Shown here one piece after another: positions 1 to 64,000 of a stretch of DNA of 64,000 nucleotides; within the stretch, counting starts at the first letter, position 1; every line of letters begins with the position of its first letter. Under the pieces are notes generated by a model. It saw only the letters and a program-made list of their open reading frames with translations. It ran no database searches and was not told the DNA's origin. The stretch spans positions 372,001-436,000 of the forward strand of contig CAJNAR010000160.1 of the NCBI GenBank assembly GCA_905220665.1, in the 5' to 3' direction. The stretch is from Albugo candida. Lineage: Eukaryota > Oomycota > Peronosporomycetes > Albuginales > Albuginaceae. A program made the position numbers and the translations under genes.

Positions 1-529
1 CTCGCAATCGACTCGAGTATGAGGGATGTAAATGGATTCAAGAAGGTTCCAACCGCAGATGCAAGTCGAAGTCCTAGATCAGTGGCTCGTCATGACAACT
101 GCCTATTCTAACTAAAATGGTGTACGAATACATAAATGTTCCGACGAAACGGAAAAAAAAGCATATGTGAAATTACACTACATAAACACAAACCCATATC
201 TAATGTAACATGTGTAAGACCACACGGAATGGAGACCCAAAAGCATTACAAGAACTGGTTGTACTGGAAATAAATAATCGAAGGTGTATTTATAGTGAGA
301 CTATATTGTGTGTACGCAAGTACTGGGTATGGGAAGATTCTTATCCGCAAACAAAACCGACATGTCATATATCCGCCTATGTCTCTCGACTTTGTAGCTT
401 CTGTGCTCTGTCTTTCCACGAATAAAAAGGCGGAGGTATAATTCATTTTCATCAAATCTGCAGGAGTATTTCAAACTCACAGGTTCTTTTTCACCTTTTA
501 AGCGAGGTCGTTCATGATGGGAAATGTCG

Positions 530-700
530 ATAGTAGGAGCTTATTATGCTGACGTCATGAGCGGTTGAGACGCGATTATTTGATATGAGCATGGGAGGCG
601 CACTAATACGGCAATAATATTGGTCTCTGCGTGTGAACACAGCCAAACGACGGATCAGTTTTTAAAATAAGGTTTAGCATACGAAGACAGTCAATGCAGG
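530..700 (+). repeat. Family B leader fragment with TGACGTCA
   Basis: The segment GCTGACGTCATGAGC followed by GGGAGGCGCACTAATA resembles the start of the family B segments at 8396 and 24890. It is a detached piece, since no B coding homology follows. The perfect 8-base palindrome TGACGTCA is at 550-557. Confidence 0.6.
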
Positions 701-1230
701 ATATGCGACAATCACGACGGGCAGCTGCCAGACGATACAATCGGGCCAAGTGTAGGTTTTGCGCGCGGTCTGCTATGTCACAGGTCGTTTAGGAACGACC
801 AGTCAGTGGGACATTTGCCTCTAAGTATACGAAAACATTCATTTCTTTAGACTCACATACAAAGCTGTCAAAATTATACTTCGTCATTGCGATGTTGGAT
901 CCTTGTGCACTAAATCAATACAGATTTTGTCCTCCCACCAATTATTATATCAATGCTTAATCTTGTGAAAAAATGACACGAAGAGTAACGCCTTATGAGC
1001 TTCCGAGCATCCAAGTGTAGCTGAACGTTCAGCTACAGGTCTACTATTTAATGTATAGTATCGGATATTTGTACGGTGGCCACCACTCATAGTCTCCGAA
1101 TCGTTGCGGTCTTCGAAATCTGATACAAGCAATGTCGGTGAGTGACTCTATGGGTGTAAATGAAAAGCTCACATAACCTTCCGGCTTTGGTTTATTGTCA
1201 GGTCTTCGAATACACTATGGTCATTCGTTT

Positions 1231-1520
1231 AATTCAAGAGGGACGATTACATGAAACGTAATCGGCATGGGAATCGCAAGATTTTGTTCTAACCAATAAA
1301 AGGTTCGTACAAGCCTGATGACGCGTTCGATTACCATTCGAATCCATTCTATCCAGTTCTTTGAGCACCAGACGCTTTACCAGTTTCCCCTCCCTTCACG
1401 CATATGCCCGTAGATGAAATACTTGATTCATGAGCACACTTGCGGCTCGATCGATCCTATGACAAATGGATCTCCACGATCGGTATACTTTACAAGTATT
1501 TGCATTCACTCACATTGGAT
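1231..1520 (-). pseudogene. Family C relic (GAGIK family)
   Basis: On the minus strand this reads in broken frames as a relative of the open frames at 14541-14822 and 10487-10816. Recognisable pieces include VKRLVLKELDRMDSN and a degenerate IKYFIYGHMRE. An in-frame stop lies just before the IKYFIYG piece, and the frame shifts after it. It sits about 500 bases upstream of the family A gene at 2031 and points away from it, as in the other modules. The function of the family is unknown to me. Confidence 0.55.
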
Positions 1521-1834
1521 CATTGCCACTTCGATTCGACTGGTTCGATGATAACAAACAAACACTGCCCCCACTACTTGATTGAGTGTCTCCACCACGT
1601 AAACCTGTATTTGTAGTTGTCGTGTACGCCAAAATCCAGTCAACAACATATCATAGTGTAGAATTGAACCGCACCATAAGGCCTTCTTCCCAAAAGAATA
1701 ATTACCTAATGAGGCGAGAAAACAAACGTTGACTCGGTGTATTTCACTGGCGCTTCGTAGCGTAGTAATAAAATGATGACGTAGAACGATCCATTACTTC
1801 AAATCAAGAATCAGAATAGTAATACTAGGGTAAG

Positions 1835-2030
1835 AATTCATATGACGCCCGTCAGATTACTTAGTGGGCAGGTCAGAATACGCGTAATCGGACGAACCGT
1901 ATTTCAATTACGTGTTGTCGGCTGGATGCAATCGTGTGTACTCTTCCACACTTTGTTGAGTGATTTGAACACATCAGTTTGATTCACAGTTCAATTCCCT
2001 TTCAACCCCTCAGTTGCCAACAACATTACA
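1835..2030 (+). promoter_or_regulatory. Conserved promoter/leader of family A gene
   Basis: This stretch is kept upstream of several family A copies. It contains TACGCGTAAT, a GGCTGGATGCAAT block, TTTGAACACATCAGTTTGAT and TCAGTTGCCAACAACATTAC ending at the ATG. The piece TTCAATTC at 1991-1998 fits the oomycete initiator consensus YTCANTYY. Comparison between copies fixes the start codon at 2031. Promoter function is inferred from conservation and position. Confidence 0.6.
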
Positions 2031-2510
2031 ATGGTCTCTCGCATATTCAAAGTTGTCGTTCTCGGTCTCATCGCTGCTGCAAATTCAAGTGAGACAAACC
2101 TTCGTCTGATACGATGCTATAGTCGTGAGACGACAAATGTCAAATATTATAAAAAAAACTGCCTCAACAATGGCGGCAATCCTAAAGATTGCTACAAGGC
2201 ACGCAAGTTGGCCCTTCAGGATTTACTCCTGAATTTTTTCCATACAACGTTAGGAGATAAAACGATCCCCATAGAAAGGATTCAACAGTACGGATTGTTG
2301 GAGATGGGCAATGCATTTAGGGCACTGTTCAGTAAAAAGGACTCGTACTATCACGAAGTTGACTTTCCAGTCGAGTGTCTGGACTATATAAAGGCACGTC
2401 TACATAAGAATGATGATTGGCGAAGTGAATTTGATAATGGAATTACACTTGAAGGCCAGCACCTATATGATATTTCTCGTTACCTCTATTATGATTGCCC
2501 ACATCTATAG
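2031..2510 (+). CDS. Small secreted protein, family A member 1
   Basis: A 159-residue intact frame. Residues 1-20 form a signal peptide (MVSRIFKVVVLGLIAAANSS) with likely cleavage near residue 19, so the product should be secreted. The mature part is small, basic at its N-terminus and predicted helical. Cysteines are at 29, 44, 54, 116 and 156. Shared with the copy at 15293 are C-x14-C, a CYKARKLAL-type block after the third cysteine, and a C-terminal LYDISRYLYYDCP block. The start is fixed by the conserved leader that ends at this ATG. No intron is needed. I recognise no named family. A pathogen-effector role is inference from size, signal peptide, cysteines and local amplification. Confidence 0.85.
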   Translation: MVSRIFKVVVLGLIAAANSSETNLRLIRCYSRETTNVKYYKKNCLNNGGNPKDCYKARKLALQDLLLNFFHTTLGDKTIPIERIQQYGLLEMGNAFRALFSKKDSYYHEVDFPVECLDYIKARLHKNDDWRSEFDNGITLEGQHLYDISRYLYYDCPHL

Positions 2511-3459
2511 ATGGATTTATAAAAAACAATCGATCGTCGGATAAGCCTTGCATCAATACATTTACACTTTTCTCACTGCGAGTCTCTTCCTTTCTTCGTG
2601 CTAATTACTCTATATTTGTCTCTGCCTTTTTTCCGACATATACTACCTGCAAGCAAGACTCGAGAATGATGTAGCCAGTCTTGTGATTGAAAGATGTATT
2701 TCTGATGTTATCACAAAGCTGAGAACAATATGTCGACGGTTGTGGTCAATATTTATGACTACCTATAACATCAGAATGGAGCGCCCTAGATATCAGAATA
2801 CACCAGCACGATGACACAGCTTTCCACAAGTACAGGAGAGTACTCATTGAGCTCAGTCGTGAGCGCTTGATATAAACAATCAACAAACTTGTCACTGCTT
2901 TTCAACACTTGAGTTTGATACTGAGCGTAATGATTGGAGGAGTATCTCAATCCAAAAGAAAACACGTAAACATCGTGGTACTACCGATATTTGCATATAA
3001 ATTGCTAAAAACAAAGCCCATAGTGCTAGTCGTTAAGCATAACACTTGTAGGCAACACAAGGTCATATAGCGAATCTAATGGCCACGAGTCCACCGCCCA
3101 CGTCCCACGATTACGATACGTTGGCAGCTTCAGAGACATACCTCTTCAATGGGTAGAAACCCCAGCAGACAGTCGGTGGAAATTCTCGACTTTTCGTGGG
3201 ATAGAACGTGTAAGTGTATCCAATCAGTGGCTTGATCGAAAGATTATTTCCAACAGGTCACTTCGTAGACACCAATCCAAAAGACTGAGATCTCTACCCA
3301 GCGCTTCTGACTGAATCCTCTCGCACCGTGCGCAGTACTTTAATCGCTACACGACCAACGGTTTATTGTATCCAATAAAATGACATGGGATGAGCTTGGG
3401 ATTGACGAGACGGGCGCTATGCCCAAACGTTTATTTCCACCTTCAAGTGATTCCACGCG
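2511..3459. other. Intermodule sequence, no gene seen
   Basis: No convincing coding sequence. Bases 2550-2600 are the conserved 3' flank of family A genes. Bases 2625-2740 (CCGACATATACTACC then CTCGAGAATGATGTA) recur in degraded form at 6640-6720, 16060-16080, 18800-18900 and 26020-26060, so they belong to the repeated module. Confidence 0.6.
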
Positions 3460-4701
3460 GTGTTCCACATACAAATCCTTTAAGCGTTCTCTTGCGCTGC
3501 TCGTGGTGAAGTGATGATTCCGTGCTATCTAAGGTTATAAACATCAGATTAGGTCACACTCGGTTTCATCTAGGAACTTGGAAGGATTTATTGTTAAGTT
3601 CTTATTTACGTAAGCGAACTAACAGCTTTTCTTCTTTTTTATTCTTTCATGTCGCAGAAAAGTACATCACTTCGCATATAAGAAGCTTTTATACTGTGTA
3701 GCAATTCACAAACGCAACAGAAAAGTACGGGTCTGCTGAATATGTTGTAAGGATAGCACTCGAAAGTATGCGCTGACTATTATTTACGTCACGACGACGC
3801 AATACTCTAGTAAAGCACTCATATGCGGTGTATCAGGATAATGGCAGGAAAGGAATCAGCACAACTCTTCATGGTGGGATCACGATCTGTTCATGTACTT
3901 ATTGATTGGATTGTGAGCATTGCGATCCGCGTGCACGGGTGGAAAAAAGTGTGCATGAAAATTAACAGAAGGTCATATTATTTTTGATGCGATGTACACG
4001 AAATACTCCGAAAGTGTTTAGTGACACGGATGTACGAATTGAAAGATTAAATTCGCCCGTGGTCATGCTTCAAGAACCATTGCTGGTTCAGAAAGCTATA
4101 TAAGAACCGGTACGATTTACTGTCAGTGAGGGTGCAATCACTTGTGTTGTCCCTGACAATTTCAATGCACCGAGGTCACCGCCGCGTGTAAAAATCAGCA
4201 GCAACAAGTACATTACGGTAGATCTTCCACTTCACGACACATCAGGTCAAGGAAATGTTCACATAGCACGAGTACTCTCGTGTTTTCAACAAGTAGTCTT
4301 TATATGAGAGCTTTCCACTTACGCTGAACAAAGCCTAGCAAGCCCCCTCGCTTCCTCGCTTGCCACATGCAACCCTTCTAGATAAATATTCTTCAATGCA
4401 ACGAAAAATCAATGAAGCGGGCCACTTCACTCTGTAAGGTATTGAACTAGAGATCTAATCTCCCAACGATCTTGTCTATTTGTGTGGGAAGATGACTCTC
4501 TCTGTCATCAATTTGTTTGAGTTAAGCTTCTATGTGGGCCTCGGGTATCCTTTATATTGTAAGACGTGGTCTTTACTGCTGACAGACATCTGGAGAATAG
4601 ATGAGCGAGAGCGATCTGCAGAATGCCTACAATCATCTCCACCATTCAGATGTTTTCTTTTCTGTCAGTATGAATTCTCATTTATGCTTTCTTCGGTTTG
4701 A
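3460..4701 (+). pseudogene. Family B copy 1 (unknown coding-derived segment)
   Basis: The block is alignable by eye with 7830-9420 and 24200-25930. Shared landmarks are ATAAACATCAGATTAGGTCACAC (near 3540), GGTGGGATCACGATCTGTTC (near 3873), CGAAAGTGTTTAGTGACACG (near 4010) and GGTTCAGAAAGC (near 4085). The last part (4480-4701) reads CGKMTLSVINLFELSFYVG, matching CGKMTAFAFNLL in copy 2 and a CGKNILSI frame at 52055-52291 on the other strand. The copies resemble each other as protein although each has stops elsewhere. No known domain was recognised. Here the frame is broken by several stops. Confidence 0.55.
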
Positions 4702-5529
4702 TGGCACATAGAGCAGTTTCCGCATGAAGCTCTTTCACTATCATCTACCTTTCCATTAATTCTGTCAAGTGTATACAATGTGTCATCCCAAACACTCCGG
4801 TCTACAATTTTGCCAAAGCTACTCTTGGTTGAAAGAAACAGGCAAAACAACTGTCCTTGAATTTCTACAGCTAATAAAGTCAGCTAAAGGATAGTCTCCC
4901 CTCGAGCTGTGACTCATAGAATTTCAACCTTTGACTGAAAATATTTCAATTTTGGGTGTTTGTTTGCCTCAGACGTGTTTGCATTATTAAGGCAAAGTTG
5001 AGTCAAAATGGATGATTAGTCGAAATACAAGTCCAATTCCTGTGACGCACCAAAACACGTATTTCTTTTTGCACAAAATAGTCAGTCTCCCCACCTACAA
5101 ACTAGCATAATCTTCCCTCTGCTCTGTGGTTACGCATTCCCGTGACTCTAATTCTTGAGGTAAAGTGGCAGGCGTAGGTAGCAAAATCAACGTTCTGCTT
5201 TCCTGTACCATGTGACTGTCCGATGATACTACTGTGCTCGCCTCTTCGAGTCTTATAAGGAATCGTTGTCGACGTATGATATTTTGGTGCGCGAGAATAC
5301 GAAACATGCGTTGTGCAATCTCCCTTACAAGCGCGGTCAAAAACCACTCTTAAATATGGAGATGGTGTTGGCAGCGATTGCCGTCGTAAACGCTTTTAAG
5401 AAAAGGGACTTATCTCAGTTATGGTCGAACAAACGCTACGGAACTAGACCAAGGCGTAATCTAACATGTTCTGAAGGTTCATTGACTCAATGCCCCAACT
5501 TTTAGAGACAATATAGATAAGCATTATCT
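4702..5529. other. No assignable gene
   Basis: Several overlapping short frames on both strands (5095-5505) have no recognisable motif and mutually exclusive reading. Nothing here matches the other modules clearly. Confidence 0.4.
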
Positions 5530-6045
5530 CTGATACAAAGGATCAATGCGAAAGCTTGTTGACATGGAGGTTTCGATGTTGCTGAAACTAAAATGCTTCA
5601 CGCAGGATTACGTCACGGCACCTGATGAACATCGTATATACTGACTTGAGCGCCAGAAAATTTCCCCCAGCTTCACGCATAGACCCATAGCTTGATTCGT
5701 GCTCTTACTTGTGACTCCAATAAATAAAAAGACATACAAGAATCGTTCACGATCGGCATACTTGGAATGTTTGCAAGCCAATGGAATCGATTCGATGTTT
5801 GCCGTTTACTTGGAATTAGCTGATGATTGATTGCTTATGAATATGATGACGCAGAATTGTACATTTCTTCAAATCAAGAGCGACCTAGGGTGAGATTTCA
5901 TGTCAGATTCGTTTTTAGAATACACGTAATGGGAAGAACAATCTGGATGCAATGGTGTGTAACTTCTCACCAGTTTGTCGAGGGATTTTAACACAGCAAT
6001 TTGATTCACAAGTCAATTGGCTTTTGAGTCCCCAGCGACCTAGAA
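5530..6045 (+). repeat. Module 2: family C relic and family A leader
   Basis: Bases 5630-5800 keep the family C landmarks CTTCACGCATAGACCCATAG and TTCACGATCGGCATACTTGG, as in 14715-14810. Bases 5885-6045 keep the family A leader: ATACACGTAATGGGAAGAAC, GGATGCAATGGTGTGTAA, TTTGATTCACAAGTCAATT and CCCCAGCGACC. The order is the same as in intact modules, so a complete module once stood here. Confidence 0.6.
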
Positions 6046-6420
6046 ATCCAATCATGCTCTGTCTCGACTGGAAATGCTGAGGATACACTTAGATATATTA
6101 ACTCAAGTACTCTACAAGCTGACATTCCCGAAAGTGATCTTATCTACATCAGAGGCTTATGCCGAATCCTCCCAGCGGTATATTGACAGAACTGCATAGT
6201 ACATTATGACCGTAAAGATCGTTGAGGGCATGAGATGGAAGCTATCTACATAATGTTTTAAAACGTTTTTGTATCTACAAGTAGTCCAAACCAATAGATA
6301 GATCAAATGCCACGTTTGACGTTCCTTCAACCACCCTTGTGCTTTCGAAATATTTGGATGGCTACGATCCAAAAAGTAGTGAAGAAAAATCATTGCCGCT
6401 TCTGCCAAAGGCTGCAAATT
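6046..6420 (+). pseudogene. Probable family A relic
   Basis: Directly after the conserved leader, no ATG-Val-Ser start and no continuous frame remain. The plus-strand frames are broken by stops. The call rests on position after the leader, not on recognisable protein similarity. Confidence 0.3.
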
Positions 6421-7829
6421 ATGTCATGTTCTCTCCTGTGATTTAGGGTATACTACCTACTTGCGATAATTATCCTCGCGGATTTACATTTAAGATGGCT
6501 CTATTTTGCCTTGCCAACATCTCCTGGGTCAACAGAGTTCCAAAGTAGTTCTTTCGATCAACGATCGTCCATGGTGGGATTCTGCATTAATACGTTGTCC
6601 CTTTTCCAACGAATGTGGGTTCCATTCTCCTTCATTGTTTTTGACTTCTAATCTCGATCCTCTTCAGGTGAATAGTATTCTACACGCAGAAAAAAACTCG
6701 AGAGTGATGCATCATTGTACTTGCTTAATCGATTCCAAACTACACGCTGGAATCCCAGTGGCCTTCATGAGGTGAGATCATTCCTAAAAAAGGAACGACT
6801 CGATCGATTGATTGCGTGATCTCCATCGCAATGTCGTGAGTCGACAAGATAAAGCGCAGAAAACGACTCACACCATTGCACCGACAAACTGGAAGAAGAG
6901 ATAATATGTCAATACTTTTATAACGCGGAGAAGAGCATAAAACCTGCTGCATTGACTGAGTAGAACACGTCAGATAGAGTCATATGGCCGTAAATATAAA
7001 ATCCACAAACTTGCAACACACTAAGACCGTATAAGATAGATGCTTCAAAGGGTACAATAAATTCTCGTTGTGTGCATCAACACATCATTTGATACAGTAC
7101 CTCAGATGGTACATTTGTTTCATCGATCTGCAAATCGGATTCTCTTGAGATACTTTGACAAACCGGATCAATCGTAATAGGTGCAAAGGATCAAACCTTC
7201 CCCGTAACAGGGTGACGGCACTGATGCGAGGTCGTCGTAATTCTCGAAGATCAGAAGAAATATTCATTTCACTCAAATACATAAATGTCGTAGGTACTGC
7301 CGTGAATCTGGATTTCTGCATTCAAAGTCTAGATTCCAAATTGTAAGCCACATAGTCCCTGTTGGCAAGGTATGGTCAAATAGTGTATTCAAGGCTTTTG
7401 TGCATGATAAAACAGAGCATGATAGCACATCGTCCGCGATAATCGCAACTGAACGTCCAGAGGCCCGTGCACAACGAAACGATACGTCTCTCACATTCGG
7501 TATTGTCATCACTGCAACGGATAGTTTTGCTATCAGACAATTCTTCGTAATACCTGTGTTTACGATGAGCAGATTGTGTTGTTAGTTTGCGAGGATGTGA
7601 ATTGCTTAAATGGCAGATTTTTAGTATTTCGATTCCCATCGATCGATCCGAATAGGAGAGATCTCCGCTGAACGCCTCTGAATCGTCTCGCAAGTTGCGC
7701 AAGACTATAATAACTGTACGATCCAAAAGGTATCAAACTGCAAACAATTGACTAATGCTTTTGTACGCGAATTCGAGCATGGTTGCATCGCTGAGTGAGG
7801 TTACGCTATGTTTAAGAATGGGTTACTTA
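6421..7829. other. Repeat-derived spacer without a gene I can support
   Basis: Bases 7120-7210 (GATCTGCAAATCG, then TCAATCGT with AATAGGT) resemble 19145-19230, and 6640-6720 resemble 2630-2740 and 18790-18900. These blocks belong to the amplified module. Open frames on both strands at 7085-7726 overlap each other and carry no motif. Confidence 0.45.
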
Positions 7830-8402
7830 TAGCTGAGGTCTTGTACTACGCTGCTCGTTGTGGAAGGCAATGAGTGACCGCTGCTCGCTTTATGGGTGCA
7901 AACACCAGACTTCGTCCTACTCAGCTTTATCTCTATCTAGGTTCTGTTGAGTCAGATGGTATCCTGGCTTGTGGTACTAACGTTCATTTGTTCTCATCAA
8001 GTAGTAACTTGCTTTATACAGCGGCAACTAGATAAACAGGAAATTAGCCATAGTCGACTTGCTTGCTCCGGTTATTATACACTCCTATATATCCAACAGA
8101 ATAACTATAAAGAAAAAGCTGCTCTATATGAAAAGTAAACTACTTTCCATCAAACATTTTTATAGAAGCGGTGGCTAGTCATGTGGCGGCCGACTGATTG
8201 GAACAAATATAGGCGCTGATTTGTGCTAACGTCACAAGCGTTCATAATGGCGAATGCCGACGCAAAATCCTTCAAAGAAGCGCTCATATTGCGGTGTTAT
8301 TGGAGTGAGGATATGAATGCAATCAAATTGGCAAGGTCCACCAAAAACGAGGATAATAGCCTAAAGTTCCTGATGAATCCCATGAAGCTCTCAGATTTGC
8401 GC

Positions 8403-8410
8403 TGACGTCA
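8403..8410. promoter_or_regulatory. TGACGTCA palindrome in family B leader
   Basis: A perfect CRE/bZIP-type octamer kept at the same place in copies at 550-557, 24895-24902 and 46652-46659. Binding is not shown. The sequence matches the classic CREB/ATF site. Confidence 0.4.
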
Positions 8411-8644
8411 TGAGCATTGAAATGGCAACTCCTGACGAGCAATACTGTAGATGGCGCACAAAAATTGGTGTACCGAAATAATGGCTGCAAATAAACCAGC
8501 AAAACTGCTCCACGGTGGGATGACGATGTGACCATGTACCTTTTGGAATGTGAATGTTGCGATCCGAGTTGTGAAATGGTATAACAAAAGACCATTTTCT
8601 TTTTGACTCGATGTGTACGACATATTCCGAAAGTGTTTGATGGC

Positions 8645-9079
8645 ATGCATCAACGAATTGAAAGAACATATTCTACCGTGCTAATCCTGCCAGAATCATT
8701 TGTTGGATCAGAAAGCTCCATATCAACAGGTATAGGTACCATGCACTTCAATGACGGTGCAATCAATTGCGTTGTCATTGACAAATTGCAATGCTCCGAG
8801 GATCAACATGGGCTTGGCCTGGAAAAGACAGTGACAAGACGCATACCGACTACAGAATACCACGAAGACAACGTTTCAATGCATATGAAGACAGGCAGTG
8901 AAAGAATAACTACATCGCGATCTGCTCTTGATAAGGTCAACCAAATCTTTAATCCCTCACGGAATAGCTCTGTTGCATCCAAGATAGAAGCTGCATATCA
9001 GGGTAATTCGGATACTCTCAACAAATCATCGCAATCTCTGCCCACATGGATTCAAGACTATCTTCTCATGATGGCTTAA
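8645..9079 (+). CDS. Family B open frame, unknown function
   Basis: A frame of about 144 residues from the first ATG. The open frame without a start codon reaches back to 8603. It is hydrophilic, rich in Ser, Thr, Ile and charged residues, with no signal peptide and no membrane segment. A piece reading ERITTSRSALDKVNQ corresponds to WRKITPRSLFHCTTQLIDEIN in copy 3 (25294-25479). The two copies thus resemble each other at protein level in different local frames. A second similar stretch (MYLLECECCDP) lies upstream in the same frame behind a stop. Truncated at the 5' side, it is probably a remnant of a longer gene. I do not recognise the family. Confidence 0.4.
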   Translation: MHQRIERTYSTVLILPESFVGSESSISTGIGTMHFNDGAINCVVIDKLQCSEDQHGLGLEKTVTRRIPTTEYHEDNVSMHMKTGSERITTSRSALDKVNQIFNPSRNSSVASKIEAAYQGNSDTLNKSSQSLPTWIQDYLLMMA

Positions 9080-9420
9080 TCACATGCTACCCTACAGCAG
9101 CCTGCGTACCCTGCACAGAAATATCATTTCCTCGCCCTGAGACACGGTTTTGATGCGTGCAACATTACCCTATGAAACGGAAAATCACTGTGGCTGTTTA
9201 TTTCATGCCGTAAGATAGCGAACAGAAGATTTGATTTTCCGACGAGCTTTGTATATTTGTGCGGAAAGATGACAGCCTTTGCATTCAATTTATTACAATC
9301 AAACTTCCAAGTAGACTCGGATATCCTTTTGTTGTTAGACTTGGTTTTGACTGGTGACAGAAGGATGGAAAAATAAATGAGCTAGAGCAATCTTGAATGT
9401 GACTCCAAGAGTCAAATCAA

Positions 9421-9969
9421 CTACAACCGTCCAAACTGTAAACGTTGGATATATATATTACTTCTATACTTGATACGTCTGTCGTTAGTACATCGTCTTG
9501 ATCCTTGCGGCATTGACCAGCACTTGTGCCACGCAGGGAACAAGAGCTTTCTTCGAGTGGTGGGCATCAAACAATGCGTTGACAAAGGGATCAAACTTAG
9601 AAAGGTCCATCATGCTATGGTGATCTCGATGATAACTTTCGTTCTTTTTTTAGAAGACAATCTGGCTACTCCAACAGCACAGGAAGCTTTGTAAATGTTT
9701 TCAAAAAGAAAAAGCAGAAGTTTCTAATTATGAGTGGATGACATGAACAAATTCCCATGAAATTTCAGATTCTGACTCTCTTTAGGTATGTTATTGACAC
9801 AAACTCGTGATCTCAACCCACGCTAAACCTCCACCGAATATAATAGATCTAGTATGAATTATCAGTCATGCAGCATTCCACCAAATTCAGTGAAGATGTA
9901 CATTCGAATCCAACGTCCTTATTGCCATCGATTTGTTCTAGTTCCCATATCGATCCGTTCGGCTCACGA
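9421..9969. other. No assignable gene
   Basis: The frame at 9470-9694 has no motif and no relative elsewhere in the window that I could see. I treat it as chance. Confidence 0.35.
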
Positions 9970-10480
9970 TTAGACGTTGAAGTTATGCACCCAACACGCT
10001 CTCAAATATCAGAGTTTTCCGTCGTATGAACAAAACTTTGGTCGATTTTTGTGGTACTTTGCTTTCTCCGGCCACTCTTGCACGTCCTTCGTCTACGACA
10101 ATATCAAAAGCACGTATACCTTTAGGTACACCAAAAGGTCAGCAGAAAGTGAGTACTCTCACAAAAAGTCTAGCGTGAATCTTTGTGCTCCATTTTAATC
10201 CCGTCATCTTGTGATACAGGATCATACCAGTGTACAGTGCCTGACGTGATTTGATTCCGCACAATGTCAGAGAAATGGTCTGAATGGCCGATCAGGATTG
10301 CAAATCACTTCAAGCGCATTCTTTCAAGCATCGGGTTAGGCCTATGTCTGCGCTGTTTTAGTTGATAGTGAAGTCTTATCACCTTCCAAGTAGCGATGAC
10401 AGATACATATGAGCGTCATCAAAACCTATCAACAGGTATCGATTCCCGATTATAATATCAAGTAAAATGGTAGGAATAGC
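9970..10480 (+). repeat. Segment inverted at 40340-40960
   Basis: The blocks TATGAACAAAACTTTGGTCG (10025), CACAAAAAGTCTAGCGTGAAT (10160), GATTCCGCACAATGTCAGAG (10252) and CCAAGTAGCGATGACAGATA (10387) recur as reverse complements at 40715, 40605, 40475 and 40360. The whole block is therefore present again in opposite orientation next to the minus-strand modules. Confidence 0.75.
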
Positions 10481-10486
10481 TGAACA

Positions 10487-10816
10487 TTAAGAATTCCCTT
10501 TTGCTCTGCCAGGTGCACTCTCACATAGTCGCGCCTCCGGCCGCCGATTCGATTGTTTCCAGTCTTGAATAAAATAGATGGACAGTCGACAAATGAGTGC
10601 GATCTTCTTGGAGCTTGAACACTTCACAAAAAATTCTTTTATGCGTTGTTGGGACTTGGTAGACATAGTCTTTACTACCTTGTGCACCAGACGCTCAACA
10701 AAGTCACCACTCATCTCCACGCATAGACCCATATACTTGATTCCTGCGCCCACGCGACTAAATCGATCAACTGACAAATGGATGTCCTCGATCGATATTT
10801 TCAAAAGTATTTGCAT
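10487..10816 (-). CDS. Family C open frame (GAGIK family), unknown function
   Basis: A frame of 109 residues on the minus strand with no signal peptide. The core is RVGAGIKYMGLCVEMSGDF, then VERLVHKVVKTMST and KKIALICRLSI. It matches 39992-40333(+), where GAGTKSFRYGICVKEAGGDF, VEFLVREILDTMHTN and NKIALICRLFI stand at the same spacing, and 14541-14822(-). Similarity across four or more copies in one frame indicates a real former gene. Its start is uncertain because ATG-initiated length varies between copies. It lies about 440 bases from the family A relic at 11255 and diverges from it. No known domain was recognised. Confidence 0.5.
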   Translation of the reverse strand: MQILLKISIEDIHLSVDRFSRVGAGIKYMGLCVEMSGDFVERLVHKVVKTMSTKSQQRIKEFFVKCSSSKKIALICRLSIYFIQDWKQSNRRPEARLCESAPGRAKGNS

Positions 10817-11119
10817 TTAACTCGCATCAAATCTTTTCCACTTCGATGCGTCCGTTTCGATGATAACAAAAGAGCTCTGCAGTAAAACACTAAATCAAAT
10901 GTATCTTCCATGCACACTTGTACTTGTACTTGTCCTGTCACCTAAAGCCAGTCGCCTGCACACCAGCTGGCCTCATAACATCGTGTTGAATTAAAAATAA
11001 ATGCACCTAACGAGTTGACGAAACAAGTATTTTACTCGACGTAAACTGACTCTTGTTAGCTTACCAGTAAGGTGATGCATTATGGCGCACTATTTCATAC
11101 CAGGAACCGTGACGTTTAC

Positions 11120-11303
11120 TTGGGTGAGGATTCATATTAGCACACGTCAAATTCGTTCCAAATAGTCTGAACAAGCGACATAGAAGAACACTATGGACAA
11201 TGACGTAACATCAGCTGCAAGCAAGGATGCGCAGTATCACACATAATATCAAAGTAATTTGAACGCATCAGTTTGATCAGAATCTTACCTTCTCAGTAGC
11301 CAC
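11120..11303 (+). promoter_or_regulatory. Family A leader, module 3
   Basis: It keeps CACACGTCAAATTCG, AATGACGTAACATCAGCTGCA, CAAAGTAATTTGAACGCATC and CTCAGTAGCCACCAGC, aligned with the leaders at 1835, 15105 and 39530(-). The ATG position reads ATATCTCTTC, so the normal start is lost. Confidence 0.6.
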
Positions 11304-11915
11304 CAGCTCGGCATATCTCTTCAAACTTTGTTGCAGCCATTATCGGACTTTCGACTAATCAAATTGTAGTCATTTGCTGCACAATATCCCGAGTCAAATG
11401 CTCCAAAAGTGGGAACCGCAATTGAAGGCCAATGCCCAGATGAAAACGACAGGGGCGTTACTCCGTTGACATTGCAGAAGGCAAAAGCAATCAATCCCGT
11501 CATGGCGTATATCGAGGTGCTCCTTTTGTTCACAATTTGAAACGTTCTTCAGACCAACACTATAGACGAGACAATAAAACTGGAGAAAGTACAACTCGCT
11601 GATGCTGTTAAAATCGTGTTTTACAGCTACCTCATGACTGCTGTAAGGAACCACAAAGAAAATAATTCTATAGTGCCTGTGTACCTCGAGAATTCAGTCA
11701 CATTGTTGGACTATGATGACGTGATTTACAGAAAGAATGTTACATATCCCAATTCTCTGGATCGAATGACTATGTTTGACCTTCGTCATTCCAACCCGCC
11801 TCGTAAAAGACTTGCATGGCAGCAATCATATGCACGAGAAGTATTTGGATCACTGGATCTCAATTCTCTCTCAAGAGGGTCTTACTCATCAGTAGGATGC
11901 CTCTCAATATCTTGA
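11304..11915 (+). pseudogene. Family A relic, module 3
   Basis: After a leader without ATG, the frame contains LTLQKAKAINPVMAYIEVLL, an in-frame stop, then LEKVQLADAVKIVFYSYL, and stays open to 11915. These correspond to the ARKLALQDLL block and the following IERIQQYGLLEMGNAFRALF block of the intact gene at 2031. The relic at 26395-26760 carries the close match VEKVQLADAVASMFYGYP. Stops and the missing start show that it is broken. Confidence 0.55.
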
Positions 11916-12179
11916 AACACGAGTGCGATGTCTCTATGTTTGTGAATCGAGTCGTAATTGTACTATATTGCATAATTGTCGAAATCTACTCAATGGTATC
12001 GATCAGATCGATTCAATTCGCTCCCGATATCACAATTATGTGGATATGAACAAGTATCGATATCGACAGATTGCTTGGCGGAACTGACTCGCTGATGACT
12101 TTAAGCGTAGAAGAAAATCTAAAGACTTTACTGCGTTGTTGAACTCAAGTCGTCAGCCATCAACAATGACAATCATCCG

Positions 12180-12370
12180 ACCTGCAACAAATTGCAAGGT
12201 AATATTGATTACACCATTCCGCATTCATGAACCGCGACGTTCTTCCAAGAAAATGCACTCATAACGTAATGAAAGCATGATACCGTGCCTCGAGAAAGAT
12301 ACATTCATACGAACGTCAAGACACTTGTCACCCACTCCGGCGTGAATCAGCGGTAAGTAAATTTTCAATA
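12180..12370 (+). repeat. Segment shared with 26860-27160, with splice-like GTAAGT
   Basis: Both copies carry ACACCATTCC(G/C)NATTCATGAACCGCGAC, then a GTACCGT/ATACCGTG block, then AAGACACTTG and CAGCGGTAAGTAA. The kept GTAAGT after CAGCG may be a 5' splice site of a lost or undefined exon. No complete gene is visible. Confidence 0.45.
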
Positions 12371-12542
12371 AGCATGTGGTAGGATAGCGGGCTGTTTCGC
12401 GCTCGAGTAAGCATTGTTACGATCCCCGTCCTATTACTACTTTGCAGAGCTTGTTCTTTTAGACGCTTATTTGGGGTAAGTAGTGTTACGGTTCCAGAAT
12501 CGAAGGATGTTGATATAACAGGCAAACAGCCGAAATTAGGAA

Positions 12543-13156
12543 GTGTATCTTCCAAAGAATGACCAAGGTAGCAATATGGTCGAAACGGGAGACACCATTC
12601 AGTTAGAATCGTGCAGAACGGAGGAATCAGCCACGAAGGATCAGGAAGGATTAGTAGGAGCCATCTCCGAGTCATCGAGCACGACATTCGACAAACAACA
12701 CCCAAAAGCTTCACACAGACTTAACTTGCGTATATACAAGTCATAAAGACAGCGTTGCACTGAATGTGTACCACATCATTTACGCGCAGTCAGTTGGAGC
12801 GATAGTACGACACAAAAAGTAAGTGCAATTGAGCAATTAATGTTGACACAACTCTGATCCAATTGTAGTATACAGCTTTTATGGTAGGTAGAGTACACGG
12901 TGTTGCTGGTCCGGGTGGTATACTCGGTGTACTTCCGGCAGTCGGGTTACACGATTCCGTCAAATCAATTACATATCTAGGATCATTTTGCGTGGCTTCG
13001 ATTTTGATCATGGGCACGTTTGCGGGATGTTATGGAGAAGCAACAGCACGATTAGGCCAACGATCTGAAGTAGTTGCATTTCGAATTTCCATCTTCTCGT
13101 CAATGCTTTCGGTAATCGTCGGAACTGTATGGATCATTCTATCATTGTTCCAATGA
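12543..13156 (+). pseudogene. UreH/HupE-like nickel-transporter-family membrane protein, partial
   Basis: The 3' exon 12869-13156 encodes a membrane protein C-terminus. HGVAGPGGILGVLPAVGLHD is the typical motif of the UreH/HupE/RcnA-like family, followed by two further hydrophobic segments (TYLGSFCVASILIMGTFAG and ISIFSSMLSVIVGTVWIIL). A 50-base intron is likely at 12819-12868 (GTAAGT...TTGTAG). Splicing joins WSDSTTQK to YTAFMVGRVHG in frame. Upstream, the same frame meets TAA at 12744-12746 behind a Ser/Glu-rich part from 12543. So either another intron was missed or the gene is broken. The N-terminal half of a normal family member was not found. Metal transport is the family role; function here is doubtful. 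Confidence 0.5.
12819..12868 (+). other. Predicted 50-bp intron
   Basis: It begins GTAAGT and ends TTGTAG, with a CTGAT branch-like site 15 bases before the end. Removal restores an open frame into the HGVAGPGG membrane-protein motif. Length and consensus suit small oomycete introns. Confidence 0.5.
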
Positions 13157-13179
13157 ACTATATCATTATTACATTTATT

Positions 13180-13596
13180 ATCAAATCAAATTTATAGAAC
13201 TATGTGGATTATATGTAAGCATACTTGGCGTGTCGACAACTTTCGCAAAGTGCGCAATCATTATAATCAGACAAGCTATTTTCTCGTTGCGGCAGCCCCA
13301 CGCAATCCGTTCTAAAGAGTGCAAATGAACTGGTGCGTATATTTAACATCAAGTTGCACAGGTCTTCTATGAAAACGTATATTCTGCATTCGCAGTTTTA
13401 CTCGAATGACCATACGCAACAATGAGCTACTCAGACTCAACGATTCCAGCCTCACCATCACATCAAACTCCTCGAAACCTCGCTGAGTGTATTATAGTCA
13501 TCCGGCAGTATATAAATCTTTAATATAGTAAGACTTCAAAGCCACTCTGCGAAATTTTACGCATATCGGACGATCGAATCATTTATAACTTACATC
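13180..13596. repeat. Spacer with segment shared at 18570-18740
   Basis: CATACTTGGCGTGTCGACAA, CGCAAAGTGCGCAATCATTA and TTGCGGCAGCC match 18602-18680 (CATACTTGGCTTCTCGAGTA, CGCAAACTGCGCACTTAATA, TTGCGGTAGCC). Reading the first copy gives KHTWRVDNFRKVRNHYN and the second KHTWLLEYLRKLRTYDRKD, hinting at former coding. No gene is otherwise visible. Confidence 0.5.
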
Positions 13597-14290
13597 CTCG
13601 CAATCTCCTTGATATGAGGGATGTAAGTGGACTTAAGAAGGATTCAACCGCAGATGCAAGTCGAACTCCTAGATCAGTAGCTCATCAGGGCAATTGCCTA
13701 TACTTGCTAAAATGATGTATGAATACATAAAAGCTCAAACGAAACAGAGAAACATATGTGAATTACACCAAATGTAACGTAACATACGTAAGACCGCACG
13801 GGAAAGCATTACAAGAGCATTATTCACTCTACTCCCGGCAATGCAAACCGCCCGAGGCAGTTTAATTGTCAACATAAACAGAGACGAGGTTCAGGTATGA
13901 CGGCGGAGAATGTGGCCAAGGAGCGCCCTTTTGAAATCTAAAAGATGTACCCGTTGTACCTGCTCTTGGTGCGGTTAGAAAGACAATCGAAAAAGTTGCA
14001 CGAGTGTTTGTCACAACACTCCACAGAGAAGTTACGATCGATGATTATACTTGACACAAATTATCAAATGTGTACGTGTAGTGATACTATGGAGACTTTG
14101 GATCCTTATGCACTAAACCAATACAGAGTCGTGTCCTACAGCCAATTGTCATTTCAATGTGTGAAATTTGAGGAAACATGACAAGAAGAGCAAAGTCTCA
14201 TGAGTTTCAGAGTATCCAAATGTAGCTGAACGTTCAGCGTTCGTTCTACTACCAGAACTGTAGTCTCGGATATCTGTACGTTGACTACCA

Positions 14291-14338
14291 CTCCGAGTCT
14301 CCGAGTCTCCGAGTCTCCGAGTCTCCGAGTCTCTGAGT
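14291..14338 (+). repeat. 8-bp tandem repeat (CTCCGAGT)
   Basis: Five perfect units of CTCCGAGT followed by one variant CTCTGAGT. The matching place in the other module copy (about 1088-1100) has a single unit, so the array expanded after the duplication. Confidence 0.95.
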
Positions 14339-14540
14339 CTTTGCGGTCAATGAAGTGTAATACAAGGAATGTCGGCGAATGTGGGTGTAGAAACAATGCT
14401 CACCTGTTGGTTCGCTTGGTAAAATGCAGTCTACGGAGTTGATCGCTGAGTGGTCGTTTTCATAAAGAATGCTTCAGCTTCAGTATCAAGTCATTTGAGG
14501 GATCCTTGACCTCATACAACGTCAATCAGAGACACTTTAG

Positions 14541-14822
14541 CTAGTCGATAAATCTGAAAGGGACGTTTACGCAAAACGTCATCGACATGGAATCCCGAGA
14601 TCTTGCTGTAAGCATTGTAAGTCTCGTGCAAAGCCTTCTGACGCGTTTGCTTACATTGGTATCCACACTACCCAGTTCCTTGCGCACTAAACGCTTTACA
14701 GAGTCCCCCCTTTCACGCATAGGCCCGTAGATAAAGGACTTGATTCCTGCGCCCAGTTGCAGCTCTACCGATATGATGAGAAATGGTCGTCCCCGATCGG
14801 TATATTCTTCATGTGTTTGCAT
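14541..14822 (-). CDS. Family C open frame, second preserved copy
   Basis: A minus-strand frame of 93 residues: EYTDRGRPFLIISVELQLGAG, IKSFIYGPMRERGDS, VKRLVRKELGSVDTN. It aligns with the copies at 10487-10816 and 39992-40333 around the GAGIK core. The end after RVRRLC diverges. It lies about 470 bases upstream of, and divergent from, the family A gene at 15293. No known domain, signal peptide or membrane segment. It may be a pseudogene fragment, as starts and ends differ among copies. Confidence 0.45.
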   Translation of the reverse strand: MQTHEEYTDRGRPFLIISVELQLGAGIKSFIYGPMRERGDSVKRLVRKELGSVDTNVSKRVRRLCTRLTMLTARSRDSMSMTFCVNVPFRFID

Positions 14823-15104
14823 TCTACGCCCATCTGATCGTTACCACTTTCGGCTGAACTCTGCCGTAATAAACTTGATTTTATGTTCTCACGATTGTAA
14901 TCTAGTCAACGGCATACCCTTCTGTAGAAACGAAAGCAAACCGCACCATAAGGCGTTTGACACAAGAAAGTAATACCTAACGAATGGATGAAGCAAGCAT
15001 TTTCCTCGGCGATTAGCTGAGGTTTGAAAGCTTATGAATAAGGGCGACGCAGAATGGTAGATTACTTCAAACCAAGAATATAAACATGTATAGAGTAAGA
15101 ATTT

Positions 15105-15292
15105 ATATGACACACGTCAGATTGCATACCGACAGGGCCACACAAGGGTCATAGAAACATTAGGTCGTGTCTAAATGGCGTAATGCCAGGTGGATGCAGA
15201 GGATAAGCAATTTCACACAGTATGCCAAAGTAATCTAAACCAAACAGTCGATTCACAGTTGAAATAACCCCCCAGTGCTAAACAAAATTACA
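15105..15292 (+). promoter_or_regulatory. Family A promoter/leader, module 4
   Basis: It keeps GACACACGTCAGATTGCAT, GGCGTAATGCCAGGTGGATG, AAAGTAATCTAAAC and GATTCACAGTT and ends AAAATTACA before ATGGTCTC. It aligns with 1835-2030. The GTG-led extension of the frame to 15275 lies inside this leader and is not the start. Confidence 0.6.
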
Positions 15293-15784
15293 ATGGTCTC
15301 TCGAGCTTTCACAGTTCTCGTTTTCGGTCTGATCGCTGTTGCCATTTTAAGTCGAGCAGACTTTCATCGGAGTGATACAAAATGCCATTTATCAGCGTCT
15401 GCTAATCTTTATTATTATACGACATTTTGCATCAATGTTGACTCTGATGAGTGCAAGAAGACACGCAAGTTTGCCCTTCGGGATATAGTCGTGGAATATT
15501 TCACCGGCGTCCTAAACGGTAAAATGTACACGATGCACATGCTCGAACGTGCGTCGATTGATCTTATCGCCAAAGCATTACATGGAATGTTCGATACTGA
15601 CGGCACGAATGATGTTGCCTTTGTTCAAGATTGTATGCGTTATATCAGAAAGAGAATATCCAAAAAAACTGATTATGAAAGTATAATCTTCGACGAGGAC
15701 TTGGTTGATTATCCTGTTCATCCCCAGGAGATCTACGACATTGCTCGTTTCATCTATTATGGTTGTCCAACGGTTCCTCTTTAA
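15293..15784 (+). CDS. Small secreted protein, family A member 2
   Basis: A 163-residue intact frame. The signal peptide is MVSRAFTVLVFGLIAVAILS, with cleavage around residues 20-22. Cysteines are at 31, 46, 54, 114 and 158: C-x14-C-x7-C, then the TRKFALRDIV block, a long helical middle and the end EIYDIARFIYYGCP. It resembles the gene at 2031 in length, cysteine order and both conserved blocks, while the rest has diverged strongly. This suggests selection for change between cysteines or long divergence. The start is chosen by the shared leader and shared first three residues. Secretion is well supported; molecular function is unknown. Confidence 0.85.
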   Translation: MVSRAFTVLVFGLIAVAILSRADFHRSDTKCHLSASANLYYYTTFCINVDSDECKKTRKFALRDIVVEYFTGVLNGKMYTMHMLERASIDLIAKALHGMFDTDGTNDVAFVQDCMRYIRKRISKKTDYESIIFDEDLVDYPVHPQEIYDIARFIYYGCPTVPL

Positions 15785-15870
15785 AGGGTTTATAACAAAC
15801 AAATGGTTTTTAGAGAAGCTTTGCATCAATACACTTACACTTTTCTCACAACGAGTGTGTCATTTCTTTT

Positions 15871-16276
15871 GAGCCGAGTTTTATTGGAAAAGTGTGTTCT
15901 ACTAACTTAGATCTTCAGTTTGCCTAATCGGTTTTTGACAATATCAAGGATATCCTCAGATAATCCATCCGACTTAAGGTGTACCACCTAAAGTCACATG
16001 ATCATCGCCAACAATTTCTACTTCGTAGTAATAACCAATTTTTATTCAGACTTTTTATCCGACATATACGGTGCATGACACTTAAAACCAGCAAACCCTG
16101 ATTTTGAATGGCCAATTTTTGGATCATTTAACCCTATAATGTTGTCACTGCTGATTGTCGCAAAGAAGATCATAAAGCGCGTTCCTGCTCTGACCTAGGC
16201 TCAGTCATCGCCACTAACTACTTACCCGCTTGAAACCTCAACCATCTACCTGCATTCCGACAAATATCGTACAATT
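15871..16276. other. Module 3' flank interrupted by transposon
   Basis: TTTATCCGACATATACGG near 16055 matches TTCCGACATATACTACC near 2630. A similar piece, CCGACATATAGTTGACATC, is near 18813, after the transposase. The DDE element therefore seems to have landed in or near this block. No clear terminal inverted repeats were found. Confidence 0.4.
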
Positions 16277-18244
16277 ATGCATCACCTAACAAAGCTAAAA
16301 AGGCAGATGGGGCAAATGGAAGAGGTCAAGCGCAAGACAAGACCTGGATGTTTCGGAGGGTATCTGTTAAATCAAAAATTGGAAGAGCCTATCAAGCAGC
16401 TGTTATAGTTCTACCGTTACCACGATTAAACCATAACAGGCCAATCCAATATACAGGTGGTGCACCTCTAACTCAAAGACGGGATAGAGCCGAACTAAAG
16501 AGGCTACTTCGCTCTTGCAGGACCAGGTTTGCAAGAAGCTGAGATTTCTTATGAGGGTGATGACGAGGGTGACAAAGAGCATGACGATGAGGATGGTGCA
16601 GTCTGGACCAGGGAGAGGCTGACAACCACCATTAACACACTTACCACGCAAGCAAAGACTGCCAAAGCCGAGCCAAACCGGCGGCTTGCAGCTCTTTCTT
16701 TTCTTCAGCTGGTAAAATCTGGATATGCGTGGATAGCAGCTAGGACACTGATAGCGGAAGGTGCTGGGAGGGGTGTGTATTTTGCGCGCTCTCTGCGTGC
16801 TTAGCCACACTCTGCTTAGAGGGCGAGAAGTTGCCTTTGTCGCAGACGGGAAAATACGCAAAACAACGAAGCTATCTGCAGGATGAGGACTGCATTCAAC
16901 CGTTGCGAGAAAATCATCGAGAGAACAAGTTTAAGGTGGAAGTATCATCTCTGATAGAACATATCAACAAGAAAATCCTTCCGCGACTTGGATACGCCCC
17001 ATCTCCCACAGTCTCTGAAAAAAATGCGACACGCTGACCCCATTCACTCGACATCAATTATCGCAGTGTCTAAAGGAATACACACTGACGGCCATGAGCG
17101 GGAGGATGTCATTGCGTACCGGCAAGACCTCCTGAAAAGAATGACCGACCTTGAGGCGCGGATGCCGGCTGTTGCTGGGAAGGAGGAATTCGAGGATAGC
17201 AATGAATTTACTCCAATCACCTGGACCCCTAATGGCATTCGACCACTCATCTTGGTAACTCATGATGAGAGTAATTTGCCGCTCGTGATGGACTAAAGCG
17301 TCTTTGGTTGACAGACGGTGAACAACCGTTGCGAAAAAAGGGGCAGGGAAGGTTCATTCACGTCAGCGACTTCCTGTGTAAAATCATCGGCCGGTTCGCG
17401 CTTGATAGAGAATGAAGAAAGGCTGCTCAGCATCCTGACCTACAAGGAGCGGCCTGCATCATCATGCAACCGGACAGGCAGCACGACGGATGGTGGATAC
17501 CGCAGAAACTGTGCAAACAAGTCTGTGACTTGGCTATCCTGATTTTCGAAGCTCAATTTCTCGGCTTTCAAGCTCTTCTTGCCTTCGACAATGCAACTGG
17601 ACACAGTGCATTCGCCCCCGATGCCCTTCGCGCCAGCGCAATGAACCTTTCAAGTGTAGGCAAGCAGCCAAAGACGCGTGCAAAAACGTGGGGGAAACGG
17701 ATTTGATTTTTGCTTATGAAAATCCTGATGAAACGCTCTGTGGTCAGGTAAAGGGACTGAAAGTTGTGCTTGCGGAACGTGCGCTGAAGGAAGCTGGCCT
17801 GAAGGCGTGATGCAAAATATGTCCTGTGAATGGCGCAACCTGTTGCGCCAGAAGAATTATGGCCAATCAATCAGACTTTTTTTATTCATAGCAAAAGTAG
17901 GAATGATACAGGAGCGAATTGTTGCCGCTGGTCATCAAGTGCTCTTTTACCCAAAAATTCACTGCGAGTTCTCCTTCATCGGAAACTTTTGGGGAGCCGC
18001 CAAGCGATACGGCAGAAAATACTGCAATTACACTTGGAAAAACTTACTGGTCACAGTTCCAGATGCCTTGGCATCTATTCCACTGGACGAGATACGTCGA
18101 CACTTACGAAAAGCTTTGCGATACATGGACGTTTACCGAAAAGGTCTGACCGGAAAAGCAGCAGATTATTCGGTGAAAAAGTACAAATCCCACCGACATG
18201 TACCCAATTCTGTTTTGATGGATGTGGCTGTTATGACAAGATAA
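16277..18244 (+). pseudogene. DDE transposase pseudogene (IS630/Tc1-mariner-like)
   Basis: One long transposase scattered over three frames. In order: an acidic N-terminal part (EGDDEGDKEHDDEDG, 16550), LAALSFLQLVKSG and GRGVYFARSLRAW (16700-16805), SYLQDEDCI and the DHINEKVLPTLG-like stretch (16870-17010), GIHTDGHEREDVIAYRQDLL (17070), a VTHDES motif (17255) and AFDNATGHSAFAPDALRA (17580). The end is IHCEFSFIGNFWGAAKRYGR, RYMDVYRKGLTGKAADY and KKYKSHRHVP (17955-18205). DES, FDNA and the F-I-x-x-F-W block are the usual catalytic-core landmarks of this fungal/oomycete transposase group. At least four frameshifts or stops make it inactive. The element looks older than the secreted-protein genes around it. 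Confidence 0.8.
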
Positions 18245-18299
18245 GTAGTGAGTGTCAACCTGCGGCTTTTCTGAGCACCTTTTATTGACAGTTTCCTGC

Positions 18300-19279
18300 T
18301 AAAATTATGTTATCCTGCGAAAGTAATATTAGCCTGCGGAAAATAATATTTGATATAACAAGGCAGGCGGCCAAATTCTCTTCAACCCTAGCAAAATGCC
18401 AAAATTCAGACGACTTTGCAACGCTACTGCTCCATGAAAAGTTGGGATAATAAAAATCCGAGACTTGTGAAGGGAAGCTTGGAGCATGCTCTTTGTTGCC
18501 AAAGTTTTCTGTGTAATTTGTATTTGGGCCAAGCCTTAGCGATTCTTTTAGGGCCACTAAAGTTGCTGGTTTTAAGTGACATGCACTATACTGTATCTAA
18601 ACATACTTGGCTTCTCGAGTATCTTCGCAAACTGCGCACTTAATATGATCGCAAAGACTATTTCCTGATTGCGGTAGCCGCGCGCATCTCACTTAAAAAT
18701 TGTGCAAATGAACATGTACTCAGCTTCAACATCAAATGCATTCACTGTTTTGTCACATTGTTGTCGCCTTTTTCTTCATGGTGGGCTTTCACTTTCTAAT
18801 TTCGGTCTTCTAACCGACATATAGTTGACATCAGCAAGGCTCCAGAATGATGTACCCTTGTGATTGCACGTCTAAATGTGATATTATGCAGAGATAAGAG
18901 CATTATGTCTGCAATCAGACTTGTACCAGTTCTTGCAAGAACAGCCTAGATGGCACACAACGGCAAGATATGATACCGTATACCTCAATTTCCTGTTGGT
19001 CTTCGAGTGCAATATCGCGATCCTGGTTCAAACAAAAGAGTACCTGAAAAGTAGTGGAAGAAGCTGCTATACCTTGTATAAATCGAATACATAAGCTCGT
19101 AATGGTGAATGTATATTAAAGTCTGACAGCGCCTCAAATCATCCAACTGTTTTGATCGATTTGCAAATCGATGTTAATGTCGCGTGCTACTTTCATCAAT
19201 CGTGCCAACAATGATAGGTTGAGAGGTCGAGCCCCGCACGTGGCGACATTCATGCTAGGGTTTTAGGACGACTTCAATA
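18300..19279. repeat. Module fragments after the transposase
   Basis: 18570-18740 matches 13180-13380, 18780-18910 matches 2600-2740, and 19120-19250 matches 7100-7210. Bases 18300-18360 contain a run of short related pieces (CCTGCGAAAGTAATATTAGCCTGCGGAAAATAATATT) that may be the transposon end. No gene seen. Confidence 0.45.
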
Positions 19280-19284
19280 CTGAG

Positions 19285-19541
19285 GGATGGGTTTGGTACC
19301 GGTTACGTATCTTGTTAGAAACGAGTCACGTCTCTAACGTATCAGGACAGTATTTTGAGCCGATGTTTCGAGATATCGGATCAACGTCTTTTTTCTAGAT
19401 ATTCGGAGTGGGAAGTTATTGATAAGATAATGTACGTACCTTTTATCAAGAAAACAAAGTCAACCAAGCCATCGACGAAGTTGTCGTCTGGATTGCTTGA
19501 CGGAGGATTTGTGCGAGACAAATCACGATGAAGAAACAACA
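19285..19541 (+). repeat. 5' LTR of gypsy element
   Basis: 257 bases, GGATGGGTTTGG...AAACAACA. The first base differs from the 3' LTR (TGATGAG), which keeps the canonical TG...CA ends. The two LTRs differ at many positions and by several small indels, so the insertion is not recent. Confidence 0.9.
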
Positions 19542-19839
19542 AAATTAATTTTAGCCAAGTAATAGTCCTTGGCAAGGTCTGGCGAAGAAGGACACTCAAG
19601 AGTTGAAGACATGAGTGCCAGCCAGGAGATGTATGAGAAGTTGGAGAGAATAGCGTCTGACTCTGAGGGCCCAAGAAATCCGAGCGTTCCGGCGATTAGA
19701 TCCAGTGGGACCATTTAATGGGGTACTCACGGATGAGATATTGCGGAGGATGACAGAGAATTACGAGATGACGGACGTCTTGGAGATACTAGGGTATCGA
19801 ATGCACCCCAGCTTCCAAAGCACCCTATATGTAGAGGAG

Positions 19840-20830
19840 AGACAGCAAAGGACAAAAGCGATTTCGTGAAGCGATATCAAGATTACTGCAACACGCTGCT
19901 GACGTTCGAAACATGTGTGAACAAGCCGTTCGTGATGCCAGTATCAGCTTGCGTGGATGTATGGATGAGAGAGAAAATGTTGAAGTTTAGAATGGAAAAA
20001 GAACCGACGGAGGTTACCGAACAAGAGTAGATAAACTATTTTCGGGAAGCGGGAGAGCCGAATAAACGGGATTTGTCAAAGAGCGATAAAGAAATGCGTA
20101 AAGTAAGGATGCATACCACTCTAAAGGATGCAGGATCAAGAATATCGCGGTTGAGAAACCAAATCTACAGAATCTTGGATCAACACGGATTGCAAGAATA
20201 CGTGGAACATGTGGATCCAATACGCATTGCCAGCGTATTGTCGATGCTTTAGAGCCTCAAACATTCAGAAGAAAATTGTGGAAAAACTCGAAATGAACAT
20301 CCACAAACAAAGAAGAATAACGTTGTGATCTACTGGAAGTGGTGTCAGGAGCTTTTGAAAAGTTTCATGGAGTGGGAGCCAGATTTAATGAAGGATAACA
20401 CGCTACGAAGATGCGAATATAAGGACACGAAGTCAAATAAGGGAGAAAGACGCAAGAACTTCCGCGAAAGAATGCTGGATAATGATTCGGGCAGTTGTCG
20501 ACAGATACGAGCTGAAATAGCTACAGATACTAGCTCAAGCGTATGATCACGTTTCAGATGTTTGAAGTGTGAAAGTGCGGATCATTCCTTGAGGAGTTGT
20601 CCTAAGTGTGATTTTGAAGAAGTGGAAAGACTACTGAAACAAAGCAAAACCCAGAACGAGAAAAGGATAGATGTCGTTACAAAAGTACGAAAATCAGTTA
20701 GAGACTACAGCGGAGAGGTACAGACCACAGTGGATGGTATTGATAACGTAAACACGTTATTGGATTCTGGATCGAATTGTCGCATGGCATCAGTGGGTCT
20801 TGTAAAAGCGCTTTCCAGAGAAAAATTCTA
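19840..20830 (+). pseudogene. Gag and protease region of gypsy element
   Basis: The gag-like part is broken by stops. 20325-20546 is basic and charged. A zinc knuckle of form C-x2-C-x4-H-x4-C (CLKCESADHSLRSC) lies at about 20558-20600 and would bind RNA in the particle. It is followed by LLDSGSN at about 20758, the aspartic protease active site. These motifs fit the order gag-protease upstream of reverse transcriptase. Confidence 0.75.
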
Positions 20831-21085
20831 GCGACAAAGTAAATGAAAAACCGATCGAAGATCGAAACTGTGGTGAAGACACCGGTGTGGTTAAAACGGA
20901 GATTTTTACTCCAGGGTGTGGAATTTAGCACAAGTGGAGGACGCTGTTGTGGAGAAACCTGGAAATGCTCGTAAAGGAGGAATACGAGTCGATTTCACTT
21001 ATAATGGATAGACATTTAATGGAGAAGATGGGCATTCAGTTATGGCGATTCTGGAAAGAGCCAGAAAAAAAAGAGCAGATGGGAT

Positions 21086-22760
21086 GTGATGAACAAAGAA
21101 AGTCCAAATACTCCTGGGTGCAATTCGCTTCAAGTATGTGAAGATATACTCTTCGACGATGAAGTGGACTTCAGCGATGACAAGGAAGAATATGTACTTA
21201 CACCAGAAGTGAGGCCAATGGATACACAGAAGGATCGTATTCGCAGCATTTTGGAGAAGAAAATAGAAAAAGCGAAGATCGCAGGTGCCAAAACTGAATC
21301 GGTAGATCGTTTGAGGGGCTTATTGTTCAAGTATGATGATGTGTTTCGTGTGGAGTTTGCCGCGGATCCTCCGGTCAAGGTTGAACCTCTCAAGGTCAGA
21401 TTAAAGGATGGTTCAAGCCCTATTATGGTAAAATCCTGGCGGTATCCACCTCTCCATAGGGAATATATGGATACACATTTATCGGAATTAATGGAACACG
21501 ATCTGATGTATCCTAACCCATATGCGCAATGGAGGTGTGCTCCTTGTATTGTGGGGCAGAAACAAGTCGGAGAATATCGAGGAACCATGGATTTTGAGTG
21601 CAATCAATGCAATAACAGTGCCAATGACGTGGCCAATGCCACATCTTGAGGTTGTCATGGCAAATTTGGAGGGATCAGCTTTTCATTTCTCGCTGGATTG
21701 TTTCCGTTTTTTTTGGCAGTTACTCTTGATGAAGGCAGCAGAGAGTATCTTAGTGTGGTTACACCAAGTGGATTTTTACGGTGAAGCGGATCATAATGGG
21801 ATCGACGGATGCATTTCCTTATGCGCGACAGGTGGCTGGAGAAGTTATGAAGCCAGTGCTCGGGAAAAGGGTACATTTATGGCTGGATGATGTTCTCGGA
21901 TATGCAAGTTCAGATGCACAAGTGCTGGATATATTCGACGTGGTTTTACAGAGATGCACTACATATGGGGTGAAACTAAGCCCGGAAAAGTGTACATTCA
22001 TCGCATATTCCACAATATGGTGTGGGAAGAAATTCTAAGTAAAGGGATTAGTCACTTTGAAAGTCGCGTAAAAGTTCTTTGTGAGATGGAAACTCCGAAG
22101 ACGCCGGCGGAGCTGCAGCAATTTTTGTGCCCAGTAAGTTGGATGCGGAACACTATTCCGAATTATACAACATTGCTGAATGATCTCCATGAAGTTCCTC
22201 AAGAGCCGCGAAGGCGGCAGGCGGTCGTAAGAAGCGGAATCTGATTCATGTATTTTTGAAAGACCATGGATAGACATCTAAGAAGGATGAATGTCTCAAA
22301 AATGTGAAGAACGCATGTACGCAATTCTACCTATGGCACATCCTAAAGAAATTTGGGATGTATGTGCCTGTACGGATGCATAAAAAAATCACTGGGGAGC
22401 GATAATTACGCAGTTAGCTCCAGAAGAGCTATCCAAGCCAAGAGATGAGTAGAACCATTTCCCTTTGGCGTGCATTAGTGAATCATTTCGAGGATCGATA
22501 CTGAGGTGGGCAATTATTGAGAAAGAAGCCTATGCAATAGTGGAAACGTGTAAAAGATTGGAATATCTATTGCTGAGAGCAAAAACGTTTTTACATCTTC
22601 ACGGACCACAGAAACTTACAGTTCGTCTTCTACCCAGGGAGTATTGACAATACTATCGCTCGACATAGAGCTGACAAGCTACGGTGTTGGGCCATGGCGC
22701 TACAGATGTTTAGATACATCGTTGAGCGTGTGGCCGGTACAGAGAACGTCTGGGGTGACC
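21086..22760 (+). pseudogene. Reverse transcriptase and RNase H of gypsy element
   Basis: 21150-21640 gives the polymerase N-terminal part, with an RYPPLHREYMDTHLSELME-like stretch preceding the palm. FSLDCFRFFWQLLL (21690) matches the DCFKGYWQ block. LWLDDVLGYA (21870) is the catalytic box with LDDV in place of YxDD, and KCTFIA follows. RNase H is recognised by an ILRWAIIEKEAYAIVETCKR stretch (22500). Several frameshifts and stops separate the pieces. Confidence 0.8.
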
Positions 22761-22869
22761 TGCTTTCAAGACGGGGATGCGGAGATAATGAAGGTTTGAA
22801 AAAGGAGAAAACGAAATGTTATGCGGTTGCAGTGGCAGTGGTCGAAAACCGTTTCACCGCTACAATGTA

Positions 22870-23472
22870 ATGAGTTCAAGTGGCCAGCACTGGATGATAC
22901 CAGCAAGGGGTAGCCGCGTATACAGAACATGAAATTAGGAAAATGCAGCGCCAGAACATGTAGGAATTGCAGTGTACACTGGATGGCATGCACAAAAAAA
23001 GTCCGAAGCTTCCAGCAAAAAGAATGAAGCTGCCCGGCACCGACAAGCAACAGAAACATGCCGTCTCTCTCGTGAACTTCGAAATTGGCGATTTCGTGCT
23101 GCAGGAGGTGTTACAAGGCGTACTAACAAATTGATGCTTCAGTGGAAAGGTCCTTGCAGAGGGGTGGCGATGTTGAACGGCTCGAATTACGACGTCCAGG
23201 AATTGGTGGCACCATTCAGTATCATCACAAGGCATGTCAGCAGGTTGAGGTTTTTTCGAGAAAATGATTTGGGCGTCTCACAAGATTTAACGGACTACGT
23301 CGCGTACGCAAACGGAGGACATTTAGTGAGCCGTTTCTTGGACTGCCGTATCAATCCTGACAATCACCAGTTGGAGGTACTCGTGCAATGGATTGGATTG
23401 GACGACACGGAGAATAGCTGGGAGCCAGCCAGTGTCCTGATGGAAGATTTACCTACCTTATTGAGGAAGTAG
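22870..23472 (+). pseudogene. Integrase C-terminal part and chromodomain
   Basis: The open frame 22972-23472 contains NKLMLQWKGPCRGV, a typical integrase C-terminal piece, then ITRHVSRLRFF and a chromodomain ending VLVQWIGLDDTENSWEPAS. Chromodomains of such elements bind modified histone H3 and steer insertion. The zinc finger and DDE core that should precede it (between 22760 and 22870) are deleted. Confidence 0.8.
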
Positions 23473-23530
23473 GTAACAGTCGAACCCAAAGCGACCGAAA
23501 GCCGAAGTTTTATCGGCATTGAAACTTCAA

Positions 23531-23541
23531 GGAGAGGGAAA
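23531..23541 (+). other. Polypurine tract
   Basis: GGAGAGGGAAA, directly before the 3' LTR; the plus-strand primer site of LTR elements. Confidence 0.75.
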
Positions 23542-23795
23542 TGATGAGTTTGGTATCGGTTACGTATCTTGTTAGAAACCGGTCACGTCTCTAACGTATC
23601 AGGATACTATTTTGGGCCGTTTTTTTAGATATCGTATCAACGCCTTTTTTTAGATATTCGAGGGGCAAGTTTCTAATAAGATAATATACGTATTTTTATC
23701 AAGAAAACGAGAGTCGACCAAGCTATCGACGAAGTTGTCGTCTGGATTGCTTGGTGGAGGATTTGTGCAAGACAAATCACGACAAAGACACAACA
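23542..23795 (+). repeat. 3' LTR of gypsy element
   Basis: 254 bases, TGATGAGTTTGG...ACACAACA, pairing with 19285-19541 throughout (for example GTATCTTGTTAGAAAC and CATCGACGAAGTTGTCGTCTG-like blocks). It is followed at once by the CTGAG duplication. Confidence 0.9.
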
Positions 23796-23800
23796 CTGAG

Positions 23801-24199
23801 TGAGGTTCGCATATTACGCAAACCAGCTTCACTTTGGCTGGATACAGGTCAAATCTGCCAATGATAATGGATGAATATCTCCATTCGAATAAATTCACGT
23901 AAACGTCGTAGTTATCACCGGGATAGGGATCCAGATTGCTCATTGCAGAGCACAGAATGCGTCACACCTCTATGGCTAGCGTTCCGAAAAGGCAATCCAT
24001 CGGAATGCCTGTATTTGCGTGGGTGGAGTGTATGCTTGATTTCCAACTATTCACTTCACATCTATCGATGCAAATGGAATGAGACCTCCGGCAAAACTCT
24101 CTTTCAGACAACTTCGGGTCTTGTTATTGAATGGACTAAAGCTCTTGTACGTGTTTCACGACCATAATTGCACAATCAAACGTTCCTTTTCTACAATCA
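23801..24199. other. No assignable gene
   Basis: A plus-strand frame at 23871-24167 has no motif and no second copy that I could find in the window. Confidence 0.4.
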
Positions 24200-25930
24200 A
24201 AGCGTTTTACTTCGGTGCTTTGTTGGAATGCATCAACTGATGACTGAGTCTGATGTAAGGGTATAAACACCAGAATAGGTCACACTTGGTTACATTAGGC
24301 TGGAAATAGGCGGCTGATGCGTTAGGTTCTTATGTACGTAACCTTGCTCCACCCCTGTATTACTTCTCACCGTGCAGTAATAATAGAGCAAGGACCATGC
24401 TCGAAGTACGGTGAGCTATATTCGACCTGTATTTGTTCCCATGTTTTTACACTGCTACATATCAGCCAGGTTGGTAGGAAGAGTATTCTTTCAAGTCGGT
24501 ATATGATTCAAATATTGCTGCGAAAGAGAATAACATATGCATCGCATTGCACGCGATAGTAGGAAGCATTCATACAAAAGAGATTGAATACTGCGCAGCG
24601 CTATACAGACGAAATAGGAAAGTAATGGCTGTCTTTAGATAAGGGAAAAGTAGCTGGGGTAGTATAGGCTGTGCAGCTCTACCTAGTTTGATCCACAGCT
24701 CAATTTCCCCCAGTTGCCAACAACCTGACCCATGGTCTCTCTTGATTTTGTAGATGCCGTGCTCAGTCTTCTCACTATTTTATATGCAGACCTTTCAGCA
24801 GGATACCACCACGTTCAGAACACTCTTAACAAAGTCAGCCGTCCAGCTAGATGGTCGGCTACTTTTAGAGAATATAAGTAGCCACTAATTGTGTTGACGT
24901 CATGAGCATTGCTAATGGCACTTCGGGAGGCGCAACACTCTATAAAAATCCATACATTGTGTGTACCCCGGAATAATGGCTGCCATTGAACCAGTGAAGC
25001 CACTTGATGGTGGGATGACCATGTGATTATGTATCTACTGGGATGTGCATATTGCGCAAAGATGAGATACAAAGTGTCGTATGAAAAGTCTACATAAGAC
25101 TACTGTTCTTGACTCGATGTATATGATATGTTCCTAAGTGACTTGTGACACGAAGGTACGAATCACAAGATCAAAATTCCGGATCTGATCCTCCCAAAAA
25201 TCATCTTTTGGCTGTTTAGGAAGCTCCATATCAACCGACCCGATGTACTGTCGATGAAGTATCAACTACTTGCATTGTCACTGAGAAATTGCAATGTTCC
25301 AAGGATATCACCTGAAAAGACAGCGGGAAGACCAAGTCGGTTCCGATGAATATGAAAATAGTAAGTGGAGGAAAATTACACCACGATCGCTCTTTCATTG
25401 CACAACACAGCTCATTGATGAGATCAACGAAGGTGATAAGTTCCACACGAACGAGTACTCTCATCTTATCATAAGGTAAGCTATATATTTGGGGATTTTA
25501 GATACTCTCAACAAGGTATGGGAAGCTCTGCCCACATGGAATCAAGACTGTCTTCGTCATGCTTGCTTTCCCACATTCTACCCGACAGCAGCCTGATGTG
25601 TTACGCCAACATTACATATTCTCGCCTTAAGACATGATAGCAACGCGTGCTTGTATTCCCAAGATATGAAATAGCTTTCCCGTTTGAATCAAAAAGCAAG
25701 GTTTGTGTCATTCCATGCTGCATGATCGTGAACGGGAAAATTCTATCAGTCAGTGAGCATTGTATGTTTTCTGGAAAGATAGCTGGATGTACTATCGATT
25801 TGTATAAATCAACATTCTACTTAGGATCGGTATTTCTAGTGTTGTTAGACTTGCATTGATTGCTGATAGAAGTATGCAGAGTTAACGAGAGATCCAACAA
25901 TCTTTAGAGTACCTCCAATCATCTCCAAAT
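24200..25930 (+). repeat. Family B copy 3 module
   Basis: 24200-24350 matches 3500-3610 (GTATAAACACCAGAATAGGTCACACTTGG). 24890-25930 matches copy 2: leader with TGACGTCA, ACCAGTGAAGCCACTTGATGG, GGATGACCATGTG, a shared AAATTGCAATG(T/C)TCC block near 25288, TACTCTCAACAA near 25502 and CCCACATGGAATCAAGACTG near 25530. The end near 25770 reads CMFSGKIAG in place of YLCGKMT. The family A relic lies inside the module. Frames are broken. Confidence 0.6.
24690..24881 (+). pseudogene. Family A relic: leader and signal peptide only
   Basis: The leader GTTTGATCCACAGCTCAATTTCCCCCAGTTGCCAACAACCT precedes ATGGTCTCTC at 24732. The frame MVSLDFVDAVLSLLTILYAD runs as a hydrophobic, signal-peptide-like start and stops at 24881 after 49 residues, without the cysteine-rich body. 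Family B copy 3 begins right there, so the A gene was cut off by a junction with B. Confidence 0.6.
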
Positions 25931-26369
25931 GTCTGAATTCTTTTGCTTCCCTCAAACTCAAGACACAGAATACATCTGGAAACGCCTACCTTCTAGCACA
26001 CTCTGGAGCGTTTCCCCTCTTTATATTTCCGACATTGATCAGCATGCTGTAGCCACGGCAGCTCTTTCGTAATGGTATGCTCTCCACAAGGCGTCACTAA
26101 AAGCTGGCAGACGGACTTACATTATGAAGTACTTGTATTTGGACTAAGGAGAAGAATGAGACTACCCCAAAAAGGTCCACCAAACGATCCAAAAGGCCTA
26201 AAGCTTTGGGTAGTTTTGATCGCGAAGACAGCAGATGGATGTGAGTACGAGTAGGATGATATGAATTACATCACACGGAACATTAAGCTCTAAAACTCAT
26301 TCGGTATACTGCTGCTCCAACCCCTGTGATCTGCAGCTACATTAAACCTTGTATCACATATAATATATC

Positions 26370-26760
26370 TAGCATGGGGTCTAAGTCGTCCAGCATTTCA
26401 ACAAATTCTGCAAAGTTATCATTTGGCAATAGAAGTGGAGAAGGTACAGCTCGCAGATGCTGTTGCAAGCATGTTTTACGGCTATCCCATAGATGTCAAA
26501 AAGAACGAGAAAGAAGCGTATTTTGATCCAGTGCAAGTGCACACACATACCTCGACAATTTTGTCACTCTAGCCAAGTACGATTGCGTAATCCCAATTTC
26601 CCAAATCAGAGGCTCTGTTTGTAAATTTGAAGAAGTTCTCTGACAGTGACAATCTCTGCTCGTTAGGATTTCTGCATCAACAGATTTCATTACTCTCAAT
26701 AGAATTGTCGTCAACTTACATGACCAAGCTACCTCGCCAGTCCTATTGAAAGAACTCCCA
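26370..26760 (+). pseudogene. Family A relic, module 6
   Basis: The frame IEVEKVQLADAVASMFYGYP (26430-26490) corresponds to LEKVQLADAVKIVFYSYL at 11578-11633 and to the middle helical block of intact family A proteins. A stop follows within 30 residues (TAG near 26570), and no leader or start is found directly upstream. Confidence 0.5.
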
Positions 26761-26859
26761 CAAAGTGCAGCAGACCATTGTAGGAGTTCGGTGCTTTATT
26801 GACTCGAGTCTTGAGCGATTGAGTATTAACAATAAACGAACTTGTAACAGTCTGTCAGG

Positions 26860-27160
26860 CCATACTTATAATACCATTCCGGATTCATAAACCGCGACAT
26901 CAAATGCTATCATACAGTAATGTGTACCAACGAAACTCATAAAGTGCCGTCATTAGCTCACATTTTTTGCTAAAAGACGAGACCGTGTCGCATGTAAAGT
27001 GCAGCGCGTTGTGACTTGAGCAATGAATGCCCAGTACACATACATCAACAAAGACACTGTCACAGGCATAGTACCGTACCCCGCGAAAGATGGAGGAATA
27101 CAATTCAAAGACACTTGCTGTGGCTCCAGCGGTAAGTAACTTTGCGATACATCATGTGGT
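26860..27160 (+). repeat. Segment shared with 12180-12370
   Basis: ATACCATTCCGGATTCATAAACCGCGACATC and CAGCGGTAAGTAACTTT match the other copy. Between them the copy has about 170 extra bases. A short frame MEEYNSKTLAVAPA ends exactly at the GTAAGT, which may be an exon end. Confidence 0.5.
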
Positions 27161-27324
27161 AGAGGGGTTCACTGAGGTCAGGGAGTATCTTAGGGTAAGC
27201 ACTCTTTCGATCACCTTCAGACTACTACTTACCCCTAAACAAGCGTAATCAGAGTAAAATCCTTGCCAACATGTAGTAATAACCATGACACGTGGATCAA
27301 AAGGATGTGTACGTCTACACCCTA

Positions 27325-27403
27325 CATCAAAGTAATTTGGCTGCATCACTTTGATTCACAACTCGACTTGCCTTCGACTTCCCAGCAGCCAACAACTTTA
27401 CAT
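27325..27403 (+). promoter_or_regulatory. Family A leader, module 7
   Basis: ATCAAAGTAATTTGGCTGCATCACTTTGATTCACAACTCGA...CCCAGCAGCCAACAACTTTAC aligns with the leader of the 2031 gene. It ends at ATAGTCTC where others have ATGGTCTC. Confidence 0.65.
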
Positions 27404-27934
27404 ATAGTCTCATTTTCCCACTTTATCCAACACACATTTTGTCATTTCTTTTGCAGCAAAGCGAATGAAGTCTCTCTTAATGCCAAAATTAACAAATGCC
27501 CCCTTGGTCTAGCACCCTATTTCTTTGACAAGGGATGTGATTCCAGCAAAGCTCTCACTACTCAATGTGAATCTGATTTCAAAGCGACCAATAAGGACTT
27601 TATTTCGATGTTATTCAGCGTCAGCACTGACTCCCCGATTGACCCCTTGCTGCCAGAGATGCAACCAAGAGCGATAGCTGACGAAGTCGGAGCATTTTTC
27701 AATGGGGACCACTATCAGAGCTCTGACAAAGACATGAAAACGTTTCTCCAAAACGCGCACAAGGCGATAATTAATGATTTGAAAACGAATCAGCCGCTGT
27801 GGGTAGATTATAAGGTTCTCTCCGACCCAAGTTTCCAAGCCGAATTTATCACTCGATTTGTACTGGCAGGGTTTTCACATTGCGACGCAGAGTGGAAAAA
27901 GGAGTCAAAGAAGAAGTTGCGATTTCTTATGTGA
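27404..27934 (+). pseudogene. Family A member with lost start codon
   Basis: A long open frame (176 codons from the family start position). The aligned start is ATA at 27404 instead of ATG, and what would be the signal peptide reads IVSFSHFIQHTFCHFFCSKA. The body is otherwise uninterrupted: KCPLGLAPYFFDKGC and CDSSKALTTQC give C-x12-C-x9-C, and the end FITRFVLAGFSHC corresponds to IYDIARFIYYGC. The nearest in-frame upstream ATG (27305) lies in the leader and would bury the signal peptide. So this is either a fresh pseudogene or a gene that uses a non-AUG start. Length is a little above the intact members. Confidence 0.65.
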
Positions 27935-28275
27935 TGGGGTGTGATATAAATACATTTCATTTCTGTGCGCAAATGTGGTATCTGCCATTGTTCTGACTGG
28001 CCAACTTTTTCGTCATGCCTTACGTTCTCAGCAAGATTTGCGTAATGATGTACGTCTATCAGCGCGCGATAAGCTTTGAGGTTACTTCGGCGAGTTGTTG
28101 TGCAATGATGGGATTACTCTCAAATGAGTGGGGGTTGCTGCCATTGCTGAAGGACTAGTATTGGGTGTAGAGTACATCATGTACTGGTCGGAGATGTCTG
28201 TCTTCGTTAGCCTTCGTGGTGGGACCAAGTGAAATGATCGCCTTTGACAGATTCCTTCCCAATCACATTCCTTGC

Positions 28276-28860
28276 TCAGGTGTGACTGAGATTTCTTTGT
28301 GTCTCTACACGAGCCCTTGTTCGACTTGGTACTTGATTGTGTAGATGGTGGCCATCCTCACTTTTGCGATACAGAGTGCTTGGTAGAATCGATCCACCTT
28401 CGAATTGACCTCCAGCTTGGCCTTGATGAACGCGTTCAATTCTGGTTCTATTGCCAGTGTTATGACCACACAAGTACAGATCGATCTCTCGCTCTGTTGC
28501 ACTCCTCCATCAGCTACAGTATGGGGCTACTTTTTTTGCTTGATTCTCTTGCAATCTCTGCTGCAAGTTTGTGCACTACTTTGCGGCACCCTCACTGATA
28601 CAGAACAAAAATCAGACATGTTGGGGGCGATATCTGCCACTGCTTCGCTTTCAGAGTCTCTACTTCCTCGTTACTCGTATCGACAATATACGACTTTGTG
28701 GCGACGTTCTGCTTCTTCTTGCCGGTAAGATCTCATCTCCACAGCAGGTGTATATTATTGTACTTGTAGTCCCTGGCGTCGAAGACTTTCATGTTGGTTC
28801 AGAAGAAGGTCGCTCAGATATTATCTTTGTTGCAAGTCAACTCGCCTTTTGTTAGTGTAT
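28276..28860 (-). other. Possible downstream part of unknown minus-strand gene
   Basis: On the minus strand the frame LAIEPELNAFIKAKLEVNSKVDRF (28305-28502) looks protein-like. It follows, in the same direction, the broken frames at 28821-30112. Plus-strand frames here (28299-28855) overlap it and are the alternative. No motif was recognised. Confidence 0.25.
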
Positions 28861-30112
28861 TGAGTATGCGACCATTCTCCTGTGAGTGACAAATGAACGA
28901 GAGTGGCTATGTTCAGAATGATGTGTCTGAGAATCACTGAAGTCTTCATACAAAAGTCCAAAGCTTCTTGCCAGCCGCATCCATCGTCTCTGTCATTTTC
29001 AACCTTCCACGCCAATAGTTTGAGGCTTGCATTGGATGCCGTGAAATACAAGATTCTGCTTGGTGGCACCACTTGTCGTGTATTTTTTATCCAGATGTGT
29101 TTGACCCCGATATCGCATCCTTGTTTGATTGTCTTGCTTTTTCTTACCCGGTCAATTAGGAAAGTCTTTTTTTTGCCAAGCACAGTTTGCGTAGGCTATC
29201 ATCTTCGATAAAATGTTGATATTGGTCTCAAATACAGTCGTCACGTGCACTGAACAATATTCCAACACAGTATTCAGGTACGTATATGAGAGAGAGGCGT
29301 CTCCTGAAGGCAGTAAGGGTTCATAATGCTTCTTGTACAACATGATGAGTTTGTCTATAAAAGAGTGGTCGGTATATACTTTTCTGCTGACATACCGCCG
29401 TTGATACTGTATAAATTCGATACCGACCAGGGGCGATGAATTTTTTTGACGAATGAAGTACAGCCTCGGAAACAGCACACAGGATAGAATGGTCTTGGTT
29501 GTTTCGTAAGAGGGTACGTCAGGCTCTGGAGGCCTGTCGCCGAGTTCCAAGCGCACCTAAGTTTAGCGTCAAACGATGTTTCGATAGATATTTCTTGTTT
29601 TTCCGTAGCATAATGTTCTTTTAGTTGTAGAGAAGACTTGGTGAGTCCGAGTAATTGAACACCAATATCTTTTTGTCTCGTTCGTTTTGTCGGCCCCAAC
29701 GTCTGATTTGTGTTGAGAACCCTTTTTACAGGCGGCATCAGTTCCACCACTCTTAAACAGCTTTCGGCATCAGTCATCGTCGAGTGCCATTCACTCTATA
29801 ACCTCTTGACAAGAAGTACAAAATTCCGAGATATGAGCCGATCGGGACACTTCTGTCGTCTAAATACATACCCAGAATAAATTCTGAAACGTCGTGCATG
29901 GATTTTGCTTCAAGGAGCTTCGATGTCATTTTAATTCTAGCCACAGTCCCTACTTTCGTATGGCCATGTAGTGTTGGCCTGAGCATTGTAAAACAGAGTA
30001 AACTGTATGCTGTTTCCAACACTATGATGAGACGACGTATGATCTCGTCTTCGTGTGCACCAGTATTGTCCCTGAGACACAAGTAGCCCCTCATATTAAA
30101 TATTAATGCCAT
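28821..30112 (-). pseudogene. Unidentified broken minus-strand gene
   Basis: Consecutive minus-strand frames 29774-30112, 29355-29777, 29152-29556 and 28821-29183 overlap end to end, as expected for one long protein broken by frameshifts. The first part is helical (EDEIIRRLIIVLETAYSLLCF). The middle is polar and charged (TKRTRQKDIGVQLLGLTKSS). A later part reads YLNTVLEYCSVHVTTVFETN and is followed by a KSKTIKQGCDIGVKHIW stretch. No signal peptide. I could not match it to a family. Its size (more than 400 codons) and place between array arms suggest a transposon protein, but no catalytic motif supports that. Confidence 0.35.
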
Positions 30113-30604
30113 CCATCATGAAGCCTCCATTATTATGCAACTACTCATGATCGCTGCTATAAGTACTTGATGCAAACCGCATCATTCAAAGAAGACACAA
30201 GCACTCAAACGCAGGGTGTGATGAGTATATCGTCCATCGATCATATTTTGTTATTTTTAAGCATCTTTGACAGCATAGAACGTCTTCAATTCATCTCTCT
30301 TAGGCATAATCTTCTTTTCTCTAAGCAAAGCGACTGCAAGAATCGGGAACGCTACCTACCATGACGGCGCCCAGCTCTGGTCTATGAGAGTAGGCTGTGC
30401 TGCGGTCATCTTGTTAGCCACAGGGGCTATTACGTCCCTGATACAGTAAGTAATGTCTCCACCTGTTCACTCACCGGTTCAACGGCACTGGAGCGCGCGC
30501 CAGTTGCTCTTAGAGGCTTTATTACTAGCTTGCGCGTTCATTCGGTTCTGTAGAGGCAATTTGGATCTCAACGACGTGCATTTTGACCAATATTTGAGTT
30601 ATGT

Positions 30605-31224
30605 ATGTATATGTCGATCGTTGAGGTTAAAGTGAAATTGGGGAGTCACCAAAAGGAGACGCTTCTTGTTCGTTGTTTACCAGTAGAGGAAATAGAACTG
30701 AGAATTGATTTGATCGATGGAACGCATGTTTGGTGTAGCTCAGTTGATGAGAGACATACACCGCCAGCTTTGGACATGGCTGGGACGCATTATCAATAGA
30801 TTCTCGAATCGATATTTTCCGTGCCTTCTCCGATCAGTAGCCCTCAAGATGAAATGAAAAGGGAGATGCTTCGGGTTACTTATTATATTGGGATCCTACA
30901 AATGGCGTGCTTTCATTATCCCAGGAACTTGAGTTTCATGCCCAGAAGAGAATTACGGCAAACTTAACAGCGTTGCAGTTCACTCCAGTACCAGCAAAGG
31001 AGCTGGATCTCTATGGAATATGTTTATGAAGGAGATAGTGTCATATAAGCTGGGTTTATACGGGAAGAGAGAAATGGGAACACGTTGCTGAAGAACGAAA
31101 ACGTCTCATCTTGTCCAGAAATGTGACAGTAAAGAAAGCCGCAATTGCAACAAAAGCGAAAATTAGAAAATTACGCTTTCTCTTCATTCATCGATCTCTT
31201 GAACGCCAAAATAGAAAGAATTGA
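30605..31224 (+). pseudogene. Broken frame, possibly XRCC4/XLF/PAXX-like
   Basis: Three protein-like pieces follow one another in different frames. First, VEEIELRIDLIDGTHVW with the following CSSVDE (30675-30750) looks like the strand pair with D-G-x-x-x-W found in XRCC4-superfamily head domains. Second, GVLSLSQELEFHAQKR (30906-30955) and LTALQFTPVPA. Third, a charged helical end EHVAEERKRLILSRN, VKKAAIATKAKIRKL (31082-31170), as in the coiled-coil stalk of such proteins. Family members bridge DNA ends in non-homologous end joining. Frame changes could be introns or mutations; I saw no clear splice pairs. The assignment is weak and based on remembered patterns only. Confidence 0.3.
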
Positions 31225-31599
31225 ATAATTAGACTGCGAGTTACACACATTAAGCTCGAGAAAAAGTAATTCGTTTACCAAACAGCCGTTATGCAATAAA
31301 TACTACGGTCGGTTGAATAATTGTATTCTCTGACACAATCACACACATGACGTAGCACAGTCAACGCACAGTCATCATCTGTGAGCATAACACCAACCCG
31401 CACCTCCATTCTAACGCATGACGCATCAACTTAGACATATGACCCGTCCAAAAATCTTTCAAGAAGCGCCGACGTGGCAGATGTGGTTTTAGGATACAAA
31501 TGCCAATCATAAGGTAGCATCAAAGAGTATGTCATCTCAGTTGAAGGTGTCTATAATATCAGAATTAGACCAACTGACTTCTCTAGTTGCCTAGGCTAT
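31225..31599. other. No gene seen
   Basis: AT-rich spacer between the broken frame above and the 3' end of the LINE. Confidence 0.4.
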
Positions 31600-31820
31600 C
31601 TTAAATAACTAATATACATAAAAAACGTTTCGTAAAATACCTGTGAGAGATGATAATATGTCTTCTCGTTGATAATCCCGTATTGCAGTAGCCTCAGTCA
31701 CCTTAATACGAGATTGTGTCCAGCTTGTAAATGCTGTAAAGTTGTAAAAATCGTCCAAAAGTACCGTGTTTGCAAAATGGTGTGCGTCACAGTAGCCTGA
31801 ACAATGCCGTCCAACTAGGA

Positions 31821-34501
31821 CTAGCATCTGAGTTGCACTTGCATTTCCACTTGCCTGTGTCGTACCCGCAGCAATGATCTTCGACTTCTGAAAAATTCAC
31901 CGAATGATCCTTGTGTTGCGAGTTGATCCAAAACCTTTGCAAGCCGAATGCGTTCGTTTTGGTCGTAACACTGTCTTCGATAGTACCGAACATGCGCACT
32001 AAACGTGGTGTAGATCACCGAAAGTGCTGGAACTGTCGGAGTTGCTGATCGCTGATCGAACAAAAGACGATTCCGATGGGTCCAGACGAAGTGTAATGTC
32101 ACCGCTTGCAATGCAAGCCATAAATCCGATATAATTTGTTGATAATCTTTCCAAACCGACCGTAGTGTTGGCACGATTGCACATGCGATATGCGATATGC
32201 GTCCAACGGGGTCGAGATTAGAAGAACTGATCCCAACTAAGGAGTAACTCCCTCTACATTTGTGCCGTGTGCTCGCATTTTAAAAAGAGACGTTGATCGG
32301 ATTCCACTGCGCCACACGAAGGCTGCGTGCACAATATAATGTCGTGCTGAAGATGTTTTAGAACCCATAAACGAGATCGAACTGGCAACATTCGAAATGC
32401 CAGACGAAACTTTAAATCTCTAAAAAGGGGTAATGCACGTTTTCGAAGATGCCGGGATGTGGCCATAAATGTTCTAACCGTTCGGAATCCAGCGCATCCG
32501 ATCTCTCCCGTGATGACCAATGCGTTGACATCGGATGACTCTTGGTTGGTTCGGGAGGTTTCCAGATGATTTGTGAGCTGAGAGCGTGGAATTGATGGGA
32601 AATAATGCTTCCTTTCCTTGCTTTGTACTCCCACATAAAATGACCCGCCACTTGTGTTTAGTTGGATCCAAGTGATGAGACCAAATGTCGAGTGGATACG
32701 CTGTAAGATCTGAGTGACTTCATTGCAGAGTCGACTCAATAACTTTTCTTCAGCCATATCCGATGTATTCAGCTCTTCGTCGTTGTAATAAATGTCAACA
32801 AAATTTCTCTTCGTTGACTATTTGACGCTTTATAGAAAAGAGTCTTGGAGACTTCGGATCTCGAAAAGCGTAGCGAACGATTTTAGAAATGTGCGATGTG
32901 GTTCACCCACCATGCCAAGATTGCACCAAACGTTTTGCGTACTCGGATTACGAGTAGCAGCTTCGTAATGTAATTCTTGGTCGCAGTAAAACCACATCGG
33001 TTGTTCCATGTAGTACATGTAGTACTGACGGCGTTGTAAAACATTCAAATCGGAAATGAAAATGCTCCATCTGAAATCACATTTCAAATGCGTGTTTCCA
33101 CCATGAAGATGTGCTCTCCCATTGAACATTTTGCCCACATCGGTGTGGTGCGATAGTGAATATATCCATCGGCTTGTGTGGTCCAAAGGAAGGTTGGATA
33201 AGTTGTAATACTTCCGTCGAAGCAGTTGTCCAATTCGCAGGAATAACTGCCGACGAATGGGATGCGAACTGCTGAAGTGATTGAATACGTTGTAGCTTCA
33301 GTTGTTCACATTAAAATGGACTGTTGTCCACCATATTGTCGGCGAAGATGTAAAAACTCTTTGCTGAGTAGGTGAACGTGTGTCGAATCTTTTTTGTGTT
33401 GACCAAGCACAAATCGATTAAACATCGATTGCTACTGTCGAATAGTCTCTGCTGGTATGTCTACGTGCATCGTGTAATGCCGCAGACGTGATAAAATCAT
33501 CGTTTGCGCAACCAACCATACACCAAACCCATCATAAAAACGCATGTCGAGAGTTGAAATAACCATCGGATGAGTCGGTTTCTGGCCGAACCGAATACCC
33601 AAATACTTGACCGAATCCTTCGGACCCAGTATGGTCAAATTGGGAATACGTGGGACACGGCATGGTCCGATTCAACGAGAGCAAGGAAGATTTACTCAAG
33701 TTGATTTTCGCACCCGATTCATTGGAATAGACTTGGACGAGTAAGAGTTGCGTCAAAACACCATTTGATGTCTCGAAAAGCAATGTCGAATCGTCCGCAA
33801 AAAATAAAATAGTCGCGACCGTCGTGCGATTGATCCAAATGCAATGTTCTTCATGGTGCCGAAGTAAATTTCCTAAAGGTTCTATCGTCATCAGAAAAAG
33901 TAATGCTGAGAGAGGATCACCTTGTTTCACTCCAAGTTGTGGTGTAATAGACGGAGTGATATTTTCATTGATCATCAACTGCGCCTTTGTATTATTGTAA
34001 AAAAGACGAACCCAGTCGATGACACGTTTTTAACGCCATCTTTTCCAAAACGCGAAACATGTACGTCCAATTGACTCGATCATAAGCTTTCTCAAAGTCA
34101 AGAAAAGTCGCATGCGCTTCTTCCCCACGATGAATGACCAAGTCTTGGATGTCGGTGGGATGTCCAATATGGTGATGCATCGACCTTCCTCGCACAAATG
34201 CTTTTTGATCTTGATGGATCAATTTTGGCAAAAAGCGTTGCAATTGATGCGCCAATACGTTTGAAAGTACTTTCGCATCGACGCAAAGAAGTGCGATCGG
34301 TCGATATTTGGCAGGATCACCTCGTGAGCCTTTTTTATACAATAATGTTATTGCCGAGTGACGTTGTGATCGAAGTAAGATACCTCTTTCCAGCTGATAT
34401 TCGAACACAACCGTTTCCGGATTGAGCTGATAAAATGCAGCCGGTAATCCATTCAACCCCGGAGAAGAACTACTCCACATGTGCTTGATCGCTTCCGCCA
34501 T
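31821..34501 (-). pseudogene. LINE ORF2: reverse transcriptase and C-terminal domain
   Basis: MWSSSSPGLNGLPAAFYQL (34480) opens the polymerase, followed by YRPIALLCVDAKVLS, QKAFVRGRSMHHHIG and FLDFEKAYDRVNW (34120). After a frameshift near 33990 come GVKQGDPLSALLF and the catalytic box FFADDST (33800), then SVKYLGIRFGQ (33600). Near the end, FRLAFRMLPVRSRLW and LCTQPSCGAVESDQRLFLKCEH (32290) give a zinc-binding C-terminal domain. 31821-32174 continues with a basic helical tail. The enzyme would copy the element RNA at a nicked target. Breaks near 33990, 33430 and 32830 make it inactive. Confidence 0.85.
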
Positions 34502-34594
34502 CTCGGTCGTACTTAAGCGAGTTGAGAGACGGTCTTGCTCTTCTGAGACAAGGGAAACTTGAATCGAATCCAGCAGCTTTTTTTGGTTTCTTAC

Positions 34595-35948
34595 TCAGGG
34601 ATCAGCTGATTTGGTCTCGGAGCTATAAAGAGAACCCATGACACCACCCCAATCATCTCTCAATTCGTCAATAATCTTCCTCGGGTTCGATGTCACGATG
34701 CCACATTTGTTGGTGATCTTTTTGATTGGCACGCGACGACAAGAACTATCTGGAGGGCGAAAAATATGCTTGGAAGATTTTTCTATATGCTTCACTGATG
34801 GTAGAAGCACTCGTCTTGGTTGTATTTGGCATTGTTTTCGACCAAATTCTGAATTGTTCGAGACTCGATTCGTAAAATACCGTGACTTATTATTGTCTTG
34901 AGTGCGATATCGAGCTGCTGCGACTTCCAAAACACGCTGGCTAGACTCAACATCACGTCGGCTATCTTGTGCAGCCTTTCCTTCAATTCCTAAAAGCTGT
35001 TTCTTGATTTTCGTCTTCCAACTTTCCCACATTTTTCCGGGATTCGAAGTTGTCCGCAACTATTCGAGAACCAAATTCGCTTCCAATTTGATAGCTTCGA
35101 CAACTTTAGGATATTCAAATAGTCGTAATGAACATTTCCAATATCCTCGACCTGGAGATTGGGCTGGATTTGCAAAAGTTACTTGTTGTGCCAGAAGATT
35201 TATCGCATGTCGTGGACGAAAATATTCTGAGGTTTTGTATACCATATTGAATAGCTCTTCCGACATGCAAATATAATCGAGTCGATTCTTGCTCGGTAAT
35301 GGTGCTTTAATACGTTTTAGTGGTATGTTGGATTCGCCAAGCGTCTACCACACCCAACTGGGAAAGCCATTCCAAACACGCTAGTCGACTTGGTTCGTGT
35401 CGAATTGTTCCACTCGAAGCATCGACAGCTGGATCGAGTGGTGTGTTAATATCACCAAATACGAGATGTGTTGCGGTCGATTCTTAAGTGTTGGGGAGCA
35501 ACAACTCAAAGAAAACCACTTTTTCGTCGTCCTTGACCGATGCATATACATTGTGAATATACACCGATGCATCGTGAATGAGAAGACGCAACACCAAATA
35601 GCGATTTCGAATACTCCGTTCGGTGAGTTCTTCAGCTGTTGTATAACCAGGAAAGTTCCAACAAAGGATTGTCATGACGCCGCCACTGCGGTTTTGAGTC
35701 GGATGTAGAAAAGCACTGTTGCGGTCATTGACAAACAGTTTGTGCTGCATTTTTGAATGTAATAAAAACTGCAATGATTCCAGTTGGTTGTGATCGTGAA
35801 ACTTTGTTTCTTGAACACAATAAATGGAGTGGTGGGATAGGATGTGCTCGATAAACAGATGATTTTTTTTATGAACTCCATTAACATTCACCGTGAGTGC
35901 TGAGATATTGTTCCACGTTGAAATAATCGAGGAGCCCTTAGCATTCAC
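34595..35948 (-). pseudogene. LINE ORF2: AP endonuclease and linker
   Basis: The endonuclease starts with LTVNVNGVHKK and CVQETKFHDH (catalytic Glu region), then NRSGGVMTI and NVYASVKDDE. A TAA at 35484-35486 interrupts the frame, after which FGDINTPLDP (GDxN block) continues in the same frame. The linker 35059-34595 contains a WKTKIKKQLLGIEGKA stretch and a run of basic residues before the polymerase. This domain nicks target DNA. The same stretches recur on + at 61760-62700. Confidence 0.8.
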
Positions 35949-35999
35949 GATGAAGTGGTCCAGCGATCAACTTTTTGTCACCGTCTTGAATGGTGAGGT

Positions 36000-38261
36000 G
36001 CCGTTTTGCTAATTATTCTGGGAAAAAGTAAGGTTTGAGAGACAGCTCGTCGATGTCACCGCAGAGAAGCCCTTTCCATTTACCACCAACCCATTTTTAA
36101 CAACACTTGATGCCTACTTCTGATCGTGACAACGCAAGTAGCACATTCGTTGACAATAATGGGCAATGATGTCCCGGAATCGAAATCACTGCCCCGTCAG
36201 TGAAGTATTGAACCCAATGATCGTTTGTGTAAACAGTGGGGCAATCCACATGAGTATTGACTCCATCAGGGCGAGAGCTTTCGTTGCACTTGTCAAAGTG
36301 AAAAATAGGCCCGGAACTGACTTCCACCAGGACCATATTTTTTGAAACATTACGTCACGCTTCGATGGAACTTTTCCACCAACATGTCGACTCCATCGTG
36401 TCGCAAACGTAACGTCTTCATTCAAATCATGAGCAGCGAAGACTCTATTGATCATAAGTAGATTTGTCACGCACTCCAAAGCGTGATCATAATCTTGTCC
36501 AGATTCGTGCTGAACTGAATCAGCCTGCGCATATGTTCGATTTGTCCGTCCGCTTGGACTAGCTTGTCCGGGCGGATAGTGTGAATGGCATTTTTAGAAT
36601 CGATTTTCATTAGCTCTCTCACCTCGCCAACCCAAGTTGGTCTCTCCGCTTTTTCAACTTTCGTATGGCGTTTCCGAAAAAAATAAGCAGCCTCTTTGAA
36701 ATGGACACTTTTTCTGGCATCTTTGCTTTCAAGCGAAGAATTTGGTACCGTGTACCATGCTCAGAGTTGCCGACAGCTTCAACATCCTTTATTTTCACCT
36801 CCATTTCTGCGAGAACAAAAATTAATTCTCGGTCACCAAACCGGGTAGAGCACGAGGGCGTGCCTTCGAAACCATGTAGCGAAAGGGATCCACACGGTGA
36901 CGGTTGCTGCTCGAACGAGCCAACTGCATCTCGGTATCCCCATACCTCCCCAACGGTTCTGATAAGACCAGTGGAGCTGGTTTTTCCTCAAGTGCTAGGA
37001 GGAGGGGGGGCTGGTTGCGGCAATTCCAGTGTGCTCGAGGTGTGATGTCCGGAGCATTAAACTCCAACGACATTTGATCGGAAAGTTTCCTTTCCGCGGC
37101 AGCACTTTTTGAGTTGGAACTGTCAGCACCAACGACGTCGAGGCGACCACCTGCGCCTTTGTTGGTTGTTCTTTTGTGCTATTTGAACTTTCGTTGGAGT
37201 AGAAGCTACGGCTTATAGATTTAAACAGTGTTGCCCACGCTGACCATAAAATGGACGTTCCGATGGAATCGGCGCATTCTTACCCCTTACAGGGAAGAGT
37301 TGTTTGTCGACTGCGGTTTGCTCGCATACCTTCCCCACATGCACCAATGCTTCTGGGCACGTGAAAGACGCGAAGTAAATCCTCCACCTCGACAAAACGA
37401 CTCATTTCAAGGAATTCGCTTCTCGAAAGGTATCCAGAAGGATTCCACACTTTTTCTCGTGAAGGGATTTCAGAATACCCTACCTTTCGACCTCAAGACC
37501 GACTCCAGACACGTTCATATAATACCGGCGTTCCAAGGTGCCGTACTCTTTGAAAAAGTACTTCTCACCCAGAACGGTGACTGACTGGCACTCCAGTTGT
37601 TTACAGGCAACGGTGGGCCGGACCATCACACAAACATTTCCCCCTGATATCTTAGACACCTGTCCAATATGAAGACTGTCCAGGAGAGACTCAAACACCG
37701 GGTTGCCGTGATCCCGGAGGAGTGAAGTCAGTAGTTTCCCATTGGGAATGCGAGTCAAGGCCTGACCCGTTTCCAGAATCATCGAAAAAATTGCTTTCGC
37801 AATCTTGAAAGGCCTTACGGCCTCGATTTTGGCAGCCACAATCAACCAATCCGGATACTCTCCGGCACACAATTTAGATATTGCAGCAACATCGGAAGAC
37901 TTCGGCTTTGGGAGCTCCACGCGGTATTGCGCTTTCGCTCTCGCCCTGTCTTTGCGCAAGGACTCTTGCGACTTGGTAAGCCCCGCCAAAAAGTGGGACG
38001 TTTGGTGTCATCCACACTTTCAGTTGCCTTTGCACCACCCTGTGACGAGGCAGTGATAGTACCACTGGTACCACATGCAATACCAGTATTACCCTGTACC
38101 GTTACAATGGGGGTTGGTGTACTTTCCACGTCATCACACAGGGGTGATGACTCATCCCCAATCATGCAGTCACCTAAGGCTGGGTGACTCGTGAGGATTG
38201 CCACGTCACTACAAGTGGACGCGAGCACCCTTGGCTGTGTCGATATGTCGACTTGAACCAT
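36000..38261 (-). pseudogene. LINE ORF1 (nucleic-acid-binding protein)
   Basis: It begins MVQVDISTQPRVLAST at 38261. A -1 frameshift at about 37985 moves the reading to AGLTKSQESLRKDRARAKAQ. The middle GQALTRIPNGKLL, GEKYFFKEYGTLERRYY and FASFTCPEALVHVGKVCE parts recur in the + copy at 59790-60240. The last part (36479-36186) is a separate helical piece with TFATRWSRHVGG. Typical ORF1 proteins coat the element RNA. No zinc knuckle was recognised. Several stops break the frame between 37210 and 36480. Confidence 0.7.
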
Positions 38262-38282
38262 TGTTTTCGAGAGGAAGGAGTC

Positions 38283-39073
38283 TAAAAAAGTTGTATTTCG
38301 AGTTGTTTTGTACTGAATTGGCCGGCTACTACGTACCCGGCCAATTGAGAAGTGAGCACCCTTAACTGAGCTGGGGCGAACCCCGCCTGCATCATCTTGG
38401 AATAATTGATCCAGATAAATACGGAATGCTGCGCTGCCGTTTTATTTTTAGAATAAAATTTGCCATTTCGGTCAAATTCTCAAGTCTCCATACATTTTCA
38501 GTGCTAAAAGCTAGATCAACGAGCTTTTATGCAACCGTTATTCGAACATGGATCGCTCAATTGGGAGTCATGGTGCTATTACACCATAATACGAATATCA
38601 TAGTGACTATGAGGTGTCATACTTCTATCATTAGGTATCAAAAGGTCATATTTAATCGCTCATGATTCGACTCTATCTTGCGTAACATCCAAACGAGACG
38701 GTATATAGTACTGTTTCAATTGAGAAAACTGCACACATTATTGGTAGGTTCTTTCCTTCTTGCAATCTGTCAGTGGTAACACGTCAGTCGTGTTCTATCG
38801 TAGATCTTTTTTTGCGAAGCGCAATAAGCCGCTTGAATCGGTACCTATTCACTAATGATCACAATTGAGACCATTATGCCACTGGTAGAAAATCACCGAT
38901 TTTTTTGATTTAACAAACGCATGAATGCATCACTCTCAGCTTTTCGTGAATTTTCAACATCTCTTGCTTGAGAGGAATAAGAAATAGAACCTTATTCATT
39001 TAAAAAAGGAAATGTATTGATGCAAAAGCTTATGAATGGACGATCATTGTTCGAAAAGCTCTTTCTAAGGATT
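38283..39073. other. No gene seen
   Basis: Possible 5' end of the LINE (38283-38420, with GGCCGGCTACTACGTACCCGGCC, an inverted pair GGCCGG/CCGGCC) and AT-rich spacer. The frame at 38426-38665 lacks any motif. Confidence 0.4.
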
Positions 39074-39529
39074 CTATTGGCGGTCCGGTTCAAAGCAAAT
39101 TGTAGCAAGCCTGATCATAAAGTTTTTAGCTCTCTGACAGGCTTCGATTTGCTCACGAGTCTTGCACACGTTATCTATATTTATTATATTTTTGTACACA
39201 GGGACATTCGCGTATACTGTTTCCATGAAACGTACAAGATCCTCGCCATTCAATTTGGAATCAGGATAAACTTTCTTCGCTCCAGCACCGAGTGCGGAAA
39301 GATCGAGCTTGGTTATATCAAGAGTCCCATGTGGTGAGAAAATCTGTTTAAATAGCGTGTTATAAGCTACCTGCCGCCACTTCCAACAAATCGTGCCTTT
39401 TTTAAACCATGGTAGGCTACCATCCCGATAAGGAGGAATATTGTCGATTTTAGGACAATTGACTTTAGACTCCACAGTTTTAAGACCGAAAAGACCAAAT
39501 AAAAAGACCAAGCTTCCAGGAGACACCAT
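39074..39529 (-). CDS. Small secreted protein, family A member (inverted arm)
   Basis: A 151-residue intact frame on the minus strand. The signal peptide MVSPGSLVFLFGLFGLKTVE shares the Met-Val-Ser start of the other members. Cysteines are at 25, 48, 122, 131 and 145. The first pair spacing is x22, so the cysteine pattern has shifted from the C-x14-C-x7-9-C of the + genes. WRQVAYNTLFKQIF takes the place of the ARKLALQDLLLNFF block. Assignment to family A rests on the strongly conserved leader (39530-39720), the signal peptide and the helical body, more than on overall identity. The longer frame up to 39568 lies in the leader. Function unknown, secretion likely. Confidence 0.75.
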   Translation of the reverse strand: MVSPGSLVFLFGLFGLKTVESKVNCPKIDNIPPYRDGSLPWFKKGTICWKWRQVAYNTLFKQIFSPHGTLDITKLDLSALGAGAKKVYPDSKLNGEDLVRFMETVYANVPVYKNIINIDNVCKTREQIEACQRAKNFMIRLATICFEPDRQ

Positions 39530-39720
39530 GTGTAAGCTTCTTGTTGGCTGTTGGGGATTCGAAAGCAAAGTGAAGTTTTAATCAAACTGATGCGTTCAAA
39601 TCCCTCACCAAAGTGTGGACCATTACATCCAGCTGATATTACGTCATTGAAAAGACGGTTCTTCCTATTACGCGTATTCTGGCCTGCTGAAGCGTGTCAT
39701 ATGAATTCTTACCCTAGTAT
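39530..39720 (-). promoter_or_regulatory. Family A promoter/leader, inverted arm
   Basis: The reverse complement gives GAATTCATATGACACGCTTC, GAATACGCGTAATAGGAAGAA, CAATGACGTAATATCAGCTGG, GGATTTGAACGCATCAGTTT and CCCCAACAGCCAACAAG. This is close to 1835-2030 although the coding regions have diverged much more. It includes TGACGTAA, a bZIP-like site. Confidence 0.65.
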
Positions 39721-39991
39721 AAATGTTCCGATTCTTGGTTTGAAGTAATGTATCGTTACACCATCTCATTAGGTAATTGTTCTTTTGAGAAAAACGCCTT
39801 ATGGTCCGGTTCAGTTTCAATTCTACACAGCGGCATGAACTAGCTGCCGTAGCTGACAAGTACAAGTCCAAGTGTCTGGGCGGACACATGTTGATTCATT
39901 CTTACATGGCAGTCGTTATCATTATCAAACCGGTCGAATCGAAGTGGCAAATATCATATCCGAGGGACGACCATTTGTCGTTTAATGGATA

Positions 39992-40333
39992 GTGCGCATA
40001 GGTGCAGGAACTAAGTCCTTTCGCTATGGGATATGCGTGAAGGAAGCTGGCGGAGACTTTGTGGAGTTTCTGGTGCGAGAGATACTGGATACTATGCATA
40101 CAAACTGCCACAAACTGCGCGGAGGTTTTTGCGTACAGCGTTTCAGCTATAATAAGATCGCACTGATTTGTCGACTTTTCATCCATTCTATCTCAAGAAT
40201 GGAAACAGTCGGATCGGCGGACGCATTACAATTATACCAAAGCGCACATGGCAGAGGAAAAGTTAATTCTTTATGTTCAGCTATGCCTACCGCTTTACGT
40301 GACATTAGACCGGAAAGCGATATCAGTTGCTAG
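39992..40333 (+). CDS. Family C open frame, inverted arm
   Basis: A frame of 113 residues from an in-frame start that is not certain. GAGTKSFRYGICVKEAGGDF, VEFLVREILDTMHTN and KIALICRLFIHSI align with the minus-strand frame at 10487-10816, and RIGAGTK aligns with RVGAGIK. The continuing part (ALQLYQSAHGRGKVNS) matches ARLCESAPGRAKGNS there. So two copies keep about 100 residues in one frame in opposite genomic orientation. It diverges from the family A gene at 39529 with about 460 bases between, as in the left arm. Unknown function. Confidence 0.5.
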   Translation: MRIGAGTKSFRYGICVKEAGGDFVEFLVREILDTMHTNCHKLRGGFCVQRFSYNKIALICRLFIHSISRMETVGSADALQLYQSAHGRGKVNSLCSAMPTALRDIRPESDISC

Positions 40334-40339
40334 GTTTTG

Positions 40340-40980
40340 ATTACGATCATTTGTATCTGTCATGGCTACTTGGAAGGGGATGAGGCTTCATTTTTCACTG
40401 AAATAGAGGAAGAAATAGGCCTACTCCTTGCAAGAAATTGATTTTATCTCTGCTCGACCATTTGGACCATTTCTCTGACGTTGTGCGGAATCATATCAAG
40501 TCAGACACTGGAAACTGGTATGGTTGTAGCAGCTTGGCCAAAAAACTCTAATGATCCAGTGCCACAAGAACACGGGATACAATGAAGCAGGAAGATTAAT
40601 TCTAGACTTTTTGTGAGAAGAAGCACTGTTACTGACCTTTTTGTGCGCCCGAAGTAATACGTGGTTTGATTTGGTCATAGGCAAAGGGCGTGCAATAGCA
40701 GCCGAAGTACGGTAAAATCGACCAAAGCTTTATTCATATAAAGAGAAACTCTAATATTTCCGAGCGTGTTGAATGCGTGACATTTCAGCACGTATGAATC
40801 AGTTTTAGGAGTTTTCAAGGCGCAAGTTTTGCTGTGTCTCTTGACAGAGAAGTCTTGACAAAATTGTGAGCCAAATACATCACGATGACAACTAGAAGAA
40901 GTCGCTGGAAAGAAGGACGCTGGATTCGAGTTGTACATCTTCACTTAATTTGGTAAATTGTTGGACGACTCAGACCTCAT
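40340..40980 (-). repeat. Inverted copy of 9970-10480
   Basis: Reverse-complement matches: CTGTCATGGCTACTTGGAAG with 10380-10400, TTCTCTGACGTTGTGCGGAATC with 10252-10275, ATTAATTCTAGACTTTTTGTGAGA with 10160-10185, and ATCGACCAAAGCTTTATTCATA with 10022-10048. No gene is supported here. Confidence 0.75.
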
Positions 40981-41009
40981 GCGAGATCTATAATATTGGT
41001 TGAAGGTTT

Positions 41010-41160
41010 AGCGTAGGTGCAGATCGCGACGTTTGTGACAACAATATACCAAACGAGCTTCAGAATCTGAAATTCCTTGGGAAGTATGTCCATGTCGTCC
41101 ATTCATAATCAGAACCTTCTGCTTTTTCTTTGTGCAAAACCCTAACAAAGCTTTAGATCT
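41010..41160 (+). repeat. GGTGCAGAT repeat, copy 1
   Basis: TAGGTGCAGATCGCGACGTTTGTGACAACAATATACCAAACGAG followed by TTCAGAATCTGAAATTCCTTGGG. Close copy at 46132-46310, more degraded ones at 51285-51350 and 56173-56235. Confidence 0.75.
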
Positions 41161-41419
41161 TCATTATCGGTTTTGATGGACCTTTTCACGTTTGATCGTT
41201 TTGTCAACGCATTCGTTGATGTACACCACTGAAAATATATCTATTGCTCCCTGCATAGCCTACGTGGCGTGTGTGGTGCCAGTGCTGCTCAATGCCGCAA
41301 CTATCAAGAGGACATGCTCACGAGAGACATATCAAGTATAGGAGAGGATAGATATACTTAGTGTCTAAAACTGAGGAAACGCGAAAAATGTGAGCAGTTG
41401 TAAGGAAATTTCAAAAGTG

Positions 41420-41690
41420 AGCGCAGGAATCAATTTCTTTATCTATGGGCCTATGCATGAATTTGCGTGGAGAATTTCTGGCGCTTAAAGCAGTATATAC
41501 CATGTTCATCAAGTGCCGTGAGGTAATCCTGCGTGACGCATTTCTAGTTTTAGCAACATCGAAATCTCCATGTCAACAACGTTTCGAATTGATCCTTCGT
41601 TTCAAAGTTAATGCTTGTCTACATTGTTTTGAGAAGATGGTGCATTGAGTCAATGATCCTTAAAAATGCGTGTGAGAGTGCGCCTTGGCC
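41420..41690 (+). pseudogene. Family C relic cut by copia element
   Basis: SAGINFFIYGPMHE and the later ACESAPWPA correspond to GAGIKSFIYGPMRE (14541 copy) and CESAPGRA (10487 copy). Frames are broken in between. Similarity ends near 41690, where copia sequence begins. Confidence 0.5.
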
Positions 41691-41728
41691 TGCTTCAGTA
41701 GCTTTTGTTCGACCATATTTGGAAAGTG

Positions 41729-41759
41729 GACGGTGTCGTCACCTGATGACGACACCGTC
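41729..41759 (+). other. 13-bp perfect hairpin
   Basis: GACGGTGTCGTCA (41729-41741), loop CCTGA, TGACGACACCGTC (41747-41759). It lies at the 5' junction of the copia remnant. Confidence 0.9.
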
Positions 41760-41936
41760 AGAACTTTACAATACAATGGAATGTGATGAAGAGTTTCTGC
41801 TTCCAAATGGAGAGAGTCTAAAAATATAGCTCAAGGGAAACGCCGATTTTGTAGTACGCGTCGATGGTGAGATTTTCGTCGCATCAAGCTAACAGACGTC
41901 TACTACTCGGCAGATCTTCCGTGGAATATAATTCGT

Positions 41937-43440
41937 ATGGAAGAATTAAAGAAAAAGACTGTGACCTACGTTATGATGGACGCACGTGCTCGATGGTCCG
42001 ACGCAGCGACGGTTTCAAGATCTTATTTTGACAAGGACAAAAATAATGTATTGGTGTTACGTGCTGTGATCGAGGATGTAGTTGGACTTGGTGCCAGGAA
42101 AGATGAAAACTGCGTATTTGCAGCTCTCGCTCAAGCTATCAATTCAACAATTCCGATACACAAGCGGGAATTCTACTGGATTTTCACTTGCTCTTTGCAC
42201 ATCTAGCTTATGACACCATCGAGAAGATGGCAAACGACCCAGAGAGCGTCATATTTCTTACGAATAAGGAAAGGCCACGTACATAACATGCTCACAGGGC
42301 AAACAGACACGCAATAATCAGTCGACCAAAGACACTGGAATAAATGCTCCTATGGACCGAGTAGGTGGCGTTATCTTTAGCGATATCAAGGGTTCAATCA
42401 CTCCAATCAACAGGTGTGGAAATAGGTGCCTTATAATTTCGTGGATCACAAAAGCAACTACTGCCGTGTGTTTCTGGCAAAAACGAAGGACAAGACGACC
42501 AAGTCATTTGAGAACTTTCTCGTATACTTTGAGAAGCGCTTCAACTGTAGGATTCACTGCCTATGCACCGATGGTGGAGGCGAGTACAGGGTCGTCGACC
42601 CGTTTTGTGAAAATCCGGAGTGCGACGTGAGGTATCGGAAGCGGGAAATCAAGCGTCGAATGGGAAGCCGGAGCGTCTGGATCAAACAGTGATGAACATG
42701 GTGCGATCCAAGATTTTTGGATCAGGGTTGCCATTGAGTTTTTGGAGTGACGCTGCAGATATGCGTCTTACATTCTCAGCCGCAGAACAACGCGAGGAAA
42801 TGAGATTTGCGCTTCGCCGATTGAAGTTTTGACGGGTTCCAGCCCAAAGCTGACGGATATTGTTATTTTTGGCTCCCCGTGCACCGCAATCCGGACCCCG
42901 AAGCATAAGACTCTCGATCTGCGTGGAGTAAAAGGCCCTATTATTGGCAAGAGCGACAAAGCGTACAAGGTTCTTTTCACCAAGGATCGTGTGGTACGAA
43001 CAACGCAACATGTCAGAAATATTAAGACCGTCAGCGAGGATGCAAACGCGCAACTTGTTCTTCAAATAAATGCAAACAACGCGGAAGACGCTAACAGAAA
43101 GAAGACCGCTGATCCCATATACATTACCGTCGAGGCAACAGCTGAAACGTGTACGTCTAGTGACACACTACCAGACTCAAGTAGAGATGTTGGACATCGG
43201 GAGGAGCCACGAGTGGGATCAGGGAAGGTCAAGAAGCGCGGCAAGCGTGGCGGAAGAAGAAGTAATCTGAACAAATCGTCAGTCAATCAGCCATCATTGA
43301 CCATGAGGACGAGAAATAATGGGACAAAGATCCCGCCACGCGAGATTATTCGTGCTGTTTATCGTGTGGATTTGAAGAATTGGGGAGAAGCCATGAATAG
43401 TGACAATATTGTGGAGTGGGAGCGCGCTGCTGAGTCGTAG
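41937..43440 (+). pseudogene. Copia integrase region
   Basis: 42352-42692 in two frames: GVIFSDIKGSITP (D of the core; the normal motif is close to D-x-x-G), then FVDHKSNYCRVFLAKTKD and KRFNCRIHCLCTDGGGEY, the second Asp block (TDGGGEY), with the third region near GSRSVWIKQ. 42829-43440 is a 203-codon open frame: GSPCTAIRTPKHKT and LDLRGVKGPIIGKSDKAYKV form the usual integrase-to-polymerase linker, followed by a basic KKRGKRGGRRSN stretch. Frameshifts separate the core pieces. Confidence 0.75.
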
Positions 43441-43459
43441 ATAGATTCACTACAGGCCA

Positions 43460-44982
43460 ATGACACGTGAGAGATGGTATTTCGCATGGATGAAATATGC
43501 CCTCTTCACACAAAGTGGGTGTTCAAGAGAAATAGAGATGCTGACGGAACGTCGAGCGCTACAAGCACGGATGGTGGCATATGGGAATGAGAATTCGTGT
43601 GGTAAAAATCATAAACTAACATTAGCTGCCGTTGTAGACATGACTACTGGGAAGGTTATCCTTGCATTATCCGAGATATGGGGTGTACCCGCACGCCATG
43701 GGGACGTGCCTAATGCATATGTCAAGCTCTCCACTGAACCGGACCTGGAAATTTACCTATAAGATCCACAAGGTATGAAAGAGAGTGAGATGGAGCTACA
43801 GCGATGTGATGCTCAGCCCACAAAATAAGTGGTGCTTCGACTTCAGTGCAGCCTTTATGGATTAAAACAAGCTGAATGACACTGGGTGCAGCCTCTACAT
43901 TCAGAACTACTTCGTGTCGGATTCGTACTTTGTGTCACAGACTCATGTCTCTACTACAAAGGTGATCACGATGGAAAGACTGTCGTAGGAGTAAATGTTG
44001 ACGATTTGCTGGTGACCAGGACATCGAAGATTCGAGTTAATGATGTATTCAAACATTTAACAACGCTCCATATCAAGGACCTGGGCGTCGTTAGCAACTT
44101 TCTAGTGATGCGACTTACTCATTATCCGGAGTTTGTTTAAAGATTGGCCAAGAACCGATTATCGAGCTATTATTAAAGTTCGGTCTGCAAGATGCGCACT
44201 ACGTGACGACACCAATCCGGCTCGCTCATGATACTAAAACGCGGAAAGCTGACCCGATTCTACCTGGGATGGGCCAGTCGGATCAACATCGCTTAAACAG
44301 GATCAGTTGATCATGGGATCGCTGTTATGGTTCGCTCGATGCACACGAGCGAACATTGTTAATGCTGTGCACCGAGCTACGCGTCGAGTCCATGCACCTA
44401 CGGTGAGTAACTGGCAATTAAGCAAAATAATTGCCGGGTATCGAAAGAAACGTCAAGTTTTAGCTTGGACAGAAACAGGTTCAGCAAATAACTATTGCGC
44501 AAATATAAAGCGCAAGCGATGCGGACTTTGCAGGGGACAAGATTAGCCGCAAGTCGGTAAGCGGAGCGATCTTTCGTGGGGGTGACATGATAGTGGGCTG
44601 GGCGTGCTGCAAGCAATCATAAGCATCTATATCGGCTAAGGAAGCGAAGTTCACGTCGGCTTCACATGCCGGTCAAGAGCTCCTCGGACTACGCGAGCTA
44701 ATTGTTGAACTGAGGGTAAACGTGGAATTACCTATGCGGATGGAGATAGACAATCAAGCAGCTATCCGCCAGATGGAAAACGAAGAAAGCTCGATGCGAG
44801 CGAATCACATGGACATTAAGCTCAAGTTCATCAAAGATTGCTCTGAAGGGGGCATCGTAAAGCACTGTTATATGCACACCGAAGAGATAGCGGCTGATTT
44901 GGTTACAAAGGCATCTAGCGCTGTTCGACTACAACATTTGATGGGACTATGCTCGCTGATACGCGAAACTATCAAGGATTAG
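43460..44982 (+). pseudogene. Copia reverse transcriptase and RNase H
   Basis: HGDVPNAYVKLSTEPDLEIYL (43700-43760) is the first conserved polymerase block (HGDxxNAY). After a gap, FVLCVTDSCLYYK and VVGVNVDDLLVTR (43990-44030) form the catalytic box with NVDDLLV. HIKDLGVVSNFLVMR follows. 44722-44982 holds the RNase H end with a MRIEIDNQAAIR-like stretch and HMDIKLKFIKD plus EEIAADLVTKA, all standard for copia. A TAA and frame changes near 43760, 43830 and 44140 break it. Confidence 0.8.
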
Positions 44983-45130
44983 GAATTGATTGAGCTAACA
45001 AACACACGGCGCCGTGAGGAAGGAGTGTTGGAAAGTATCGACTCCACATTGCTATCCGTCGGACGTTTTAATAAAACGATCCAAGAATCTAAATAGTGGT
45101 TTCGTAACTAAGAAATGTCGTAGGAAGAGA

Positions 45131-46131
45131 TACTAACGGTCATACATAATATAAATATTTCTATTTTGCCCTCCCTTCAGTGAAGTAACTTTCCATTCTA
45201 TGCGGCATTTTCGACATTCATTTTGTATATTCGTATCTTGAACAATTTCTAAATATGTCCTACACATCGCCTCAAAAATATTATGGTCTTCTGTAGATTT
45301 TCATACGATACTTTGTTGAACGCGGATAGAAATATTGACATAATAACCAATAAGTACATGAAAACATCGTGATCCTACTATGTAGAAGCTGTGCTGCTTC
45401 TTTTGCAGCCATTGCCCCAGTACTTCAGCATATGAATGCATTTCTATGGTACTGCGCCTTCGTGGCTTCAGCATTGGTCGGCGCATACTTTTGAGTGTTT
45501 TTCTTACAACATACTCAGCAGTACCCTTACCTTTCTGTCGCGTTTGTGAATGGATAAACAGTAATTAAGCCTTTTACTCTTGCGTCCCATGCAAAGTAGT
45601 GCACTTTTCCGCGATATGAAATAGTAGAATAGAGGAAAAGCTGAAAGAACGCTTCGTAAGTAAGAACTCGGCAATATATCCTCTTAAATTCTCTGCCAAG
45701 CCCAGATGAAGCTGAGTGTGACCTGGACGCTAGAGATCCTTGTACTGTGGACAGTGTGAGAAGATTTAGTCAGAAGCGCTCGGTAGAGATCTCAGATCTT
45801 TGAATTGGTGCCTGTGAACCGACCTGTTGAAATTAATCCTGAATTGGGGGGGGGGGGGTGAGAATGGCCAAAGGGGTGTGTGAATATAGGCGCTGCCTTA
45901 AAATAAATAAAACAATTCCCCTTTTGATCAGTTCGAGTCAAATGTCTGTTTAAGGCGTCTCAGATCTTGTGCACTTTGTGTTGTGTTGTCGATTCCCTGA
46001 ATCGTTAGGTCCCTTGAATATAGACCTTAAGCTTTTAAGCTTGTTGACTCGTTGAGTCGAGTTCTTTTAAAGAACTAAAGTGCTCGTCGAGTAGATAGCT
46101 TTCCTCTGGCAAGGAGCTATAGTAGCTCCGC
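45131..46131. other. Poly-G tract and cluster of short hairpins, no gene
   Basis: A run of 13 G at 45846-45858. Then, within 46029-46129, four short inverted pairs: AAGCTT/AAGCTT (46029-46042), GACTC/GAGTC (46046-46058), AGTTCTTT/AAAGAACT (46060-46076) and GGAGCTA/TAGCTCC (46113-46129). The copy of the GGTGCAGAT repeat starts right after. This may be the 3' LTR or end of a mobile element. Confidence 0.55.
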
Positions 46132-46370
46132 TACAGTTGAGATCACGAGTTTGTGACAATAACATACCTAACGAGATTCAGAATCTGAAGTTCCTTGGGG
46201 GTACGTTCATGTCATCCATTCATAATCAGAACCTTCTGCTTTTTTTTTATGAAAAGCTAAAGAAAGCTTCAGATGTCAAAATTACCGCACAGAAATCTTC
46301 TGTGACTAACACAAGCAGCTCGAGCACTGTTAGAAGTACTATGTCGTACCGGTTGATAGGGAACTTCTAA
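46132..46370 (+). repeat. GGTGCAGAT repeat, copy 2
   Basis: TTGAGATCACGAGTTTGTGACAATAACATACCTAACGAG, then TTCAGAATCTGAAGTTCCTTGG and CCATTCATAATCAGAACCTTCTGC, near-identical to 41016-41120. The frame NIPNEIQNLKFLGGTFMSS is shared with copy 1 (NIPNELQNLKFLGKYVHVV), so it may be coding-derived. Confidence 0.7.
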
Positions 46371-46499
46371 CTAACAAATGGTTGTTAAAGAATAAGCGCG
46401 TAAGAATATAATTTGTGAGTCTGTACATACGTGTCACCGTTCTGTTCCAGTTTCAAGGATGAAGTATATGTGGATTTTTCATATGGTCTAGCATATCAC

Positions 46500-46750
46500 T
46501 CAAAGTGATCGTAAGTTTATACTGACAATAAGTAAATGATCACATCATCAAAGAAGCCTTGCCTATGCAGGTGCAGCATTATTCGGATACACCGATGTAT
46601 GAGTCTTTTTCTACAGGATTGCGTCTCAACGATTGCCATTAGTAATGCTCATGACGTCAGCACATCAGCGCCTACTTTTATTCAAATAGGTAGACAAGCT
46701 GGATGGCTGAGTTATTCCAGCGAATATGTGTGATTATAAAACTTCATGAT
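46500..46750 (-). pseudogene. Family B fragment, inverted arm
   Basis: The reverse complement reads AGTAGGCGCTGATGTGCTGACGTCATGAGCATTACTAATGGCA, matching the B leader and start at 8390-8430 and 24880-24920. It includes TGACGTCA (46652-46659) and the following ATACATCGGTGTATCCGAATAATG. The body beyond is lost. Confidence 0.6.
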
Positions 46751-49067
46751 ATTCCATCGCAAAGTCTGCATTTGCATAGTATAAAACCGATTACGGCAGC
46801 AAGAAAAATGTACCATGGGTGAATCTACGACTACTGTGAATGAGAAGCTGAAAGAACCTTGGTTGAAGTTGATCTCAAGCGCTTTAGAATTCACACATTC
46901 TGCTGTATTCAAACAATATTCGAAAAAGTACCAGTATCTTCTTCGTGCGTTTGTAATTGACCAGGATGTAGTCTAATCAGTTAGTACGAATGCTTGCTAC
47001 TACTACGTGCCATGCGAAGTCGTGTAGTATTATGCTTCATTCAGTTCATCATTTGACGCTTAAACACTGGCAATCACTTTCTCGTGCGACTTCTCGTATT
47101 TTAGCAAGCTTTTGAATTTTATGCCAAGTAGAAGGAATGTTCCTTTTGTAAAAACATATAAAAATATCTACTCAGCAACAAGTAATACTCGGGTAGCAGC
47201 AAGCCAATAGATTATACAAATGGATTTATATTAAAGTTTTAATGGTGAAAGATCGTGTTTTCTGTTTAGCCCGTATGTAGACGATTCTGGTCTACATATC
47301 CTTAAATAGGACACATAGATCCTTTGCTGCGCTCCATCACTAGCAGCGTAGTAAAACGCTTCGACAATGAACGTATGTGTGTTCCATGACGCAATGTCAC
47401 TTCGCGGTAAAGATACAAGCATTTGGCTGTGGAAATCTGGTCGCAACCACTTCTAAGATCGTTTGTCAGGTCAGCTCCAAGCGTGAAGCAAGTCTTCAAG
47501 CTAGAATTGAATAACCCTTATATAATACAGCTATAGTTCACATGATTAAATGATGCAACTTGCGAGGCAATTTTCGAAGTGTTTCGATGAAGGTCTCTTT
47601 CTTTTTGAATCGGTGATGCCTCGATTACGATCGGTTCCGGTTTCGAAAACGAGAAATGACTCAACCGTATATCGTTGTCAGCAGTAGAGTCCGTTCTAAT
47701 ATTTCATACACTGTCCCAAATATATCTCTAGCAATTATAATATGAGCAAGCTATACTTGGACACCACGTGATAATAGAGCCTGGACGTACCGTTGAGATA
47801 ATTCATTAGAGCATATGAACACTCATCTAGCGGTACCACGTGAATCAATTTACTTTGACACAGATATTTTCTTATATTTTATGCGTAGTCCACTATGCTT
47901 GCATGGGCAGAACTGTAGGTGATTCTCAAATTCTTGCTTGCTAGTAATATACTCGGCCTTCTTTACAATTCACAACAATACTTCATGTTACTATATGACC
48001 TGTCAAAAAGATGTATGGCTACCGATTAACACTCTGGACGATGCATCTTGATATTGAAAGTGACTACGATATTCTTGCAATTTTGATTGAGTTGAATGAT
48101 ATGTTCAGTGATCAATGGGATATCTGATATAAATGCAAGATGCAGCTACTTTGTAATTAGACAGACTTCGATTAATGTTGAAAATCGTCTTCGGCGTCTA
48201 TATAAGCACAATATCTGCCAAAAAAAGGTTCGAGATCCAACACTTCCTAGCATCAATATCGATACGTACGGAATTTGACCTTCCCACCCACTATCATTGA
48301 CACGAATCTGAATTGTATAAAGTGAACAAGTTTTTTTTATATACTTGACTCTATCTCATTGAACCAAGATCGCTTATAAGAGACACCATAATGCCAACCA
48401 TACTAATTCCAGACCAGCCCGAAGCTGCATATGCGGGATCCTATCATGCGAACAATGCCTTACTGTGCCATAATAAAGAAGCCGTGTTGGTACGCACACA
48501 ATCATTGCCCCGTACACCTATTCTAAATATGTGCCTACTCAGCTGTTTCCGCATAAAGAGCGAGTCCGTTATCGAACTCACGATTCAAATCCAATTAGCG
48601 TTTTTCTCTTCAAATTCATTCAGTACTCTTAATGATGTGCTGTGTCCTGAGAAAACTATGGTCATGAATTGATTTTATTTTGCGAGTTGTAGACCCTAAT
48701 GCTACAGTCATGCTTTGCAGTATACATCGTCATCTAATTTTGAGCATTAGCGAGAGCGCGCAAATCCATTTTATCGCTGGGATTTGAGCACTGATCACAG
48801 TCGTGGCCAAAACGCTTTACTATATGAATAGAAAATAGAACACTGATGCGAAACAATTTTCCTTTTGAGTTTTTTTGGCTTCAACTATCAGTTTGCTAGA
48901 AAAAACTGAGATTGGAAGTAAAGTAGTGTTATGAAGGAGACATGAGACCAATTCGTGAAAAGAAGAGAAGATTTGATATTGAAAAAGCTTATCAGATGGC
49001 CTATCTCTTTAGAGGAGCCATTATAGATCAGTCACTTTATGTAAAGGTTCATGAGAAACCGAGAAAT
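46751..49067. other. Long stretch without supported gene
   Basis: Many stops in all frames. The longest frame (48391-48672) has no motif and no second copy. AT-rich. Confidence 0.4.
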
Positions 49068-49552
49068 TTAAAATAGGTATTTGAGATGACTCGGATTGTT
49101 CTTTGCAATCAGCTGAGGATCCACTGGTTTCTCCGGCACAGACTTGACCATTGTGTTATAAGTACCTGTAAAGTATTCTTGTATAGCTTCCGGACGGCCT
49201 TCCCCGGGGTGACCGGTAAAGTTATCTGCTACTACTTCAGCGATTTCTACCATATTCAAGTTCGCAACATAGTTGATGGTGGACTCTACTCGATCAGAAG
49301 GTTGAGAAAAAGTTGTGAGGATTTTCTGAAGGATCTCATTGGTTAGCCTATTGCAATCTTGCCTTTGTTTGTACCCATGCAATTGTCGCGGAAGTCTTTA
49401 TTTTCAGAGAATTGCGAAGGACAATCGTATCCAGTGAATGTGAACGCAGTTTCAGGCTGCTGGCTTTCAGCATCTGGACTGGATCGCACAGAAACCTCTG
49501 CAAATGCAAAAGTGGTTAGGCTGAAAACGGCAGCGTAGTTGATGAAGACCAT
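49068..49552 (-). pseudogene. Family A member with one frameshift
   Basis: The minus-strand start MVFINYAAVFSLTTFAFAEV is a good signal peptide with cleavage after AFA. CPSQFSENKDFRDNC gives C-x13-C. Then the frame changes by one base at about 49357-49372 and continues as QRQDCNRLTNEILQKILTTF to 49068, where the third cysteine and the helical body stand. The end carries EAIQEYFTGTYNTMVKSVP. The upstream leader (49553-49700) is conserved, including AATGACGTAATGACAGCTGGATG and AAAGTAATTTGAGCGCA. A single indel is the only break seen, so this is a recent pseudogene or a sequencing error in a live gene. Confidence 0.7.
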
Positions 49553-49700
49553 GAGATAGTTAGCTGGCTACTGGGGGATCGAAAGCAAATGGACTTGTGA
49601 CTTTGACTCCTGCGCTCAAATTACTTTGATCAAGAGTGTATGATCGCACATTCTTTCCATCCAGCTGTCATTACGTCATTTTGACAAGACCTACGCGTAT
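49553..49700 (-). promoter_or_regulatory. Family A leader, second inverted copy
   Basis: The reverse complement keeps TACGCGTAGG, AAATGACGTAATGACAGCTGGATG, AAAGTAATTTGAGCG and CCCCCAGTAGCCAGC, ending just before ATGGTC. It has the TGACGTAA site also seen at 39530-39720 and 11120-11303. Confidence 0.6.
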
Positions 49701-50005
49701 CTAAGATTGTACAGTAATATGACGTGTATTGTAAAGGTCCTTACTCTGATACACGTATTGGTCTTCCCGTGTGAGGTAGCGTTGTATTTGCGTCATCTTG
49801 CTGAGTAGCTATCGAGCGCAAATTTGTACGCCGAATATAGAATGCTATTATCATCACCTTGAGAGATGTTTGTCATGTAAGATATCCAACTATAGACCGA
49901 AGGGAAGATTTGATAGGACTTGAGTACAAGCAGCTATAAAAGCTACCGATGTTTGGACAATCATCTGTTAATCAATCGATGGAAGACATCAAATGAGTAC
50001 GTTCT

Positions 50006-50405
50006 TTATTGGTTTGTGCGCAAATAGTGTTCATTAAGCTCCGCGTGCACCAAAAGCGGAGGGGAGACTTTGTCAAGGTTTAGATAATCGAAGTACTGGA
50101 TTGTCAAGGATACCAACGCGTCAACAGGCTTTGGAACGAAGTGTGTGTGTTTCAAAACGTTCACGGCCTTCACATCAATGACCTGTATCAACCTTTCTTC
50201 ATATTCACTAATGCCTGCTATGTCATTGAAATATGCTGCAATAGATTCAGTCACGTTCATATCATTCCGGGTGTTCCATACTGTACCTGTAAGATTCTCC
50301 AAAAGCTCTTGAGACAGAAATCACTGTTCAAAGCTTCCCCTAGAGCTAATCCGTCTTCGACCGCCTTGTAAAGATATTTCTGCACGAATGCTATGCTTTT
50401 TCCGA
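50006..50405 (-). pseudogene. Unknown minus-strand frame with frameshift
   Basis: AFVQKYLYKAVEDGLALGEA and NSDFCLKSF run to about 50310. The frame then shifts and continues as NLTGTVWNTRNDMNVTESIA to 50006, ending LLVHAELNEHYLRTNQ. The TGTVWNT piece faintly resembles TGTYNTM in the family A copy at 49068. It could be another family A relic, but no leader, signal peptide or cysteine cluster is visible. Confidence 0.35.
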
Positions 50406-51284
50406 TACAGAGTGTCATTTATCGATATAGCAAGCGCTACATTCCAATTATTGCGCGTAGTCGTAGCGGTGGTCTCATCACTATTGCGCATGACATAGTA
50501 GTATTCAGAATTAAGCGATAAGCCAGTGCACCTGCCATTATTAAGTCATTACTGGCGATGGGAGATGGTTAAGGTCATATGTTTTTGTCGTGGCTACTTG
50601 AAGAGCTGAAAGCCCTAACTCTTTACTGCAGTTTTTCTCACTTCGTAATTTGGACATAGCTTCACATTAAGCCACCGAACCAGCGGAAGACACAAAGCTA
50701 CAACAGTCTTACTCAAACAAGCTGCGAAGCGATACACCTGCACACTCGTCCATTTATTTCCGAGCAGACTCGTTTTTTGACACTTCTTGAGCATATACTA
50801 AATCAAAATAGCTGGCTAATTACTGGAGACTAAAAAATAATATACCGAACGTAGAACGCCTTTAGATTGATGACAGCACTTCCGTGGGTCCCGAGGTATA
50901 CTTGCTTTGGCATGGTCGCAAAGAAATGGGACGTGTATTTCAACCGAGCATTTCTTAATTGATATTACTTGATTCCAATGATTCTGTAACAGCTGAAGGG
51001 AATATAAGTACCTAAATTCAAACAATTTGACCAATATTTAGCTCAGATGATGTAGACCTGTAGTATTTCAAAACGCGTAAGATCCATACTTTTCAGCCCG
51101 AATTTGGCAGCTCGAGAAATTTTAAGATACCCATAATCGCGCTAATCTCAACACAATCCAGATTCGAGAAGATTGTGGGCCGGAAGAGACTTGAAAAGAA
51201 GTGTGTAGTTACATGAAATCTGATGAAATATCAGACGACCCAGACTCTTGTTACATATATAATCGATTTCGGTAGAAAGGCTCT
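50406..51284. other. Module fragments, no gene
   Basis: 50575-50680 (GTCGTGGCTACTTGAAGAG then ACTTCGTAATTTGGACATAG) resembles 40355-40470, so it is part of another inverted module. Otherwise nothing. Confidence 0.4.
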
Positions 51285-51430
51285 CGTAGGTGCAGATTAC
51301 GACGTTTGGGGAAACAGTACACGAACGAGCTCTAGAGTCTGATGTTTCTTCTAAGTTGTCTCTTTGTGTTCATGTCATAGTAATGTTCTTCCTCTGTCTC
51401 TGATTACATAAAAAAAAAAAAGATTCATTG
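51285..51430 (+). repeat. GGTGCAGAT repeat, copy 3, with poly-A
   Basis: GTAGGTGCAGATTACGACGTTTGGGGAAACAGTACACGAACGAG resembles copy 1. A run of about 12 A follows at 51410-51421. Further on, 51535-51700 resembles 56305-56490 (GATGCATCATTTTGAGT, then CAGAAGGTAG, CTTCATG) and 51935-51970 resembles 41270-41320. Confidence 0.55.
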
Positions 51431-52054
51431 GCACATTTTTTCTATGAGTGCGATGCAGCTTCTATCTCGATATACCTGTGTCTATAGTATCAGGTTCTTA
51501 CTCTTTCTTCTTGGTATTTGATAGATGCATCATTTTGAGTCGTTATGATCCGCTTTTTTCGAAGCGATTGATTCTTTTTCACGTTGGTGATATCTGCACT
51601 CCTGACTAATATTGTGCTCGTATATGATCAGCCGCAGCGGAAGGGCAGAAGGTAGATATTCCTGACAGAGCTTCATGAGACTCATCAGGATAGTGATTAG
51701 TGTGTTGTTAAGTCAAAGCAATAAATCATAATCCTATTTGCATAGAATTCTGCCCAAAAGCTTGATTTTGGTAGTGTTTAATGATTTGATCTTTGTTTTA
51801 CTCTGGAGACTCTTACGTTGCCGATACACAATCAATTTGATCGCATTAGTCCAAATAGGATTGTCTCAATGTGATTCCGATCTGTCCTCTCCACTTACGC
51901 CTCATTGAGTGTCCATCATTAAGAGAAGTGATTCTGTGGCACCGGTGTACTGTTCAAACTCGCAACGATCAAGAGGAGCTGGAAATGAGAGGATGTGGTA
52001 AGTAAGTGGTAGCCAGTAGTATTTTTCGTCTAAATTTGAGGGAAAGAAAACAAT

Positions 52055-52700
52055 TTATACACTTGAAGACAATCCGAGCCATTCTGGAGATTGCGCTGAT
52101 TCATTTATTTTCCATACGTGTGTCAGCAATGAAACAAGTATAAAAACAGTGAGAATACGTGAGCTATATAGAAGGACCATGCAAATTGATAGGATATTCT
52201 TTCCACAGAAATATACAAAAGTCTTTGACAGACCGACTCTCATGTTCACTATCTTACAGCATGGAGTGACCCACCACAATGATTCTCTCAAAAAATGTTA
52301 AACCATACATCTGGAATAAAAGCACACTTGAGGTCCGATGTAGAGCTCGCTTGTTGAAGGGTACTCGTTGGCTGTGATTTTCCCATTTGATTAAACTCAT
52401 CCATCTCGCAGTGGAAGATTCTATTGTGATGTGCTTATTGTTGCTGCATGTTACACGTGGAATTTGATTTGACCTCTTTCCTTCCACTCTTATTGACAAC
52501 GCCCAGTAGCTGCACCTGTATTAAAAGTACATCGTGCCGGCTGCATGGAGTTTCTGAACCAGAAAATATGCACAGGAATATACAATATGTACAATAGCAC
52601 ATCGTAATTCCATCATGATGAAGTCTTGCTGGTAAGGTTGCACCAATTATTTCGATGCACCATGATGTGAGTAGTTTCAACAGTAATTATTCTCTCCACC
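52055..52700 (-). pseudogene. Family B copy, inverted arm
   Basis: The minus-strand end FVYFCGKNILSICMVLLYSS (near 52215) matches VYLCGKMTLSVINLFELSF at 4475. It continues LVSLLTHVWKINESAQSPEW like LLLTDIWRIDERERSAECL. Upstream in the same direction GGTTCAGAAACTCC, CGGCACGATGTACTTT and GTGCAGCTACTGG match 4085-4150 of copy 1. Thus the end of family B is kept at the protein level in two distant copies. Frames between are broken. Confidence 0.5.
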
Positions 52701-54123
52701 AGTTCCAACCCTCACTGCCAATAATAAATGGTAACGACTTCGTATCAACATGATCGGCTTTTTTTATGAAATGTGTATGATTCTGAAGGTATATAGGCGA
52801 GTGAGTTTGTTCCCTCCTGTTAGTAAGGTGCAAATTGTAATAAAATTGAGCTGTATGGATGTAGAACGATGTCAAATGGACAGCTGTTGTGTATTGCTCT
52901 GATAAAGAACGCTTTGAGCGCAAACTTTCTTCTTCCAACGTAAGAGAAGAAAAATAAGTTAAATGAGAATGGGACGTCTGTGAGACCTGCAGTAGCGATA
53001 ATCAAGCCCTACCTCGATATAGACATATATTCCATAGAAGTATCAAGCTTATCTAAAGTGCACATTTGATTCATCAAAGCCGTTGGTGAGGAACCACCTG
53101 AGATGCTGATCTTTTTGCAGCGAGCTCTGTAGCCATAAATCCTAACTATTTCTCCACCACGAGGGGCTTGTTCGATTCGTTATTAAGATATGTCAATATT
53201 GATCAGGCGGGATCTATTGGAATGAATCTCTGAAGATTGTATCACTCGACGTGTGCTATAGTAAGTATCCATTGCCGAAGTACTTTATTCACTTACGGGT
53301 TGTACTACTCGAGTCCATGATCTCTAATTGTGAAGAGGTTGAGTTACAGAAGAGTTTATCCATTAGGATGGAAAGCACAATAAATTTTGGCTCAAATCAA
53401 TGTTTGGAGCACTCCATTATTCAATGAGAAACCGCATATCTTACGCAGTACAGCTTCACTTCCACTTTGTATATCAATACCATATCTTTTTTGTCGCCCA
53501 ACTTCAAGATCGTACAGTAATTGAACCTCTACGCACGGATGCGCACTCTCCTTATAATAGCGGTTTAATCTCCTCTTGCTTGAATGTGTAAATCCTGCTA
53601 CATGCTTTTTTATAAAATGCTTGGGGTCTATTCCACGCCACTCAATAAGATATCAAGTCAGATACTCGTCGATACAACTCGTTACCACTGTATTTGTAAC
53701 TCGCTGATTGATGCAGGTGTCATAGTATCCTTGTTTTGGGAAAATCTCAAGATAATGGCCGCATTATGTGAATCAAGTGGGATAAAACAAAATATTCCAA
53801 AAGAGCACCAAATTGGGTGAATATCGCGTATTATAGACCCGAAAGATAGAATGAGCTGTATGTCTGCTACAAAAATTAGCTGTACTTTTAAAGTATTGCG
53901 TCGCGAATTAGTGCATTCTATCGAGTGATATTTTTTGACTCAGTAAAATGTATTGTTGTAAAAGCTTATGAATGGAAGATTGATATTCCAAAGCACTCTT
54001 TTAACTTGTCAATTGCAATGGCATAAGACAAATGCAGAAATCCTGCAAAAGATGATAACGCTTAGATCCGTCCAGCCGGGAAGATAGGGCGTTCATATGT
54101 AAGTGAGTAGACTTAATGGAAGC
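52701..54123. other. No supported gene
   Basis: Short frames on both strands without motif. Nothing matched the known module pieces clearly. Confidence 0.35.
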
Positions 54124-54555
54124 TTAACGCTCCTGAACCATTTTCACATATTCTGCTGCGTCCATGGAGCCTCCTCCACTGTAGCCACCATAGACCTCTC
54201 CTGAATTTTTGAACATGTCGGAATCGGAGAAATGTACTACCTGGTTGTAACACGCGACTTGTACATATGTCGGTAAGAATCATGCAGCCCGTATGGAAAT
54301 CTGTATCACTTGCAGTTTATGCGTGGCATTTGACACGGAAATTGACCGAATTGGATCCTCCATTTGCCACTGTTTGTTTACAGCACAGGGGATTATGTAC
54401 CAAGAAGTATCGTGAATTAAACCGTGTCCATACCACTGTCCTATAGACGGTAGAATAATACACTGTAACGCATCATAGCTGCTTTTCCTACAGTTTATCG
54501 GATAAGCATTTTGTGACGTCCTTATACAGGGCTGTGAAGTAAATTTCGACGTCAA
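54124..54555 (-). CDS. C-terminal exon(s) of an unidentified protein
   Basis: On the minus strand a frame of 143 codons reads like a conserved soluble protein. It contains RTSQNAYPINCRKSSYDAL, ILPSIGQWYGHGLIHDTSWY, VSNATHKLQVIQISIRAA, then a TGA at 54280-54282, then FLPTYVQVACYNQVVHFSDS and GEVYGGYSGGGSMDAAEYVK, ending at TAA (54124-54126). The composition (Trp, Tyr, Cys, Gly) and the sensible protein on both sides of the TGA point to one coding sequence with a single nonsense change, or stop-codon readthrough. An intron may end at TTTACTTCACAG just upstream. A charged frame SDNQLSSKQAEEQYTLLYDK near 54620 may be a preceding exon. I do not recognise the family. Confidence 0.45.
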
Positions 54556-54699
54556 ACATAAGAGAGTTTACCGTAGAGTACGTCCCTGCTTGTCGTACAA
54601 GAGAGTGTACTGTTCTTCCGCTTGCTTACTGCTAAGCTGGTTATCGCTGATCCTTTGCCAGGTGATCCTTCTTCACAAAACAGCATGAGCAAAATTGTT

Positions 54700-56172
54700 A
54701 AGGTATTACTACCTTTTTCTGCAAAGTGGGTTTCTTTATCATGTCGACACTACGTGGAGCTTTGGAAATGGTTCAGATGCGGGTAGAAGCTAGATTCCTC
54801 AAAAATGTGCTTCAAGGTGACGTCCTCACAGAAATTCGGTAAGGTCAGCTTGGATAAGGCCGATGAAAGCGCTTCTTATACTGTGGGGTTCTGCAAGCGG
54901 CTAGCTTTCATCGGAAGAAACTAAAGATCCTACTGACAATTAAAAAATCAGCGAAATATCTGACAAATGTTTACAATTCTCGAGTTTATTTCTTCAAAAG
55001 ATAAATGATCCACATATGCTGCCTGCTACGGCTTTATAGCGTAACGGAAGAAGCGTGTGTTACACACGAGTTCTTCCTGTAATTATTAAGCTGCCCCGAA
55101 GCGAAATGAGCATATGAGAGATGCTGATCGAAGATTTGTAGAGACTCTGGCGCTCAACGTAGTGCATTCTATCGGTGTCAATATTGAGCAACGCGTCAGC
55201 AGCCTAAGCTATCGGATTATAACAAGACCGTAAACGATTCTTCCACATGTACCAACTGTCTACAGTGTCTTGGAATGACGTTGTGGTAAGGTCGTGGAAA
55301 CTTTATTTACTTTATATTTCCGATGCTGAAGCTTAAGCGCTAAAGGAAGCGATTCCTGTCAGCAACCAACTTCGTGGAGTACATACCAGTAACAATTTTG
55401 CGACCGCTTTTGCCAAAGCAATTCAGCACGTACGCTTTGTATTTTCACATACAGAGAATCAATCGCAACATTTCTTGCATCACATTGGCAAGACTGCGAA
55501 GATTCAGAAACTCGAAATGCACAATAGCTGCCATTTTACCTGATGATTTGATGTCACCGAAAACAACCAAAGATACAGACACTGACCGGCAGTACTTCTA
55601 TCTATCTGGAAGCCTGTGAAATTCTGCCATACCTCGTCATCACTTCGTTCCTTAACGGACCTCTTATGTGATACTATCCAGTAAAAACGCTAGGTTGATT
55701 ATTTGACTGACGATCACAATCTCAACGATTCAGTGCTACGTGGAACCCAAATTGATCATTATGGAAATGTTCCATGGGAGATCAGACGTATAAACCTTTT
55801 GGGTTGTTCGCAGGTGCAGGACGTGTATTTCAATGGAGCGTTCGTTTGCGTTCAGCTTTGCTTGAATCAAGCAAGAGAAGCTGAATGGACGCAACCTACT
55901 ATCTGGAGTCGTTCCAATCCTCGTCGAAACCAAGTGACTTTATAATAGAACACTCGTGTTAGCTTCCTAGTTAGAATTGAGCAGCTGAACGAATGTCAAC
56001 AAAGCTGTTTCTGTTCCTCATGACACGATAAAGTCTTGACCAAAGTGCGAATGGAGTGAGAAGCAGCATAACGGTAATGGCTTTAAGTGTGACACATTTT
56101 GCTCCATGGAATTTGATGAAGTATTGGTAGTAGGAATGCATTTGTACTAGTTGTCTCTTCTTAAAAGGTCCC
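54700..56172. other. No supported gene
   Basis: The frames at 55374-55619 and 55703-55945 lack motifs. Upstream exons of the 54124 gene could lie here on the minus strand, but no splice sites could be paired. Confidence 0.35.
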
Positions 56173-56490
56173 GTTTTGGTGCAGATCACGAGATTTGAGA
56201 AGAAGTATACCGAACGATCCCCATAGTTTACTATTTCTTGTAATCTCGAGTTCTTGGAAGGGTAATGAAGCTTTGGCTTCCTCTCCAGTCTTCTTTACTT
56301 CTCTTTGAAGATGCATCAGTTTGAGTTCTTACCCGCTTCAGTTTTTCTTGTTTTCTTAAATCATACCGTAGCAATCGGTCCGTGATACCTCTGCTACCTG
56401 TACATTATCATTTCTGTATGTGTTCAAAAAAAGTGGTCCTTCAGAAGGTAGTCAACACAGATACAGCTTCATGGGATCAATCAGAATATC
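56173..56490 (+). repeat. GGTGCAGAT repeat, copy 4
   Basis: TTTTGGTGCAGATCACGAGATTTGAGAAGAAGTATACCGAACGAT, then at 56310 GATGCATCAGTTTGAGT and later CAGAAGGTAG, pairing with 51285-51700. It is the most degraded of the four copies. Confidence 0.5.
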
Positions 56491-59310
56491 AGTAGTCATT
56501 GTAACGAGAGTAGCAAGAAGTCTAGTGTTTTTGCTTCAACATCTGGGATTTAACGGCTCCATTATGTATCTACGTTTGCTATCTATTCCATCTTGTTTTT
56601 TTCCAGCTCTTTGTACTTCCTATCTAGCTGCTGTAATTAGCGTATTCGTTAAAGCGTACCATTGGAAGTGCACATTTTCTTGTTTGAGGCTAATGCTGGT
56701 CGATGGAGCAAGGATCAAGAGAAGCTACACACAAGGGCATGCTGCAACTTGGGCGGAAGTGGGTGCGGGAGCGGGCATCGGAGGGAGGCTGGATTTATCC
56801 TGCTTGTTGAGATTGAGAAAAAAAAGAGAATGATTTGGATAGATGTCGATGATTGGAGTCATTCTCAAGATTTTTCTTGCTCATTTCCTCTTCATTCAAC
56901 ATAAATCTGCCAGTAGTCAAACGCAAGTCCAAAGACGTGTAGGAATGCTCAATTCTACACAGCCGTTTCATACATGAAAGTTGAATCATGCGAAGTGATG
57001 TTACATACAGCCGAAACCCATGCTGACTATCTTAATATGCATCTACCTTGTTTTCAACCTATAGTTGGGTCGTCTGTGCTTGGTCATTTGACTGTCTTTC
57101 ACACGCTGAGACCGATTTTATTTTCGTAACAGAGCATTTTATGGGACTCATGCAGGTAACAGGATCGTTTTTGAAAGACATCGTCCTGGCTGATATGGTG
57201 GATTCTGATGCAACAAATGATTTTTAAAGGATTGATACGGAAGATTGTGTTTCCGGTACACCATAGTATATGTGATTTTCAGAATATTGTACCTTAACAT
57301 TTGCCATGAGCAGCGGTCATGGAGTCACCACAAACACAAATCAGCGCCTTCTTCTATTTAAAACATACTTTAGCTAGATATCCGACTTCTTGTTCAGAAT
57401 GCGTGATTCTACTCAAGTCACTTAATTTACTTCTTGTGAATAATAGTGCAAGCTCTCTGGGAAGCTGTATACAGCGTCGTACTAGAAAAAGTGAGAGAAT
57501 ACTTTTGTCAAATACGTATTATATAAGCAAGTGAGATTTTTGAGGCAGTAAGATTGTGTGTGTTGCTCTGAGAGCAAAAGGCCTCTGAGAGCTCCTCTGT
57601 CGCTCGCAACCTAAGAGAAAAACTAAGAAAAACCGAGTGAGAAATTTGGAATGGTGAGGATCAAACGAGAGAATGAGCGAACAAGCCACGTGAATATACA
57701 TATCTCTCCATGAAAATTTTTAGCTCATCAAGACAGGCACCGCTTCTCACCCTAACGTTGTTATTTTTTCTTCGAGCTTCACTCAATGTGAAGGCGTTGC
57801 GTGTTTCTTACCAGAGACGACTTTGTTCAAATCGTCATTATCATACGTAAAATCTATTTACAGAGTCCGCTGCAACGAGACTCGTCGCAGCATTTTGAGA
57901 AGAAAACACAGAGCACAAAAGCTACGAAGTTGTACAAGACCATAGGCGGAGGGTTTGACTACTGAAGAATGGATAGCAAATTGTGTTGTGGATGTGACGT
58001 TTTCAAAGAGCTCTTTTATAACGTGCTAATTGGCCACTTTATTCTCCTTCGGTGATTGTATATGGTTGCGCATTAGTCTGTTCTGCTTCGTAAAAAATTC
58101 TCCAGATATTCCGGTCAATGTGTGCTAATAGAACTCAATGTGTACCTATCACACGAACTGAGCAAAATTTGCAGAGAGTTCGAATAGATTGTACAAAAAA
58201 TGACACATGAGCATCATCTGTCGTGCGAATAAAATCGAAAATCGTACTACTCTCTCCTGCAGCATACTTAGTTGGTTAGTAGAGAAACCCCTCACGGCAA
58301 TGTGTTAATTACTCTGCTTGATATTGTATAGTCTATGATGATTTCTCTATTCGGAAGTGATTAGCCATGACGGTGAATACAACTCTGGTCGGATTATGTC
58401 TCGTAGTCTACAAGTTGTCGCTTTATACCTCGGCTTCTAGGTAAAGAGGTATGTACACATCTGGAAAAAAGCCAATTTGGTAAACAAGATTCTTCTCATG
58501 CATATTCATCCGGATGAACGTCGGCCAGAGTGCTAAATGTCGCTTCATGGGAACCACATGAACGGCGAAACATGCTTAGAGCAATCATGTGCGGTTTTGA
58601 TAGAATATGGGCACGATCTCATATGGAGCTTTGCGTAATCGTAGGGTTTATTTCGTTCGCTTCTTTACATCGAAGCGGTTCTTTGATTCGACTTTGGATT
58701 TGATTTTGTAAATGCTCTATATGGTAGGTACTACCATATGCACTTGTATGCAAATCGGGATCTAAAATAACCCAAGGTTCACTTCAACACAATCTGATCT
58801 CATTATGCTTGATTCGGCATCGCTGAAATTTAGGATCTCAAATTTAGCTTATGTTCGACTCATTTTATGTCCAGTTGCATCATTAAAAGTCGTGGGTCGA
58901 TTGCGAGGAAATCAATATGCATACAGTAATATGTGGATTTCGCAGATCAAATAGCAGGAGTCAAATATTGCTTCATAATCTAGACATGTATTGTGAAATC
59001 ATAAAACGCGATTACTTCAGTCAACGCGAGGGTGTATACGCGTTTGAGGTGACGCTGGAAGCGGCCTTATAGATTCTAATTACGTCATCATGGTCTGTGC
59101 TCCTTCATTGTAAAGGTTTTATTTTACGACTATAAACTACATGTCTCGAAGTACGTTGTAAATATAGAAGTTGCACAGCAGCACCGCATCCTAGTTGAAA
59201 GTATGCGCATCCGGTAACCACGCACGCAAAAAATATACGCTACAAAAGATTTGCGAGAGTTGACGTTAAATTTCACATATAAATTCGACTGCTAGTGTTT
59301 TCAAGATGAC
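56491..59310. other. No supported gene
   Basis: A plus frame at 56420-56833 includes a hydrophobic stretch and a Gly-rich end but no known motif; a second frame overlaps it. The remainder is AT-rich with dense stops. Confidence 0.35.
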
Positions 59311-60261
59311 GTGTGCCTTCTCAATTTTTCAGATACAACGCAATCCGCCAATCAAGTAAAACATATCGCTTCAGCTTTTCCGACTACTTCCCAGAAACAA
59401 TGGTCTAAGGTGATATCCGACATAAACGGGGTCCATTCTGCTGGCATGGCAACCCTGCTAAATCACGCTGTTTTGGATGATTGCATGATTGGGATGATTA
59501 ATCAACCTTGTAGGATAACATGGCAAGTACCGCCAAAGGCGATACAAGTGACACATGAGGTACTTTTACTGCCTCATTTCAGTGACGTGAAAAATCCACT
59601 GCAAGTGTGCACGAACGCAGATGTTTCACTTTGGCTGACTTAATCAAGTGGCCAGAATTCTTACAGAAGGAAAAGCACAAGGCTAAACCAAAAGCCATAA
59701 AGCTCCATATTTCATAATATCCGAACTTCATGCCGGAGAGTGACAAAACGAGGCCTTTTGAGATTCCGGAAGCAATTTTCTGATGCTCTTGGAAACGGGT
59801 CAGATATTCATCTCCATTGCAAATGCGAAGTTTTTATTTGACCCGTCTGGGATCTTCAGAACCCGGTCTTCAAATCTCTTTTGGATAGTCGCCAGATTAG
59901 ACAAGTGTATAAGAGTTCAGGTGGGGATGTTCAATTGATGGTGACATCCAATGCCGCATGTGAGCCGTTTGGATGATATTTCGGTCATAAATCTTGGCGA
60001 AAAGTACTTATCATGGTACTACCATACATTGAAACACCGGTACAACCTGAACATGTTTGGATTTGGAGTAGGGATGGAGATCGAATGGGAGGGTATTTAG
60101 CGCTCTCTTTTCAAAAAAAATCCTCCCAAATAATTTCAAAAGGTAAGTTCCTCAGAAGAAGTGGTTCTGTTGACGTGGAGAATCCACTTTGCTTCCTCTA
60201 TGTCCCGCGAAGCATTGTTTTGCGCTGGAAAGTCTGCAAGCAAATCTCGTATGGGAAGTAG
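59311..60261 (+). pseudogene. Second LINE copy: ORF1
   Basis: MATLLNHAVLDDCMIGMINQ (59445-59505) matches VAILTSHPALGDCMIGDESS in the minus-strand LINE ORF1. Further on, FLQKEKHKAKPKAIKLH, an ETGQIFISIANAKF stretch, LGEKYLSWYYHTLKHRYNLN (59993-60055) and LCFLYVPRSIVLRWKVCKQ (60190-60245) follow the same order as ETGQALTRIPNGKLL, GEKYFFKEYGTLERRYYMN and FASFTCPEALVHVGKVCEQ there. Several frameshifts; the two copies are old relatives, not recent duplicates. Confidence 0.65.
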
Positions 60262-61759
60262 CTCCTCCCTTTTCGGTATTAGAACGCTCCTATTTCGATA
60301 GAGAAATCACGTTTCGGCCACTTGAACCTTAAGGATCGGAGCTGGGAGTCACGTCGTCAACAATTAGGACAGGAAAATAATCAAATACAAAAAGTACAGC
60401 AACAAAATCAACAAAATGACACCCGTGGTGACCTTGAAAAAAAAATTTGCCACTTATGAGTCAAGAAAGTGAAACGGTAACCACGGTAAATCTCATCAAA
60501 GTTAACTTTCTGATCAGCATCACATCACCCTGTGCATCACAATTCTCTTAATCATCCCCTCCACTAATCCATTCTGGAAGCTATAACTGGGATGGGGATG
60601 TGACCAAGCAGGTGGTTTGGTCACGTGGGAAACCTCACCATGTGGAATCCAGTTCAACAACAAAAAATAAAAAGTGTGGCCATCCATGTTTGAAGTGAGC
60701 AATTATTTTTTGTGGTAGCATCCAACGATTTGTCAATCTGGGGTATGGTAGTCGCGTTAGAAATCTTTAATGTGAAAACACAGTTGGCAAATGCGGTGGC
60801 CAGGGAGGGGCAAACTACTTATAAAATCGCAGAAAATCGTGAAAGAGAGGAGCGGCCTACCCGAGTTGGCGAGGTTGGAGAGCTTATGTAACTCGTTTCC
60901 AAAACGGCTCTGTTCCCACTCAAACCGGACGAGCAATTCTAAGCAGATGCACAAATCCCACATATGCGCAGGCTGGTCCAATTCTTCACAAGTCTGGATA
61001 ATATAAGTGGAACTTGATCACAAACACTAAGAACCGTGTTCTACTCGCATATATTGTGTAAAGGATCAAAAGAGCGAAAAGGAAAAAATCTTCTTCTCGT
61101 CAATCGATTAATGGCTGTGCACAATATCAGGTAATATTATTTTTTTACGAGATAAAGTCAACATGATGGTGGGAAGTCCCTTCGAAGCGTGGTAGAATTC
61201 TCCAGAAATGAGTGTCGGGGTGAAGATCAGTGCCAGAGATAGTTCACGGTCTGACCCGAGGCAACAAAATCACTAGGCATGATCAAATCACTTCTCACGT
61301 GTACTGTCTCCATCATTTACACAAATGAACACTGTCTAGAGTATCTCACTGAAAGACCGGTAAATTTATTTCGGACTATCATTTCGTTTAGTGCCCATCA
61401 ATGTGCTATTCTCGTTGTAACGCTCTGATATGGTCATGTAAATGGTTGTCATAATAGTTTGGAGGTAAATGGCGAGAAGTTCTCAGTAGTCATATCAGCG
61501 ACCTATCCGTATACGTTAGCATTTTCCCGGATGAATTTGAAAACTTCACTTCTCCGTTCAAGGATGCTAAGATCTCCTCGATTATGTAAACGTGGGAAAC
61601 CTTCTCAGCACTCACAGTGAATTCTAATGGAATTCATACAAATGGTCATCTTTATGGACCACGTCCTACAACACACTATATTAGCCAAGTATATAAACCA
61701 AGTTCAATCAAGTGAACTCATGTCAATTTTTTACAATTCGACATGCACCATAAAATAAT
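60262..61759. other. Decayed ORF1/ORF2 junction of second LINE
   Basis: It lies between recognisable ORF1 and endonuclease. Frames are short. A Gln/Asn-rich patch occurs near 60370-60415. No separate gene. Confidence 0.4.
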
Positions 61760-64000
61760 TCTTTATGACGCCAACAGTGATTTTTTACATCCAACATAAA
61801 ATCTCAGTGTTGGTGTGATGACAATTTTTTGAGCCCGCTGGTGAGGATGCAACGCTCGACGAGTCGGACTTTCCTGGCTATACAACATATGAAAAACGCA
61901 TTGACAGGAGCATTTTAAATCGCTTTTTGGCTTTTCATATTCTTCTACCTGATGAAGCGGTGTACATTTACAACGTGCATACACTGGTAGAGGCCGACGA
62001 ATGAGTGCTTTTTCAGCTATTGATCTCCAACAACTTCGAATATTTCGTAATATCTATCGTGTTTGGTGATTTCATCATACTACTGGATCCAGCTATTGAT
62101 TCTTCGAGTGAGACAATTCGACACGAGCAGAGTCAGCTAGCATGTTTGAACCAGCATCCGTACATCAACTGAATCCTCGGGAACAGAATATTGAAAGTAT
62201 TCATTACGACTCTTTGCATATACTCAAGTTGCCGAAGTAATCAGACTAGAAGCGAATTTGGTGCTCGAGCAATTGCGGACAACTTCGAATCCCGGTAAAA
62301 TGTGGAAAGTTGAAAGGGAATCAAGAAAAAGCTTCAAGGAATAGAGAACAAAACTGCACAATATAGCCGACTTGATGTTGAGTCTAGTCAGTGCGTTTTG
62401 GAAGCCGCAGCAGCTCGAAGTCGCACTCAAGACACCAATCAGTCACGACAATTCTCTGAATCGAGTCTCCAGCAGTTCACAATTTTGGTCGAAAAAATTC
62501 CAAATACGACCAAGATGAGAGCTTCGATCATCACTTGAAGCATATGGAGGACTTTTCAAAGAATTTTTTTCGCCCTCTGGATACTTCTTGTGGTCACGAG
62601 CCGATCGAAAATGTCACCAAAAAATGCGGCACCGAGACATCGAACCCGAGGGATGTCATTGACGAATTCGGAGATCATTTCGGGTAGTGTCATGGTCTCT
62701 CTAAAGCTACGAGACCGACTCAGCTGCTCGATAGGAAAAACATAAAAAAGCTACTTGATTCGATTATGAATCCATTTCGTCAATAGAGCAAGACCGTCTC
62801 TCAACTTGATTGAGTACGACCGATATGGCGGAAGTGAACAAGCACATGCGAAGCAGTTCTTCTCCAGGTATTGATGGACAACCATCTGCATCTTATCAGC
62901 TTGATCCAGAAACTTTTGGCAAGTGTCTGAAGATCGCGTTCGAATATTAGCTGGAAAGAGGTATCTTACTTCGATCCCAATGTCACTCGATAATCACCTT
63001 GTTGTACAAAACCGTCCAAGAGGTGCTTCTGGCATTTCGCACTACTTTGTGTAGATGGAAAAGTACTATCAAAAAGTATAGACGCGTCGATTACAACAAT
63101 TCTTGCCGAAATTGTTTCGTCAAGATCAAAAAGCATTTGCGCGAGGACGGGAGATGCGTCATCACATCCGACATCTCACCGATATCCAATGCTCTATCAC
63201 TAATCGTGGAAAGAAGCGTATGTAACTTTCTCGACCTTGAAAAATCTGAAGGAAAATGTCAATTAGCCGTATATGTCTCGCATTTTGGAAGTAATGGGGG
63301 TCGGAAAACGTTTCATCGACTAGGTTCGTCTTTTGTACACTCAAATGAAGACGCAGTAGATGATAATGGCAATATCACACCTTATGACACCCCAACCTAG
63401 AGTGAAACAAGGAGGTCCGATACCAGAATCACTTTTGTGATGACGATCGAACCTATGAGGAATTTACTTCGATAACATGAAGAACATGCCATTTGAATCA
63501 ATGGCATCACAGTCGCAAATAGATTATTTATTGCGTGAAATTCGACATTGCTTTTTGGAACACCAAATGGTGTTTTCTCGTTTAGTATAAGGGAATAGAT
63601 CTGGTGCGAAGCACAACTTGAGCAAATCATCCTAGGTTTTGTTGATTTGGACCTTGCCATGTCCTTGTATATCGAATGTGACCATACTGGGTCCGGAGGA
63701 TTCGGTCAGCCAACTCATTCGACAATGGCAGTGATGCTCACACGATTTGTGCTAGGTGGGAAACACAAAAAAGATTTGGAGCATAGTCACCTGGTCAGCA
63801 AAGACTTCTTACATCTTTCGTCGACAGGATAGCGGACCACAAGTTCCTTTTTGGTTGGACGACTAAAGCAACAACGTGTTCGATTCCCCCAAGAGTTCAC
63901 ATCCGATGCGTCAAGAAATATCACTGCGAATTGGACAACTGCTTTGACGGAACTAGTACAACTTATCTAACCTCCCTTTGGACCATACAAGCCGATGCAT
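61760..64000 (+). pseudogene. Second LINE copy: ORF2, running off the window
   Basis: The endonuclease remnants NDANSDFLHPT (near 61770) and LLDPAIDSSSETIRHEQSQL (near 62085-62140) match NDRNSAFLHPT and PLDPAVDASSGTIRHEPSRL of the other copy. Then LVLEQLRTTSNPGKMW (62262), the polymerase start HMRSSSSPGIDGQPSASYQL (62845) and LERGILLRSQCHSIITLLYK (62952) follow. The region after NGVFSRLV (63580) matches the other copy around its FADD box, here decayed (LFIA). Stops and frame changes are frequent. Its 3' end lies beyond the window. Confidence 0.75.

What the first reader, a model, noticed from the sequence alone, without database searches (positions are those of the whole stretch)
1..52700. 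An inverted, multi-copy array of three unknown gene families (A secreted, B, C)
At least eight loci repeat the same order: family C pointing away, about 440-500 bases, family A leader and gene, then often family B. The left arm (1-28 kb) runs on +, the right arm (39-52.7 kb) on -. Non-coding neighbours are inverted too (9970-10480 against 40340-40980). Such a decaying cluster of secreted-protein genes around a transposon core looks like a rapidly evolving effector-type locus. Families B and C have not been linked to any function I know.
Basis: partly seen in the sequence, partly recalled or inferred. Interest (0 to 1): 0.8.

Follow-up and report, generated by a model that had tools for sequence, protein, structure and literature searches.

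The report
White-rust candidate effector gene array
A stretch of DNA from a white-rust plant parasite holds part of a large, still-changing cluster of related genes for small secreted proteins that probably act on the host plant; no convincing relative was found in the protein-family and structure libraries searched.

Summary
The inverted array is real, but its parts need re-reading. The window (G000:C158:372001-436000, 38.9-Mb genome) comes from Albugo candida or a close sister. Families A and B are one superfamily of leader-bearing proteins of about 150-190 aa, usually with four cysteines at matching places. "Family C" is not a gene; it is conserved non-coding DNA upstream of the leader. The window has 10 copies of a promoter-plus-leader cassette, six on + (1.9-27.4 kb) and four on - (39.5-58.0 kb); three still lead an intact gene. 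The array is longer: 49 cassettes and 24 full-length ORFs in the 264 kb read. Ten own-genome searches hit only C158:223-506 kb and one site on C143. Copies arose by tandem and inverted duplication; a 6.4-kb stretch is identical to a copy 39 kb away inside an older duplication, which suggests recent gene conversion. Leader and upstream DNA are conserved; mature domains are hypervariable. No convincing Pfam or PDB match; the only named relatives are two uncharacterised A. candida proteins. CCG/CHXC motifs of known Albugo effectors are absent. Best reading: an Albugo candidate-effector family in one birth-and-death locus. Effector function is inferred; expression and host activity were not testable here.

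The parts
1890..2092 (+). 5' cassette (upstream DNA plus leader) of gene 1
   Evidence: nhmmer E 2.3e-46, a training sequence
2031..2510 (+).
   Evidence: ORF; 100% match in own genome; alignment A1
1005..8524 (.). Core of a recent duplication or conversion tract: one difference in about 7.5 kb (6384 identical bases in a row) to C158 about 39.2 kb upstream, inside an older duplication
5943..6069 (+). Orphan 5' cassette, no gene body found
   Evidence: nhmmer E 2.9e-19
9684..10787 (.). Non-coding flank DNA, inverted copy at 39965-41153
   Evidence: 70-79% identity
10487..10816 (-).
   Evidence: indels and codon-position pattern over 12 copies; no Pfam hit
11197..11368 (+). 5' cassette before a gene remnant
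   Evidence: nhmmer E 2.8e-19
11370..11810 (+). Gene remnant, 29% to P0004, one stop
   Evidence: tblastn E 2.2e-11; its ORF piece alone scores only E 0.015 with the mature HMM
15155..15348 (+). 5' cassette of gene 2
   Evidence: nhmmer E 9.9e-42, a training sequence
15293..15784 (+).
   Evidence: ORF; member of alignment A1; mature-only leave-one-out E 6.5e-14
24620..24794 (+). Orphan 5' cassette
   Evidence: nhmmer E 7.1e-23
26330..26569 (+). Fragment of a gene body
   Evidence: mature-only HMM E 9.3e-5
27258..27411 (+).
   Evidence: nhmmer E 5.1e-19; sequence
27497..27934 (+).
   Evidence: mature-only HMM E 4.4e-7; relative at C158:288338-288673
39074..39529 (-).
   Evidence: ORF; relatives at C158:438496-438930 and 344079-344513; mature-only evidence borderline, E 4.9e-4
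39467..39669 (-). 5' cassette of that gene
   Evidence: nhmmer E 2.3e-37, a training sequence
39992..40333 (+).
   Evidence: no Pfam hit
46759..46856 (-). Orphan 5' cassette
   Evidence: nhmmer E 7.6e-5
49035..49675 (-).
   Evidence: tblastn 78-81% in two pieces; HMM E 1.5e-12 for the body piece
49492..49698 (-). 5' cassette of the broken gene
   Evidence: nhmmer E 9.1e-42
57890..58029 (-).
   Evidence: nhmmer E 3.4e-12

Best explanation
The window cuts through a single-locus, lineage-restricted family of candidate effector genes in Albugo candida or a close sister. Each unit is a non-coding upstream stretch, in most members with a conserved block 45-57 bases before the start codon, a conserved signal-peptide-like leader, and a fast-changing mature domain of about 125-170 aa with cysteines at matching places. 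Shown: one superfamily, one genomic locus plus one outlier site, duplication in both orientations, a recent identical tract inside an older duplication, conserved 5' end with a hypervariable mature part, many broken copies. Inferred: secretion during infection, disulphide-braced helices as a stable scaffold, changeable surface meeting host targets or immune receptors, and birth-and-death of copies with host recognition as the driver.
For: Organism: a neighbouring gene is 417 identical of 431 aligned residues (gap columns left out) to an A. candida protein and 57% to A. laibachii. Family: 19 non-redundant full-length members aligned, Cys invariant at three columns and nearly so at a fourth; mature-only leave-one-out E <= 4.9e-4 for 19 of 19 and below 1e-7 for 17 of 19, best of 2790 decoys 4.5e-4. 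Locus: ten own-genome searches hit only C158:223488-505922 and C143:505133-505653. Array: 49 cassettes at E<1e-3 in 264 kb, of which 24 belong to the training genes or their near-identical copies and 25 are further loci; 7 orientation runs, 0 of 10000 shuffles with as few; duplications at 87-92%, 89-92% (inverted), 98% and 99.4%. Recent exchange: 6384 identical bases against random longest runs averaging 392, 0 of 2000 reaching it. 5' end kept, mature part changed: over all 276 pairs mean identity upstream 0.468, leader 0.630, mature 0.389, downstream 0.394; in 10 of 13 pairs that I picked the DNA similarity block crosses the start codon and ends between +7 and +104.
Against: No expression, secretion or host-activity data. 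Leaders were judged by hydrophobicity, not by a signal-peptide predictor. Diversifying selection is not proven: pS is 0.46-0.49 and pN 0.43-0.44 for two of the closer non-identical pairs and near saturation in most others; downstream DNA is on average no better kept than the mature part. The flank comparison rests on 9 of 171 pairs and 98 four-fold sites, with flanks measured only where alignable; the pair of window A genes on + goes the other way (0 of 7 four-fold differences in the mature part, 3 of 9 in the leader), and blastn still finds short DNA similarity inside the mature part in 3 of the 9 pairs. The subgroup with 39074-39529 is joined mainly by leader and flanks; its mature-only score is no better than the best decoy. 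The window protein's model is poor (pLDDT 57.5).
Confidence: 0.75

Rival explanations
1. A relic array: a once-useful secreted family now decaying, with remaining ORFs open by chance or by recent duplication.
For: About half of the cassettes lack a full-length ORF (24 full-length ORFs against 49 cassettes); in the window 3 of 10 are intact. pN is close to pS in the closest non-identical pairs. One database relative (P0002) is shortened by what looks like a frame change.
Against: The cysteine columns are kept in divergent members, and four database proteins (P0001, P0003, P0004, P0005) keep full-length frames at 95-97% identity to members here. That all 24 ORFs have a leader says nothing, because the selection rule required it.
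Confidence: 0.15
2. A secreted family with a role other than host manipulation (sporangial wall, spore adhesion, antimicrobial or mating), expanded at one locus.
For: No direct evidence of host targeting; no known effector fold or motif matched.
Against: Hypervariable mature part, no A. laibachii relative found although A. laibachii proteins are in the database searched, and a decaying cluster fit host conflict better; inference.
Confidence: 0.2
3. Assembly artefact: haplotypes or collapsed repeats joined into false duplications.
For: 6384 identical bases between two places 39 kb apart and five 1.8-kb tandem copies at 99.4% could be partly false copy number.
Against: The identical tract sits in a longer duplication whose left part differs by 8-12%, and many other copies are 60-90% alike, far beyond haplotype difference.
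Confidence: 0.06
4. The repeats are one transposon family and its hitch-hiking DNA.
For: Retroelement pieces lie in and between the arms; two LINE-like copies match each other at 66-77%.
Against: No Pfam transposon domain was found in the family proteins; ten own-genome searches found the unit at one locus plus one site, unlike a dispersed element.
Confidence: 0.03

Closest known systems
CCG (formerly CHXC) effectors of Albugo candida and A. laibachii (PMC3130010, PMC10087428, PMC12503489: passages read)
   Same: Albugo, secreted, cysteine-bearing, fast-evolving; elevated pseudogenisation and presence/absence variation are reported for CCG genes (PMC10087428), and about half of the cassettes here lack a full-length gene
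   Different: CX2CX5G in 0 of 24 and CHXC in 0 of 24 members; this family lies at one locus plus one outlier site in this genome
Ac-RXL / RXLQ candidates of A. candida (PMC3206522 section 7 part 1 and PMC4384639 passages read)
   Same: 12 of 24 members (8 of the 19 distinct ones) carry R-x-L-[K/D/Q] at residue 24, just after the leader; the published Ac-RXL consensus is LSSLR(ILKS)L(KQ)SL
   Different: The commonest form here is RYLK (9 of 24), with Y where the consensus lists I, L, K or S; the other 12 members, among them the three intact window genes, lack it; whether any published candidate is a member could not be checked (supplements not readable)
RXLR-WY effectors of Phytophthora and downy mildews
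   Same: Short secreted proteins; partly helical model
   Different: Strict RXLR in 0 of 24; no Pfam RXLR model hit at E<=0.1; PMC3206522 reports no W/Y/L modules found in Albugo
Clustered hypervariable secreted families such as conopeptides and rust/mildew effectors (recalled, no call)
   Same: Conserved leader and 5' DNA, hypervariable mature part, tandem copies
   Different: No sequence relation known to me; resemblance of pattern only, not tested

Membership tests
CCG/CHXC effectors (Albugo) | CX2CX5G or CHXC motif after the signal peptide | tested here: not met
   0 of 24 full-length members for either motif
CCG/CHXC effectors (Albugo) | CCG fold module | not tested
   no CCG sequence or model was in hand
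RXLR effectors | R-x-L-R after the signal peptide | tested here: not met
   strict RXLR 0 of 24; R-x-L-[KDQ] at residue 24 in 12 of 24
RXLR effectors | WY helical fold | tested here: inconclusive
Ac-RXL candidates (A. candida) | consensus LSSLR(ILKS)L(KQ)SL after a signal peptide | tested here: inconclusive
   RYLK-type motif in half the members differs from the consensus read in PMC3206522; their gene list was not readable
Elicitins, Crinklers and other Pfam-listed secreted families | match to a curated Pfam model | tested here: not met
   19 members scanned: only three stray single-member matches, best E 0.039
Oomycete effector candidates in general | secretion signal | tested here: inconclusive
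   hydrophobic leader in 24 of 24, but the selection rule required it; no signal-peptide predictor available
Oomycete effector candidates in general | expression in and action on the host | not testable with these tools
   no transcript or assay data

The most novel reading that the evidence does not exclude
The locus works as a diversity generator: a conserved 5' shell (core promoter plus leader) is kept alike among paralogues by gene conversion while mature segments are exchanged or replaced inside it, so that mature domains are older than the DNA around them. In the 9 of 171 pairs where both flanks can be aligned, four-fold sites in the mature part differ at 37 of 98 sites, against 22.4% upstream, 23.6% downstream and 12 of 88 in the leader; the pair of window A genes on + is an exception (0 of 7 in the mature part).
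Probability: 0.2. Interest if true: 0.75.

Novelty: new member of a known kind. Interest (0 to 1): 0.5.

Why it matters
The 2011 A. candida genome paper reported a largest secreted-protein family of six members (PMC3206522, section 7 part 1 read). A cluster with at least 24 full-length members at one place is larger and would have been easy to miss, because mature parts of about 13-35% identity (nine pairs) and near-identical tandem copies defeat clustering and short-read assembly (my inference). It names a concrete, mappable locus to test for race-specific recognition in white rust, and a family with no convincing relative found in Pfam or PDB.

Tried and rejected
'Family C' as a gene: rejected on indels and codon positions. 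The second-position deficit (186/790 against 237/795 and 237/787) was noted; all comparisons share one reference copy, so they are not independent, and 12 of the copies listed were used. I did not test whether C is a very old pseudogene.

Transposon as the whole explanation: rejected (see rivals). The Pfam scan of ten window ORFs gave RVT_1 twice, one chromodomain and one retroviral SH3 domain, and no match for the other six.

Core promoter: the conserved block at about -54 matches its own consensus at 20 or more of 26 positions in 13 of 19 leaders, and 15 of 19 exceed all of their 200 shuffles; the consensus comes from the same leaders, so this is circular in part. The published FPR motif MWTTTNC occurs between about -50 and -19 in 9 of 19 against 7.8% in shuffles (motif read in passages of PMC3599244). 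The published INR motif was not matched exactly in the consensus (compared by eye). A search for GATTCACAA in the window was not above chance (3 matches, mean 1.35, 18 of 100 shuffles reaching 3).

Rows dropped: the iterated HMM found 43 ORF pieces; of 25 picked by the leader rule, 289375-290022 has no true leader and was dropped, leaving 24. For one search, five near-identical copies were dropped, leaving 19 genes and 171 pairs. One search printed only the rows of 800 columns or more or over 95% identity out of 274. The decoy E-value is for 2790 sequences while the leave-one-out E-values are for 1395, so the best decoy is about twice as good on the members' scale.

Literature: seven answered searches, five of them with Albugo terms. 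None of the titles and abstract starts listed shows a paper on such a family, but the most relevant paper (Furzer et al. 2022, improved Ac2V assembly) is not held, so I do not claim that the family is undescribed.
Full report
WHERE IT IS. The window is G000:C158:372001-436000 of a 38.9-Mb assembly in 196 contigs. A neighbouring glucanase-like gene (C158:511534-512865) has as its best named match an A. candida protein, with 417 identical of 431 aligned residues when gap columns are left out, and is 57% identical to A. laibachii. Profile hits of the gene family itself include two named entries, both unnamed-product A. candida proteins. I take the organism to be A. candida or a close sister.

THE ARRAY. 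Self-comparison of the window gives 42 off-diagonal matches, seven of them from retroelement pieces, against none in 5 of 5 shuffles. Reading C158:252001-516000 shows that the window is the middle of a larger structure: 326-333 kb is a tandem copy of 365-372 kb (88-92%), 333-343 kb of 372-382 kb (98%), 342-365 kb is an inverted copy of 418-441 kb (89-92%), and 460.6-469.8 kb holds five 1.8-kb tandem copies at 99.4%. A DNA profile of the promoter-plus-leader cassette, built from 19 genes, finds 49 loci at E<1e-3 in 264 kb, 24 of them the training genes or their near-identical copies and 25 further loci; 10 lie in the window (3 training, 7 further); the reversed sequence gives none. The strands of the 49 fall into 7 runs; 0 of 10000 shuffles have as few. 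Inside the window all six left cassettes are on + and all four right ones on -; the switch lies between 27.9 and 39.1 kb, where LINE-like DNA sits (RVT_1 at 33535-34501).

ONE FAMILY, NOT THREE. Iterated HMM search of 1395 ORFs in the 264 kb gave 43 matching pieces, 24 of them full length (one further candidate, 289375-290022, dropped as lacking a real leader). The 24 comprise five near-identical tandem copies, one identical pair and 17 others, that is 19 distinct genes. Their alignment keeps the leader MVSxxFxxxVLGLxTxxNA and Cys columns at 29, 54 and 156 of the first window protein, with C44 kept in at least 90%. With the first 24 residues removed, each of the 19 still scores against a profile of the other 18 at E <= 4.9e-4, 17 of them below 1e-7. 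The best of 2790 reversed or shuffled ORFs scored 4.5e-4, so the subgroup of window 39074-39529 and C158:438484-438993 (E 4.9e-4 and 1.7e-4) is joined mainly by leader and flanks.

STATE OF THE WINDOW'S COPIES. Intact: 2031-2510 (+), 15293-15784 (+), 39074-39529 (-). Open mature frame without a start codon at the leader: 27497-27934. Broken: 49035-49675 (-). Remnants: 11370-11810 and 26330-26569. Cassettes without a detected body right after them: 5943, 24620, 46759 and 57890.

HOW IT CHANGES. (a) Recent exchange: window 1005-8524 differs by one event from its copy about 39.2 kb upstream, including 6384 identical bases in a row, while the borders of the same duplication carry most of the 130 events and the sequence further to the left differs by 8-12%. 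This looks like a gene-conversion tract inside an older duplication; an assembly error cannot be ruled out. The protein of window 2031-2510 is encoded identically in both copies. (b) Conserved 5' end, changing mature part: over 276 pairs mean identity, gaps counted, is 0.468 upstream, 0.630 in the leader, 0.389 in the mature part and 0.394 downstream. In 10 of 13 pairs that I picked the DNA similarity block crosses the start codon and ends between +7 and +104; in one it ends at +209, and in two there is no collinear block. Similarity resumes within about 100 bases of the stop codon in 6 of the 13. In the 9 of 171 pairs with both flanks alignable, the mature proteins are 316/1184 identical (my sum), four-fold sites differ at 37/98, the leader's four-fold sites at 12/88, upstream DNA at 536/2394 and downstream DNA at 456/1936. 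Against this: in the pair of window A genes on + the mature part has 0/7 and the leader 3/9 four-fold differences, and 3 of the 9 pairs keep short DNA similarity inside the mature part. Flanks were measured only where they align, which favours low values, so this is a lead rather than proof. (c) pN is close to pS in the closest non-identical pairs (0.44/0.46 for the two window A genes on +, 0.43/0.49 for C158:460970 against 476601), compatible with diversifying or relaxed selection.

WHAT THE PROTEIN IS. No convincing Pfam family (19 members, best stray match E 0.039; six further family proteins and pieces without a match at E<=0.01), no PDB relative by sequence (best E 0.58) and no PDB fold at E<=0.001. 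The model of the database relative P0003 (97% to C158:476607-477140) has mean pLDDT 75.1, helices as its main regular element, and block means above 70 from residue 41 on; the window protein's own model is poor at 57.5, so the helical reading of the window protein is by homology. Half of the members (12 of 24; 8 of 19 distinct) carry R-x-L-[K/D/Q] at residue 24, 9 of them RYLK; the three intact window genes do not.

DISTRIBUTION. Ten searches of the own genome, eight by protein and two by cassette DNA, hit only C158:223488-505922 and one site at C143:505133-505653, where the protein match contains a stop. The tool states that such counts are lower bounds. In 5.8 billion proteins the profile finds nine relatives, two named A. 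candida and seven unnamed. A. laibachii proteins are in that database, but none was found; the search needs shared five-residue words, so distant relatives could be missed.

MECHANISM, MOST LIKELY. Steps shown: duplication in both orientations, pseudogene formation, a recent identical tract, conserved 5' end, variable mature domain, no named relative outside A. candida. Steps inferred: expression in the plant, secretion, disulphide-braced fold, host target or receptor contact, and selection by host recognition. Probability that this is a functioning candidate-effector locus: 0.75.

COMPARISON. Published Albugo effector classes are defined by CHXC, later CX2CX5G (PMC3130010 and PMC10087428, passages read); 0 of 24 members have either motif. 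The 2011 A. candida paper counted six members in its largest secreted family (PMC3206522, section 7 part 1 read); the 2015 paper lists 35 CHXC homologues among its largest gene tribes (PMC4384639, passages read); the 2025 structural paper reports CCG as the largest A. candida secretome cluster, 48 members (PMC12503489, passages read). The paper on the improved Ac2V assembly could not be read. I therefore rate this a new member of a known kind, with the reservation that it may be listed there.

Noticed in passing
window 19286-19541 and 23543-23795: Direct repeat of 257 columns at 87% around a chromodomain-bearing piece (22972-23469): looks like the ends of an old LTR retroelement.
   Followed up: partly
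window 33164-37815 (-) and 59751-64000 (+): Two decayed LINE-like copies, 66-77% alike, in opposite orientation; RVT_1 pieces at 33535-34501.
   Followed up: partly
window 42829-43437 (+): Copia-like fragment with a retroviral polymerase SH3 domain; the label Copia is recalled.
   Followed up: no
window 17807-18244 (+) and C158:310856-311530 (L011): Two ORFs that look alike by eye, of a kind I recall as DDE transposases; no Pfam match for the window copy.
   Followed up: no
L020:4592 to L021:3767 (C158:460592-469767): Five near-identical 1.8-kb units, each with a complete family gene: the most alike part of the array.
   Followed up: partly
L025:5534-6865 against P0010: A glucanase-like protein whose Pro/Ala-rich repeat tail differs in length between this genome and the A. 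candida entry.
   Followed up: no
G000:C143:505133-505653: The only family site found off contig C158; its match to the window protein contains a stop.
   Followed up: no
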